This document shows positions 1 to 64,000 of a stretch of 64,000 nt of DNA, one piece after another (positions within the stretch are counted from its first letter, which is position 1; each line of letters begins with the position of its first letter). The DNA is taken from contig JAZBRS010000020.1 in the NCBI GenBank assembly GCA_037176725.1, positions 57,378,001-57,442,000 of the forward strand. The letters are read 5' to 3'. The notes under the pieces were generated by a model. That model saw only the letters and a list, made by a program, of their open reading frames with translations. It was not told where the DNA came from and searched no databases. The position numbers and the translations under genes were made by a program. The stretch is from Posidonia oceanica. Its lineage: Eukaryota > Streptophyta > Magnoliopsida > Alismatales > Posidoniaceae.

Positions 1-2459
1 GGTAGGGACCTATATGCAGTAAAAGAAAGCTATAGGGTTCCAATGCAATGCAAGGCTAAAAATGCAAATGCATGCAGCATGTGGGCCTACATGTAATGTA
101 GGAAGGCATGCCAGATTATGGGCAATGCAATGGCAATGATTAAAGCATGCAACAGTTAAGATATGCAATTAAAATGACTGTTGTGCAAGATTGCAATGCA
201 ACATGGCAGCTAAATGATATTTAAGTGCAAAATTAATGCATGCTGGGCTTATATGCAAATACAAGAGGCAAATGCAATGCCAATGAAGCTAAAACATGGC
301 ATTTAATGGCTTCTAGATGCAGGCAGGGCTTATATGCAATTAAAACCTAATGCAGGGTTAAAATGCAATGCCAGATTAGCTTTAGAAGTGCAATTAAAAG
401 ACTTCTAGATGCAGGTAAGCCCTTAATGCACTTAAATGAGGTGCAAAATTTGCATGCAATGCAATGCAATTTAAAAGAATGCATTTAAAGGGCTTCTAGA
501 GGCAGAAAGGACCTTAATGCAATTTTTAAAACATACTGGGCTTTATTGCAATGTAATAAAGTTAACACTTGCATTTAAATCACAGTTTATAGCGAAACAG
601 GACCTAAATGCAAATATTAAAACTCTCGGTACTTATTTACAATGCAATAAGGCAAGAAAATCTCATTTAAATCACATGTAAACATGTTATAGGACTTAAA
701 TGCAATTTTCAGAACATGCAGATGTTTTATGCAATGCAATAAAGTCAAAAATGCATGTTAAATGAATGCTTAATTGATGCAGGACTAATATGCAATTTAA
801 TTAAAAGCTAAGGATGCAAATGCAATGTAACAAAACAAAATCAGAGATATCGATATCATGCATGCTGTGATTTATTTAGGACCTAAATGCAAATAAATTA
901 GAGCATGGGGATGCAAATGCAATACAGTAAGGTAAAATCCTAAATTAAATGCATGCTGTGATTTATTTTAGGACTTAAGTGCAAATAAAGTAAAACAGTG
1001 GGCTTAGATGCAATGCAACAAAGTTAAAATGCTGATTTAAATGATTTTAATTGATGTAGGACCTAAATGCAAGCATAAAATAAACATGAGGTCCTAAATG
1101 CAATGCATTCAAATAAATTTAAATTACTTAAGCTGTAGAGGGACTGAAATGCAAATAAAATAACATGCAGTACTTTATTTTAATGCAGTATAGTTTAAAT
1201 GCAGATTTAAATGAAATGCCATTGATGTAAGGACCCAGATGCAAACATAAATAAACCTAGGGACCTAAGTGCAATGCATGCATTAATAGAAAAAATAAAA
1301 TGATGATTTAAGTTGCTATAGTGCTTCAGTGTCTTTCGACACCTACAGCACTGCAGCGGAGGGGGGAGGAGCTCGCGATGGCACGGTGGCGAGCGGTGGG
1401 CGGTGCTAGTGGCCTAGGAAGCTGCGGACGGTGCTCCGGAGGCTGGCGGTAGTCTCGGCGGCGTGTGCGAGTGCCAGAAGGGGTCTGCTGATCTCGACGG
1501 CCTGTTGTAGAGGAGGCCTGAGGCGAAGCAGGTGCTGGAGGCTACGGAAGACGGTGGGCGGTGCTGGGCTGCATTGCAGGAGGTGCGACGGTGTTGGCGG
1601 AGCGATCTGGAGGCTCGGAGCTTGCTGGGAGCGCGACGGCGCTGCAGTGGCTCGTCGAAGAAGACAACACTGTAGCGCGGCGCCAAAAGCTAATCTAGGG
1701 CTCTAAGCTCAGGTCTAGCTAGCTAGGAAGCACAAGGGAGGTACAAGGAGCTTAGAGGTAAGGTTGCTTACCTGTGGCGAGGTCTGAGGAGCGCTGTCGA
1801 CCTCCTGCGGATTCGCTGCTGTAGACGGAGGTGGGGGCGACACTGCGGGCGTCGCCGGCGGTTGGGGAAGATCGGCGAAGGTTGCTGGTGTGCCGAGGAA
1901 GCTTCGGAGCCAAACAGAAGGGGATTTGGTGCACTGAGGCCGGAGAATTTTGGGTCTCTCTGCCCAATTCGGGTCTCCTCTGGGCTATGTAGCTCTCTCC
2001 GGTGGTCTCTCACACTCTCTGGGATCGTGGGAGGCTAGGGAGTGTGGAGGAGGTGAGCTGGGGTGCGTGCAAGGCTGGGGTGAGGTGAATTTTGCAATGG
2101 GTGTGCATGCGGGCAAAAGAAAGGGAAATGGGTTCTCTGGTTTGGTTTTTGTTTGCTGGGTGTTGCTCTCACCAAGTGCTGCTGCTCTCCTCCTGATGCT
2201 ACCCTCTTCCCTTCCTCTGATGATGCTCTCCAATGGATCAAGAGGAGCTGCGTTTTTTAATGGAGGTTTTTTTTTTAGGATAAGGTGGCTGTGCTGGGTT
2301 TTTGCAGAGGTTTTAAGGGGCTGCCATTGGCTGAGGCCTTGGCTGAGGCCTTGGCTGAGAGAGCGGGAAAGAAGGAGGAGGAGATGGCCAGATGGGAAGG
2401 GTAGTAAATGGTGAGGAAGGCTGTGCAAAATGGTGCATGTCGAGGGTGTTGTTGAGGTG

Positions 2460-2760
2460 AAGAGGCTTCTGCAGATGGAGAGAAAAAAAAAGGAAAAAAT
2501 GAAGAGGAAGAGAAGGGGAGGTCATGGGCTACTGTGGGCTGAGAAGGAAAAAAAAAAGAAAAAAGAAAAAAAGAAGGTAATGGGCCAGGCTGAAGGTGGA
2601 GGAGAAAAGGGAAAAAGAAAAGAAAAAGAAGAGAAATAGGTGGGTTGGGCTGAAGGAATAGGAAAAGAAAGAGAAAGAAAAAAGGAAAGGAAGGAGAAAA
2701 AGAAGAAAAAGAGTGGGAAAAAAGGAAGAAGAAGAAGAAGAAGGCTTGGAAGATGGAGAA
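2460..2760. repeat. Purine-rich low-complexity tract
   Basis: The plus strand is almost entirely A and G, with GAAAAA, GAAG and AAGG words. Similar tracts occur at 40020-40230 and 41036-41290 in the solo LTR, so this is a recurring LTR component. Open frames through it are K/E/R- or F/L/S-only and are not taken as genes. Confidence 0.8.
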
Positions 2761-2779
2761 GAGCTTGCAAGGGTTTGTG

Positions 2780-3170
2780 CATGGTGTGACCTAGGATTTA
2801 ACCTAGGGTTTAGGAGTGCTAACCTAGGGTTTAAGTGCTAACCTAGAGTCTTTTCTAGGGTTTAAGAAGTGCAAACCTAGGGTTTAACCTAAGATTTAAG
2901 TGCTAACCTAGAGTTTTTCTAGGGTTTTAACCTAGAGTTTTCTAGGGTTTTAGAAGTGCAAACCTAGGGTTTAACCTAGGGTTTAGGTGCTAACCTAGAG
3001 TTTTTCTAGGGTTTTAACCTAGAGTTTTCTAGGGTTTTAGAAGTGCAAACCTAGGGTTTAACCTAGGGTTTAGGAGAGGCTTACCTAAAGTTTTCCTAGG
3101 TTTTAGAGAATGCTAACCTAGAGTTTTCTAGGGTTTCTGGTTTAGAACATAAGTGTTAAATGGGTCTGGT
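2780..3170. repeat. Degenerate telomere-like tandem repeat, about 87-bp period
   Basis: Words CCTAGGGTTTAACCTAGGG, GCTAACCTAGAG and TCTAGGGTTTT recur. The phrase AAGTGCAAACCTAGGG starts near 2867, 2954 and 3041, which gives an exact 87-bp spacing. The core resembles plant telomere TTTAGGG but is not a pure heptamer array. It lies just inside the 5' end of a minus-strand LTR. Confidence 0.75.
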
Positions 3171-3224
3171 TTTAGGGTTTCAGAGAGAACCACCAAATTG
3201 GCATGTCAAAATGGGGTGTCTACA

Positions 3225-3454
3225 TTCACCTCCCCAATCTGAATGCAAAGACTTAATCTCAGCATTGAATTGCACTTTCACCCAGCTTTTAAACTTCTAA
3301 AAGATAGAATAGACTTCTGATTTGAGTGTCAATGGAAAAATTCACACAAACTTAGTATAATCATCAATAAAAGAAACCACATATTTGTGGCCATTTGAAG
3401 AAATCACAGGGGAAGTCCACACATCAGAAAAGACCAATTCAAATGCTTTATTAC
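3225..3454 (-). pseudogene. Ty1/copia integrase fragment
   Basis: A minus-strand frame reads a copia integrase core piece: FSDVWTSP, a GHKYVVSFIDDYTKFV block, then KSEVYSIF, KFKSWVKVQF, EIKSLHSD and GGE. These match the DxWGP, FIDDYSR and KSEV...LRSDNGGE blocks of copia integrases, including two catalytic-core aspartates. Two in-frame stops are present (after TKFV and after YSIF), so it is dead. The fragment is bounded on both sides by Tat LTR termini (3224 and 3455). It is therefore a sliver of an older copia element into which two Tat-type LTRs inserted. No copia LTR is visible. Confidence 0.75.
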
Positions 3455-4293
3455 TGTGACCGTCCTGGCAACACGGCACGCACTGCCAAAGCTCGCGCGC
3501 ACCGACCGATAAGAGGTCACGGCTAATGGTGAATCTGAGGAAGGACACTAGAATCGAATACACCAGAAAAAGGCGAAGAAAACAAAAGATAAAGCAAAAA
3601 CGGAGTCGCCACCTAGTCTATTGTCAGAAAGATGTGGAAAATTGATGAAAGCATGATTAAAACATGCAAATGCGCTAATGCTGCTAAATGCATGACTCGT
3701 GCCAATGGATGAGACACAATGGTCATTGCGGGCCAGAGAAAGGATAAGGACTCCTGTTATGCATGGGGAAGGTGTTAGACACCCTAATGCGCTTGGAATC
3801 CGTCTTTCTAGGCTTTTTCACTCGCATATGCGGGAATGTCGGCAGTGCTTGCCAATAACTGTACTCCTGGAGGCGAGGAATGCTATGCCATGCGATGAAT
3901 GCTTTAATATGCTTGGATGTATGCTTAAGATGTCACGATACATGATGGAAAACAAAACATGCGATCTATGTGCTCAGTAGTGCTGCCAGTGTTCTGAATC
4001 GAGCATGCCTCGGTCCCAAAGAACTCTAGACAGTAAGCATCATCGTCCTAATGGATGCAGGCGAGAAACCAAAACGTCGAAGAAAGCAATGCACTGCGAA
4101 TAGCGACATGCGATGGAAACCAAGTTCGAGGCGGAAAACCATGGGAAAACAGGCGATGCAAGGTATAAAACAGGAAAACTGTGATCAAACAGTATGCTTG
4201 GATGCTAGAGCATGCACTGGAAGCGACCAAAGTTGAAAAATGATGTTTCAATCAAACACGGAGCTTGAAATCATGACACAGTAGAGTTAAAGT

Positions 4294-4351
4294 GTTGGAT
4301 GCTAGAGTACCCAATGTCTTACATAAGACGCTGGGATTCTCAGCATTTAAC
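4294..4351. repeat. Two abutting 29-nt inverted-repeat modules
   Basis: The units are 4294-4322 and 4323-4351. Each has a GTTGGATGC- or ATAAGACGC-like left arm and a TGTCTTAC- or GCATTTAAC-like right arm around an 11-nt centre. They belong to the dispersed module family described in the findings. Confidence 0.75.
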
Positions 4352-4517
4352 AGAGAAACCCCAGATAATGAAGAACATGGATATTCATTTTGAAAAATGA
4401 TTTTAATGCCATATGAAAACTGGGGATGAGTAAATCATGCCAGAAAATCGATGCAATGGCAAACAAACCTCAAAAACATGATGCAAGCATTAAATCTAGA
4501 TTTAATAGGCACATGGT

Positions 4518-4575
4518 GTTAGACGCTGGAATACACAACGTCCAACATAAGAGGCTGGAATACTCAGTGTCCAAC
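4518..4575. repeat. Two abutting 29-nt inverted-repeat modules
   Basis: The units are 4518-4546 (GTTAGACGC...ACGTCCAAC) and 4547-4575 (ATAAGAGGC...GTGTCCAAC). They have the same arm grammar and length as the pair at 4294. Confidence 0.75.
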
Positions 4576-4729
4576 GTAGAGAACAAAAATATGGCGCATT
4601 CAAGGATCATAAATCATGGAAATCAAAGAGCAACTGAAGAGGAATCAAAACTTGACATGCGTTCTGAAACCAAGCAATAATCCAAGAGAAAATGATTTTA
4701 AATGCCATTTGGAAATAATGAACTGGGAC

Positions 4730-4786
4730 GTAAGACGCTACAGATCTGGCGTCTTACATAAGATGCTGCAGTATCCTGTGTCTTAC
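4730..4786. repeat. Abutting 28-nt and 29-nt inverted-repeat modules
   Basis: Unit 4730-4757 has perfect 9-nt inverted arms, GTAAGACGC and GCGTCTTAC, around 10 nt. Unit 4758-4786 is a degenerate neighbour (ATAAGATGC...GTGTCTTAC). Confidence 0.8.
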
Positions 4787-4958
4787 ACCCAGGAAGGCTA
4801 TTTTGGTAAAAAAGGGCGATGAATCCCAAAAAAGTATTAGCACATGATCTAAACAGGATGCTCAGGAGTTCACGAGAATGCATGCATCATATTAATCCTC
4901 AAAGAAAACATCCAAACCACATTTGCAAGGAAGCATGCTTAAAAAGACAAACAGAGAC

Positions 4959-5015
4959 ATAAGACGTTTTGAAAGGGTGCATCTTACATAAGCCGCACTA
5001 GTTTCAACATCTTAC
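4959..5015. repeat. Two degenerate inverted-repeat modules
   Basis: The units are 4959-4987 (ATAAGACGT...GCATCTTAC, 29 nt) and 4988-5015 (ATAAGCCGC...ACATCTTAC, 28 nt). They are clearly related to the other modules but the arms have more mismatches. Confidence 0.65.
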
Positions 5016-5855
5016 AGATCGAGAAATCTCAGAGCATGATCAAGCATCCAAAATGATTCAAAATGGAAAACTAACTATCTAGTAAGCATGAGCATGCAAA
5101 AACGAACATAAACATGCAATCAGTGTATGAAATGGGTGTGTGGATTGTTCCACCCACCTCCCACCTCTTGCCGCCAGAGTTCATGGCATCTCTGGCCATC
5201 AGAGAGACCAGAGACCCATGAAGCTTGGCTGTGGAGCTTCATGAGGATGAGGGAGGAGTGAGGGACGCTATGAGGAGGAGAGAATTACCTGTGGTGCGAG
5301 CCGGAGGTGTGCCTCAGAGTTGACCGGAGTTGGTGGACGGCGAGCTCGGACGGCACTGGTGCAGGTGCGGCGAGCTTGGGAATGGAGGCTTGGCTGCCGG
5401 AGGACACTTAGGGGGCTCTCTCTCACATGAAGGGAGGTTAAGGATCGCTCCAGAGTGCTGGGAATGCTCTGGTTCTCTGAATTGGGTTGCACCACCGGTT
5501 TGGGTTGGGTTCTCCTCCTCCTTTTCGTTCGATCAGGCTTGCACAAGGTGGAGTCAGTGGCAGCGCATGGTCTGGAGGTCGTGGCAGGAGGTGGCGTGCA
5601 TAGGAGATGGCACAGGGTGGCAGGGTGTGCTCTGGCAAGGAAGGGCGTGGTCTGGCAGGAGGTGGCGTGCACGAGAGATGGAGGTCGTGGGCGGCAGTTT
5701 GTGCTGGAGAGAGTTTGTGCAGGCGGCTCCAAGGAGAGGTGCTGGCTCATGGGGCGAGCCAGGTGATGAGGCTATCCATGGGGTGCGGCGGAGCTGGCAG
5801 TGGACGACTCTGGGTGTGCCGGAGCTCAGGCCAAAGGCACTATCACGACCGGCGT

Positions 5856-5971
5856 GTTGGACGCTCAACTAAGCTGCATCCTACGTAAGATGTTGGCTGA
5901 CATAGCGTCCAACGTAGGACGTTGTCATGCCTAGCGTCTTACGTAAGACACTGGCCCGGGCAGCGTCCAAC
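5856..5971. repeat. Array of four exact-length 29-nt inverted-repeat modules
   Basis: The units are 5856-5884, 5885-5913, 5914-5942 and 5943-5971 with no spacer. Left arms are GTTGGACGC, GTAAGATGT, GTAGGACGT and GTAAGACAC. Right arms are GCATCCTAC, GCGTCCAAC, GCGTCTTAC and GCGTCCAAC. Centres differ completely in sequence but not in length. The array lies in the U3-like half of the minus-strand LTR. Confidence 0.85.
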
Positions 5972-6168
5972 GGCCCAGAGAGGTTTTTAGGGTATTTCTT
6001 GGGATTTTCTTAGGAGTTGGCTTAGGTTAAGGCTGAAGTAAGGCTTAGGTAAGGTTTAGGTGGGGTGGGGTTAGGGTTTGGGTTGGAGGTTGGGTCCGCC
6101 ATGCCACGATCCGATCAAGCTTCCAGAGAAATCCACCAACGACCAGTTGTCAAAACGGGGTGTCTACA

Positions 6169-6185
6169 GATGCCCCTCCCTAAGC
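6169..6185 (-). promoter_or_regulatory. Polypurine tract of minus-strand body 1
   Basis: On the minus strand AGGGAGGGGCATC immediately precedes the LTR terminus TGTAGACACC. The same arrangement is found at 50699 and, on the plus strand, at 31220-31234. This position marks plus-strand DNA priming in LTR elements and identifies 3455-6168 as a 3' LTR. Confidence 0.75.
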
Positions 6186-6627
6186 GAGGTCAAGCATAGC
6201 GAGACCGTGGCTCAGGGTTGACAAGACACCCTACCTGATGTTGATAGGAGCACAGATGCTATTGGCGTGAGTCACTTATCCGACGGAGGCACCGAAAGTC
6301 ATGACTCGTCGCCGCGATGCAAATGATGATGCAGACACTAGTGTGCGATGCTAATGCAGATGCGATGTTTACGCTAATGCTCATTACGTTGTACTCCGCT
6401 GGGGGGCCCGGGTCATGCATGCGTGTGCAAGGATGTTGCGGATGATGCATTGTTGTGGGTCGCTGGGCAGTGCGGGGAAAGCCAGACGATGATGCGGGTC
6501 ACTGGGTTGCCTGGATCCAGGTGACGGTGTTGCCATTCGCTGAGCCCTGCTCTAAGCTAAGGCGATGCAGATGTTGTGTATGCAATGTTGGGGTTGTGCA
6601 TGCGATGTCGAGCATGTAATGCTGAGG

Positions 6628-7275
6628 AAGCGATCCTGGCCGTGCACTACCGTGGGTGTCATCTTAAGACGGCAGGCTACAGAGAACTGCGGGTGCTGAA
6701 GATTCCACCTTGAGCAATACGCGGAACCGGGGGTTCGATTCCTAGGTACGCAATGTCGGGGAATGCGGAATGTAGGAGTTGGTGTGATGACTACACGGAG
6801 TATAACAGTGCAATGAGAATGCAGTGTAATGCAATGTAATGCGATGCAAAGTGATGCAAATGCAGTGTAGTGCAGTGTATATACTATGCGATGTAATATG
6901 GAGCATGCGATGCCAAGAAAGCGATCCTAGCCGCGCACTTCCGCGGGTGTCATCCTAAGCCAGCAGACTGCAGGGAGCTACGAGTACTGAGGACGCTACC
7001 TTGAGCAACACACGGGACCAGGGGTTCGATTTCTAAGCACGCAATGCCGAGGTGAGGCGAAAATGCGATGTGAATGTGCAATGCAAATACATGCAATAGA
7101 CTGCAGTGTGATGCGATGTCAGGCACGCGATACCGCGAAGACGATCCTAGCTGCACACTACCGCAGGTGTCATCCTAAGCAGGCAAACTACGTAGAGTTG
7201 CGGGTGCTGAGGACGCCACCATAAGCAATACACGAACCAGGGGTTCCAATTCTAAGCACGCAATGCCCAGGTGAT
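6628..7275. repeat. Three dispersed copies of a unit of about 130 bp
   Basis: Copies near 6628-6760, 6927-7060 and 7144-7275 share CGCACTACCGCGGGTGTCAT, a GCGGGTGCTGAGGA block and a GGGGTTCGATTCCTA-like end. One more copy is at 51290-51425 in body 2. The GGTTCGATTCC core fits a tRNA B-box, but no cloverleaf can be drawn, so I do not call a tRNA. Confidence 0.6.
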
Positions 7276-7429
7276 GCTAAAATGCGATGCTAGTACTGAC
7301 TCTACTGGGAGACACATGCAAAGTACGTGATGGCATGTAATGAGATGCAAAGACATGCGACATATTGCTATGCAATGCAATGAGACGCTATATGACAAAA
7401 TGCAATGATGAGGGGCGTGATAAGTTGAT

Positions 7430-7700
7430 GGACTCATCACCGGATAGTTGAGGTTATCAGCCCAAGAAGTTAACGAACTCATCACCGAATAGTTAGGGGT
7501 ATCAACCCTAGAGGAGTTAATGGACTCATCACCGGATAGTTAGGGATTATCGGCCCTATGAGGAGTTAACAGACTCATCACCGGATAGTTGGGGATTATC
7601 AGTCCTATGAGGAGTTAATGGACTCTTCACCAGATAGTTAGGAGCATCAACCCTATTAAGAGTTAACAGACTCATCGTCGGATAGTTAGGGGTATCAACC
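7430..7700. repeat. Tandem repeat of about 50 bp, six copies
   Basis: The unit carries GAGTTAACGGACTCATCACC, GGATAGTTAGGG and ATCAGCCCTA. About six diverged copies occur here and three to four in body 2 at 51550-51700, so the array length differs between the two bodies. Confidence 0.75.
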
Positions 7701-8199
7701 CGTGGAGGATGAGACGATTCCAAGAGGCAGCATAGATGCCCCTGGTATCGAGGGTGATGACAGGCTAGCGAGTCTATCAGGCAAGAGGGGTGATGACAAG
7801 TCGGATGACTTGTAACCACAGATGCAAAATGCAACGAGAATACCACACCGGAAGATGCAGCAGAGGTCCGTAGACGCTCCCGTGACAGTTAGGGGTGTCA
7901 GCCCGGATGCAGATGGGAATCTGATACCACAGGGCAGTAGAAAAGATGCCCCTGGTATTGGATGAAAGATACCAGGGGACAGCCGAAGCGCTCTTAGCAT
8001 CGAGATGGAGAAAATGGAGACAAAACTGACGTGTTTGCCAACCGAGTAGTTAGGGATATCAGCCCGATGCTGACATTTTAACGGGCGTCGACCGGGCAGT
8101 TAGGGCTGCCAGCCCGATACAGGGAGGATGGATGCGAGGGCTCACCGTGTAGGGTGTGCCATGCCAGTGGGGAATGCAATAGATTGATGCAAGAGAGAA

Positions 8200-8540
8200 C
8201 ACACGAGCCTGTCGTAGTGGGCGGCCCAAAAAAACTGGTGACATGCAAGGGGAGAGAAAACGAGGACAAAGCGGGGACCCAACATGATGGGTGTGCAATG
8301 GTCTCAAAGTGGGCATGCGATGTAACGCCACAGAGTGGCAAACAATGAACATGCCGGTCATCACGGACCACCCAACGCGGTGGGCGGCCAAAATTAGTAA
8401 AGATGCAGGGGAAGTGAATGCAAGAAAGAAAACGGTGACCCATCGTGGTGGGTGTGCAATGGTCTCAGAATGTGCATGTGACACGATGGTGAGTCGAGAT
8501 CATGCAGGTCATCACAGACCACCCAACGCTGTGGGTGGCC
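8200..8540. repeat. Tandem duplication, unit of about 170-180 bp
   Basis: The block containing GGGTGTGCAATGGTCTCA, then CATCACGGACCACCCAACGC and GTGGGCGGCC, occurs twice in tandem here. Body 2 has it once (56138-56260). Minus-strand open frames across it repeat the same peptide and are artefacts of the duplication. Confidence 0.65.
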
Positions 8541-8839
8541 AAAACTGGAAAAGCGCAGAGCCTCTAAGCGAGGGTCATGCAAAAACTGCTCATCCTTGAC
8601 TCCGATTTTCGAAAACAGGGATAAGGGAAGGTAGTTTATTATTGCATTTATTATGTTTTTGGTGGCTTCGGATTCAAAGCAGCTGTTTGGCGAGAGGATG
8701 CTTCCACACTTCCTGACTCAGGCCTTCTCGATCTTTGCAGAATATAGCCTTTGGCTGCATGTGGGTAACAGAAGCGTCGGATGTAGCTTCATAGCCTCCG
8801 TCTTAAATCCTCAGGGACCGACTACCGCTTTTGACGCTC

Positions 8840-8844
8840 TCGGA
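8840..8844. other. Left target-site duplication of the 23.8-kb element
   Basis: TCGGA lies directly left of the LTR terminus TGTAGATACC and is repeated at 32645-32649. The related uninterrupted site in body 2 reads CTCTCGGGTTGATTTTTC near 56610-56627. Confidence 0.85.
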
Positions 8845-9053
8845 TGTAGATACCCCATTTGGGCACTCCCTTCATGTTAGGATAGTCTCTTGCATTAGGT
8901 CGCTTTTAGAGGCCCTCCACCCATTTTTGAATCTCACTTGAGCTAAATGTTCCTCTCAAGTCCAAAATGCTATACCTTTCTAAGCCCCAAATGTTGGTAA
9001 CCTGAGTGTTCTTCACGTCCTGACCAAATTTGGAAGTCAAACTGATTAAGGGT

Positions 9054-9137
9054 GTTGTCCGCTGGATTCTCAGCGTACAACGTTGGCCGCTGGTTATCCA
9101 GCGGCTAACATTGGCCGCTGGCTTTCCAGCGTCCAAC
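9054..9137. repeat. Three abutting 28-nt inverted-repeat modules in 5' LTR
   Basis: The units are 9054-9081, 9082-9109 and 9110-9137. The middle one is a near-perfect hairpin with a 12-bp stem (GTTGGCCGCTGG / CCAGCGGCTAAC, one mismatch) and loop TTAT. The third has an 11-bp stem with loop CTTT. All three recur at 31444-31527. Confidence 0.9.
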
Positions 9138-9310
9138 GTGGCAACCCAGTCAGCCCAAGCTTTCCTTATTTGGCCTAATCCAGAAATCATGTTTTTGCCT
9201 TCTTTGGAACCTGTTGACCGGTCAAAGCCATCAAAGTCGAGTTTAATCACACTTAAGGACTCCTTAATTGGAGAATCTTCTCTGATCCTGGCAGTTATGC
9301 CTCGGAGGTC

Positions 9311-9366
9311 GTTATACGCGAGTTCTCTCGCTTATAACGTTATACGCTGGTTTTCCAGAGTATAAC
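9311..9366. repeat. Two abutting 28-nt inverted-repeat modules in 5' LTR
   Basis: The units are 9311-9338 (GTTATACGC...CGCTTATAAC) and 9339-9366 (GTTATACGCTGG / CCAGAGTATAAC, loop TTTT). They lie 55-110 bp upstream of the TATA box and recur at 31701-31756. Confidence 0.9.
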
Positions 9367-9420
9367 ACTTCTAAAACAGGAAACTCTGCTGACTTGGCAT
9401 TTGTGTCCTTTTTTGTTCCT

Positions 9421-9444
9421 CCCTTGCTTCTATAAAAGCAAGGG
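9421..9444 (+). promoter_or_regulatory. LTR TATA box inside a perfect 9-bp inverted repeat
   Basis: CCCTTGCTT (9421-9429) and AAGCAAGGG (9436-9444) are exact reverse complements flanking CTATAA, so the TATAAAA core starts in the loop and extends into the right arm. The same arrangement is intact at 31811-31834. By analogy with plant LTRs, transcription should start about 30 bp downstream. That start site is inferred. Confidence 0.75.
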
Positions 9445-10255
9445 TACCCCTACTAAGTTCAAGGCCGGAATCTTGAGAGAGAAAAGAAGTGAAGAAATTT
9501 TTGGAACTCACATACTCTTGAGATTAAAAATCTTAGAGAAGTGAGGTCCTTAAGAATTGAAAGAGAGAAGAGAGTTTTTGAAAGAAGGAGAGTCTTAGAA
9601 AAAGCTTGAGGATCCTCTTGTTGTTGTTGGCTTCATGCCAACACGGTTTGCACCTTGTGCATAGACAGAGGAGACACTATTTCGTTCAGTTCTCATTTTT
9701 TATTTCTGATATTACATGTTTAATTCCGTAGTATAATCAAGCATTTTTATTTCAAGTTCATATACTCTTAGCTAGGCATACATCTTTTTTAGTTGCAACC
9801 GGGGGAATCAAACCCCTCGGGTACGTATCTCACTACGTTTTCTTTACTTTCATTTCTACTAACTCTAGATAGATTACTACACATATTTATCCATTTTTAT
9901 ATTGTCTTGTTTGTTTTGCTTTGCTAACGTTTGTCATACAAGAAGGAAGAAGGAAGAAAGAGCTTACCGAGCACGGGCACCCTTGGGCAATGTTGACGTT
10001 GTCCTAAGGTAGCTGAACCCGCAACCACACTACATCTCCCCAAAGGCGTCTCGAGGGCCGGCGAAAGCGAACTGAGAGTGGTGATCAAATCGATTCCATC
10101 ACACGTGGAGTGACGGAGTCGAATACAAAGAAGGGGAACCTCGAGAAAGAGAAGATAGAGCGAGCAAAAGAGGGAGCCAAAAAGAAGCCTTCTTCTTCCC
10201 CAAGCCTCCCATCCTTCATCTTCATCACCTCGCTCACAAAAACCCCATATCCACA

Positions 10256-10276
10256 GTCTAGCGATCACGGTGGGAC
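10256..10276 (+). promoter_or_regulatory. Probable primer-binding site, diverged
   Basis: Directly after the 5' LTR comes GTCTAGCGATCACGGTGGGA. It aligns loosely with the Tat-type site GTGGCGACTCCGCTGGGG seen intact at 61611-61628 (shared GCGA, C and GGTGGG positions). The position is right but the match is weak. Confidence 0.45.
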
Positions 10277-10546
10277 AGCTAAAAGTGCCCCCGTGCATGG
10301 TAAGTAACCCTTTCTTTCTTCTTCCTCCTTCATTATTGACATTTTTAGTTTAGTGTAATTTCTTATTTTCTCGTATGATTTAAAGAAGCGACGAAATTCC
10401 TCGTAGTGTTTTGAGGCGTCGTAACTTTCTTTTCGTTTGTTTTCTTCGTGTCAATAACTGAAATCACCTCCCCCTTCTCTCTAGATTCTCGAGCGTGGAG
10501 GTGATCTGTAAAAATTGTTGTTTTTCTGAAAAAATACTGTCAGTAC

Positions 10547-10602
10547 GTTATACGCGTGATCTGGCGCATCTAACATTGGACGCTGCAATATCCACGTCTA
10601 AC
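10547..10602. repeat. Two abutting 28-nt inverted-repeat modules
   Basis: The units are 10547-10574 (GTTATACGC...GCATCTAAC) and 10575-10602 (ATTGGACGC...ACGTCTAAC). Confidence 0.8.
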
Positions 10603-11272
10603 GACTATTGAACAGAAACCCTTCTGTTTTAAAATTTCTTTTAGTTTTCTTTGTTATAACTGGCCCGAAGAACTGAGGTGTGAGGTGATCAGCTCTGCCA
10701 TAGGGACGGGAACAAAAAAATCACACCTTTCTTATATGACTTGCATGGCCCTCATTGGGAACTAAATTGCTTGTGTCATTTCTTGGGTTATATAAGTAAC
10801 CATCTAGATCTCAAGCACCTCTGTTGCAGGGACTTAGAAAAGGTACTTGTATGTCATTATCTTTCGCTAGGGGCCCTCCTTCTTCCTTGGCCTCTTGTGA
10901 AGGATAATTAGAACCTCAAGCCTTGACTTGTATTCCTCCTCCCCTTTTGGTGGTTTGTTTATTTCTTTTGTGTATACATACGTGAGTGACCCGATCAATC
11001 TCGAGTACGCTGGGCTCTACCTCTACAGGATAGGGACCGAAGTGTATTCAGACTCCCCCAGCATCCTCAGGAGTTGACGTAGGGGGTAGTACCAATCATA
11101 CTCACCCATCTTGTGAGGAGTCTTAGAAAATCCAAAAAAAAAGCCATACGTAAGCTTTAAGGAACCCAAAGAGCTACAATAGGTTTAAAACACTAATCTC
11201 AAAGCGAAAACCAAAATTAAAATCTTAAATCGCTGTTTGAAAGTGTTGCTGTGCAGTTATCTAAAACAGGGC

Positions 11273-11328
11273 ATTGGCCGCTGAAATTCCTGCGTATAAT
11301 GTTGCACGTAGCAGATTAAGCGTCTAAC
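11273..11328. repeat. Two abutting 28-nt inverted-repeat modules
   Basis: The units are 11273-11300 (ATTGGCCGC...GCGTATAAT) and 11301-11328 (GTTGCACGT...GCGTCTAAC). Confidence 0.8.
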
Positions 11329-11694
11329 ACATTCTCTGTGTGGCTGTATATCTTTAGCTCATTTGTGTCATTTGTTTGGCAGGGGAAGACATTGAAAAAC
11401 TCAAAACAGTGACAGTATCAGTTAGGGGAAACTCTGTTTATTTTTACTCTTTTTTCTGTATTAAAATTCTTGTAATTTCCCTTTCTTCGCACTTGTAATC
11501 CTTTAAAAAAGGAAAAAAGGAAAAGAAAAAAAGGAAAAAAGAGAAAAAGCAGAAAAAGAGCAAAAAAAAAGAGGAAAAGGAAAATCATCAAAAAAAAAAA
11601 AAGCAAAAATCAAAAAAAAAAAGAGAGTGAAAGGCTGAGAAAAAAAAGAAAGAAAAGAAGACATGAAAAGAGTTGGAGGGATACAACTGGGGAC

Positions 11695-11751
11695 GTTGAA
11701 CGCCTGACATCTTGCATCCAACGTTATACGCCTTACACTGAGGCGTATTAC
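11695..11751. repeat. Abutting 28-nt and 29-nt inverted-repeat modules
   Basis: The units are 11695-11722 (GTTGAACGC...GCATCCAAC) and 11723-11751 (GTTATACGC...GCGTATTAC). They end 35 bp before the gag start codon. Confidence 0.8.
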
Positions 11752-11786
11752 ACCCTAAAGCCAATTCCATCTCACAAGCTACAGCA

Positions 11787-13928
11787 ATGATGAATCAAAT
11801 CCATGAAGCTGATCAGTCAGAAAGAGAGAGGTCAGACTCAGCAAGTACCTCGGGAGAGGAGCCTACAATCTACCACCCAATCACCGGAGAAGTCTTAGAT
11901 CCGGATTCAATCCAGTATAGAGCTATGTACCAGTTCTTAAACGAAGAGACATCAGCCCAAACGAGGCCATGTCTAAACAACCTCCAGCAGCCACCCCACC
12001 TCGGTGAAGGACAACGAAGGCCAGATGCGGACCATCCCCCTGAAGATCTATACCCGGGACTAGATGGCAACCCACCGTCGGACACAAACCACCCAGGACA
12101 GGGCACAGCGCTCAACAGAGCATATAACTCAAGGGCCAACCCCTTGATTCAGGAACATAACTACATGCCACATGGCGAATACAAGGAAGGAGTCTATCTA
12201 AGACATCCCCGACCACCCCCGGCAGGCAATCAGCCTCGGCCGGATCATCATTACCACCAGGCATCTCCCTCGCGATACGAGTAGGTCGCGCCTCAACATT
12301 TCTACAACAGCTACCTCCATCAGCAGCAGAACCATCTGTCCTTCAATTCACATGTCCCGACCCCATCAGCCGGGATAACAAATTTGGATGAGATGAGGAA
12401 AATGCTCAGTGCATTAGGGGTACATACCCAGGCTCCGGCAAACTTTGACATGAGCTAGTTCCCCCCATTTAGATTACCTCCAGGTTTCAAGTACCCAAAG
12501 ACTCCCAAGTTCAATGGAACCACCAACCCACTCAGTCACCTGGTGCGGTTCCAAATGGAGTCAGTCCCCTATTTCCATGATTTGGGGCTTGTGGTACACT
12601 TGTTCTTCTACTCACTCGAAGGAGAGCCAATGGATTGGTTTCTCACTCTCTCCAAGGAAGACCTCAGCAACTTTGATAAAATCAGAGAAAGCTTCCTTAC
12701 AAAGTACCAGCACAAGATAGATCCAAAGCCAACCTTCCACGACCTAAGCAAGGAGGTCATGAAGCAAGGCGAAAGCTGGGTTACATTCGCCAACAGATGG
12801 CGGGAAATGGCAGCCAGATCAGGACTGACCATTCCAGAGAGACAAGTGGTCCAGACCCTCATTGCAAACACAACTGGACCAATGAAGAAGGGGCTAGTGA
12901 ATGCCTATTGCCCTAATGTTACGGCTTTGTATGAAGTGGCGGCCTTCGTTAAAGAAAACTTGCATGAATTCATGGAGGAGCCAAAGAAAAGCCAGAAAGC
13001 GCAAGTGGTAGAGGGAGTGATCGGAGTTGTCAATAAGATGAGCCCCGCACCCAGGCCATTCCATCAAAAGGCTATACTGGCTTCACAGCAGCCAACATGG
13101 AGCCACCCTCCTCCTCAGCAGCAAGCTTGGAGCCACCCTCCTCCTCAGCAACAGCCAACATGGAGCCACCCTCCTCCTCAGCAACAGCAAGCCTGGAGCC
13201 GCCCTCCTCAGCAGCAGCAGGCATGGAATAATCCTCCTCCTCAGCAGCAGATCCGCCCAATGTGGAATGCTCCCCGGTCGCAATGGACCAGGGGTAATCA
13301 AAATAGCCAAGCCAACAACCGAAATCCCCCCAACAACATTGGGAATGGGAGCGGTTATCATAATGTTCCCCCTCTAGTACCACGCAAAAAGGGAAAAAGA
13401 GACCATTACCCTCCTCTACCAGTCACACTGGCCGACATGTTCATAGAACTAGAAGAAGCAAAAGCGCTCGAATTCTCGCCAGTTAGGCCTGAATTGCCAA
13501 ATTGTGACCGGAACAAATACTGCCCGTTCCATGGAATGCATGGTCACAACATTAATGACTGCTGGACCTTCAGGGACATAGTCTATGACATGGTGGAGGC
13601 AGATGTGTTTGAATGGGATGTCCTGGTCAAAAGAGCCAAACAAAGAAAGCAGACAGGGACATCTCAACAGGTCTACAGCGACCCTCTCCCCAAGCATCAA
13701 GTCATGGCATTCTAGGACGAGCAATTTCCTAATCCATCAGAGGACTGGGACAACCATGTTGAACTAAAAGAGGACTGGGATAATCAAGCTAAACAATGGG
13801 GAACAATCTCAGATGATGACTGGGACAGTGAGGCAGATGAAGGACTAACAGTGAAGGAGCTCCTTAGCCAGTTCAACCTCACCGCAGTAGTGGAGGAGCC
13901 ACAAGAAGAAATGGAAGAAGAAAGCTAA
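11787..13928 (+). pseudogene. gag: Tat-lineage gag, interrupted by stops
   Basis: Structural (capsid/nucleocapsid) part of the 23.8-kb element polyprotein. The frame opens with ATGATGAATCAA at 11787 and stays in frame 0, but is interrupted by TAG at 12282, 12456 and 13713 and by TAA at 13926. The capsid-like core lies at about 12480-12990 (PKFNGTTNP, then WFLTLSKEDL and FLTKYQHK blocks, as in the retrotransposon gag family). A Pro/Gln/Ser/Trp repeat follows at 13083-13260 (SHPPPQQQ units). A CHHC knuckle lies at 13519-13563 (CPFHGMHGHNINDC, spacing CX2HX4HX4C), which is the Tat type. An acidic tail runs to 13928. Protease follows without a gap. There is no upstream Ogre-type ORF1. Confidence 0.88.
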
Positions 13929-14777
13929 GTTCAAAAAGCCAATCCGCAATTTGAACGGGAAAACATAGTCTTCAAGGATTCAGAGCTTCCACCCCCACAT
14001 AAGCAAGAGTTGCCACTAGTCATCACAGTGGGAATTAATGATAATGTGCTGCAAGGAGTATTGGTTGACACTGGAGCAAGCCGAAGCCTCAGTTCCCTCT
14101 CCACACTCCGGAGCTTGGGACTAAATGAGGGCGAGCTGGATAGGACTCCCTTTATGTGCACGAGGTTTGATCAGAAAGAAAAGTTGGCACTAGGGATAAT
14201 ACCCATGGAAATCACAGTCGGTCCTTTGACCAGTATCACTTCGCTGATCATTATGAAGGAGGAAGTCCTGGAGCCACTCATCCTAGGGAGGTCTTGGCTA
14301 GCAGAGGTCTGGGCTGTAGCATCTTCAGTTCACAAAATACTAAAATTCAAATACCAAGGAGCGGTTGTTAGCATTCCAGCCAATAGACCAGGGATTCTAT
14401 GCACATTCAAGATGCCAGAGCTACAAATTGCAACCCTTCGGGAAGAGGAGGAGTCACAACGTCTGCCATGGAGAAAATCACCGCTATGGGAGCCCAAGTT
14501 GCTGTCCCCACCAGTCTCCCCGATATTCAGAGCTGCAAGGCCACCATCAAGTCAGTTGCCGGCCCTCAGTACTTCAGTACTCCGAAGCACTACTACTCCA
14601 TCATCCCCAATCTTCCGAGTACCAACAAAGCAGCGAGCTAGGACCACAAAGCCACTAGAGCTTGGCGGATCTATATGGAAGGAGTCCATCTTCGCCTAGC
14701 CACTCAAGAAGGGAGCATCTAAAGGAAATGAGGCTGCTGCGCCCATCACCAGGGGAGGGAGGCTGTCAAATCGAATC
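13929..14777 (+). pseudogene. First aspartic protease domain of pol, plus decayed linker
   Basis: Retropepsin-like domain in frame 0. The motif LVDTGAS has its catalytic Asp codon at 14067, followed by a hydrophobic core and an LILGRSWL motif (about 14280-14300), the partner of the C-terminal retropepsin block. About 300 bp of linker follow, in which coding-like sequence switches frame (a +2-frame segment at about 14400-14640), then TAG at 14697. It resembles the domain at 15060-15450 closely enough to be a tandem duplicate. The DTGA active-site motif is intact here. Function as an active second protease is not implied. Confidence 0.75.
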
Positions 14778-15731
14778 ATGCCACCAGTAGAGCAACCAGA
14801 GCCGGTCAGACCTGAAGTAGGACCCGAATCGGCAGAATATGACATCCTAGAGCAATTAAAAAAGACGCAGGCCAGGATCTCGATCTATGACCTCATAAAC
14901 AGCTCAAATGAACACCGGAAAGCTCTGCTAGAAGTGCTAGAGAAGGCCCAAGTTGCCCCAGACATGCCAGCAGAGGACCTCCATATCATAGCTACAGCAG
15001 CCTTTGTAGAGCCAATCATTACTTTTGCTGATAGCGAGTTGGCACCAATAGAGAAGAGAAAAGCTCCATTGAATGTAACCATTTCTATAAACAATCACTT
15101 AATTTCTGAAGTGCTCATAGATACTGGTGCATCAATGAACATTTGCTCGTTGAATACAATACGAGCCTTGGGCGTGAATGAGGCCTCCTTAACCCCCATT
15201 GACATGACGATTGTCGGGTATGATGATAGCAAGAGAAAAGCACACGGCAAGTGGACCACAAAGATAGGGATAGGACCAACTCAGGTTCTAACCCAACTAA
15301 TCGTCATAGACGTCAATGTCCCATATCAGATCATCCTGAGGAGACAATGGCTGGACAGTCTAAAAGAAGTATCATCTCCTTGGCACCAATGCCTGAAATT
15401 TCCACACGATGGGAAAATCATCAAGATAGCAAGAGACATACCAGGTCAAGAAGCAGAGGCAAATGTGATATACCTGCCGCACCAGTTCAGTGTGCGAGAG
15501 AAGCTGACTCGGGCCAAAAAAGGCAAGAATGTAGTGTCTATGGTCGAGCTGAGGGACAAGTGGGCCAGGCCTAGGCTGTTTCACAAGAAGAGGGAACCCT
15601 CCAAAAGCAAAGGACCATCCATGAATGTAGGGTGGGAAATCATGAGAAGAATTAGCTACAAGAAAGGCCAGGGCAAAGGCCCAGAAGGAAAGGGAATGAA
15701 GGAGCCAGTGAAGGCTTGTGACAAAGAATGA
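14778..15731 (+). pseudogene. Second aspartic protease domain of pol
   Basis: Frame 0. The upstream region (YDILEQLKK...ISIYDLINSS...HRKALLEVLEKAQV) matches the segment that normally precedes protease in Tat polyproteins. It is followed by LIDTGAS with Asp at 15120, then the Tat-like blocks LGVNEASL, DMTIVGYDDS and QIILRRQWLDS. The last has R where G is usual in LGRPW. The frame ends at TGA 15729, where coding continues in the +1 frame. This is the position and context of the ordinary Tat protease, so the domain at 13929-14470 is the extra one. Confidence 0.8.
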
Positions 15732-16937
15732 AGGGGAGGACTCGGTTTTGACCAGTTCCCCGACGGACAAGGAAGAAGATCAAGAGGCAGACTCAGACCT
15801 CCTTAAGCACCTCATGGACAAATATGATGAGCAAACCAAGGCAGCCAAAGAGGAGACCATGGAGGTCAACCTAGGAACCGTCGAAGAGCCAAAACCAATA
15901 CTCATAAGTGCAAGCCTGAGCCCAAAAGAGCAGGAGGAAATGGTCCAAATTTTGAAAGAATTTGTGGATGTGCCGGCCTTCAAATACGAGGATATGCCTG
16001 GACTGCAATCAGCCCTAGTGGAACACCTACTTCCACTAAACTCTAGAACCAAACCCGTCAAGCAGAAGTTGAGGCGACAAAGGCCAAAACTCGTCCTCAA
16101 AGTCAAAGAAGAAATTGACAAGCTCCACAAAGCAAAATTCATCAGAGTGGTTGTGTACCCCAGCTGGGTCTCAAATATAGAACCAGTGGCCAAAAAGGAC
16201 GGGAAAATTCAGGTTTGCATTGACTATCGCAACCTCAACGCCGCCTGTCCCAAGATGACTTCCCTTTGCCACATATTGACTTGCTAGTGGACAATACAGC
16301 AGGATTTGAGATGCTATCTTTCATGGATGGATTCTCCGGTTACAACCAGATCAAGCTAGCAGAGGAGGACCAAGAAAAGACGTCATTCATCACACCATGG
16401 GGGACGTACTGCTACGTAGTCATGCCATTCGGTCTCAAGAACGCCGGCGTAACATATCAGAGAGCGATGATGGCCATCTTCCACGACATGATGCACGATT
16501 GCATGGAAGTGTTTGTTGATGACATCTTGTTCAAATAAAGAACAAGGGAGGCACACTTTGAGGCGCTAAGAAGGGTACTGAGCAGAGTAAGGCAATATCA
16601 GCTGAAAATGAACCCAAAGAAATGTGTGTTTGGGGTAACTGCCAGGAAGCTACTGGGCTTCATCATCAGCAAAAGAGGAATCGAGGTAGACCCACAGAAG
16701 GCCAGAGCAATAGCACAGATGCCTCCGCCCCGAAACATTAAGGAACTCAGAGGACTTATTGGCCGCTTACAATTCATCAGGAGATTCATCTCACAGCATG
16801 CAGATCGATGTAAGCCATTTTATGAGTTACTGAAGGGAGGAAGGGAATTCACCTGGGATGAGAAATGCCAGAAAGCTTTTGATGAACTCAAAGCATATCT
16901 CATGACTCCCCCAGTCTTGGCAGTACCTGTGCCAGGA
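15718..16937 (+). pseudogene. pol: Reverse transcriptase domain of pol
   Basis: RNA-dependent DNA polymerase. From 15718 to about 16253 the reading is in the +1 frame relative to gag, with the blocks EDMPGLQSALVEHLLP, PVKQKLRRQRPKL, YPSWVSNIEPVAKKDGK and CIDYRNLN. Near 16253 the frame is lost by a one-base deletion and returns to frame 0, with HIDLLVDNTAG, FMDGFSGYNQI, TPWGTYCYVVMPFGLKNAG and the active-site block VFVDDILFK. A TAA at 16536 follows the active site. Thumb and connection run to about 16930 (GFIISKRGIEVDPQKARAI, FIRRFISQ). FVDD in place of YVDD is within the Ty3/gypsy range. Confidence 0.92.
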
Positions 16938-17330
16938 AAGCCTTTGCTACTCTATGTGGCAGCCACTGCATCATCAATAGGGGTAGTGCTAGCTCAACAT
17001 GATGAGGATGGAAAGAAGGAAAAAGCTATCTACTATCTGAGTAGAACTTTCCTAGGTTATGAAGAGAAGTATACAGCCATAGAAAAGCACTGCTTGGCCT
17101 TGGTATGGGCATCTCAAAAGTTGAGACACTACTTCCTAGCCCATAAAGTCTGTTACATTGCCAAGATGGACCCAATCAAATATATGTTCGAGAAGCCAGC
17201 CCTCTCTGGAAAGTTGGCAAGGTGGCAACTCCTCCTCACTAAATTCGACTTGCAATATGTGTCCCAGAAGGCAGTCAAAGGGCAGGCCATTGCAGATCAC
17301 CTGGCAGAACTCCCATTAGAAGATTATCAA
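16938..17330 (+). pseudogene. First RNase H domain of pol
   Basis: Ty3/gypsy-type RNase H with the blocks KPLLLYVAATASSIG, KAIYYLSRTFLGYEEKY, EKHCLALVWASQKLRHY and GKLARWQLLLTKFDLQY, ending KGQAIADHLAELP. The first catalytic Asp position reads A. Weakening of this domain is usual in Tat elements, which carry a second RNase H. No stop lies inside this stretch. Confidence 0.85.
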
Positions 17331-17963
17331 CCAGTCCAAACAGACTTCCTCGATGAGGAGATACTGGAAATACAAGCCACCGAGTCTCCCACTCAACAAT
17401 GGACCCTCTACTTTGATGGAGCACTCAACAGACAAGGGGCAGGCATCGGAGTAGCACTTCTCACTCCGGAAGGAGTTCTCATTCCTCGAGCCGTATAGCT
17501 AAACTTCGCTGCAAATACCAATAATGTTGCAGAATACGAGGCCTTGATCCTCGGACTACGCCTAGCACTGGAGCTAGGGGCAAAGCGGTTGAAACTCATC
17601 GGAGACTCCTAGTTGGTTCTAAGAGAAATTCTGAACAAATATAGAACCCTCAACCCAAGGCTAGAAGAATACAAGGGCATTACATGCCTCCTATTGGCAC
17701 GGTTTCAGCAAGTGGTGTACGTCCACACCCTCCGGAGTCATAACCTACTAGCGGATGCTCTTGCTTCACTGGCTTCCTCAATCAAGTTCCCCATCAATAT
17801 CCAAGAGCAAACGATAATGGTTCAGCAACACGGGATACCTGCCATTGACTCAACTGAGCCATGGGCCGTGGAGCTTAGACAAAAAGTTGGGGAATCAAGA
17901 GTAGGCATGTTTGAAGTTTGCTACAACATAGAGGATGACGGGAACCCATGGTTCTTTGACATT
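17331..17963 (+). pseudogene. Second (archaeal-type) RNase H domain of pol
   Basis: The blocks WTLYFDGALNRQGAG (catalytic Asp codon 17415), NNVAEYEALILGLRLALELG (Glu) and LIGDS (Asp), then the closing HNLLADALASLAS, form the DEDD pattern of the additional RNase H that defines the Tat lineage. TAG stops at 17496 and 17610 interrupt it. Another TAG at 17964 separates it from integrase. The frame is unchanged (frame 0). Confidence 0.88.
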
Positions 17964-17966
17964 TAG

Positions 17967-19187
17967 AACTACATTCAAGACGGGATCTTCCCCGACTACG
18001 CAACTTCACAAGACAAGGAGGCAGTTCGGAGGATGGCTACAAGATACTTCATGAGAGCCAGGGTCCTTTTCAAAAGGTCCTTCAGCGGAATAGAGCTGCA
18101 CTATGTCACTTATGAGGAGGTTGAAGTTATCATCGGAGAAATGCATGAAGGCATATGTGGAGGACACATCAGTTCTCAATTCATGGCAAAAATGAAATTG
18201 CGCAGAGGATACTACTGGCCCACAATGGAGGCAGATTGCACAAATAAGGTGAGAAGGTGCAAGCCGTGCCAGATCCATGCAGATAGAATACATGCGCCAG
18301 CATCAGAGTTGAATCCGACTCAAGCAATGTGGCCCTTCTCTATGTAGGCATTTGATGTCGTCGGACCATTCGACACTGAAAAGCAGAATAGGTTCATCCT
18401 CACAGCCACTGAGTACTTCACCAAATGGGCTGAAGCGGAAGCATTCACCGAAATCAAAGCTTCAAATCTTTGCAAGTTCGTGCGGAAGAATATCATCTCA
18501 AGGTTCGGGATCCCAAAGAAATTGGTAGCAGACAATGACGCAATCTTCGTATCCCAAGACATCAAAAAGCTCTGTAAGAAGTTTAAGATCGATTTGCATC
18601 ATTCATCGCCCTATTACCTGCAAGGTAATGGGCAAGCTGAAGCTACTAATAAAACATTAATCCGAATCCTTAAGAAAACGGTAAAAGGAGCCAAGGGACA
18701 TGACTAGACAGATAAGCTAATTGATACCTTGAGGGCCTATCGAACCTCCATAAGAACGCCTACAGGCCAAACCTCGTTTGCACTTACTTATGATATGGAG
18801 ACGGTAGTCCCATTTGAGGTCATGGTCCCCTCATCCAGGATACAACTCGACAATGAGATAACTGCTGAGGATAAGAGACAATTATTAAGTCTACAGTTGG
18901 ATTTACTAGATGAGAAGCGGTTGCAAGCAGCTGAGCATGCACGCCTCTACCAAGAACGACTTGCAAGAGCATATAAGAAGAAAGTAATTGAACGTAAATT
19001 CAATATTGGTGAATGGGTGCTTAAAGAAATCTTTCCTCGCAAGCATGGGAAATTGAGACCAAATTGGAAAGGACCATACTTGGTGGTTGAGGCATATCCG
19101 GGCAATGCCTATTGTTTGGCCAGAGAGGATGGCACTAGGCTTGAATACCCCTGGAATGCACTGCATCTCAAAAGTTACTACCCTTGA
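17967..19187 (+). pseudogene. Integrase domain of pol
   Basis: The zinc-binding part has GHISSQFMAKMKLRRGYYWP and a C-X2-C pair (RRCKPCQIHA). The catalytic core has AFDVVGPFD (first Asp), LVADNDAIF (second Asp) and GNGQAEATNKTL (Glu), a complete DDE triad in sequence. TAG stops lie at 18345 and 18705. The C-terminal part (FNIGEWVL, GKLRPNWKGPYLVVEAY, YPWNALHLKSYYP) matches the Tat GPY/F-like end, with no chromodomain, and finishes at TGA 19185. Confidence 0.92.
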
Positions 19188-20634
19188 TATGCACACTGAG
19201 CCATTAGACTACCCGTGCTCAAGGGCCCTCTATTGTTGAAGCCTAGGAATCATGCCTTAGCCTCACCCCACAAACACCTTGTGGGAGAAGGAAAGGAAAT
19301 GGTCCCACACTGTGATAGAGGCAAATCATAAGGAGCCCCCTCCCAGTTCATGAATAACAAGTCTACACACATCCCTCGAGTCAGGCGCGTTACCCTAGTA
19401 CAAATTGGGTAGGCATCTAAGGCAAAACCTAGAAGCGTAGAAAAGAGGGGAGTGTACCAAATGAAAGAGTGTCTCGGTTCGTCATGGAACGAGTATCCAT
19501 TGACCGAGCACTCAGAAGGGGTGAGACTACTTGCCAAAGTACCTAGAAAAGGAAGCAAAAAAAGGTCAGAAAAGAAGGCAGCAAAGAAGCTATCCATGGG
19601 CAAGGAAAAAGAAAGAGAGTGGAAAAGACGGTAGCAAAGAAGCTGTCCAAGAGTCAAAAACTGAAAAGCTGGGGAATACTAAGCGCAGTAGGAATCAACC
19701 TTGAACTAGGAGGGGTTTAGGCTTCAAATCTTCAAGCCAACATCATAGGATAGGGCATGGACTTTCCTTCTACCCACATCCTGCACTGTACACTAAGAGG
19801 CAAGGGGCAAAGGCCTAGGTCTAGGGGCAGTTAGGTGCCGAAGCAAGCCTGTGGTATTTTCTAACTCTAAGATACACAAGGGACCAAACTGCCAAGGTTT
19901 TCCAACCATAAGGTCCCCAGTTTCCCAACTTCCTAGAGGATTTTTCATCTCCCATAAAATCAAAATTCCAAAAATTAAAAATCAAAAATCCAAAAGAAAT
20001 CAAAAATAAAAAATCCAAGAAATCAAAAATCAAAAATCCAAAAAAAATCAAAAATCAAAAATCCAAAAAAATCAAAATCAAATATCCAAAAAAAAATCAA
20101 AAATCAAAAGTCCAAAAAAATGATATAGTCAGAAATCCAAAAAAAATCAAAAATTAAAAATCCAAAAATAGTAAATAGGGTAAAATTTACCCAACCAACA
20201 TCATCTCATGAAACTGATAACAAGTAAAGGCCAGTGATGCGAAATCTAGGACATTTTACGACTCCGCGTCGTACTCGACCCCTCCTATTCAGGACGGTCG
20301 CTTGGTATTCACCTATGAGCTAAGACTGGGATCTCAAGAAGAGACAGTCCCTCGTTTGGCATATCATCTTTAGACAACAAAGCTGAGGCCAATACTTGTT
20401 ATTCAAAACCTAAGTTTCTCCATTGCATTAAGACTTCTTTCCCATTCATAGCATTAGGTTTGCTTAAAGTTATGCATTGTATATAGGTTGTTACCAAATG
20501 TTTTGTGACCATGCTGATTTCATAATGTTAAAGATGTTTCTAAGTTTTCAGAAGGCATTTTGGACTAGGGGCAATCATACCCTTAGATGGACTAACAAAT
20601 TTGCTAAGGTAATGCAGGAAAGCAGTTCAAGGGC
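19188..20634 (+). other. Non-coding spacer after integrase
   Basis: No domain is visible. A run of CAAAAATC / CCAAAAAA words at about 19960-20170 is low-complexity A-rich DNA. The rest is unique to my eye. It separates the sense polyprotein from the antisense genes. Confidence 0.6.
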
Positions 20635-20733
20635 ATTAAACGAGCAAATACCAGCGTCCAACGTTAGACGCGCCATCTAAAGCATTTAACGATCAACAGA
20701 GGGATGTTGGACGCCTGATATTCTGCATCTTAC
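20635..20733. repeat. Three inverted-repeat modules (28 nt each)
   Basis: The units are 20635-20662 (degenerate left arm, right arm GCGTCCAAC), 20663-20690 (GTTAGACGC...GCATTTAAC) and, after 15 bp, 20706-20733 (GTTGGACGC...GCATCTTAC). Confidence 0.7.
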
Positions 20734-20924
20734 GTTTTAACTGTGACTTAACTACAGATTTTGGACAGAGGGTCCTTGATCAAATACCAAAGCCACTAGG
20801 GAGTATTTCTAAACTCAGAACAGTCCAAAACACATGAACAAGGAGGAAAAATGAAATATATATATATATATTAACTCCCTTGAAAAGATACATGGTCCCT
20901 GAAATTAAAAATTATAATGACTGC

Positions 20925-22264
20925 CTATCTAACCATCTTCCTCCTTTTTCTGCGCAGCACGCCTGTCGCTTCAACCCACTCCTCGGGTTTGGGCAGTAGC
21001 TTTGAATATCACTTCCAATGCGCATCCTCCCGTGGTAGGCAGCAAGGAGCAGTTGATGGCCCCTCTGAGTCATCATGGCGGTCCAGAGACGACCAGAGAG
21101 CCCGAATGTAGTACACCATTACTGCATCAGATGGAAAACTGCGCTTCCGAACCCGAATACAAGGAATAAAGCTCAGCCGAGGTGGCACCCCTTTCTTCTG
21201 CCCCACCATCTCGAAGCAACGATGGAAGTCGTAAACTACAAAGTGGGTGGGCCCTATCAGCTCTAGCTCAACTGAAGAACCTCGTGCTTGTTGCTTATGA
21301 GAAAGGGACGTGGAAGGCGCGGAAATGTCAATAGGGGCAGTAGACAAAGAGCAAACTCTTTCCTCAATCAAATCTGTCTTCACGAGCCCAAGCCTCAGGA
21401 AATGGACCTGCAGCCACTTGGAAAGAAGGAAAGGAGAGCCTACAAAATCCCCTCCGGTGGAAATGCTGGTTAGGCCAAGATATGTGGCAGCAAGAATGGC
21501 CACTGAAGGAAAGCGCCAGAAATGCTCAGTAAGGCCTATCAAGAACTCAATATGATAGACATCCAAGGAGAAATCCTTGGTGACTAATAAAGTAAGGCCC
21601 CCAATCAGTAAATGCAGACACACCAACAGTTGATCTTGAGAGGTAGATTCCTCAATCCACCGGAAACGAAGTACAAATGCACCAAGTTGAGTCTGTGACC
21701 TATGATTACTGGGAAGGTAGGCGGAAGGGTGAAGATACGGTCTATATATGTTTGCATATCCGCTGTTCCATACGGCAATGGGAAGTCAATATCTGGCCAG
21801 GCCGCTCCAATCTGAGTTATACTAAGCAGGCCGTGAACATCCTCTACTAGGATTGTCGCCTCACAACCCCCAAAGAAGAAAGTATGAGTCTTAGGACTCC
21901 AGAAGGCACATGAGGCGTGAAGCAGGGGCCAATCCAAGTTTGTGCCCAACAAATCCAGAAGTCCATCAAAGCACGTACGAGCCAAAACAGATTTCCTCTC
22001 TTGAGCCCAGAGCACAAAATCCTTCACCCAAGTGGAGTAGTAGGGGAAATCATTGTCAAAGCAAGGTGTCTTGGTAAAATTGAAGATTTCCTGCAAAGAA
22101 ATTCAGAGGCATGAGGAACAAAAGGAGTGTAAGGGGACCAATGAAGAGGATCATACCTTCCCCGTCTTGATAAGGGACATCATATGCCCTTCAATCTCTT
22201 CCAAAGGTTTTACGACCCCCTTCTTGTTATGCATGAAGGCATTGGGGATTGAGCTAGAAGCCAT
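20925..22264 (-). pseudogene. Antisense plant-mobile-domain gene A
   Basis: Exon 1 is 22264-22157, starting ATGGCTTCTAGC (MASSSIPNAF, 36 codons). An intron with GT-AG ends (GTATGA...TTTGCAG) spans 22156-22091. Exon 2 starts at 22090 and carries PMD blocks: FPYYSTWVKDF, LLHASCAFWSPKTHTF, TILVEDVHGLLSI. These match the W..W, fWs..tnTF and tlDva.ltgL pattern of the PMD (aminotransferase-like) family, whose cellular members include Arabidopsis MAIN/MAIL1. The frame changes near 21670; the continuation (DQLLVCLHLLIGG...) runs to TGA at about 21009. In-frame sequence then continues to TAG at 20925, ending in a basic RRKRRK stretch. The segment ELIGPTHFVVYDFHRCF has a counterpart in fragment C (26144-26757). 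The gene is decayed and I infer no activity. Confidence 0.75.
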
Positions 22265-23091
22265 GAAAGCAAGAGAGAAGGAAGGAAGAAGCAAAAATTA
22301 GGAAGAAATCAGTGGAAAGGAAAAGAGCAAGTATGCATGAAAATCAAAGGGGTGGCCAAGCTTTTATAAGCATAGGAGGATCGTCGGAAATCTTTCACGC
22401 GGACATTGAGAAAATTTCGCAAGCATTCCGAAAGATTAGCCAAGAACAGGAAAGGAAAGAAAAGTTTCTGGGCTCGCTTCATTGTATGCGAGACGGTGCT
22501 CGTCCAACGTTAGCCGCTCTATTTGAGGCGTATAACGTTTAGAGGAGCTACCAGCATTGGACGTAGAAGTTGAAGCAGATAACGTTGGCCATAGCAGATG
22601 AGGCGTATAACGTTTTATCAGTGACTTAAGTCACTGAACTTGGCTGGACTGCCCTCTAATCTGTGATTGAGTTGCATGCGCCTGTTTTACCCATTCTAGA
22701 GGTTTAACTAAGTTGAAATACACGTGCGAGCGTTGGTTTCATATTTTTTGGACATCCAGGCCAGTCGGAATCTCTAGTTGCTTGTTTCATCAAGTAAATG
22801 ACTCGTTAAGGCGACGACGACTTCAAAATTCAATTCTTAAGCTTCCAGGTGAAATCTTTCCTTATAACTATGTCATTTACATACTATTTCACTTGAATAT
22901 GCTGGTTTCAAGTTAATTTGAATTAAGGACCATTATTTTATCATATTGGTCACTTAAGCTCACTTTAGCTTTGAGAAAGGTAATTTAAAAGAAGTATTTG
23001 ACAAGTTTACTTAGTGTACAAAAATATATATCATTTCAAAATATACAATTGTTCTACAAAGTCACCAAAGCATACCCCTGAAGTATGAAAG
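22265..23091. other. Spacer between antisense genes A and B
   Basis: It holds inverted-repeat modules (22481-22611) and otherwise AT-rich DNA with no recognised coding domain. It would contain the promoter of gene A near 22265-22480 and the 3' end region of gene B. I see no convincing TATA box. Confidence 0.45.
22481..22611. repeat. Four 28-nt inverted-repeat modules in two pairs
   Basis: The units are 22481-22508, 22509-22536 (GTTAGCCGC...GCGTATAAC), a 19-bp gap, 22556-22583 and 22584-22611 (GTTGGCCAT...GCGTATAAC). They lie 217-347 bp upstream of the gene A start codon. Confidence 0.8.
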
Positions 23092-25763
23092 CTAGGGAGC
23101 ACTCTCTCCCTCACCCTCAGGAGCCGGAGTAGGAGCTGTAGCAGGAGCCGGAGAGGGGGCAGTAGGGGACGAGGCGACTGTCGAACTGAAACGCCTGATG
23201 GGGCCCTGGAGACGGATCGAGAGTGGTGGCTACCCGACCGGCGACTTGGTACACAAGGAACAGGCACCCCGAGCCTAACACCGACCGTAAAGGCAAACCT
23301 CTGGTAGTGCCCCAGCTCGAACTCAAGCTGGGAGATAATCCCCGCCATGCTCTAAGGAGGGAAACAATCCAAATGTCAGATACAAGCAAGGACATAGAGG
23401 ACATAAAGAAGCATCGAATCAAATCATACCGCCTGAGACTGGGCAATCTCAGTGTCCCTATCAGCCACCTGCTGCTCCAGCTCCTGGATCCAAGCACTCC
23501 TAGTGGCGACTGTCCCCTCTAGCTCCTCTAACCTCCTGACAGAGCTGGCGGCTATGAAGTCACCAGCCCGCTCCCTCAGCTCACCCTCTAGATAAGCGAC
23601 TTGCAAGCAATGGCGTCAGGACCAAGGGGATTTCAAAAGCAGAAACAAAATAAAAGCATATTTACCTTCTCCTGGAGATGGGAGATCTCCTCTGAGCGGT
23701 CCGGAGGTGGAGCGCTGCTAGTCGAAGGCTGAAAAGGAGGATTCAAGTCAGTTGCAATTCATAGCTAGACTACAAAAGCTACTTGTGAAAAAATACCTGA
23801 GAGGCAGAGGCCCATAGACGGTCAATCTCCCTGGTCAGAGCGGAGAGCTGCTGGGTCAAATGGCGCTCCTACTGAGCCCGCTCATCGACCACCTTGAGCT
23901 GCAAAAGAAAGAAAGCCAGTTAGCCAAATTGAATTAACAATATATAAAATGAAATTCAAAAGCTCACCGCTATCTCTAGCTGGGCGCGAGAAGACTGAAC
24001 CTCCTCCAACAGGGCTGCATGGGAAACCACTGCCTCCCCAGGATCTGTGTCCCCCAAAGGAAGGTTCCTGCGTCCAAGGAAGTGGGACCGGTGGAAGATC
24101 ATCAGAGAGGAAAACTCCCGGTCTATCCACGCAGTCCTGTCCACCTCGTCCTCCTCTGTAGCATCCGTCGGAGCAGGGGAACCACGACGGGCCCAGTCCA
24201 TGAGCTGTGGGCCGTAGACGTCCACCCAATGGCGAGCACGGCTGCCCCCGCCGCGTGTCTCTCGCCAAACTCGATGAGGAGGAGGTGAAGGCCGAGCCTG
24301 CCAGTGCCCTAGCTGTCGTACCACCCTGCTAATCTGCTGGAAGTGGCAGTGGTTCTAGCAATGGATCCATACGTCCCGATCGAAAATGCCCCGATCACGA
24401 GCAATCTCAGGGACGTCCGCATGCTCTCCCTCAGGACGCCAAACCACCTGAAAAGAGCAATACATGTCAGCAAGTAGCATAAACAAATAAACAGAAGCTA
24501 AAATTAAAATAAGCAAGTTACCTAAGCCGGGACAAGGAGCTCAAAAAGTAAACGACCGACATAGTGGTTGTCATCGGCAGGCTCGAGGGCCTGCTCAGCA
24601 GCAGCCCAAAATAGTCCCCGGGGAAAGGGGACACCGGTAGGAGGAATCGGAGGAGGGGCAGGGCGCAGAAAGGCAAAGTGGTCCCACGCCCACATCTGCA
24701 CGCAAAACAAGAAAGCTGTTAGTAAGAATATAATATTCAATACAAGCTTAAATATGCAAATTTACCTGAAGGAAAGGCAGGTTCCCGCCCAGCTGGTGAG
24801 AACTGCCGTCAGTGAAGCTGAATAGGGTGGAGTACAGGTGCGCCAAGCTCGCCGCACCCCAGGCGTACTCTCCCACACGCTCCAGGTCCACCAAAGGGGA
24901 AGGAACCACGCCGAGAGCTTCGAGGAGGAGTGCGAGAAGAGCACCTCCCCGAACAGCACCAAGAGGAAGGCCCGCAGCTGCTGGTCAACCTCCACACCTG
25001 GTCCGTCAACTGTCTCTGCCAACTCACTCACCCGGCGAACCGCGGAAGTGATCACCACGAGCTGCTCCCCGCTCATGGCTAACTGGCATCCAACGAGCTC
25101 CTGCACCAAAACCGAGTAGCTCGGGCGCACCCTCCCTGTCACTGGTCTGCCCGTAACCTGGAGACCAGTCAACCGCGCCATGTCCTCAAGAGAGAGGACA
25201 AACTCGCTCGCCCGAGTATTGATCGAGCTCGTCCGATAGCTCCACCACTCTGCAACCACCTCTAGAAACATCAAACGGAGGGGAAAGTCCGGGATGGACA
25301 AGAAATGTCCAAATCCCATCCGATCCAGACGCTCCTGCTGGAAAGAAGCCAACAAAGCGTAGGACCGGTGGACCTGACCCCAGTAGCAGCGGGTCACAGC
25401 CGATGCTCGACTCTACAAGCAAGCAGGAAAACTATCAGCCAGGATGAAATAATTGAACAAAATAAGGAGAAAAGAATGAAAAATGTATACCTGCCCTTGG
25501 AAGCCAGTGTGGCAGTGGCGTACTCTGATCGAGACGCGTCCCTACGCGGTCCCGACGCCTGCACCTCGTCTCTGGGGATCTGCTCCCGCTAGTAGTCTGG
25601 GGGACCCCTCGCGACGCCCTCCGCTTCCCACCGCCCTCACCGCTGTCTCCTGCGCAGCAGCAGCCCCAGCGGATGCTTCCGCCACCGCCTCGCCGAAGGG
25701 GGAGGGTCCGATCCTTGCCCCTTTCATCGCCCTCGTGTAAAACTAGGAGATACGCCTCTCCAT
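23092..25763 (-). pseudogene. Antisense eight-exon PMD plus coiled-coil gene B
   Basis: Exons (minus strand) are 25763-25491, 25412-24766, 24695-24522, 24447-23968, 23898-23797, 23728-23666, 23600-23430 and 23351-23092. The seven introns of 65-80 nt begin GT, and all but one end AG. All junctions are phase 0. Exons 2-4 give a PMD: FGHFLSIPDFPLR, ASEFVLSLEDMARLTGLQV, TGRPVTG, RAFLLVLFGEVLF, then in another frame EYAWGAASLAHLYSTLF, MWAWDHFAFLRP and RVVRQLGHWQ. Exons 4-8 give a charged coiled coil (LTREIDRL, EISHLQEK, VAYLEGELRERAGD, IQELEQQVADRD) and a Pro/Ala-rich tail. Decay includes TAG at 25745, 25544, 24524, 24357 and 23871, a frameshift in exon 2 near 24880, and the exon 7 acceptor reading AA. 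Ancestral length is about 700 residues, as in cellular PMD proteins. Confidence 0.8.
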
Positions 25764-25877
25764 GCTCGCCGGAGTGAAGGAGAAGCTCGCCGGAAGGAGT
25801 GCTATCGCCGGAGAAGAAGGGAGGAAGAAACCAAATGGCCACCCGTGGCGTAGGACGAGGGTTTTATACCTTTTAAC

Positions 25878-26024
25878 ATTGTACGCGTGAATCCCAGCGT
25901 CTAACGCCTCGGGAAGAAATGATGTTATACGCGCCCTATTACGCGTTCAACGTTTTGCGAGTTAAAACGTTAGCCGCTGGCTCTCCAGCGTATAACGTTG
26001 GACGCTCCATGTTGGGCGTACAAC
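25878..26024. repeat. Four 28-nt inverted-repeat modules upstream of gene B
   Basis: The units are 25878-25905, 25924-25951, 25969-25996 (GTTAGCCGCTGG...CCAGCGTATAAC) and 25997-26024 (GTTGGACGC...GCGTACAAC). A 17-nt palindrome-like GTTTTGCGAGTTAAAAC sits between the second and third. They lie 115-260 bp upstream of the gene B start. Confidence 0.85.
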
Positions 26025-26143
26025 GCTTTAAGTTCAGGGAAGTGTTCTGAATTCTGATATTCTCATTCAACTCATACAGATTCATTCAAAAAAGACCAAA
26101 GAGACGAGATAAATTTTATTGATGATAAGTGATACATTTCTAA

Positions 26144-26757
26144 CTACATCTTCTGTCTTTTTGAAGGAAATTCAATGAACAATTTAGGACGCACGCCCTC
26201 GTACCAAGCGTCATAAGTTGCAAGAGAAATGGCTTCACGGTCCGCACTTGAGTTCTCCCATTCAGAAAGGACTTGGTTTCGCCCCTTCCCGTCCCAAGTA
26301 CCAGCCTGATAGAAGACCTGGATGATGTCCCCAGGAGTGTCCCTCAAGCGTGGGAGAACCATATCAGAGAAGCACGGCAAGGGAGGTATAACCTGAGGAG
26401 TACCCAGCATTGAGAAGCAGCGCTGAGGGTTGTACCTCACAAACTCGGTTGCCCCAATCAGCGTCAAGAAATACTCCGAGTCAGATACTGTCCTGAAAGA
26501 CGAGGGAGAACTGAAGGAATCCATCTGGGATTTGACCTCGCAGGCGCATAGGCGGCGAAATACGAGAATGGGAGTATGCGGAAATGATGAAAACAGAGAG
26601 TACCTTCTCATGCACCAACAGGTTCGCCAAATGGTTGGGTATGGCCTCCAGCCGGAGTTGCACCATGTCAGAAGGAGAGGAGAAGACGGCCACCTGGAAA
26701 GCATGACGTGGGATATCACTCAAATCCATGAGGAAAAGCACAAGCCCTAGTAAGCAA
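26144..26757 (-). pseudogene. Antisense gene fragment C, paralogue of the gene A C-terminus
   Basis: The likely 5' exon (about 26757-26600) reads DLSDIPRHAFQVAVFSS...HLANLLVHEK. A GT-AG intron of about 75 nt is plausible (GTACTC...CCCAG), then an exon with MDSFSSPSSFRTVSDSEYF, LIGATEFVRYNPQRCFSMLG and PPLPCFSDMVLP, ending KRQKM before TAG at 26144. LIGATEFVRYNPQRCF aligns with LIGPTHFVVYDFHRCF of gene A, and PP.L.F follows in both. I see no complete PMD core, so this is either a truncated paralogue or a remnant of a larger gene. No intact start is visible. Confidence 0.6.
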
Positions 26758-26925
26758 AAATCAATAAGGGAAGGGAGATGAATGTTTGAACTACAAGATT
26801 CAAGCCAAGAGGAGATCTAATATAGGCCATGGAGCTTTCATCAAAATGGAAAGCCAAAGAAAATTGGGAATTTACTGCCAAAACGGCGGTGCCCAAACAG
26901 GAAAGACAGCAGCCTGTCTCGCGAC

Positions 26926-27009
26926 GTTATACACGGCCGTAATGCTGTCCAACATTAGCCGCGATGCTTCAAGCGTCCAACGTTGAACGCTAACAATCAA
27001 GCGTCCAAC
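26926..27009. repeat. Three abutting 28-nt inverted-repeat modules
   Basis: The units are 26926-26953 (GTTATACAC...CTGTCCAAC), 26954-26981 (ATTAGCCGC...GCGTCCAAC) and 26982-27009 (GTTGAACGC...GCGTCCAAC). They lie immediately before the 44-bp tandem array. Confidence 0.85.
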
Positions 27010-27069
27010 GAGTCAAAGCAGAATTGAGAGCAGAAAAGAAGAACCTCGGAGCACACCAGGTCAACAAAG

Positions 27070-28600
27070 CAAGCTAAGCCAAGAAGTATCCTTTTCGACT
27101 CCCTTGGGTCTTCCCCTAGGCACGTCATGCTATTATTTCCGACTCCCTCGGGTCTTCCACTAGGCACGTCAAGTTTTTACTTTCGACTCCCATGGGTTTT
27201 CCCCAAGGCACGTCAAGTTTTTATTTTCGACTCCCTTGGGTCTTCCCCTAGGCACATCATGCTTTTATTTTCGACTCCCTTGGGTCTTCCCCTAGGCACA
27301 TCAAGTTTTTACTTTCGACTCCCTTGGGTCTTTCCCTAGGCACGTCAAGTTTTTATTTTCGACTCCCTCGGGTCTTCCCATAGGCACGTCAAGTTTTTAT
27401 TTTCGACTCCCTTGGGTCTTCCCCTAGGCATGTCATGTTTTTATTTTCGACTCCCTCGGGTCTTCCCCTAGGCATATCAAGTTTTTATTTTCGACTCCCT
27501 TGGGTCTTCCCCTAGGCACGTCAAGTTTTGTATTTTCGACTCCCTTGGGTCTTCCCCTAGGCACGTCAAGTTTTTATTTTCGACTCCCTCGGGTCTTCTC
27601 CTAGGCACGTCAAGTTTTTATTTCCGACTCCCTCGAGTCTTCCCCTAGGCACGTCAAGTTTTTATTTCCGACTCCCTCGAGTCTTCCCCTAGGCATGTCA
27701 TGTTTTTATTTTCGATTCCCTCGGGTCTTCCCCTAGGCACGTCAAGTTTTTATTTTCGACTCCCTTGGGTCTTCCCCTAGGCACGTCAAGCTTTGTATTT
27801 TCGACTCCCTTGGGTCTTCCCCTAGGCACGTCAAGTTTTTATTTTCGACTCCCTTGTGTCTTCCCTTAGGCATGTCAAGTTTTTATTTTCGACTCCCTCG
27901 GGTCTTCCCCTAGGCATGTCATGTTTTTATTTTCGACTCCCTCGGGTCTTCCCCTAGGCACGTTATGCTATTATTTTTGACTCCCTCGGGTCTTCCCCTA
28001 GGCACGTCAAGTTTTTCTTTTCGACTCCCTCGGGTCTTCCCCTAGGCACGTCAAGTTTTTATTTTCGACTCCCTTGGGTATTCCCCTAGGCACGTTAAGT
28101 TTTTATTTTCGACTCCCTCGGGTCTTCCCCTAGGCACGTCATGTCTTTATTTTCGACTCCCTCAGGTCTTCCCCTAGGCACATCATGCTTTTATTTTCGA
28201 CTCCCTCAGGTCTTCCCCTAGGCACATCATGCTTTTATTTTCGACTCCCTCGGGTCTTCCCCTAGGCACGTCATGCTGTTATTTTCGACTCCCTCAGGTC
28301 TTCCCCTAGGCATGTCATGTTTTCATTTTCGACTCCCTCGGGTCTTCCCCTAGGCACGTCAAGTTTTTATTTTCGACTCCCTCGGGTCTTCCCCTAGGCA
28401 CGTCAAGTTTTTATTTTCGACTCCCTCAGGTCTTCCCCTAGGCACGTCATGTTTTTATTTTCGACTCCCTCGGGTCTTCCCCTAAGCACGTCATGTTTTT
28501 ATTTTCGACTCCCTTGGGTCTTCCCCTAGACATGTCATGTTATTGTTTCGACTCCCTTGGGTCTTCCCTAGGCATGTCAGGTTTTTTATTTCCACCTCCC
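27070..28600. repeat. 44-bp tandem repeat array, about 34 copies
   Basis: Each unit contains TTTTCGACTCCC, then GGGTCTTCCCCTAGGCACGTC. The period is exactly 44 bp where measured (27361 to 27405). Copies differ mainly by C/T and G/A changes. The array is in the 3' region of the 23.8-kb element, the hypervariable zone known to seed satellites in Tat/Ogre elements. Confidence 0.92.
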
Positions 28601-30245
28601 TTGGGTAATCCCCTCGGCAAATCAAAGAAAGATCCCCGGAGCATAACCGAGACACCAAAGCAAAGATACCTGGAGCACAACTGGGATAACAAAGCAAACC
28701 AATCAAAGAAAGATCCCCGGAGCATAACCGGGACACCAAAGCAAAGATCCGCGGAGCACAACTGGGATAACAAAGCAAACCTACCAAGGAAAGATCCCCA
28801 GAGCACAACTGGGATAACAAAGCAAACCAATCAAAGAAAGATCCCCGGAGCATAACCGGGACACCAAAGCAAAGATCCCCGAAGCACGACAGGGATAACA
28901 AAGCAAACCTACCAAGGAAAGATCCCCAGAGCATAACCAGGACACCAAAGCAAAGATCCCCGGAGCATAACCGGGATAACAAAGCAAACCAATCAAAAGC
29001 AGATACCCCGGAGCACAACCGGACAAACAAAGCAAGCCCCGGAGCACAACCGGACAACTAAAGCAAGCCTTGAAGCACAACCGGACAAACAAAGCAAGCC
29101 TCGGAGCACAACCGGACAAATAAAGCAAACCTTGGAGCACAATCGGACAAACAAAACAAGCCCCAGAGCACAATCGGACAAATAAAGCAAACCCCGGAGC
29201 ACAACCGGACAAACAAAGCAAGTCCCGGAGCATAACCGAACAAACAAAGCAAGCCCCGGAGCACAACCGGACAAATAAAGCAAACCCCGGAGCACAACCA
29301 GACAAATAAAGCAAGCCCCGGAGCACAACCAGACAAACAAAGCAAGTCCCACAGCACAATCGGACAAATAAAGCAAGCCCCGAAGCACAACCGGACAAAT
29401 AAAGCAAACCCTGGAGCACAACCGGATAAATAAAGCAAGCCCCGCAGCACAATCGGACAAACAAAGCAAGCCTCGGAGCACAACCGAGAAAATAAAGCAA
29501 AGCCCCGGAGCACAATCGGACAAATAAAGCAAACCCTAGAGCATGACCGGACAAACAAAGCAAACCCCGGAGCATAACCGGGACACCAAAGCAAAGATCC
29601 CCGGAGCACAACCAGGATAACAAAGCAAACCAATCAAGGAAAGATCCCCGGAGCCTAACCGGGACACCAAAGCAAAGATCCCTGGAGCACAACCGGGATA
29701 ACAAAGCAAACCAATCAAAGAAAGATCTCTGGAGCATAACCGGGACACCAAAGCAAAGATCCCCGGAGCACAACCGAGATAACAAAGCAAACCAATAAAG
29801 GAAAGATCCCCGGAGCACAACCGGGATAACAAAGCAAACCAATCAAAGAAAGATCCCCGGAGCATAACCGGGACACTAAAGCAAAGATCCCCAGAGCACA
29901 ACCAGGATAACAAAGCAAACCTACCAAGGAAAGAACCCCGGAGCACAACCGGGACACCAAAGCAAAGATCCCCGGAGCATAACCAGGATAACAAAGCAAA
30001 AGCAAGTACCCCGGAGCACAACCGGACAAACAAAGCAAGCCTTGGAGCACAACCGGACAAATAAAGCAAGCCCCGGAGCACAACCGGACAAATAAAGCAA
30101 GCCCCGGAGCACAACCGGACAAACAAAGCAAGCCCCGGAGCACAACCGGACAAACAAAGCAAGCCCTGGAGCACAACCGGACAAACAAAGCAAACCAATC
30201 AGTAGAAAGAACCCCGAAGCATGACCGGGTCAATAAAGCAAAGCC
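28600..30245. repeat. Tandem array of 31-34-bp units with higher-order structure
   Basis: Two related monomers alternate: GAGCACAACCGGACAAACAA with AGCAAGCCCCG (31 bp), and AGATCCCCGGAGCATAACC with GGGACACCAAAGC (about 33-34 bp). In the flanks the second type forms composite units of about 90 bp with CCAATCAAAGAAAG spacers. The centre (29030-29560) and the stretch 30010-30190 are pure 31-bp type. Open frames of up to 353 codons on the minus strand (Leu/Cys/Gly/Ser-rich) are products of the repeat and not genes. Confidence 0.9.
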
Positions 30246-30615
30246 AACGGTATTAGTGAACCCCCTGTTCACTAACTCCTGGGTCAGAAGATGATGGTCC
30301 CCACCAAGAATGTAGGCAACATTCAATGAAAGGACACTTGATTCTGACGAATAACGCCAACGGTATCGATGGACTCATCGTTCATTGATTCTGGGTCACG
30401 AGATGACGGTCTCTGTCGAGAATGTAGGCAACATTCAATGAAAGGACACCTAATTGTGACGAATAGATCCAACGCGGTCAGCAGAGAAGAGATCATTTCC
30501 CCTTTTGCCTGGGAGCATCATGGGCCTCTCGCTCACCAACCCGCGTATCATGAGATGACGGTCCCCTGGGAGAGTGTAGGCTACACTCGAGGAAAGGACA
30601 CCTGATCATGACAAA
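30245..30615. repeat. Three tandem copies of a unit of about 115 bp
   Basis: Each copy carries GGGTCA.GAGATGACGGTC, GAATGTAGGCAACATTCAA and GAAAGGACACCTGAT. Copies start near 30250, 30355 and 30470. This block lies between the 31-bp array and the 39-bp array. Confidence 0.7.
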
Positions 30616-30834
30616 TTTCATTCACGCATGTGTCAGTTCGCCTTGGGTGGTGAGAAAAATTCCTGAGCCAACCCGGTATACAAATTAAAGCCGACGATGA
30701 TGGAGGAACCTCATTACCTAGGGTCATGCATTGCATATCATGACCCCTTTTGCATTCCCGTCAGCACGCATCCATGCATAGCGCATTGTACTGCATTAGC
30801 ATTGTACTGCATTCGCATTGAGTGGTCGTCGGAA

Positions 30835-31060
30835 TCATTAGCTATCCATCCTTTTAGTTTGACCCCTGCGGGCCATCCCGATAGCATGTCTTTTAGTTTG
30901 ATCCCTGCGGACCATCCCCGTAGCATGTCTTTTAGTTTGACCCCTGCGGGCCATCCCCGTAGCATATCTTTTAGTTTGACCCCCGCGGGCCATCCCCGCG
31001 GCAGTGTCCTTTAGCTTGCCCCCCACGAGTCTTCCCCGTGGCATGTCGTTAGTTTGTTCC
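30835..31060. repeat. 39-bp tandem repeat, about five copies
   Basis: The unit contains TTTTAGTTTGACCCCTGCGG and GCCATCCCCGTAGCATGTC. Copies at 30850-31045 are diverging at the right end. It is the last repeat block before the polypurine tract. Confidence 0.85.
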
Positions 31061-31219
31061 CCTTGGGCAATTTCCTTGGCCGTGTTTCTTTAACCGACCC
31101 TCTTTGTGTCCCGTCCAGGGCTGGTGGTAGTAGGCATTGGATTTCATTTAGGACCCCCAGGTAGCGCCACATGGGGGTATCGTCTCGCCTTGTAGATAAC
31201 TTCGTGGTGAAGCCATCTT

Positions 31220-31234
31220 CAAGGAGGGGCAATC
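31220..31234 (+). promoter_or_regulatory. Polypurine tract of the 23.8-kb element
   Basis: AAGGAGGGGCAATC abuts the 3' LTR terminus TGTAGATACC. It matches the minus-strand tracts AGGGAGGGGCATC at 6169 and 50699. Confidence 0.85.
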
Positions 31235-31443
31235 TGTAGATACCCCGTTTTGGCACTCCCTTCATGTTAGGATAGTCTCTTGCATTAGGTCGCTTTTAGA
31301 GGCGCTCCACCCATTTCTGAATCTCACTTGGGCTAAATGTTCCTCTCAAGTGCAAAATGCTATACCTTTCTAAGCCCCAAATGTTGGTAACCTGTGTGTT
31401 CTTCACGTCTTGACCAAATTTGGAAGTCAAACTGATTAAGGGT

Positions 31444-31527
31444 GTTGTCCGTTGGATTCTCAGCGTACAACGTTGGCCGCTGGTTATCCAGCGGCTAACA
31501 TTGGCCACTGGCTTTCCAGCGTCCAAC
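31444..31527. repeat. Three abutting 28-nt modules in 3' LTR
   Basis: Units 31444-31471, 31472-31499 and 31500-31527 correspond to 9054-9137, with arm differences such as GTTGTCCGT for GTTGTCCGC. Confidence 0.9.
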
Positions 31528-31700
31528 ATGGCAACCCAGTCAGCCCAAGCTTTCCTTATTTGGCCTAATCCATAAATCATGTTTTTGCCTTCTTTGGAAC
31601 CTGTTGACCGGTCAAAGCCATCAAAGCCGAGTTTAATCGCACTTAAGGACTCCTTAATTGGAGAATCTTCTCTAATCCTGGCAGTTATGCCTTGGAGGTC

Positions 31701-31756
31701 GTTATACGCAAGTTCTCTCACTTATAACGTTATACGCTGGTTTTGCAGCGTATAAC
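31701..31756. repeat. Two abutting 28-nt modules in 3' LTR
   Basis: Units 31701-31728 and 31729-31756 correspond to 9311-9366. The second has a fully matched right arm GCGTATAAC here, where the 5' LTR reads GAGTATAAC. Confidence 0.9.
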
Positions 31757-32644
31757 ACTTCTGAAACAGGAAACTCTGCTGACTTGGCATTTGTGTCCTT
31801 CTATGTTCCTCCCTTGCTTCTATAAAAGCAAGGGTACCCCTACTAAGTTCAAGGGCGGAATCTTGAGAGAGAAAAGAAGTGAAGAAACTTTTAGAACTCA
31901 CATACTCTTGAGATTAAAAATCTTAGAGAAGTGAGGTCCTTAAGAATTGAAAGAGAGAAGAGAGTTTTTGAAAGAAGGAGAGTCTTAGAAAAAGCTTGAG
32001 GATCCTCTTGTCGTTGTTGGCTTCATGCCAACACGGTTTGCACCTTGTGCATAGACAGAGGAGACTCTATTTCGTTCAGTTCCCATTTTTTATTTCTGAT
32101 ATTACATGTTTAATTCCGTAGTATAATCAAGCATTTTTATTCAAGTTCATATACTCTTAGCTAGGCATACATCTCTTTTAGTTGCAACCGAGGGGATCAA
32201 ACCCCTCGGGTACATATCTCACTACGTTTTCTTTACTTTCATTTCTACTAACTCTGGATAGATTACTACACATATTGATCCATTTTTATATTGTCTTGTT
32301 TGTTTTGCTTTGCTAACGTTTGTCATACAAGGAGGAAGAAGGAAGAAAGAGCTTACCGAGTACGAGCATCCTTGGGCAATGCTGGCGTTGTCCCAAGGTA
32401 GCTGAACCCGCAACCACACTACATCTCCCCAAAGGCGTCTCGAGGGCCGGTGAAAGCGAACCGAGAGTGGCGATCACACCGATTCCATCACACGTGGAGT
32501 GACAGAGTCGGATACAAAGAAGGGGAACCTCGAGAAAGAGAAGATAGAGCGAGCAAAAGAGGGAGCCAAAAAGAAGCCTTCTTCTTCCCCAAACCTCCCA
32601 TCCTTCATCTTTATCTCCTCGCTCACAAAAACCCCATATCCCCA

Positions 32645-32649
32645 TCGGA
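32645..32649. other. Right target-site duplication of the 23.8-kb element
   Basis: TCGGA is identical to 8840-8844. To the right the sequence continues as TAGATATTTCTTTTCCCCTC, which aligns with 56620-56637 of body 2. Confidence 0.88.
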
Positions 32650-33663
32650 TAGATATTTCTTTTCCCCTCTTGAGTGACTGGAGTTGCATCTAGCCTGCTG
32701 AGGAGGTAGAATCGTTGTTTACACAAGGGATTGGAGTGTGCTGCTGTGCCCGAGGGGTGGGGCTAGGTCCTCCTGATGATGTTTCTCGTGCATTTGGTAA
32801 TGTTGTGCTTGCAATCGGAGGTTGAGGCAGCTTTGATGCTTGCCCGAGTCACTCCTCTCATGGGCATCTTCTTTCTTCGACTTCTGTCTTCATTTTTCCT
32901 TTCTGCCCAGTATGCATATCATGCCATTTCTTTTCTTTTTGCTCGCATGCTTTCAATTCTTTTGGATATGCATTTTCTTCACCCTCTTGGGGTAGCGGTC
33001 CCTGATGAGGCGTTAAGAGTTCGACTAGTCGACGTTACATCCTTAGCCTCTGCTGTGCGTACAGGCAGCCTCTGGCTATGCTCTACCATGCCTTGGTCCT
33101 CTCCATGTCTGATGGACTCTCTTGATTGGATTGACCTCGCTTTTGGAGTTTCACACTCAGCGAGATTCTCTATTCTGCTCTAGGTCTCACTCTAGGGCCA
33201 CATGCAATGAGATGACATGACTCGGGAGAGTACTGCCTGAAACGTTGATGCTTGGCATCCTCTTGGCACTACTGCTTGTTCATCCAAAGCTGGGTTTTTG
33301 GATTATACAAATTTTTATGGATTTTTGCATTTTTAGAAAAGGAACAAGCATATTTTTGGGACTTTTCATGAGTTTTGTATTTTTTATGTTTTTGGTTTTT
33401 AAGAAAAACTTAAAATCAAAAACAGCGGAGAAGAGAAGCATGTTCTTGTTGTTTTTGCATATTTGATTTTTTTGTGTTTTGTATTTTCCAAGATGCAAGG
33501 AAATGAGATGCGCCTGCAGGAAATGAAAATGCATGTTTTTGTAGTTATGATGGATTTTATAATTTTTATGGTTTTTTGATAATGCGAGGAAACGCAAAAC
33601 AAAACGAGATGAAAAACAAAACAAGGCGGGAAAGAAAAGGATAGGGTAAGAGGAACTTACCTG
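32650..33663 (-). mobile_element. Body 1, segment between gag and the 23.8-kb insertion
   Basis: Colinear with 56620-57645 of body 2 (TTTCCCCTCTTGAGTGAC, GCTTGCCCGAGTCACTCCTC, CCTTCTTTTGGATATGCAT-like blocks, then T/A-rich DNA at 33280-33620). No coding domain is visible. The segment lies 3' of gag on the minus strand. A GTAAGT donor-like site sits at its boundary with gag. Confidence 0.7.
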
Positions 33664-34571
33664 TCAGCAACCTCCGGATGGAGGTACTAGGTCCGCTCCT
33701 ACGTTACTGGTGCTGTCGGCGAGGTCTGTTGGCATGACCGACGATGCTGTAGGGTCCGCTGATGGCAATGCCGGGAGCACTAGGGCTGCTAGAGCTGCTG
33801 ATGGCAATGCTAGGAGCGCTGGAGCTGCAAGGGTTGAAGGAGATATGGACCTGGATGGTGCTGCGAACGGGTTTGTTGGTAATGCTGCCGCTGCATCTTC
33901 GAGCGTCCCCCGGGCGAGTTGGGAAAGGTGAGAATAGGAGATTGCACCGATGGGATCGGAAGGATCCACCAGGAAGGAGCTAGACTCAGAAAGGACCGGG
34001 GTGAGGGAGAAGACCCCTGAGGTTCCGACATCTTCAGAGCCTACAGGCTCGGATGAGGAAGGGTCGGCTACACTAGGGTGTGCTTTTGCGAGCACAGGTG
34101 CATGTGTGGGTGTCGGTGTAGGTGCTACCTCCTGTGCGACAACGCTGATGATCTTTCGGTCGATCAGGCACTGAATGGCATCCCGTAAAGTGAGGCAGCT
34201 ATCCGTCGAGTGCATCATGGCTCGATGGAAACTGCAGTACTGATTTGTATCGTGCCACCGCGAAGGGGGATTCGGTGACAGACGAACAGCCGGGAGTCTC
34301 AGGAGTGACTCAACCTACGGGAAGATGACACTCAGTGGCTCAGCCAGAGGAGTGTAATCGCATTCGGCACGACGAGGTCGTCTTTGCCCCAGTTGGAGTC
34401 CTTGCCGAGCTGGTGTGACGTGATGCACTGGCTCGACGGTGGCAGTGTGTGCAAGACTATGTGCATAATCTAACGGAGTAGAGTCTAGCTGACTCGCTGC
34501 ATTGGCAGGCTCTACTGGATATTTGACGCACACAACGGCGTGCTGCTTGGAGTAGCTAGTGGCGGAGTCAT
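33664..34571 (-). pseudogene. gag: Gag fragment of body 1
   Basis: The minus-strand frame starts directly after the LTR end (about 34571) and reads EPVHHVTPARQGLQLGQRR and DYTPLAEPLSVIFP, then a stop near 34316. It continues RWHDTNQYCSFHRAMMHSTD with SCLTLRDAIQCLIDRKII and a Ser/Pro/Ala-rich tail ending TGA 33664. The CX2H...C.L.xxIQ.LID block is the Tat gag knuckle region, and the preceding YTPLxEPLSxxF block also fits Tat gag. Compared with body 2, the N-terminal half of gag, the leader and a clear primer site are missing. This suggests a deletion that joined the LTR to mid-gag. Confidence 0.75.
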
Positions 34572-36539
34572 TGTTGAATGGTAACAATCTGACAAATCGA
34601 CACGTCCATGCGCGCTGCCAGAGCTCACGTGCATCGATCGATGAGAGGCCACTGATAGCAAATGGATCCAAGGAATGAAATTTGACTTGAAAACACCAGA
34701 AAAGGGTGGAAATACAAAGATAAAGCAAATTCAGAGTCGCCACCTAGTCTATTAAATCAGAAGACGAGAAAAACCGAGGAAAGGCATGAAAACATGCGAA
34801 GGGTGCAATGCTATGCAGAAATAAATGACTCGTGCCTAGGATAAGGGCATAATGCTCATTATGGGCCAAGAGAAAGGGTAAGGACTCCTGTTACACACGG
34901 GAAAGGTGTTAGGCACCCCCGATACACCCGGAATCGGTCTTTCTAGGCTTCTCGCTCGCATATGCAGGAATGTCGGCAAATGCTTGCCTTTACTGTACGC
35001 CCGAGGGTCGAGAGATGCTATGCCATGCTATAAATGCTTAATTACATGCTCAAATGTATGCTCAAGATGCCATGATGTGTGATGGAAATTAAACGTGCAA
35101 TCTATATGCTCAGCAACACTGCCAGTGTTCTGAACCGGGTGTGCCCTAGTTCATAAGAACTCTAGACAGTAAGTATCACTGCCCTAGATGCAATGCGGGC
35201 GAGAAACAAAACGTTGGAGGAAAACCATGCAATGCAAGGATGCGGCATGCAAAGGGAAACAAAACAGAAGCAGAAAACCATACAATGCAAGAATGTGGCA
35301 AGCAAAGGGAAACGAGGCAGAGACGATAAAGCCTAATCTACATGCTCAAGAAGACAGATCGAGAAAACAAAGTATGTAATGAAAGTTATAAAGCAATGAA
35401 TGATATGCAGTGACTCAAATGGGCGTAACTTGATGATCTAATGCTTGATATGAATAAACTTAGGTTGGAATGAAAGATCATTCAACCAGGAAGATCTAGA
35501 TGATTAGATCATGAAGATCCAATGCTCTGATCAAAAGTTATTCAGAGATCAAGCCAGATAGATCAAGACCAAATGAAACCCATTGATGCAATGGAAATCA
35601 AACTAGGTTTAAGGCTCTAAATGCAATATGCGCATGTATGCATGCAATGCAATAAGGTTCTACATGCAATAAAACCAATGATGCTGAGACAAGTGCAAGG
35701 GACAACATGTAGTGTCATGAAAGTGCAATGCATGCAACAGTTCAAATATTGGACTACATGCAATAAAAGTAAACTGTTGGACCTAATTGCAATGTCATGA
35801 AAAGGATGCAATGCAATATAGTTAAAGTGCGATAAAAATTAATAATGCAATTGTAGTAATCCCGGTGTTCAGATCGTCCATGCACACTGCCAGAAGCTCG
35901 CGTGCATCGATCGGAATCAGGCTCACTATATGCGACTATGTCCGAGGAGGAAGGCTCAACTCGAAAACACTTAAAACAGGGGAGAAAAGATAAGAAAAGA
36001 AGAAGATAAGACAATTTAGAGTCGCCACCATGTCTATTATCGGGAGACAAGGAAAACCGGGGGAAATGCATGAGTTAACACGTAAAACCAAGCAAAAGAT
36101 GCAATGCAAAAGAAAACAAATGCAAATGAGATGACTCATGCCTAGGATAAGGGCAATATGGTCATTGCGGGCCAAAAGACTAGGCAAGGACTCCTGTCAC
36201 GTGCAGGGAAGGTATTAGGCACCCCCGACACGCCCAAGAATCAGTCTTTCTAGGCTTACGCTCGCATACGCAGGGAAATGCAGGTTTGAATGCCTAAATG
36301 CCAATGAATGTCTGAATGAATGCTCATAGGTGTGCTCTAAGTGGTAGAATGCAATGCAAGGAAGTAAACGTGCAATCTAAGTGCTTAGCAACGCTGTCTG
36401 TGTTCCGAACCGGGCGAAACCTGGCTCGTGAGAACTCCAGGCAGTAAGCATCACTACCTTATATGCAAATGCAGACAAAAAAGCAAAACGGCGATAAAAC
36501 CAAGCAATGCAGGCGACATGCAAGAGAAAACGGCGTAAA

Positions 36540-36900
36540 ACACATGAAACAATGCGAGAAACGAGAGCGGCACACAAAACGGTGCAAGAAAACGAGATCG
36601 GCACGCAAAACGACGCAAAAGACAGAGCGGCATGTAAAACGGTGCGAAAAAGCAAAGCTAGCATGCAAAACGGCGCAAGAAACAAGAGCAGCACGCAAAA
36701 CGGTGCAAGAAAACAAGGCGGCATGCGAAACGGTGCAAGAAACAAAGCAGCACGCGAAATGGTGCAAGAAAACAAGAATGGCACGTAAAACGGTGCGAGA
36801 AGGCAAGTGGGCACGCAAAATGGTACCAAAGACGAAGCGGGCACGCAAAATGGTGCCAAAAGCAAAGCGGGCACGCAAAACGGTGCCAAAACAAGCGAGA
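36540..36900. repeat. Tandem repeat of about 30 bp within solo LTR
   Basis: About a dozen diverged units carry GGCACGCAAAACGGTGCAAG followed by AAACAAG. Open frames on both strands reflect the repeat. Confidence 0.75.
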
Positions 36901-39018
36901 TAAAACATCGATAAAGCCATGCAGATGCAGATGCAAAGAAAAAGGGCAGGAGAAGCAAAGGGGAAGTAAACAGCGCAAGTGTGAGAACGAGCGTTGTTTA
37001 AAGACCGCGCAAAGTAGGTGTGAAGACCTACAAAGGGGAATGGAAGCAAGTGGAAGGATTACCACTGTTTTGTGACTGTTTCCCACCAAAATGTCCCACG
37101 ATGTGTCTCGCACGCTGCCAAAAGCTCGCGATGTGATCGGATCGTGGAAAAGGGGGAAGAAAGTCGCAATTAGTGGTGAATCCAAGGGAAACGCAACACA
37201 AAGCACTGCGAGTACGCGAAAAGAGGAAGCAAAGTTGATAAATAAGAAGAGGGAGTCCTACTCTACATGCTCGAGGAAACAGAAAGCAAAAACGATGCAT
37301 GCAATGCAAATAGTGTGCAAATGAATGCTGTGCAAGGGTTTAGGAGGACTTACCTTGGAAATCTGAAGCTTGATCTGGAAACTGCTTGGTCCATGCTGAA
37401 GAGCGCTCCGCCGGGGTCGTCCAGGTAGCTTGGTTGAGAAGATCTAACAGCCGGATCTGAAGATATCCCAACTTCAAGGTAGAGGGGCCAGAATAGGGGA
37501 GAAGAATGGATCTAGGTGTACAAGAGGTCCTAGGGGTGTGCACAACAGGTCTTCCCATGTAAATGGGAGCTAAGAATGCTTAAGTATGTGCAAGGAATGC
37601 CAAATGTAAGAATGCATGAGTGCAATGCATGCAGAATGCAAGCAAAGACCTAGGGATGATTTTTCGGAAAACTTGGAAACTTATATGTAATTTTTGAAAA
37701 AGTGGGGGGCTAAATGCAAAGATTTGGAAATGTTAGGGGGCTTTCGTGCAAGGTTTTTGAAAACTGGAGGGTCTAAGTGCAATTTTGCAAAATATAGGGT
37801 TCAAAATGCAATTTTACAAAGTAAACATGCATTAGGACAAGTTTTGAAATCATATGGGGGATTAACATGCAATTTTGAAATATACATGGTCTAAAATGCA
37901 ATTTTGTAAGCACAACAGTGGTCTTAATGGTTTGGGAATGCAAACAGAGGACCTATATGCAATTTTTAAATATGCAGGGTCTAAAATGCAATTTTATAAG
38001 CAAAACAGTGGTCTTAAGGGTCTGGGAATGTAAACAGAGGACCTATATGCAATTTTTAAATATGCAAGGTCTAAAATGCAATTTTATAAGCAAAATATGC
38101 ATTTAAATGTATGCTGTGCATTAATGAAGGACCTATATGCAAAAATCAGAAAGTATAGGGGAAATAATGCAATGCAGTAAGAAAAATTGAAAAATAAATG
38201 CATAAGTTAACAGAACAGAGGACTAAAGTGCAAATGGGGAAAACAACAGGGTTTAAAAATGCAATTTACTAAGGTAAAATATAAGCATTAAATCAGATTA
38301 TTGATTGAAGGACTAACGTGCAATAATGGAAAATCGGAGGGCCTGAACTAAAATAATCACTGAAGGAAAACATAGCAGAGGGACTAACATGTAATTAATT
38401 AATTTTTTAGATTCTTCATGCAATTTCATATGATTTAAATTCAGAATTAAATGAGTTTTAAACAGAGGTAGGACCAGAATGTAATAAAGTAAAAACAGGG
38501 ACTGGAAATGCAATTTAGTGGTAAATTAGCTAACTAACAGGAAATAAAGCTACAGTGATCCACAGAACGACGACCACTGTAGCACAGCACTACCAGTGGC
38601 CGTCGCGAGCGGAGGAGGGGTGCTGGGGGCATGCCGATCGGCTGGGGAGCTTCATCGGAGCTTGATGGAGTCCAGAGCGGCGTCGGGGAGCTGTGACAGT
38701 GCCCGGAGATGGCCGGAGAAGACGACGGAGCGCTGTGAACCAGAGGAGAGTGGGACCGACGGACGACGCGACGCCGTGGCATTCTGGAGCCACCGAAGAG
38801 TTGCTGCTGTCCATGCGGACCTTGGGGGATCGACAGAGCGTCGTTCTACTCACAGGCGTGGCGGGACAGACACTGGGGCTCGCCGAAGAAGACGATGGAG
38901 TGGCAGCGACGACTCGGAGCAGGAGGGGGTAAAACCTAAAGCTAATGGGCGGAAAAGCACACCGAGAAGGAAACTAAGCTAGGGAGAGAGGGAGGTACCT
39001 CTTTCGCTGGCCGAAACG

Positions 39019-39041
39019 CCCCCCCCCCCCCGCCCCCCCGA
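39019..39041. repeat. Long C homopolymer
   Basis: About 13 C, one G, then 7 C on the plus strand. The complementary G-run could form a quadruplex. Confidence 0.9.
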
Positions 39042-41754
39042 CGTCAGTGCTTTCAGCGCATGCCGGCGAGGTTGGACCAGGTGCTGCGGAGCTCATCGTC
39101 GGCTCGAGATTGCTGGGATCGACTCAGTGGTGCACTCCGGTGCTTCTTGGATGCTCGGAGCGAAGCTTCGGCGATCGGCGCGAGATTCGGCTCCAGTGGG
39201 TGCTCCGTAGGTCGCCTGGGGTGGGTACGGGTGTCTGCTACTCTTCGGAGCAATTGGAGGGTACCGGCGACTTGCTGGTTGGTCGGTGAGTGTGTCTGGA
39301 TGCTGCGAATGGCCAAGAAGAAGCTGGAGAGGTAGTTCGGTTGCTGGGCTGATTTTTGGTGGAAATGGCCGCAGGTGTTTGCTGTGAAGTTCTCCGGCTG
39401 TGGGGAGAATGGAGGCTAGTGGTTTAGGGGGTTGGAAGGTAGTATGGTGGCGAGCTCCTAGGTGGAATTTGGAGGGATTCGATGAGCTAAGGGGACGGGA
39501 ATCTTGGGAAGATGGACGTTGGGTTCTGGCTTGGTTTGGGGTGAACTGGGGGATGAATTTGGGGTGGTTTTGGGTGCTGAATGGATGGCCGGAAAGGTGG
39601 TTGTTTGGGTGAGATTAGGGATGAAATTGCTGGGATTCTACTGGGAGTTAGGGGCTCTGTGTGGACGAAAAGGAAGAGGGGGAAGAAGGCCCTTCTGCAG
39701 CAGAAGAAACTGGGGATTTGGGTGGCTTCTAAGTTCTGAATTCTCTCACTCTCTCTGGGATGACGAAAAGGCATTGAAGGAGGAGGAAGCTGTGGGTTTT
39801 AACGGGAGTTGGAGGAGTGAAGCGCGGTGGATTTCAAATCTCCACCGGCGGGAGCACTGGAGCTGATGGAGAGGCGGCCGACGAGGAGACGGACAGTAAA
39901 TGCCCCCCGGAAGAGCCGCTGAGAGACGAGAGAGAAGAGGAGTGAGCTGTAGGTGAGGTGACTGAGAGGGAGAAGTTTGAATTCAAAGAAGAGGAGGGAG
40001 ATGGCCGCGGGAGAGGGAGAAGAACTTGAGGAAGAAGAAGAAGAAGGAGAAGGAAGGAGGAAGAGGAGGCGAACGGGCCGGGCTGCACGCGGAAAAAAGA
40101 AAAAAAAGAAAGGAAGAAGGAAGGGAAGGAAAGGAACGGGCCGGACTGGGCCTAGGAAAAGAAAAATAGAAAGAAAAGAAGAAAGGAAGGAAGGGAAAGA
40201 GGAAGGGAAAGAAGGAAAATAAATTAGATAAAAATAAAATAAAAATAGAAAAGGTTTTTAGAATGAGTGTGTTTTAAGTTAAGACTTTGATTAAGTTTTT
40301 TAATGATTGTTTTTTATTAGTTAATTAGGTTTAAAGAGATTTAGTTTTGATTAGGGTTTTTAGGGTTTTCTTTGTTTTGATTTGTTTTCGATTTTGTTTA
40401 AATGTTTGTTAAGTCTTTTAAGTTGTTTTTTAATTATGTTTTTCTTGTTAAGTACTTGGGATGTTAATTAGGATTTTTTAAAGTTTTTTTTTAGATTAAT
40501 TAGGGTGAGTTTTAGATTTTTGATTTTAATCTTTTTAGGGTTTTGTTTAAGTTTCCTTTTAGATTTGATTTTGTTTGTTAATTTCTTTTAATATTTTTTA
40601 GTTAAGCTTTCTTGTTAAGTTTTGATTAGGTGTTTTTGGATTTTTGATTGTTTGTTTTTATTTTTTGATCAAGTTTTCGAATTGTTTCTTTTAGAATTGT
40701 TAAGTTTAAGTTTTTCTTTCTTAATTACTAGCCCTTGCATTTCTTAAGTGTTTTCTTTCATTTAGGATTTGTTTTCTTGGTTGTTTTTAATAGGATTTTT
40801 ACTTTTATTTGTTTTGATCACATTTTGGTTTTTTCCTTGATTTTACAGCATTTTCTTTTTGTTTGTTTTGCATTTTTAGCTTGCATTCATGGTTTTCCAT
40901 TTTGGCTAGATTTAGTTAGGTTTTAGTTTTTAATTGTTTGTTTAAGTTTTTTAATTATTTTTCTAAGGGTTTTGGTTTGTTTTCCTCTTGTTTTAGAGTT
41001 TTAGAGGTTTTTAAGGATTTTTTTAGGGATTTAGTAGAGAAAGGAAAAGAAAAGGAAAAGAAGAAGAAAAGGGAGAAATGGAGGAGTAAGGAGGAAAAAG
41101 AGGAGTTGAAAGAAAATAATTTTTTGAAAGTCAAAAAAAAAGCTAAAAATAAGATAAAAATAAAAATAAGATTGAGAGGAGATAGATGCACAAGGGGGCC
41201 TACAGCCAAGCAAGAAGAAGGGAGAGAAGGGGGTGAAAAGAGGGAGGATAATCAGGAGAGAGAGGGGAGAGAGAAAAGAATAATCCAGTAGAGAGAAAAG
41301 GATAATTTGGGTAAATGGAGGGGTTAGAAGTTTTGGAAAGAGCTGAAATTTGGGAAGTGTGTAGCCTAAGGTCTCTAGTGTTGGACCTAGGGTTTGGGTT
41401 TGGTTTTGGGAAAGTTTTGGAAGGGTTTGGAGGTATAGAAAAAAGGTGGTTTTACCTAGGTTTTCTAGGATTTTTGGGAGTGGTTTTGGTTTGAAAATTT
41501 CTAAGTGCTTGGGTAGGTTTGCTAAGTAGGGAATGGTGGGTTTTCCTATGGTTTTTGGATAGGTTTTGGGCTAGGGAAAGGGGTGTAATCTTAGGTCAAG
41601 TTTAGGCTTGTTTTGAAGGGTAGGATGAAAAGGAATGTGTAGTTTTGACCTAGGTTTGGATCTAGAAGTCACCAAGAGATTCCAATTGATTAAGCCTGTC
41701 AAAATGGGGTGTCAACAGCAATATAGTAAACAAATAGGGGCAAAATGCAACATC

Positions 41755-42240
41755 AGTTAAAAGAATGCATGCAACAGTTTAAATATTGAACTTACATGCA
41801 ATAAAAATAAACTACTGGACCTAACTGCAATATTGGAAAAAATGCCATGCATGCAACTATTGGACTTACATGCAATATGGGAAACAGGCTGGAATTGTAT
41901 GCAATGCAGAAAAATATGAATGCATGCAACATTTTAAAATTTGGACTTACATGCAATTAAAACAAACTGTTGGATTTAATTGCAATGTAGAATAAATATG
42001 AATGCATGCAAAAGTTTAAAATTAGGACTTACATGCAATAAAAATAAACTGTTGGATGTAATTGCAATACAGAATAAATATGAATGCATGCAACAGTTTA
42101 AAATTTGGACTAACATGCAATAAAAGTAAACTGTTGGATTTAATAGCAAATGCAGAAAAATATGAATGCATGCAACAGTTTAAAATTAGGACTTACATGC
42201 AATAAAAATAAACTGTTGGATTTAATTTCAATGCAATATG
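41755..42240. repeat. 82-bp tandem repeat in middle LTR
   Basis: The phrase AATGCATGCAAC starts at 41919, 42001 (variant), 42083 and 42165, an exact 82-bp period. Units share GGACTTACATGCAATAAAA and AACTGTTGGATTTAATTGC. The same array is present in the right LTR (62935-63425). Confidence 0.88.
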
Positions 42241-42538
42241 GTTCTTAAATGAAATTAAATGAAAATTGAATGCATGCTAGACCTACATGCAAATTAACTA
42301 AATTGCAAGGTTTAAATGCAATATGGTTTAAAAATAAAAAATTTAAATAACCACAACGAACTTCAATGCCCAATCTAGCTATGCAAACGAAATCAAAACA
42401 AAGAACTACTGACATGGCAAGCTAGAGTATATATCCAGGTACAAATCCATGCAATTAGATTCCTAGATGGGTGCATGGGAAGGTGCGAAATCTAGGCTTG
42501 AAACTCGGCCTGGACTACCTGATACGCATGTGGAATAT

Positions 42539-43798
42539 TGATTAGCACATTATTCTTACATGTTTTATGCCCATATTTATCTCTTTTGTTCATAAATAAT
42601 ATTACTCGAGGTATTTTATGCAATTTGTGCAGGAACTTTGAACCTGAAGAGAAAAGAGAAAAAGAATGAAGAAAAATGATAAAAGACAAAATGAAATGCA
42701 AATCCAAGGATACAAGAAATGCAAATCCGTGCAAAATATCAAATACACTTTTTCCATTGTGTGAACACGAGGAGGAAGATACTATAACAGAATTAACCAA
42801 GTTGGAGCTAATGTCAGACCAGCTGGCGCCTCCCAGGCGCCCAGAGAAGACCATGTTGACTCAGTCTTTGGCCGTCACATAAATCACTTGGAAATATCTT
42901 GTAATTAAAATTCAGTTTCCTAATTTGTATCTGGATTTGTCTCTGTGATTACTAAGCCCTTGTAATCCTATAAAAGGGACTATTGTGTAATCAAGGGGGG
43001 TATCATCTTGTACATAAGGATGATCTTCCACATTAGACTTAGATTATTTTCTTCCATTGTTTTAGAGTTCTTCAAGCTTAGTTTCTGTAATCAAGGTATT
43101 TTATTAATGCAATTTCATTTCTTTATCTTAATTATGTCTTACTCTTCTCTTTCCCTCTCTTTTATTTTGATGTTTTCCATTATCATGTGTGGCTAAGTTT
43201 TTAGATCTAGGGTTTAGATGAAGTTTATGTATGTTCATATGTTGTGATTAAGTTTCTCTTTGTCTTCTCATGTTTAAATGCTATGATTATGTAGACTGGA
43301 TGTATATTACATTGATCATTCATTATTCGATAAACTTTGATAGATTAATATTGATAATATCTTTTTAATCTATGCTTAGGGAAGAATAACTTAGGGGTTG
43401 TGTATATAATCTCAGATCTATCATATATCATTTGATTTAGTTTATTTTGTGTGATTTTATCTTAGGACTTGATAATCTATGGTGCTTTGCATATAGGTTA
43501 TGCCTGTTAGGATAAGAACCATTGAGTAAACTATTTAGATCATGAAGAGAGACAAGAGTGGATTTAATCATGCATATTGGATTTTACATAAATGGATTCG
43601 AAGCCCTAGGTTTGTTTTAATAAATGTGATTACATCTTCTATTTGTAGTTCTTAATCATCATCAATCTCAACCCTCCTTTCAATAACTGATAATTAATCT
43701 CTTTGTTTTAAAACTCTATTCTCTGTAGGATCGACCCGTATTTTGCATACGTACTACATAGTACACCGTGCACTTGCGGTTAATTAAAATTCACATCA
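42539..43798 (+). mobile_element. 5' LTR of the Athila-like element
   Basis: It starts TGATTAGCACATTATT and ends AATTCACATCA. TATAAAA lies at 42969-42975, with CCTATAAAAGGGAC context, about 430 bp in. Confidence 0.92.
42969..42975 (+). promoter_or_regulatory. TATA box in Athila-like LTR
   Basis: TATAAAA in the context CCTATAAAAGGGAC. It is conserved at 47997-48003 in the 3' LTR. It is the only good TATA box in this LTR. Confidence 0.6.
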
Positions 43799-43804
43799 AG
43801 TTTT

Positions 43805-43821
43805 TGACGTCATTGCTGGGG
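43805..43821 (+). promoter_or_regulatory. Primer-binding site of the Athila-like element
   Basis: TGACGTCATTGCTGGGG starts 6 bp after the 5' LTR. It is a diverged form of TGGCGCCGTTGCCGGGG, the tRNA-Asp-type site usual in Athila elements. Confidence 0.7.
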
Positions 43822-45050
43822 AATAGTGTTTTTATAACTTTGAGTTATTGTCGGTTATTTCTTTCTTTCCGTTTTTATAAAAAAAGAAAAAATATATTTG
43901 TTTCATTATACTAATCTTACAAAGATATTTAGTTAGAGATCAGAAGAATCAGGAATTAATTTTCAGAAGTTTCAAAGAATTAGGGGCGCCTCCCAGGTGC
44001 CAGACTGCACTTCCAGCGCCTACTTGGTGCCTGAGTGTGATATTTTCTCCGTAATTTTAGTTTCAGTTATTCCTGATTTTTTCTAGAATCCTGATTTAGG
44101 GTTTAATTATTGTTTCTGTTTCTATTTTTTCTCGTTCACTAATTTAAAAATCAAAAATCAAATTAAAAATATTTTATGATAAGATAGAAGCTTCTTTGTA
44201 GGGCATACATCATATAATTTGCATTTAGAGTAATTTTTATTTCCTGTTATTTTATTTTGGTGATTGCTGGAGGAAAGGTACGTGTTCTCCTACTTGATTC
44301 TTTGCATTTTAAAACATATAATTAGTAGGAAGAACAACTTGTTTAAGCATAATTGTTTATGCATATCATTTCAAAGTACCTAAGGGCAAAACCTATAGCA
44401 CAAGATAAGGTGGGGATTTCATCACCCTTCCTTAGCCCACAAACAACCAACCACATATTGCATTGACCTTGAGCTTAATTTAAAATTGATTAGACATCGG
44501 CCCCTAGGGTTTCGACCTCGATTAGGAAAGGAAGCTTAATAGAGAATCAAATTTAGAATTTTCTTACCTTTTTGGTGTCTAGGCAAGTGGTTTACAAGGC
44601 TATGCCTTAAAAGAAAGGTGGTTCTCTAATTAGGTCCTTTGCAAAAGCACGGGAAGCCTCCCACATTCCTCTACTTACCTGGCCAATTATGTTAGGGATT
44701 TTTGAGTTTGATAATCTTGAAAGCCAACTTTAAAGTTAGGAGGTGTCTAGATTTTAGGTCAACATTAGAATTAAGATTTCTTTGACTTGTGTGATTAGAT
44801 TAGGCATCTTTCTCCTCTATCTATAATCTCCTCATCCATTTAGTTCATATTATTTCATCTTTTCTTCTTTTCTATTTTCATTGCTTTTTGTTTAAAAAAA
44901 TAAAAAATAAAAAACATTTCATCAAGTGCATGCCTGTTTTGATTCGTGATTGGACTCATCGTCTTATTCGTGTCGAACCCAAAGAATTTAAAATGACTGA
45001 AGAATTAAAATACTCATCCTGAATCTTAAGAGATAAATATTCATATGTTG

Positions 45051-46058
45051 ATGGAGTATCCAATGAATCAAGTTGGATTTGGATTTCAACAATTCAATTA
45101 TGTGGCCTAAAGACCTTGGAATGAGTCAAGTGACTCTTATGCCTCAAATTACAATTTGAATTGGGGTCAACCTGATTTCTTATGGGCCCAAAGATCATAT
45201 GATGGAGGGTCTAGCTTCAATGAAGTCCAATCTCATTACTTTGAACATTATCCATATTCAGACCCACAATACAACTCAACCTTTCCTCCTCTAGATTGGC
45301 AACAAGAAGATGAAATTAGGTCAACAAGTCTAGAAAAGAGCCTAGAAGAGCTAGTAGAAGCAAGTATACAGACCTCTACTGCCAACACTCATGCCTTAGC
45401 TCGTGTAGAAACACAGTTAGGTCAGCTAATCAATGTTTTAAAGGAGAGAGAGGAATGGAACTTTCTTGCTCAACATGGGAACTCCCCTGATCAACCCTGT
45501 ATTGTCCAAATAATGCCTGAAGTAGAAACCCAAGCCCAAGTAGATGAGCCCACTAAAGAATCAGTTGTCCAGGTAGACCAATTCATTGCAGAGGTTTCCC
45601 TTTCAAGTGATTCTATTGCGAAAAAACCTCAACCAGATGAAACATTCGAGGTTAACATGATTAAAGATTTCTCAGAAAAAGAAAACCTAATAGAGGAGGA
45701 AATTGAATTTGATTTAGGCTACTTTGACAAAAGTTTTGAGGAGATTTTCAAAGATGAATTAATGTTTGTTGAAGAAGCCAATGAGTTAACCCAATGTAGG
45801 ACCTATAAGTCCAACAAGTGGTATAACCCTCCGCCTGAGCCCTCATCATTACCATCTACTATAGGACTATTAGAGCTTTGTGTCAAGCCATATCATTCAG
45901 CTCTAGTCAATTATGAACTCAAGCCCTCATTTCTTATTCAATTAAATTACATAGGCTTATCCGATCTAATTTCAGCACTTTGGGAAATTCATGAAGCCCG
46001 ATTGAGAGAAGTCCAATGGTGGCTTGAACAGGTCGAAAAAGGAATTGCAAAAGTTTGA
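45051..46058 (+). pseudogene. Gag-like open reading frame of the Athila-like element
   Basis: The frame begins ATGGAGTATCCAATG at 45051, meets TAA after 18 codons and then runs open for about 300 codons to 46058. The motif HALARVETQLGQLINVL resembles the IxxLExQxGQLA segment near the C-terminal end of Athila gag. Upstream, the aromatic/Asn/Gln-rich stretch (FNYVA, SYASNYNLNWGQPDF) fits the low-complexity part that precedes it. The rest is acidic (EEEIEFDLGYFDKSFEEIF) and I do not recognise it. No knuckle, protease or RT follows. It may be a truncated gag fused to unrelated sequence. If position 45105 was once sense, the frame would have been continuous. Confidence 0.6.
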
Positions 46059-46244
46059 CCGCCTCCTTGGCCAGATTGAGATTGTGCCCAAAGATTGATG
46101 AGGTCTTGGATTTTCATGCACCTCAATTGTGAATATGTATAAAATGTACATAACTTTTCTTTTCTTAGCAGTAGAAGCACTCCATCCCGCTTCAGGTATC
46201 ATTATTCTAATTTTAATTATTTTTCATTAATCATATCAATTGTT

Positions 46245-46290
46245 GCAAACATTGAGGACAATGCATGGTTTAGGTATGGGGGGAGTCTTC
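46245..46290 (+). promoter_or_regulatory. First polypurine-like signal of the Athila-like element
   Basis: ATTGAGGACAATGCATGG followed by TTTAGGTATGGGGGGAG matches the conserved block that Athila elements carry downstream of coding DNA. A second such signal abuts the 3' LTR. Confidence 0.5.
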
Positions 46291-46465
46291 TCTGCGTCTT
46301 TTTCATTTTCTTTAGTTAGAATTTTTTGTGTGACATTTCATTTAAAAAATAAATAATAAATAAAAATAAATAAAGTTTTCTTAGAGTTAGAGTTGTATGT
46401 ACAAAAGTTTTCTTTTCATTTTCTTTAGTTAGAATCTTTTGTGTATCTTTTCTCCAAAAATAAAT

Positions 46466-46467
46466 AA

Positions 46468-46511
<44 letters not shown>
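46466..46511. repeat. (TA)n microsatellite
   Basis: About 20 TA dinucleotides preceded by AAATAAATAAA, within the Athila-like element. Confidence 0.95.
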
Positions 46512-46514
<3 letters not shown>

Positions 46515-47498
46515 CAAATTAGGAATTATCCATAATAATTTAGCTAGCTAGGGGTGGATAAGTAACTTTGAGTTGGAGTTCAAATGTAAAACTGATAGAA
46601 TAGAATCTCTCAAACCCTAAAGTGGAGACAAAATCTAAAAAATAACATCATCTAGATTATCCTTAAGCACATGTGTACCTTATCTTGCACTTACACTTTA
46701 ATCCTTGACTATGGAGAATAAAGGAAGACCTGAAACACTAGAGCATCAAAAGAGAAAAAGAGAAAAAAAAAAAGAGATTGCTGAAAGTCTAACAATCACT
46801 AAGTAACTGGGTAACCGTGCCTTAGGAAGCATTGGATATTCACGTAAAAATGAGCTTGGAGGACAAAAGCATGGAAAAGAAAAATCTTGTCTTTGTGGCC
46901 TTGGTTACTTGAGTGATTAAGTCCTTAGAGGTGTCTCAACACCTGGTGTCCTAAAGCCATCTAGTTAGGGTATCACCAACCTAAAGCTCGATAAATAGGT
47001 AGCCAAGAAAAAGCCTAAGAAAGCAAGAATAAAGTTCTCTAAATTATTCAAATGAGATGAAAAGGTGTTCAGGTTGGACTTAAAACTCATTGTTAAGGAC
47101 TATTTTCACAAACACAAGGTACATGTGAGTCAAATGTAAAAAAGGATGATGTGAAAGATAGGAAAGGGTCTCCATGACAAGAGGAGGAGAGAGAGATCTT
47201 GACTTGAGGTAGAGCTAGAGAATAAAGACTTAAGGTATCTTAGAAGCTTCCTAACTTGTTAAAATATTGTAGATAGTGATAGTGTAAATAACTTTTTTAT
47301 CTTCCTTTATTTTTTCCATTTCTTCTGGGATTTTTTGGGTAAATCCGCTGCAAACCCTCACGAGACACCACTCGTCCACTAGGGCAACCTAGGGGTTTAA
47401 AGGCTTGTTGCACATGCTAAGTGCAATCGCGATTCCTGCGAAAGTAAGTTAGGATTTTCTTTCTTTATTTTTTTCTTTCTTTAGTTTGAGTCAATTTT

Positions 47499-47534
47499 GC
47501 TCGAGGACTAGCAAAAGATAAGTATGGGGGTATT
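47499..47534 (+). promoter_or_regulatory. 3' polypurine tract of the Athila-like element
   Basis: GCTCGAGGACTAGCAAAAGA then TAAGTATGGGGGTATT, directly before the LTR terminus TGATTAGCAC. This is the canonical Athila 3' end arrangement. Confidence 0.8.
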
Positions 47535-48822
47535 TGATTAGCACATTATTTTAACATGTTTTATGCCCATATTTATCTCTTTTGTTCATAAATAATATTA
47601 CTCGAGGTATTTTATGCAATTTGTGTAGGAACTTTGGACCTGAAGAGAAAAGAGAAAAAGAAGGAAGAGAAATGATAAAAGACAAAAAGAAATGTAAATC
47701 CAAAGGATACAAGAAATGCAAATCCGTGCAAGATATCAAATACACTTTTTCCACGTGTGTGAACACGAGGAGGAAGATATTATAACAGAATTAACCAAGT
47801 TGGAGCTAATCTCAGGCCAGCTGGTGCCTCCTAGGCGCCCAAGAGCACAATTGGCGCCTCCTAGGCGCCCGGAGAAGACCATGTTGACTCAGTCTTTGGC
47901 CATCACATAAATCACTTGGAAATATCTTGTAATTAAAATTCAGTTTCCTAATTTGTATACGGATTTGTCTCTGTGATTACTAAGCCCTTGCAAGCCTATA
48001 AAAGGGACCATTGTGTAATCAAGGGGGTATCATCTTGTACATAAGGATGATCTTCCACATTAGACTTAGATTATTTTCTTCCATTGTTTTAGAGTTCTTC
48101 AAGCTTAGTTTCTGTAATCAAGGTATTTTATTAATGCAATTTCATTTCTTTATCTTAATTATGTCTTGCTCTTCTCTTTCCCTCTCTTTTATTTTGATGT
48201 TTTCCATTATCATGTGTGGCTAAGTTTTTAGATCCAGGGTTTAGATGAAGTTTATGTATGTTCATATGTTGTGATTAAGTTTCTCTGTCTTTTCATGCTT
48301 AAATGCTATGATTATGTAGACTGGATGTATATTACATGGATCATTCATTATTCGATAAATTTGATAGATTAATATTGATAATATCTTTTTAATCTATGCT
48401 TGGGGAAGAATAACTTGGGGGTTGTGTATATAATCTCAGATCTATCATATATCATTTGATTTAGTTTATTTTGTGTGATTTTATCTTAGGACTTGATAAT
48501 CTATGGCGCTTTGCATATAGGTTATGCTTGTTAGGATAAGAACCATTGAGTAAACTATTTAGATCATGAAGAGAGACAAGAGTGGATTTAATCATGCATA
48601 TTGGATTTTACATAAATGGATTCAAAGCCCTAGTTTTGTTTTAATTAATTTGATTACATCTTCTATTTGTAGTTCTTAATCATCATCAATCACAACCCCC
48701 CTTTCAACAACTGATAATTAATCTCTTTGTTTTAAAACCCTATTCTCTGTGGGATCGACCCGTATTTTGCATACGTACTACATAGTACACCGTGCACTTG
48801 CGGTTAATTAAAATTCACATAA
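47535..48822 (+). mobile_element. 3' LTR of the Athila-like element
   Basis: Colinear with 42539-43798 but 28 bp longer, because the segment with GGCGCCTCCTAGGCGCC is duplicated at about 47820-47875. It ends CACATAA, where CACATCA is the 5' LTR end. Confidence 0.92.
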
Positions 48823-50698
48823 AATACGCGCACCAATTTGGCAACCCAAACAGCAAACTTCGATGGTCGATTTTGCTACGCAAATGGAATCGAAACACGC
48901 AACTGACGATATGGCAAGCTAGAGTAAACATCTAGGAACGAAATCATGCTATTAGATTCTTAAATGGGTGCATGGAAAGGTGCAAAACCTTGACTCAAAA
49001 CTCGGCTTGAACTGCCCAATACGCGCATGGAACATGTGCACCAAGTTGACAGTCCAAACAGTGAACTTTGGTGGTCGATTTCGCTATGCAAATGGCTATG
49101 AAATATGAAACTAAATACATGCAAACCTAGATGGTATACTAGGGAACACAATCATGCAATTAGAACTAAAAATGAGTGGCTATGGTGCTCTCCAACTGAG
49201 CTCAAAGACCTGCTGGTCTCACACCACCGGTGATGCACTTCACCGAAGAAGAAAGCCAAATACAGTGATAGAGGCTAGATGAAATGCAATTAGACATCCA
49301 GGAAGCAAGCATGGCATACCACGAAGTTAAGGGGAAGGTTTCTCACCTGCGGGAATGCGTGGAGCGACTCCCCGACGTAGCTCGCCGGCATGCACCGGCG
49401 TTGAGGTCACTGCGGCGCAGGGGACGACGGCGGCTGCTCGGTGTGATCGGGCTACACTTGTGGATATCCGACGATCGGGCATGCAAGGTTTGGTGGAGTT
49501 TGGTGCGGAGATGTGGCCTCTGCAGTTGTTGGCCGATGGTGGCCAAGGAGGAACGACAGTGGTGGTTGCAGCGGTGTTGGGCTGTTCATGCGGCGGTCCG
49601 GGATGCAAAGGAAGGCTCTCCAGGATGCTGGGAGTGTGGTGCATTGTGTGGGATGTTGGCTAGGTGGTTTGTTGCGTTGGGAGTGTGTGGGGGAGGCCGG
49701 CCAGTGATGGGTTCAAGTGAGGCTGCGGGCACACGGCGGGCTTGTGCAAGGTGGTGATGGCTGAGCCGTCCGGGATGCGAAGGATATGTGTGGAAAGCTC
49801 GGGTGAAGGCTAAGGTGCTTGGGAGTCCTCCTGGATCGCTCATGCTCTCTCTGGTTTTCTCGACCAAGGAGGAAGAAGGGGGGAATTGGTTGTCGTCCTA
49901 GGTTCCTCCACCACCTGGGTATTGGCTCTAGCGAAGCCTACAGGCGGCAGGAGGAAGGCAGTGACTGTGGAGAGGATGCGAGTTGGTCGTGGTTGTCAGG
50001 TTTTGTGGGTGGAAGTAAGTGGCTGGGGCAAGGAAGTCGTGGCTGTCATCAGGTGGCAGGCGGCCGGCAACGTCGTGGAGAGAGCGGGAAAGGCAGGGCA
50101 AGGTCATCAAAGTCGTGGGGTAGTAAGTGGGATGCATCGTCCAGCGAGTGGAGCTAAGTGGAGAGGAGTAAGTGGCTGTCAGGGTAGTAAGTGAGGTCGG
50201 CCGGCGTGTCAGGGGCGGTCAGACAGTTGCTGGAAGACAATAAAAGAGTAGCCGCGCGGGGGAAGTTCAAACACAGCTTGGGGCTGAGCTGGGTGAAGCT
50301 GGTGGTTCCCGGCTCGAGCCTGATAACCCAGCTATCCAAAGGAATGCGCCGGAGCTCGGACGGAGGCCGGCTAGCCACACCGCGAAGCAAGCTAGGTCGA
50401 CCTGCAACTGCACTAACCCAGCGAAGACACGCAGCATACACACGCATGATTTACGCACAATGTTTATGCGCATCAGTCTGGACAGGGCTTTTGCATTGGA
50501 TTCCGGGCCCATTTCCTTGGAGTTTGGGACCACCAGTGGGCTCTAGGTTGTGGAGGCAAGTATTGTGGAGGTCTTGGGTCAGTTTGGAAGGTTTTGGGGT
50601 TTAAGTCAAGGTTTAGGGCTTAAGGTGGGGTCAGCCACTTCTAAGCTCGTTCCTCCAAGTAAAATCCGCCGACTAGGAGTCAAAATGGGGTGTCTACA

Positions 50699-50716
50699 GA
50701 TGCCCCTCCCTGAGCG
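50699..50716 (-). promoter_or_regulatory. Polypurine tract of body 2
   Basis: On the minus strand CTCAGGGAGGGGCATC precedes TGTAGACACC. Same arrangement as at 6169. Confidence 0.78.
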
Positions 50717-51549
50717 AGGTCAAGCATAGCAAGACCGTGGCTCAGGGTAGACAAGACACCCCTCCTGACGCCGATAGGAGGCCAAATGTTACTATTGGTG
50801 TGAGTCACTTATTCAGTGGATACACTGAAAATCGTGACTCGTTGCCTCAATGCAGATGCAAATGTGGACACTAGGATGCGGTGCCAATGCAAAGGTTAGT
50901 GTGCGATGCTAATGCAGATGTGATGCTTACGCTAATGCTCATTGCACTGTACTCCACTAGGGGGAACATGGGCAATGCATGCGTGTGATGATGGGGAATA
51001 TTGAATGCAAAAGGTCACTGGGTAGTGCAAGGGAAAGCCGGACGACGAAGTGTGTTGAGCGGTGTATGGCTCTAGCACAGGGGTGCCATTCGCCAAGCTT
51101 TGCTGGAGGCAAAGGCGATGCAAAATGCCGTGTATAAGATGGTGGGGTTGTGCATGCGATGTCGGGGAAAGCGAAATGTGGGAGTCAGTGTGATGACTAC
51201 AGGGAGTAAAATAACGCAATGAGAATGCAATGTAATGTGATGTTATGTAGTGAAATGCAGTGTATATACTGTGTGACGCCAAGCACGCGAAACTGAGAAA
51301 ATGATCCTGCCACGCACTACCACGGGTGTCATCCAAAGCAGGCAAGCTGCGTAGAGTTGTGAGTGCTGAGGATGCTACCTTAAGCAATACGCGAACCAGG
51401 GGTTCAGATCCTAAGCGCGTGATGTCCGGGTGATGATGAGATGCAATACTAGTACTGACTCTATTGGGGACACAAGGAAGGTACATGATGACATGCAATG
51501 AGATGCTATGATATGCAACAGAATGCTATTACGCTACATGACGAAGAGG

Positions 51550-51700
51550 TGATAAGTTAACGGACCTATCGCCAGATAGTTAGGGATTATCAGCCCTATG
51601 AGGAGTTAACGGACTCATCACTGGATAGTTAGGGATTATTGGCCCGGTGAGGAGTTAATGGACTCATCACCGGATAGTTAGGGCTATCAGCCCTAATGAG
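51550..51700. repeat. Tandem repeat of about 50 bp, three to four copies
   Basis: GAGTTAACGGACTCATCAC with GGATAGTTAGGG and ATCAGCCC units, as at 7430-7700 in body 1. Confidence 0.7.
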
Positions 51701-52199
51701 GGTGGAAAGTGGCGAGAATACCGAACTGGAAGGTGCGACAAAGGTGTGTAGACCATCCCGCAACAAATGGGGATGTCAGCCCAATGAGGGTGAGACAATA
51801 CCAAAGGGCTGCCAAAATGCTCCTGGTACCGAGGGTGGTGATAGGCCAACGAGTCTGTCAGGCAAGAGAGGTGATCACAAGTCTGATGACTTGTAACCAC
51901 GAATGCCAAGGGAAACATACCCGAAGAGGGGGCAGAGGTCCGTAGACGTTCCCGTAACAGCTAGGGATGTCAGCCCGGAAGCATATGGAAATGTGATACC
52001 ACAGGACAGCCGAAGTACCCTTGGCATCGAAATGCAAGGTGGAGACAAAACTAATGTGTTTGCCAACCGAGTAGTTAGGGATACCAGCCCGGTGACGAGT
52101 AGACAGACTCATCGCTGAATAGTTAGGGGTATCAGCCCGTGGGTGACATTTTGACGGGTGTCAACTAGGCAGTTAGGGCTGCCAGCCCGGGGGAGGCAA

Positions 52200-55100
52200 A
52201 AGGTCCTTGTCCGCCCAGGACAAGGAAAACAAAACAAGACCTCGTGAAGCTGAGAGAAAGAGAAAAGGTTTGTCCTCAACCGAGGAAGCAACCAGGCGGA
52301 CTCCAGTAGAGTCACGCGAAGAGCGACAAAGGCTTGTCCTCAACCATGGAGGCAAGCGGGCGGGACTCTGACAGAGCCACGTGAAGAACAGACAAAGGCT
52401 TGTCCTCGACTGAGGAAGCAAGTAAGCGGACTCCAGCAGAGTCACGCGAGGAGATAAAGGCTTGTCCTCGACTGAGGAAGCAAACAAGCAGGACCCCGGT
52501 AGAGTCACGCGAAGAGACAAAGGCTTGGCCTCAACCGAGGAAGCAAGCAGGCGGGACTCTGGCAGAGTCACGCAAAGCAACAGGCTTGCCCTCGACAGAG
52601 GAAGCAAGCACGCAGGACTCCGGCAGAGTCACGCAAAGGCAAAGATTTATCCTCGACCGAGGAAGCAAGCACGTGGGACTCTGGCAGAGTCACGCAAAGA
52701 CAAAGGCTCGCCCTCTACCGAGGAAGCAAGCACACAGACTCCGGGAGAGTCATGCAAGAAGAAAAGGCTTGCCCTTGACTGAGGAAGCAAGCATGCGGAA
52801 AGACAAAGGCTCACCCTTGACCGAGGAAGCAAGCACACGGACTCCGAGAGAGTCACGCATGGAGAAAAGGCTCACCCTCGGCTGAGGAAGCAAGCACGCG
52901 GAAAGACAAAGGCACGCCCTCGACCGAGGAAGCAAGCAAGCGGACTCCGGGAGAGTCACGCAAGAACAAAAGGCTCGCCCTTGACCGAGGAAGCAAACAC
53001 GTGGAAAGACAAAGACTCACCCTCGACCAAGGAAGCAAGCACGTGGACTCTGGGAGAGTCACGCAAGAAGAAAAGGCTCACCCTCAACCGAGGAAGCAAG
53101 CACGCGGAAAGACAAAGGCTCACCTTTGACCGAGGAAGCAAGCAAGCGGACTCTGGGAGAGTAACACAAAGAAGAAAAGGCTCGCCCTCGACCGAGGAAG
53201 CAAGCATACGGAAAGACAAAGGCTCGCCCTCGACTGACGAAGCAAGCACGCAGACTTCGGGAGAGTCACACAAAGATCAAAAGGCTCGCCCTCGACCGAG
53301 GAAGCAAGCACGCGGAAAGACAAAGGCTCGCCATCGATCGAGGAAGCAAGCACGCGGACTCTGAGAGAGTCATGCAAAGAAGAAAAGGGTCACCCTCGAT
53401 CGAGGAAGCAAGCATGCGAAAAGACAAAGGCTCACCCACGACCGAGGAAGCAAGCACACGGACTCCGGGAGAGTCGCGCAAGGAGAAAAGGCTCGACCTT
53501 GACTGAGGAAGCATGCACGCGAAAGACAAAGGCTCGCCCTCGACCGAGGAAGCAAGCACGTGGACCCTAGGAGAGTTACGCAAAGAAGAGAAGGCTCGCC
53601 TTCGACCGAGGAAGCAAGCACACGTAAAGACAAAGGCTCGTCCTCGACTAAGGAAGCAAGCACGCGGACTCCAGGAGAGTCATGCAAGAAGAAAAGGCTT
53701 GCCCTCGATCGAGGAAGCAAGCACGCAGAAAGACAAAGGCTCGCCCTCGACCGAGGAAGCAAGCACACAGACTCCGGGAGAGTCATGCAAAGAAGAAAAG
53801 GCTCGCCCTCGACCAAGGAAGCAAGCACACAGAAAGACAAAGGCTTGCCCTCGACCGAGGAAGCAAGCACGCGGACTCCGAGAGAGTCACGCAAAGAAGA
53901 AAAGGCTCGCCCTCGACCAAGGAAGCAAGCACACGGACTCCGGAGAGTCACGCAAAGAAGAAAAGGCACACCCTCGATCGAGGAAGCAAGCACGTGGAAA
54001 GACAAAGGCTCGCCCTCGATCGAGGAAGCAAGCACGCGGACTCCAGGAGAGTCACGCAAAGAAGAAAAGGCTCGCCCTCGACCGAGGAAGCAAGCAGGCT
54101 TGTCCTCGCCTATGGAAGCAAGAAAACAGGTCTCCCTTTGCCTGGAGTAGAGTCGCACAAAGGAAAAGGCTTGTCCTCACCCAAGGAAGCAAGCAGGTTT
54201 GTCCTCGCCCGAGGAAGCAAGCAAATGGGACTCCGTCCGCTCGGAGCGGAGTCGCGCAAAGGCAAAGGCTTGTCCTCACCCAAGGAAACAAGTAGGCTTG
54301 TCCTCGCCCTAGGAAGCAAGCAGATGGGACTCCATCCGCCTGGAGTGGAGTCACGCAAAGGCAAAGGCTTGTCCTGACGTGAAGAAACAAGTAGGCTTGT
54401 CCTCGCCCAAGGAAGCAAGCAAACAGGACTCTGTCCGCCCGAAGTGGAGTCGCGTAAAGGCAAAGGCTTGTCCTCACCCGAGAAAGCAAGCAGGCAGACT
54501 CTGGCAAAGTCACGTGAGGAGACAGGCTTGCCCTCAACCGAGGAAGCAAGCACGCAGGACTCTAGCAGAGTCACGTAAAGAAAAAGGCTCACCCTCGACC
54601 GAGGAAACAAGCATGTGGGACTTTGGGAGTGTCACACAAGAAGAAAAGGCTCACCCTCGATCGAGGAAGCAAGCACGCGAAAAGACAAAGGCTCGCCTTC
54701 GACCGAGGAAGCAAGCACGCGGACTCCAGGAGAGTCACGCAAAGAAGAAAGACTCGCCCTCGACCAAGGAAGCAAGCACGTGGACTCCGAGAGAGTCACA
54801 CCAAGAAGAAAGACTCGCCCTCAACTGAGGAAGCAAGCACACGGACTCTGGAGAGTCACGCAAGGAGAAAGGCTCACCCTCGACTGAGGAAGCAAGCACG
54901 CGGATTCTGAGAGAGTCACGCAAGGAGAAAGGCTCGCCCTCGACCGAGGAAGCAAACACGTGGACTTCGAGAGATTCACGCAAGAAGAAAAGGCTCGCCC
55001 TCGACTGTGGATGCAAGCATGCGGACTCCGGATAGTCTCGCAAAGAAGAAAAGGCTCACCCTCGACCGAGGAAGCAAGCAAGCCTGTCCTCGCCCGAGGA

Positions 55101-55570
55101 AGCAAGCAAACGGGACTCCGTCCACCTGGAGCAGAGTCGCACAAAGGAAAAGGCTTGTCCCCGCTCGAGGAAGCAAGCAAGCTTGTCCTCGCCCGAAGAA
55201 GCAAGCAAACGGGACTCCGTCTGCCGGGAGCGGAGTCGCGCAAAGGCAAAGGCTTGTCCTCGCCCAAGGAAACAAGCAGGCTTGTCCTCGCCCAAGGAAG
55301 CAGATGGGACTCCGTCCGCCTGGATCGGAGTCGTGCAAAGGCAAAGGCTTGTTCTCGCCCGAGGAAGCAAGCTAACGGGACTCCGTCTGCCCAGAGCGGA
55401 GTCGCGCAAAGGCAAAGGCTTGTCCTCGCCCGAGGAAGCAAGCAAACAACACTTCGTCCACCTGGAGCAGAGTCGCACAAAGGAAAAGGCTTGTCTTCGT
55501 CCGAGGAAGCAAGCAAACAGGACTCCGTCCGCCCGGTGCAGAGTCGTGCAAAGGAAAAGGCTAGCTGGTA
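52200..55570. repeat. 3.4-kb minisatellite with about 103-bp higher-order period
   Basis: The basic word is CTCGACCGAGGAAGCAAGCA, alternating with GACTCCGGGAGAGTCACGCA and GGAAAGACAAAGGCTCGCC. In 52640-54000 composite units repeat every 103 bp, so the frame rotates and the same peptide appears in successive frames. From about 54090 a variant with TTGTCCTCGCC, GGACTCCGTCCGCC and GGAGTCGCGCAAAGG dominates. After a stretch of the first type (54590-55080) it returns at 55080-55560. Open frames of up to about 260 codons on either strand are artefacts. Confidence 0.92.
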
Positions 55571-57740
55571 AGTACGCGGACTTACCGACCAAAAGAAAAA
55601 AAAGGAGTGATACCATAGGGCAGCTAAAAAGATGCCCCTGGTATCGGGAAGGGATACCAGGGGACAGCCAAAGCGCCCTTGGCATCGAAAAAATGGAGAA
55701 TGCAGACAAAATTGACGTGTTTGCCAATCGAGTAGTTAGGGGTACCAACCCGATGCAGACATTTTGACGGGTGTTAACCGAGCAGTTAGGGCTGCCAGCC
55801 CGAATGAAGATCCGACTGCTCTACTTGATTTGATAGCATTGGTCTACAGAGATTCTGGCATCTGGATGAAATGCAGGGGAAAACAGGACATGCAACTGCG
55901 ATAGTGCCCTAACTTGTTCGGGCTCTCTTTGACCTCCTGGTATCAAGGAATAGAGGTGCGCCAAGTGGGATCTCGTTGATGGATCAGAGTCCCTGCAGCT
56001 CAGTCACATACTCAGCGGTGCACCCTGAGCCTTTTGCAGTCGCGATGTCCGTCGACTGCACTCCATGGCGCATCAAGTTGGCCAGCTCTGTTGTGGCAGC
56101 AGGTGAACTGAGAGGATAGATGCTAAAGAGAATGCTGGGACCCATCGCGGTGGGTGTGCAATGGTCTCAAAGCGGGCATGCGATGTAGCGTCATGGGGTG
56201 ACAAACGATGGACATGTCGGTCATCAAGGACCACCCAACGCGGTGGGCGGCAAAATTTGAAAAAGCGCGGAGCCTTTGAGCGAGGTTAGGCAAAAAGTGC
56301 TCGTCCTTGACTCCGATTTTCGAAAACAGGGAGAAGGGGAAGATAGATTATTATAGCATTTATGTTTTTGGTGGCTTCGGATTTAAGGTAGCTGATTGGT
56401 GAGAGGATTTAAGGTAACATTTTCTGACTCAGGAGATTCTCGATCCTCGAGCTACGCCATGTCGACTTGTGGTTGGTGGCTCTCATTCTCATTTTTAGTT
56501 CTCAACTTTGCAAAACATTGTCTTTGGCTGCATGTGGGTAGCAGAAGCGTTAGATGTAGCTTCACAGCCTCTGTCTTAAATCTTCGGGGACCGATTGCCG
56601 CTTTTGACGCTCTCGGGTTGATTTTTCTTTTCCCCTCTTGAGTGACCAAAGTTGCATCTAGTCTATCGGGGAGGTAGAATTGTTGTTTGCACAAGGGATT
56701 GGAGCGTGCTGCTTCGCTCGGAGGGTGGGGCCAAGTCCTCCGAATAATGTTTCCCGTGCAGTTGGCAATGTGGTGCTTGGAGTTGAAAGTTGAGGGGGCT
56801 TCGATGCTTGCCCGAGTCACTCCTCTCATGGGCGTCTTCTTTCTTCAACTTCTTTCTTCATTTTTTCTTTTCTGCCCAGCATGCATATCTTGTCTTCATT
56901 TTTTTTTTGCTCACATGATCTCAATTCTTTTGGATATGCATGTCTTCGCCCTCTTGGAATAGTGGTCCCTGGTGAGGAGTTAAGAGTTCGGCTAGTCGGC
57001 GCACACCCTCAGCTTCTGCTATGTGAACTGGCAGCCTTTGGCTATGCTCTGCTCTACTTTGGTCCTCTCCATGTCTGGTGGACTCACTTGATTGGATTGA
57101 CCTCGCTTTTGGAGCTTTGCGCTCAGCGAGATACTCTATTCTGCTCTAAGTCTCACTCTGTCGCCACATGCTATGAGATGGCACTGCTCGGGTGAGTTTT
57201 GCCTGAGATGGTTGATGCTTGACATCCTCTCGGCACTGCTTGTTGTCCAAAGTTGGGTTTTGGATTATGCAAAAAAAAAAATTGGGTTTTTACACGTTTT
57301 AAAAAGGGAACAAGCATATTTTTGGGGTTTTTCATGAGTTTTGTATTTTTTATGATTTTTTGGGTTTAGGAAAACATAAAAAGGGAAAACCAACAGAAAG
57401 TGAAAACATGTTTTTGTTGTTTTTGTATATTTTGATTTTTTGTGTTTTCGGTGTTTTCCAGGATGTAGGAAATAATGTGTGCATGCGAGAAATGAGAATG
57501 CAGGTTTTTGGGTTTTTGATGATTTTATAATTTTTATGGTTTTTGATAATGCAGGAAAATGCAAAAGACAAAACAAAACCGTAAGTATGAATGATAATGC
57601 ATGCAAAAGAAAAAGATAAGGTAAGAGGTACTTACTTGTCAGCAACCTCAAGATGGAGGTGTTGGGCCTGCTCCCGTGCTACTGGTGCTGCCCTGGCGTC
57701 TCTAGCCACGTACTCCCTTATCCTGGCATAGCCATTCTGA

Positions 57741-60431
57741 CTAATCCAAGGAAACGGGAAGCTCAAGATGTGGGACAACAAAGGGGGCTGGAACGAGTCC
57801 GATGGGACCAGAAGGGTCCGTCGGGGGAGAAACAGAGTCGGGAGCGATGAGATTGATCCCCGAGGTTCTGGCGTCAATGAGATCCTGAATGATGTCCCAG
57901 AGGGTACGGCAGCCATCCATCAAGTGCCCCGTGGCTCGATGGTAGTGGCAGTACGTACTTGCATCATACCACTGTGGAAGTGGGTCTGGCAGCGGGTGAG
58001 CCTCCGAGAGCCTAAGAAGTGACGCAACCCGAGAAAAGACGACGCTTAGCAGTTCACAAAGTGGGGTGAAGTCGCGACGGCCTTGTCTTTGTCTCAGTTG
58101 CGGTCCCCGCCGGGCTAGTGCAATGTGATGCGCTGGCTCGACGGGAGGAGAATCAAGAGAAGGCTCGAGAGGGGGGCAGGAAGCGAAGGCAAGAAGGGGA
58201 GGCAATGCAGGAGTGGGGATCTCGATTGTTCTAGTGTCAATGAGATCCTGAACCGCATCCCACAAGGTGAAGCATTTGTTCGTTGAGTGTCCGCTGGCTC
58301 AATGAAACTTGCAGAACATGTTCGTCTTATACCACCACGGAAGAGGATCCAGTGGTGGACGAACCTCAGGGAGTGCCAAGAGATGGGCAACCTTGGGGAA
58401 GAAAGAGCTGAGTGATTGGCACAAGTGAGAAAAGTCAGAAGGCTGGCGTCGGGCATGTTTCCATTCCTGCTGCGGCTCCTGAGGAGTAGGAAACGAGGGC
58501 GCAGGGTGGCTAGGGGGCACGAACGGAGCAGGTGCCGAAGGTGCGGGTGCAGAAGTTGCAAGAGTAGGTAGCTGGCTCTTCATGGCCTGAGCTAGGGCCT
58601 GCATTTCTTGAGCCAGCTGAGAGAAGGATTGGACCTGCTCAGTTAGGGTGGCTAAGATAGTGGAGTCAACGGTTGCAGGAAATGCAAGAGACTCTGGGAC
58701 AGACGAGGCCGGGTTAGGTTGAGCTACAAAAGGCGGAATGATAGGAGAACCTGAGGAAGTAGAGGTAAATGCCTCAGCACGAGGACCCAGAGCTAGACTC
58801 AAAGGGAACAAAGACAAAGCCGATAGTGAATGCGAAACTGAAATGAGTGGGGGCGGTGACATCCTAGCATGAGATATCACGGACGATCTTCGAGGCAGGG
58901 GAGCAGACTGGCCAGACAAAGGGATGACAGCTGAGGGTGCAGAAGACATGGTTGAGGAACAAGGAGGCTAGCCCACAGACAGAGGAGACACCTAATAGCT
59001 CAGTCCATCGGTGCCGAGAGAAATGGGGGCTGACCTTGTGCCTCAGCATGAGGTGCCACAGGTAAAGAAGGGACAAAGGCCACTCGACCAGAGTGTTAGG
59101 ATCGAGTGGCTACTCTAGATGGGGGGTGAATAGAGTATTTAAAGTTTATAAGGAATTTAAACAATTTTAAACATACAATGAGAAATATATGATCTCAAAT
59201 AAGCAATTTGAATATTGAATTATAACAAGCACAGAAGGAGATAAGAGACAATGAGATATGACACAATCAATATATAGTGGTTCAGCCAACCTGGCCTAGT
59301 CCACTCCCAGATCCCCTCTGGAGTTCCTATAATCTTATCAACGTAAATACACTTACTTGATGAAGATAAAAGCTTCCTCTGCAAAACCCGCAGAGCCCTT
59401 CTCACAGCTAGAGAAGTATCCTCCTTGATTACAGTAGTCTTACAAGTAGTATCTCTTTTGATCTCCCAACAGAATTATCACAAGGATTCTCTTTTTGGCT
59501 AACTTGGGAGTATTCTCACTAAATAGGATCTTTTAGCTTAGCAAATGGGTAGTATAAGATAATATAAGTGTTGGTGTCTCTTAGGGGGTCCTTGGGGGTC
59601 CTATTTATAGGTATAGCAAGACCCATAGCTGTGTCTAACGGATAGCTCAACGGATATAAACAACTAGTATAAACAGTATACCGAAATCAATTGGTCAACC
59701 GAAAATCTCCAACGTTCGACTAAATTGGTATTCCGGTTTTAAACTGTGTTCTGATATTAATCTTAGCTGTAGATTACACTAGCGGTGTACCGGTGGGATT
59801 CGGTGGTTTAGACACTTTCTAGATTTCGGTATTCCGATATAGATTGGTATTCCATTTTGGCTCAACGATCATATTTAAATGAATATTTCACTGTAGCCCT
59901 TTATCCCTGGAAAATGGTATACCGGTGAGAATCGATTTTCTGTTTCTGACCTAACTTCTAAACCTTTAGGATTTTCTAAGTGATTTCCTTTGGTTTAAGT
60001 ATGGATATTTTTGGGATGTCTTGGGAGATCTTTTTACATCCTTTCTTAGAGTACAATAATGAAGAAAAATTTGCATAAAATTATTACAACATGAATGATA
60101 TTGTCTTGATCTTTCTTCTTGTCATCATGTAGTCCCTGATGTAGAATTCTCTTCTGCATTCCATGCTTTACTTGGTATTCTTCAAGGATTGACTTTCCTT
60201 AGATATTCCATCTATCTTAAAATCAACTGAAGAGTATTTCCTCAAGTAATATCATTAGTTTCATTTGTTATCATCAAAATTAAATATATCACAGATATTT
60301 TTCAACACAGGGAGCGCTCCCAGAGGAGGTGCATGGGGGATGGGGTGGATGCCGGCCGGAAGAAAAGGGGGAGACTGACTATCAACCCTAGAATCCGCGG
60401 GAGGCGATGAGCCAAAGGATGGATCCCCCAT
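57741..60431 (-). pseudogene. gag: Gag of body 2 with tandem knuckle units, split by a solo LTR
   Basis: The likely start is ATG at 60431 (MGDPSFGSSPPADSR). Coding continues to 60308, is interrupted by the copia-type solo LTR (59094-60307), and resumes in frame at 59093 (RVAFVPSLPVAPHAEAQG) before a TGA at about 58995. A Ser/Ala/Pro-rich stretch follows (58949-58300). Two homologous units come next. Unit 1 has LCQSLSSFFPKVAHLL, PLPWWYKTNMFCKFH, an in-frame TGA at 58299-58301, GHSTNKCFTLWDAVQDLID. Unit 2 has FTPLCELLSVVFSRVASLL, PLPQWYDASTYCHYHRATGH, CRTLWDIIQDLIDARTS. Each carries CX2H...GHxxxxC, the Tat gag knuckle. The frame ends at 57741; an alternative frame reaches 57632. Leader and primer site are intact upstream. 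Confidence 0.78.
59094..60307 (-). mobile_element. Copia-type solo LTR
   Basis: On the minus strand it begins TGTTGAAAAATATCTGTG and ends GATCCTAACA. Flanking repeats are CAGAG (59089-59093) and CAGGG (60308-60312), one mismatch. The terminal sequences, including TTTTGATGATAACAAA near the start and a CACTCGATCCTAACA end, resemble those of plant Ty1/copia (Tork-like) LTRs. TATAAATA on the minus strand at 59609-59602 is a plausible promoter. No internal region is present. Gag coding reads in frame across the site if the insertion and one target copy are ignored. Confidence 0.75.
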
Positions 60432-61610
60432 GGTAATGGATAGGATCCAGACAGGCAAACAGGGAACAGGACAGTCAGAAACTGTATGCCAGGATACAGA
60501 GCAGAAGCGACCCAAGAGCGCACAATCGGGCGCGACTCGAGACCTGCGGAAAACAAGCAAAGCAATTAGATAGTTGCAAAGTTATTTAGCTGTGGCATGA
60601 ATGGCACACATGCAAATAAATGCCCTAGTATGCGCTCTCTCACCATGCATGTCCTGAGTAGGCAGCCTACTCGGACTCACTCATGGGTATGGGTTTATTA
60701 ACTCAAGGTCAGAAAAGAAGGTCCCCGTCTAAACCCTGACCAAAGCTCAGGTATAACGAGGTGGTGTGTTAGGAGCCTCGACCCTACCGAAGCATGGACT
60801 GTACCCTTTACTAACACTGACACGACCCCAGACAAGGGGGGGCAGATTGACCTGCTTGCCCTATGCCAAAGTAATGGGACAAAAGACTAGAACTGTCCTT
60901 CTCAGACTAAGTGGGAAGACTCAGGGATGAGAAGATGTATGCTCTCTAAAATGAACAATCATGCAAAGATGCTTTAAAGTGTTTTACTTGCATTTTATTT
61001 AACCAAAGGGGAAAAATTGCAAGTTTTGGCTCTAGTTGTGCTTAAAATTTAAAGTTTGGCTTTATTGTTGCTTTTAAATTAAGCCAAAGGGGAGCAAACA
61101 TGTTTCTAATATCCTAGGCATGGCATATGCATGAAGGGGAAAGAAACAGAAAGTCATGGCATGCAAACAACCATATACCAAGGCAAAAGACAAATGCATG
61201 AAGGGGAAAGAAACAAAAAGTCATGGCATGCAAACAACCATATACCAAGGCAAAAGGCATGTGCATGGCATGTGCTGGTGTTGTGGACATGATGGTGAAA
61301 AGAAAGCACTCATCATATCAAAAGGCAAGAATACATGGCATGTGCATGTGTGGTGGCATAGCAATTGTGTAAAACAAAGCATTCACCACCCAAAAGGCAT
61401 GTATTATTGCGCCAAGTAAGTATTTAGGCATGTATAATGCATGAAATAAAACAAGTAAGGACAAGTAAGCAATAAAGCATGTAAAGACAGAGCAAGCAAT
61501 AAAGCATGTAAAGATAGAGCAAGCAATAAAGCATGGAAACAGGCAAAAGGCAAGCAAAATGCAAAATCCAAGCGAGCGAGAAAGCCAAAACAAAAGCCGG
61601 AGTCTAGAAT
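60432..61610 (-). other. Leader of body 2
   Basis: Untranslated region between the primer site and the gag start. It contains a perfect-looking tandem duplication of about 63 bp (61135-61260, GCATGAAGGGGAAAGAAACA units) and short GCAATAAAGCATG repeats at 61460-61545. No domain is visible. Confidence 0.6.
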
Positions 61611-61628
61611 CCCCAGCGGAGTCGCCAC
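61611..61628 (-). promoter_or_regulatory. Primer-binding site of body 2
   Basis: The minus strand reads GTGGCGACTCCGCTGGGG immediately after the LTR end CTACA. This is the well-preserved Tat/Ogre-type primer site and fixes the 5' LTR boundary at 61629. Confidence 0.85.
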
Positions 61629-62934
61629 TGTAGCTATCCGTCAAATCAGCACGTCCATGCGCGCTGCTAGAGCTCGCGTGCACCGACCGATGAGAGGCCG
61701 CTGATAGCAGGTGGATCCGAGGAAGGAAATTCGACTCGAAAACACCATAAAAGGGTAGAAAAACAAAGATAAAGTAAATTTGAAGTTACCACCTAGTCTA
61801 TTAAATCGAAAGACGAGGAAAACCAAGGAAAGACATGAAAACATGCGAAGGGTGCAATACTATGCGAAATAAATGACTCGTGCCTAGGATAAGGGCATAA
61901 TGGTCATTGCGGGCCAAGAGAAAGGGTAAGGACTCCTGTTACGCACGGGAAAGGTGTTAGGCACCCCCGATACACCCAGAATCGGTCTTTCTAGGCTTCT
62001 CGCTCACATATACAGGAATGTCGGCAAATGCTTGCCTTTACTGTACACCCGAGGGGTGAGGGATGTTATGCCATGCTATGAATGCTTAATTACATGCTCA
62101 AATGTATACTCAAGATGCCATGATGTGTGATGGAAATTAAACGTGCAATCTATATACTCAGCAACGCTGCCAGTGTTCTGAATCGGGCGTGCCCTGGTTC
62201 ATAAGAACTCCAGACAGTAAGCATCACTGCCCTAGATGCAATGCAGGCGAGAAACAAAACGTCGGAGGAAAACCATGCAATGCAAGGATGCGGCATGCAA
62301 AGGGAAACAAAACAGAAGTAGAAAACCATACATTGCAAGGATGCGGCAAGCAAAGGGAAATGAGGCAGAGGCGATAAAGCCTAATCTACATGCTCGCGAA
62401 GACAGATCGAGAAAACAAAGTATGTAATGCAAGTTATAAAGCAATGAATGATATGCAGTGACTCAAATGGGCATAACTTGATGATCTGATGCTTGATCTG
62501 AATAAACTTAGGTTGGAATGAAAGATCATTCAACCAAGAAGATCTAGATGATTAGATCATGAAGATCCAATGGCCTGATCAAAAGTTATTCAGAGATCAA
62601 GCCAGATAGATCAAGAACCAAATGAAACCCATTGATGCAATGGAAATCAAACTGGGTTTAAGGCTCTAAATGCAATATGCCCATGTATGCATGCAATGCA
62701 ATAAGGTTCTACATGCAATAAAACCAATGATGCTGGGAAAAGTGCAAGGGACAACATGCAGTGTCATGAAAGTGCAATGCATGCAACAGTTCAAATATTG
62801 GACTAACATACAATAAAAGTAAACTGTTGGACCTAATTGCAATGTCATGAAAAGATGCAATGCAATATAGTTACAGTGCGATAAAAACTAATGATGCAAT
62901 ATAGTAAACAAGCATGGGCAAAATGCAACATCAG

Positions 62935-63425
62935 TTAAAAGAATGCATGCAACAGTTTAAAGATTGGACTTACATGCAATAAAAATAAACTACTGGACCT
63001 AACTGTAATATTGGAAAAAATGCCATGCATGCAACTATTGGACCTACATGCAATATGGGAAACATGCTGGACTTGTATGCAATGCAGAAAAATATGAATG
63101 CATGCAACATTTTAAATTTTGGACTTATATGCAATTAAAACAAACTGTTGGATTTAATTGCAATGCAGAATAAATATGAATGCATGCAACAGTTTAAAAT
63201 TAGGACTTACATGTAATAAAAATAAACTGTTGGATGTAATTGCAATGCAGAATAAATATGAATGCATGCAACAGTTTAAAATTTGGACTAACATGCAATA
63301 AAAGTAAACTGTTGGATTTAATAGCAAATGCAGAAAAATATGAAAGCATGCAACAGTTTAAAATTAGGACTTACATGCAATAAAAATAAACTGTTGGATT
63401 TAATTTCAATGCAATATGGTTCTTA
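62935..63425. repeat. 82-bp tandem repeat in right LTR
   Basis: Same units and phase as 41755-42240 (TGAATGCATGCAACAG, GGACTTACATGCAATAAAA). Confidence 0.85.
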
Positions 63426-63529
63426 AATGAAATTAAATGAAAATTGAATGCATGCTGAACCTACATGCAAATAAACTAAATTATAGGGTTTAAATGCAAT
63501 ATGGTTTAAAAATCAAAAATTTAAATAAC

Positions 63530-64000
63530 CACAGTGAACTTCAACGCCCAATCTAGCTATGCAAACGAAATCAAAACAAAGAACTACTGACATGGCAAGC
63601 TAGAGCATATATCCAGGTACAAATCCAAGCAATTAAATTCCTAGATGGGTGCATGGGAAGGTACGAAATCTAGGCTTGAAACTCGGCCTGGACTACCTAA
63701 TATGCGTGTGGAATATGCGCACCAAGTTGGCAGCCCAAACAGCGAACTTTGGCGGTCGATTTCGCTATGCAAATGGAATCAAAACATGCAACTGACGATA
63801 TGACGAGCTAGAGTAAACATCTAGGAACAAAATCATGCAATTAGATTCCTAAATGGGTGCATGGAAAGGTGCGAAACCTTGGCTCAAAACTCGGCCTGAA
63901 CTACCCAATATGCGCATGGAACACGCGCACCAAGTAGACAATCCAAATAGCGAACTTCGGTGGTCGATTTCGCTATGCAAATGGCTATGAAATATGAAAC
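63530..64000. repeat. 208-bp tandem repeat in right LTR
   Basis: GCGCACCAAGT begins at 63717 and 63925, and the intervening CGAACTTTGGCGGTCGATTT and GGGTGCATGGAAAGGTGCG words recur. The equivalent in the middle LTR spans 42355-42533 and 48828-49180 around the Athila-like insertion. Confidence 0.7.

Follow-up and report, generated by a model that had tools for sequence, protein, structure and literature searches.

The non-coding parts of an Ogre-like Ty3/gypsy retrotransposon of Posidonia oceanica carry a dispersed 28-nt dyad, GTTRNMCGC-N10-GCGKNYAAC, that lies far above shuffled controls, keeps its gap length throughout the genome and shows constraint on its arms. That these units function as sites is well supported. 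It seems somewhat probable that through such dimer sites the element activates or de-silences itself, the most likely readers being its own plant mobile domain (PMD) proteins. Within the 64,000-nt stretch of contig JAZBRS010000020.1 that was analysed (the window), the sequence GTTNNNCGC-N10-GCGNNNAAC has 9 exact matches, 19 with no more than one mismatch and 30 with no more than two; ten dinucleotide shuffles of the window gave, at the same gap of 10, no match at up to one mismatch and 0-4 at up to two. The element without its 3' LTR (8845-26954) contains 6, 14 and 20 gap-10 dyads at 0, up to one and up to two mismatches, respectively, compared with means of 0, 0.01 and 0.275 and maxima of 0, 1 and 2 in 200 shuffles. 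At up to two mismatches, a gap of 9 yielded none in this region and a gap of 11 a single match, and when gapped dyads were sought there de novo, GTT...CGC at gap 10 ranked first. Outside the element, the best 10-12 dyad families per region were nothing but simple AT repeats on its right side and, on its left, a few words of the CCTAGG type. The length-locked 28-nt dyads proposed in the initial annotation are thus real, since window and element counts far exceed those of the dinucleotide shuffles, which did not yield a similar number of gap-10 dyads, and its total of about 40 modules is fair provided that the weaker 29-nt units are counted.

The strict unit length also holds beyond the window. 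In a search of the 2.96 Gb host genome for exact GTTA-type dyads, with the reversed motif as control, a gap of 10 was found 25,501 times as opposed to 0 in the control. Pooled gaps of 0-9 gave 194 matches (control, 21) and pooled gaps of 11-37 gave 15,640 (control, 350). In the latter class the gap was exactly 11 in 67 of 73 places among the matches listed, and a second genome-wide class of dyads is locked at this length. Back-to-back joints were counted 74,082 times in the genome and 3 times in the control, in keeping with the adjoining units and the AACGTT or AACATT joints seen in the window. Locus L001, which overlaps L009, was left out of the pooled motif sets.

The element (8845-32644, forward strand) spans 23.8 kb and is bounded by the target duplication TCGGA (8840-8844 and 32645-32649). 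Its 5' LTR (8845-10255) and 3' LTR (31235-32644), both on the forward strand, were delimited by their match to one another, at 96.2%, and Pfam identifies gag, protease, RNase H and integrase pieces at 12459-19187 on the same strand. With its very large size, its Ty3/gypsy domain pieces and a PMD gene lying past pol and ahead of the 3' LTR, the element shares features of the Ogre clade (Tat) and is called Ogre-like. The motif scan located three abutting 28-nt units (9054-9137) and an abutting pair (9311-9366) in U3, and the LTR TATA box, TATAAAA (9431-9437, forward strand), lies 64 bp past the second cluster; in the 3' LTR, units stand at 31444-31527 and 31701-31756. Both U3 clusters appear in an alignment of LTRs of one family, across which the TATA box is retained; the loci aligned were mostly found by the motif itself and are hence biased, and the alignment supports the layout only. 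Some units also occur in the leader, downstream of the LTR TATA box: two abutting units at 10547-10602, within a putative intron-like stretch (GTAAGT at 10300 to CAG at 11382), a further abutting pair at 11273-11328, and a 28-nt plus a 29-nt unit at 11695-11751, just ahead of the first ORF.

Three genes lie on the reverse strand. Gene A (21012-22264; TATA box, 22362-22368) has a C-terminal part homologous to gene C (26144-26729), which in the window copy is a shortened paralogue of gene A, and between them lies gene B (23117-25763, exon limits approximate; TATA box, 25862-25868). The PMD profile matches two of the three, gene B above the cut-off and gene A weakly, below it. A Pfam scan at E <= 1 of eight ORF pieces, six of them from the antisense genes, gave PMD in two pieces and, as the sole further match, CLN3 at E 0.23. 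Three units occupy the interval between pol and gene A (20635-20733), four lie upstream of the gene A TATA box (22481-22611), four directly upstream of that of gene B (25878-26024), and three abutting units precede gene C (26926-27009). Clusters precede TATA boxes on each strand, those of the LTR and those of the antisense genes. With both LTRs included, and coding pieces making up 10,459 of the 24,156 bases considered, 20 units at up to one mismatch fell outside coding pieces and 0 inside; at up to two mismatches the numbers were 27 and 1, the lone coding match at 24681 being chance-like. The absence of units from gag and pol noted previously was accordingly confirmed, with no gag-pol unit at up to one mismatch.

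To the left of this element, the LTR of a related element (3457-6168, reverse strand, starting with TGTAGACACCCC at 6168 as judged from the sequence) carries mostly 29-nt units. These lie at 4323-4351 and 4518-4546 and, as four abutting units with two to three mismatches each, at 5856-5971, three of the four being recovered in a relaxed scan as well. All units of this LTR had been described as 29 nt long; in the relaxed scan five of six have a gap of 11, as claimed, and one has a gap of 10. A 28-nt unit with complementary triplets stands within this LTR at 4730-4757.

We then considered copies fetched regardless of whether they contained units. At least two 28-nt units were present within 1.5 kb upstream of 25 of 30 gene B loci, a set that includes the window's own copy, and four of the 30 had no upstream unit. 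All six gene A loci had three or four units, and at least two were found in each of 20 LTRs. In a diverged PMD lineage, 61% identical, promoter gaps are mostly 11 nt: upstream of its genes a gap of 11 is seen in 14 units and a gap of 10 in 2, compared with 5 and 92, respectively, in the gene B lineage, and two of eight sister loci have none. Gap length is associated with PMD lineage, an association that may arise by descent because promoter and gene travel together. It is also conceivable, if rather unlikely, that the sites are bound by a transcription factor of the host, or by two paralogous ones, which the element exploits much as other plant LTR elements do through enhancer repeats in their U3. 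Placement upstream of TATA boxes and constraint on the arms would suit any activator, and binding by PMD proteins is itself a prediction; however, two gap classes tied to PMD lineage within one nucleus would need two such factors, and a host factor would be titrated by exact sites numbering in the tens of thousands. No plant transcription factor is known to us to have this dyad as its site.

The pattern of change within units distinguishes arms from centres. Across 22 gene B promoters the transversion rate was 0.009 in arms and 0.155 in centres, 17-fold rarer in the arms (point estimates), and with increasing distance between copies arm differences stayed flat whereas centre differences rose. 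Eight of the 30 gene B loci were excluded from this count, six with no alignable gene B promoter (L030, L040, L041, L044, L046 and L048) and two in which it is partly replaced (L036 and L042). When all changes were counted, the arms varied no less than the spacers and flank next to them (ratio 1.11, CI 0.82-1.61). Among 20 closely related LTRs, differences amounted to 0.121 in arms and 0.056 in their surroundings, and the arm transversion rate was not lower either (0.0136 compared with 0.0094); we read this pattern as decay after insertion. Clusters differ between copies by entire 28-bp units gained or lost, and slippage or unequal exchange is therefore at work in them. This is what would be expected if neutral copying, by minisatellite-like slippage or as a small foldback element, had spread functionless units, but centres turn over while arms hold, the gap is locked genome-wide, no coding unit is seen at up to one mismatch and positions are identical in differently diverged copies, which makes such an origin highly unlikely. 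Arms and centre did not change alike, nor was length free to vary. We set aside a minisatellite in view of the fixed homologous places and the contrast between arm and centre, and the tiny foldback element that had been suggested earlier, as copies occupy fixed homologous positions within one family and clusters change by entire units, not by independent insertions.

The earlier impression that the inner triplets vary together in both arms was not borne out. Of the 22 units scored in the window element, 2 had complementary triplets, where shuffling predicts 2.4, and with G-U pairs allowed 41 of 63 positions pair (39.7 expected); further counts on the same basis gave 118 of 204 (109.9 expected, p 0.09) and 72 of 132 (76.3 expected). 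Both arms draw on one vocabulary, with A or G at position 4, almost never C at position 5 and A or C at position 6, and covariation can therefore seem present by eye. Loci L019 and L051, which duplicate the window and L049, respectively, were left out of this vocabulary comparison. Equal triplets occurred in 19 of 81 genome places among the matches listed, against 12.6 expected (p 0.013), a result leaning towards covariation; in 50 distinct sequences lacking U3-type centres there were 8 (5.3 expected). The units might form hairpins once transcribed into RNA, serving in packaging, in translation control or as a source of small RNAs, as their arms are inverted repeats, the U3 units fold well and this mild excess of equal triplets points the same way. 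Nevertheless, triplet pairing with or without G-U is not clearly above shuffles, which argues against hairpins; folding is weak for several of the units in leader and promoters, and the antisense TATA boxes have clusters on their upstream side. Compensatory pairing at variable positions was not found beyond the one equal-triplet excess, and we set hairpins aside as very improbable. Of the three roles first put forward, hairpins, a foldback element and protein-binding half-sites, only the last is retained; it is favoured because the arms are constrained, the centre is free, the gap is locked, the triplets are nearly independent and clusters lie upstream of TATA boxes.

A unit would then be a double-stranded DNA site for a dimeric sequence-specific protein, in which a spacer of exactly 10 bp (for the most part 11 bp in the sister family) separates 9-bp half-sites, GTTRNMCGC, in inverted orientation. 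Stacking of units back to back through the AACGTT joint may allow cooperative protein assembly, and the clusters would be the element's control regions, placed ahead of the TATA box in the LTR, which drives gag-pol, ahead of the antisense genes and in other non-coding stretches. The likeliest binder would be a PMD protein that the element itself encodes, and it could activate or de-silence the LTR and the regulatory genes, forming a family-specific loop that reinforces itself. That the antisense PMD genes encode predicted DNA-binding dimers reading a dyad code in the LTR and PMD promoters, with the gap set by family, is plausible but tentative. Homologues of gene B were found as 21 proteins, every one on a short contig (2,532 bases or less). 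Observations that weigh against the element's own PMD proteins are the poor AlphaFold model for a piece of gene B (mean pLDDT 57.7, pTM 0.30), with no known DNA-binding fold visible, the leader units beyond the LTR TATA box, the copies that mix 28- and 29-nt units (L012 and L050) and the unit-free loci. Alternatively, the sites may recruit a silencing or chromatin-structuring complex of host PMD proteins or repressors, through which the element limits itself or whose motif the host has captured. Host PMD proteins act in transposon silencing, according to the available text of two reports (PMC7156037, PMC8616336); since the element lineage has kept the arms, a role of benefit to the element is favoured, and we regard a silencing role as improbable.

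If PMD proteins of the element are indeed the readers, it would be clear what these proteins target and what they do, and anti-silencing or activation of the VANC-like, family-specific kind would have arisen in retrotransposons, with tens of thousands of target sites in one genome. Retrotransposon-encoded regulators with matching DNA operators would then represent a general mechanism and a likely ancestral activity for the domesticated MAIN/MAIL1 proteins, with family-dependent gap length as a built-in test of specificity. In any event the dyad offers a concrete, testable target sequence for the PMD proteins of Ogre elements, and even with a host factor as binder its tens of thousands of exact copies represent a large regulatory load on the genome. 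A recent preprint reportedly deals, by its title, with PMD proteins and DNA-motif modules. Literature searches, with bioRxiv preprints outside their scope, returned no description of such sites among the matches listed, and six exact 12-letter motif strings matched 4 papers in all, none of which concerns such an element, as judged by titles and abstract openings.

Several known systems resemble parts of this arrangement. As far as its accessible portions go, a report on Ogre elements places PMD genes in 57% of them, likewise giant Ty3/gypsy elements, and does not mention regulatory dyads (PMC6317226). In Retand, too, the stretch that separates pol from the 3' LTR holds antisense genes, with tandem arrays nearby, and its TRP28 proteins are proposed to bind DNA and regulate transposition; the available text describes no target sites (PMC11963269), and, in contrast to Retand, the eight ORF pieces of the present element gave no match to Transposase_28 (PF04195, TRP28) at E <= 1. 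The host PMD proteins MAIN/MAIL1 are similarly tied to a short promoter motif, DOWN, borne by the genes that require them, direct binding being unproven in the portions available (PMC7156037, PMC9899485); the DOWN motif at MORC1, CATGCAGTTT, is unlike the present dyad.

The circuit proposed here, autoregulatory or anti-silencing, would be closest to that of VANDAL/VANC, placed within an LTR retrotransposon. The accessible parts of the reports state that VANC proteins bind short motifs located in non-coding regions of the VANDAL family that encodes them (PMC5735166), and that these motifs are family-specific and change by gain and loss of repeats (PMC5735166, PMC10398659). Short motifs are likewise concentrated in non-coding parts here, all 20 units at up to one mismatch lying outside coding pieces. 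Unlike VANDAL, a Mutator-like DNA transposon, the present element has LTRs, a target duplication and gag, protease, RNase H and integrase pieces; DUF1985/DUF287, carried by VANC, had no match at E <= 1 among the eight ORF pieces scanned. Binding and hypomethylation are demonstrated for VANC, whereas protein binding in the present system is predicted. VANC21 motifs occur at high density in a single orientation, in contrast to dyads with a locked gap. The VANC21 T-type motif does not match the outer seven bases of the half-site, GTWRNMC; these are common to the VANC21 C-type and VANC6 motifs, a likeness noticed after the fact that serves only as a lead and is expected by chance in 1.2% of random 9-mers or 0.8% of random 8-mers.

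The Ogre-like Ty3/gypsy element on the plus strand of the window (8845–32644) lies within a 5-bp target duplication, TCGGA, and is bounded by plus-strand 5' and 3' LTRs (8845–10255 and 31235–32644) sharing 96.2% identity. The window lies on contig C19 of the 2.96 Gb plant genome G000, from which all genome-wide counts were drawn. Hits to gag, aspartic protease, RNase H and integrase were obtained for the plus-strand ORF pieces, part of them under curated cut-offs. Three minus-strand genes, A, B and C, are placed between pol and the 3' LTR. In Pfam searches gene B matched the plant mobile domain (PMD) over its cut-off (E 4.4e-11), gene A matched it under the cut-off (E 2.6e-5), and gene C gave no match at E ≤ 1. 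The C-terminal part of gene A is homologous to gene C, and because the C locus of two other genomic copies (L007 and L013) retains further A-like stretches missing from the window copy, this locus is apparently a full paralogue of gene A; gene C in the window (26144–26729) is shortened compared with both. PMD genes have been described in 57% of Ogre elements (PMC6317226). PMD-like antisense genes are apparently very numerous in G000, three PMD queries giving 45,315, 41,801 and 15,312 loose first-look candidates (150 scored each).

The units considered here are inverted 9-bp half-sites (arms) around a centre of 10 or 11 nt (28 or 29 nt in all). The gap-10 dyad GTTNNNCGC-N10-GCGNNNAAC occurs in the window 9, 19 and 30 times with 0, ≤1 and ≤2 mismatches, and ten shuffles of the window gave 0 at ≤1 and 0–4 at ≤2. 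With the 3' LTR excluded, the element itself has 6, 14 and 20, compared with maxima of 0, 1 and 2 in 200 shuffles. Across the genome, GTTANNCGC-N10-GCGNNNAAC gave 25,501 forward matches versus 0 for the reversed control. The GTTA-type dyad gave 194 matches with gaps 0–9 pooled (21 in the control) and 15,640 with gaps 11–37 pooled (350 in the control), the gap being exactly 11 in 67 of 73 places hand-copied from the latter listing. Back-to-back joints, GCGTNNAACGTTNNNCGC, numbered 74,082 versus 3 in the control, and joint half-sites set 1–30 bp apart 21,149 versus 1,273. Since near-palindromic patterns count many places on both strands, these totals are best taken to mean that sites number in the tens of thousands. 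The length-locked dyad proposed in the initial annotation thus holds: neither similar counts in shuffled controls nor a broad genome-wide distribution of unit lengths was seen.

Within the element, U3 holds two unit clusters, of which the second stops 64 bp before TATAAAA; another three clusters occupy the leader and a single one sits in the interval from pol to gene A. Four further units lie upstream of the gene A TATA box, four directly upstream of that of gene B and three upstream of gene C. None of the 20 units with ≤1 mismatch falls in the coding pieces, as had been claimed for gag and pol. In the leader, an intron-like stretch recognized by eye (GTAAGT ... CAG; 10300–11382) encloses two unit clusters. 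The stretch from the antisense genes to the 3' LTR (26955–30240) contains tandem arrays with periods of 44, 31 and 81/47/34 bp; these resemble the hypervariable arrays known from Tat elements and hold few units.

Further loci were fetched with motif-independent handles, which avoids selection by the motif itself. Among the best 30 of 150 scored gene B matches, including the window's own copy (L019), 25 have at least two 28-nt units within 1.5 kb upstream, one has 29-nt units only and four have no unit in that interval; in the five without 28-nt units the displayed upstream sequence fails to align with the rest. In one of the 25 (L044) the units resemble those of the gene C promoter. Five of six gene A loci (fetched from 150 listed) carry four units and one carries three, at identical offsets. 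All 20 LTRs chosen by their TATA/R region, from 38 listed apart from the window's own two, have at least two units, with 85 gap-10 units altogether. In a different LTR family (L017:3900-4770, a solo LTR by eye) the triplets of the best units are GAA/TTC, as though one and the same family had changed its triplet vocabulary.

The triplets at half-site positions 4–6 had been left free in the search. A pool of 388 half-sites, taken from units with ≤1 mismatch at loci identified partly by the motif and partly by other means, has A or G at position 4, almost never C at position 5, and A or C at position 6; TGG is favoured immediately inside the arm. As these free positions are also shaped, the half-site is written GTT-R-N-M-CGC. 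If units were selected as RNA hairpins, the variable triplets should pair. Paired positions numbered 41/63, 72/132 and, in a further set, 118/204, compared with 39.7, 76.3 and 109.9 (p 0.09) expected from shuffles, so that no clear excess of pairing was found and the hairpin reading was set aside. Equal triplets, which the initial annotation had described as varying together in both arms, occurred in 2 of 22 units of the window element (2.4 expected by shuffling). The sole excess, 19/81 versus 12.6 in the genome listing (p 0.013), shrinks to 8/50 versus 5.3 after exclusion of U3-type centres and duplicate sequences; covariation was therefore not upheld.

Across the 22 gene B promoters that could be aligned, arms carry 0.009 transversions per site, against 0.033 for triplets, 0.155 for centres, 0.026 for adjacent spacers and flank, and 0.058 for the 5' leader. 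Counting every type of change, arms differ 0.45 times as much as centres (95% CI 0.37–0.57) and 0.49 times as much as the leader (0.41–0.61), but their ratio to the adjacent sequence is 1.11 (0.82–1.61). Over four classes of growing copy distance (104, 84, 41 and 2 pairs), arm differences stay flat (0.113, 0.130, 0.115, 0.104) and centre differences rise (0.206, 0.284, 0.359, 0.438). Centres are at times replaced wholesale with the arms retained, as in the third gene B unit. Counter to a naive reading of these figures, in 20 closely related LTRs arms differ more than their surroundings (0.121 versus 0.056), with a transversion rate no lower (0.0136 versus 0.0094); this would be expected of recent copies that undergo nothing but decay. 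On the simplest reading, arms are preserved in the active-element lineage and their differences are post-insertion decay, mostly transitions, which is expected of CpG-rich arms. Of the roles first suggested, protein-binding half-sites are the one retained: the units are likely to be selected DNA binding sites in the element's control regions.

The nearest working analogue is VANDAL, whose VANC proteins bind short motifs in non-coding stretches of the family to which they belong and lift silencing (PMC5735166, PMC10398659). GTWRNMC, found in published VANC21 C-type and VANC6 motifs, coincides with the outer seven half-site bases here (GTT; GTA in the 29-nt family), whereas the VANC21 T-type motif does not fit. 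By chance, the match would arise in 1.2% of random 9-mers or 0.8% of random 8-mers; the sharing, noticed post hoc on a hand-chosen stretch, is a lead, not a test. The element is not classed as a VANC system because its proteins carry PMD rather than DUF1985/DUF287. Host PMD proteins are required by genes that bear a promoter motif (PMC7156037, PMC9899485). TE-encoded PMDs may counter silencing, as suggested in a review (PMC8616336). The antisense TRP28 protein of Retand, predicted to bind DNA and regulate transposition (PMC11963269), was not found by Pfam in the ORF pieces of the window element.

A second lineage answers in part which protein is the candidate binder. At locus L049, a minus-strand element has gap 11 in four of its five LTR units. 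Its PMD-like gene, which shares 61% identity with gene B over 173 aa, is preceded upstream by three units that also have gap 11. Eight loci fetched by this gene (its own copy included), six of them with any unit, have 14 gap-11 and 2 gap-10 upstream units, compared with 5 and 92 at the 30 window-type gene B loci (Fisher p 4.6e-12, treating non-independent units as independent). The 29-nt LTR in the window (3457–6168) agrees with the gap-11 lineage, with one 28-nt exception; since mixed 28/29 copies exist (L012, L050), the link is no more than a tendency. Two gaps within the same nucleus would be unexpected from a single host factor and expected from two family-specific element proteins. Our best bet, by a narrow preference, is that the units are selected sites and that the element's own PMD protein is their putative binder, in which case it would bind dyads in the element's control regions. 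As to direction, we infer that the effect may be activation or anti-silencing rather than repression. A separate 29-nt class, GTTAGTCGCC...GGCGCCTAAC, accounts for 17 of the 67 copied gap-11 places and could represent either a third lineage or a repeat of unrelated origin. Two stretches of the window (34611–35281 and 61660–62329), 27 kb apart inside a duplicated segment, share about 76% identity with one of the ends of the 29-nt LTR.
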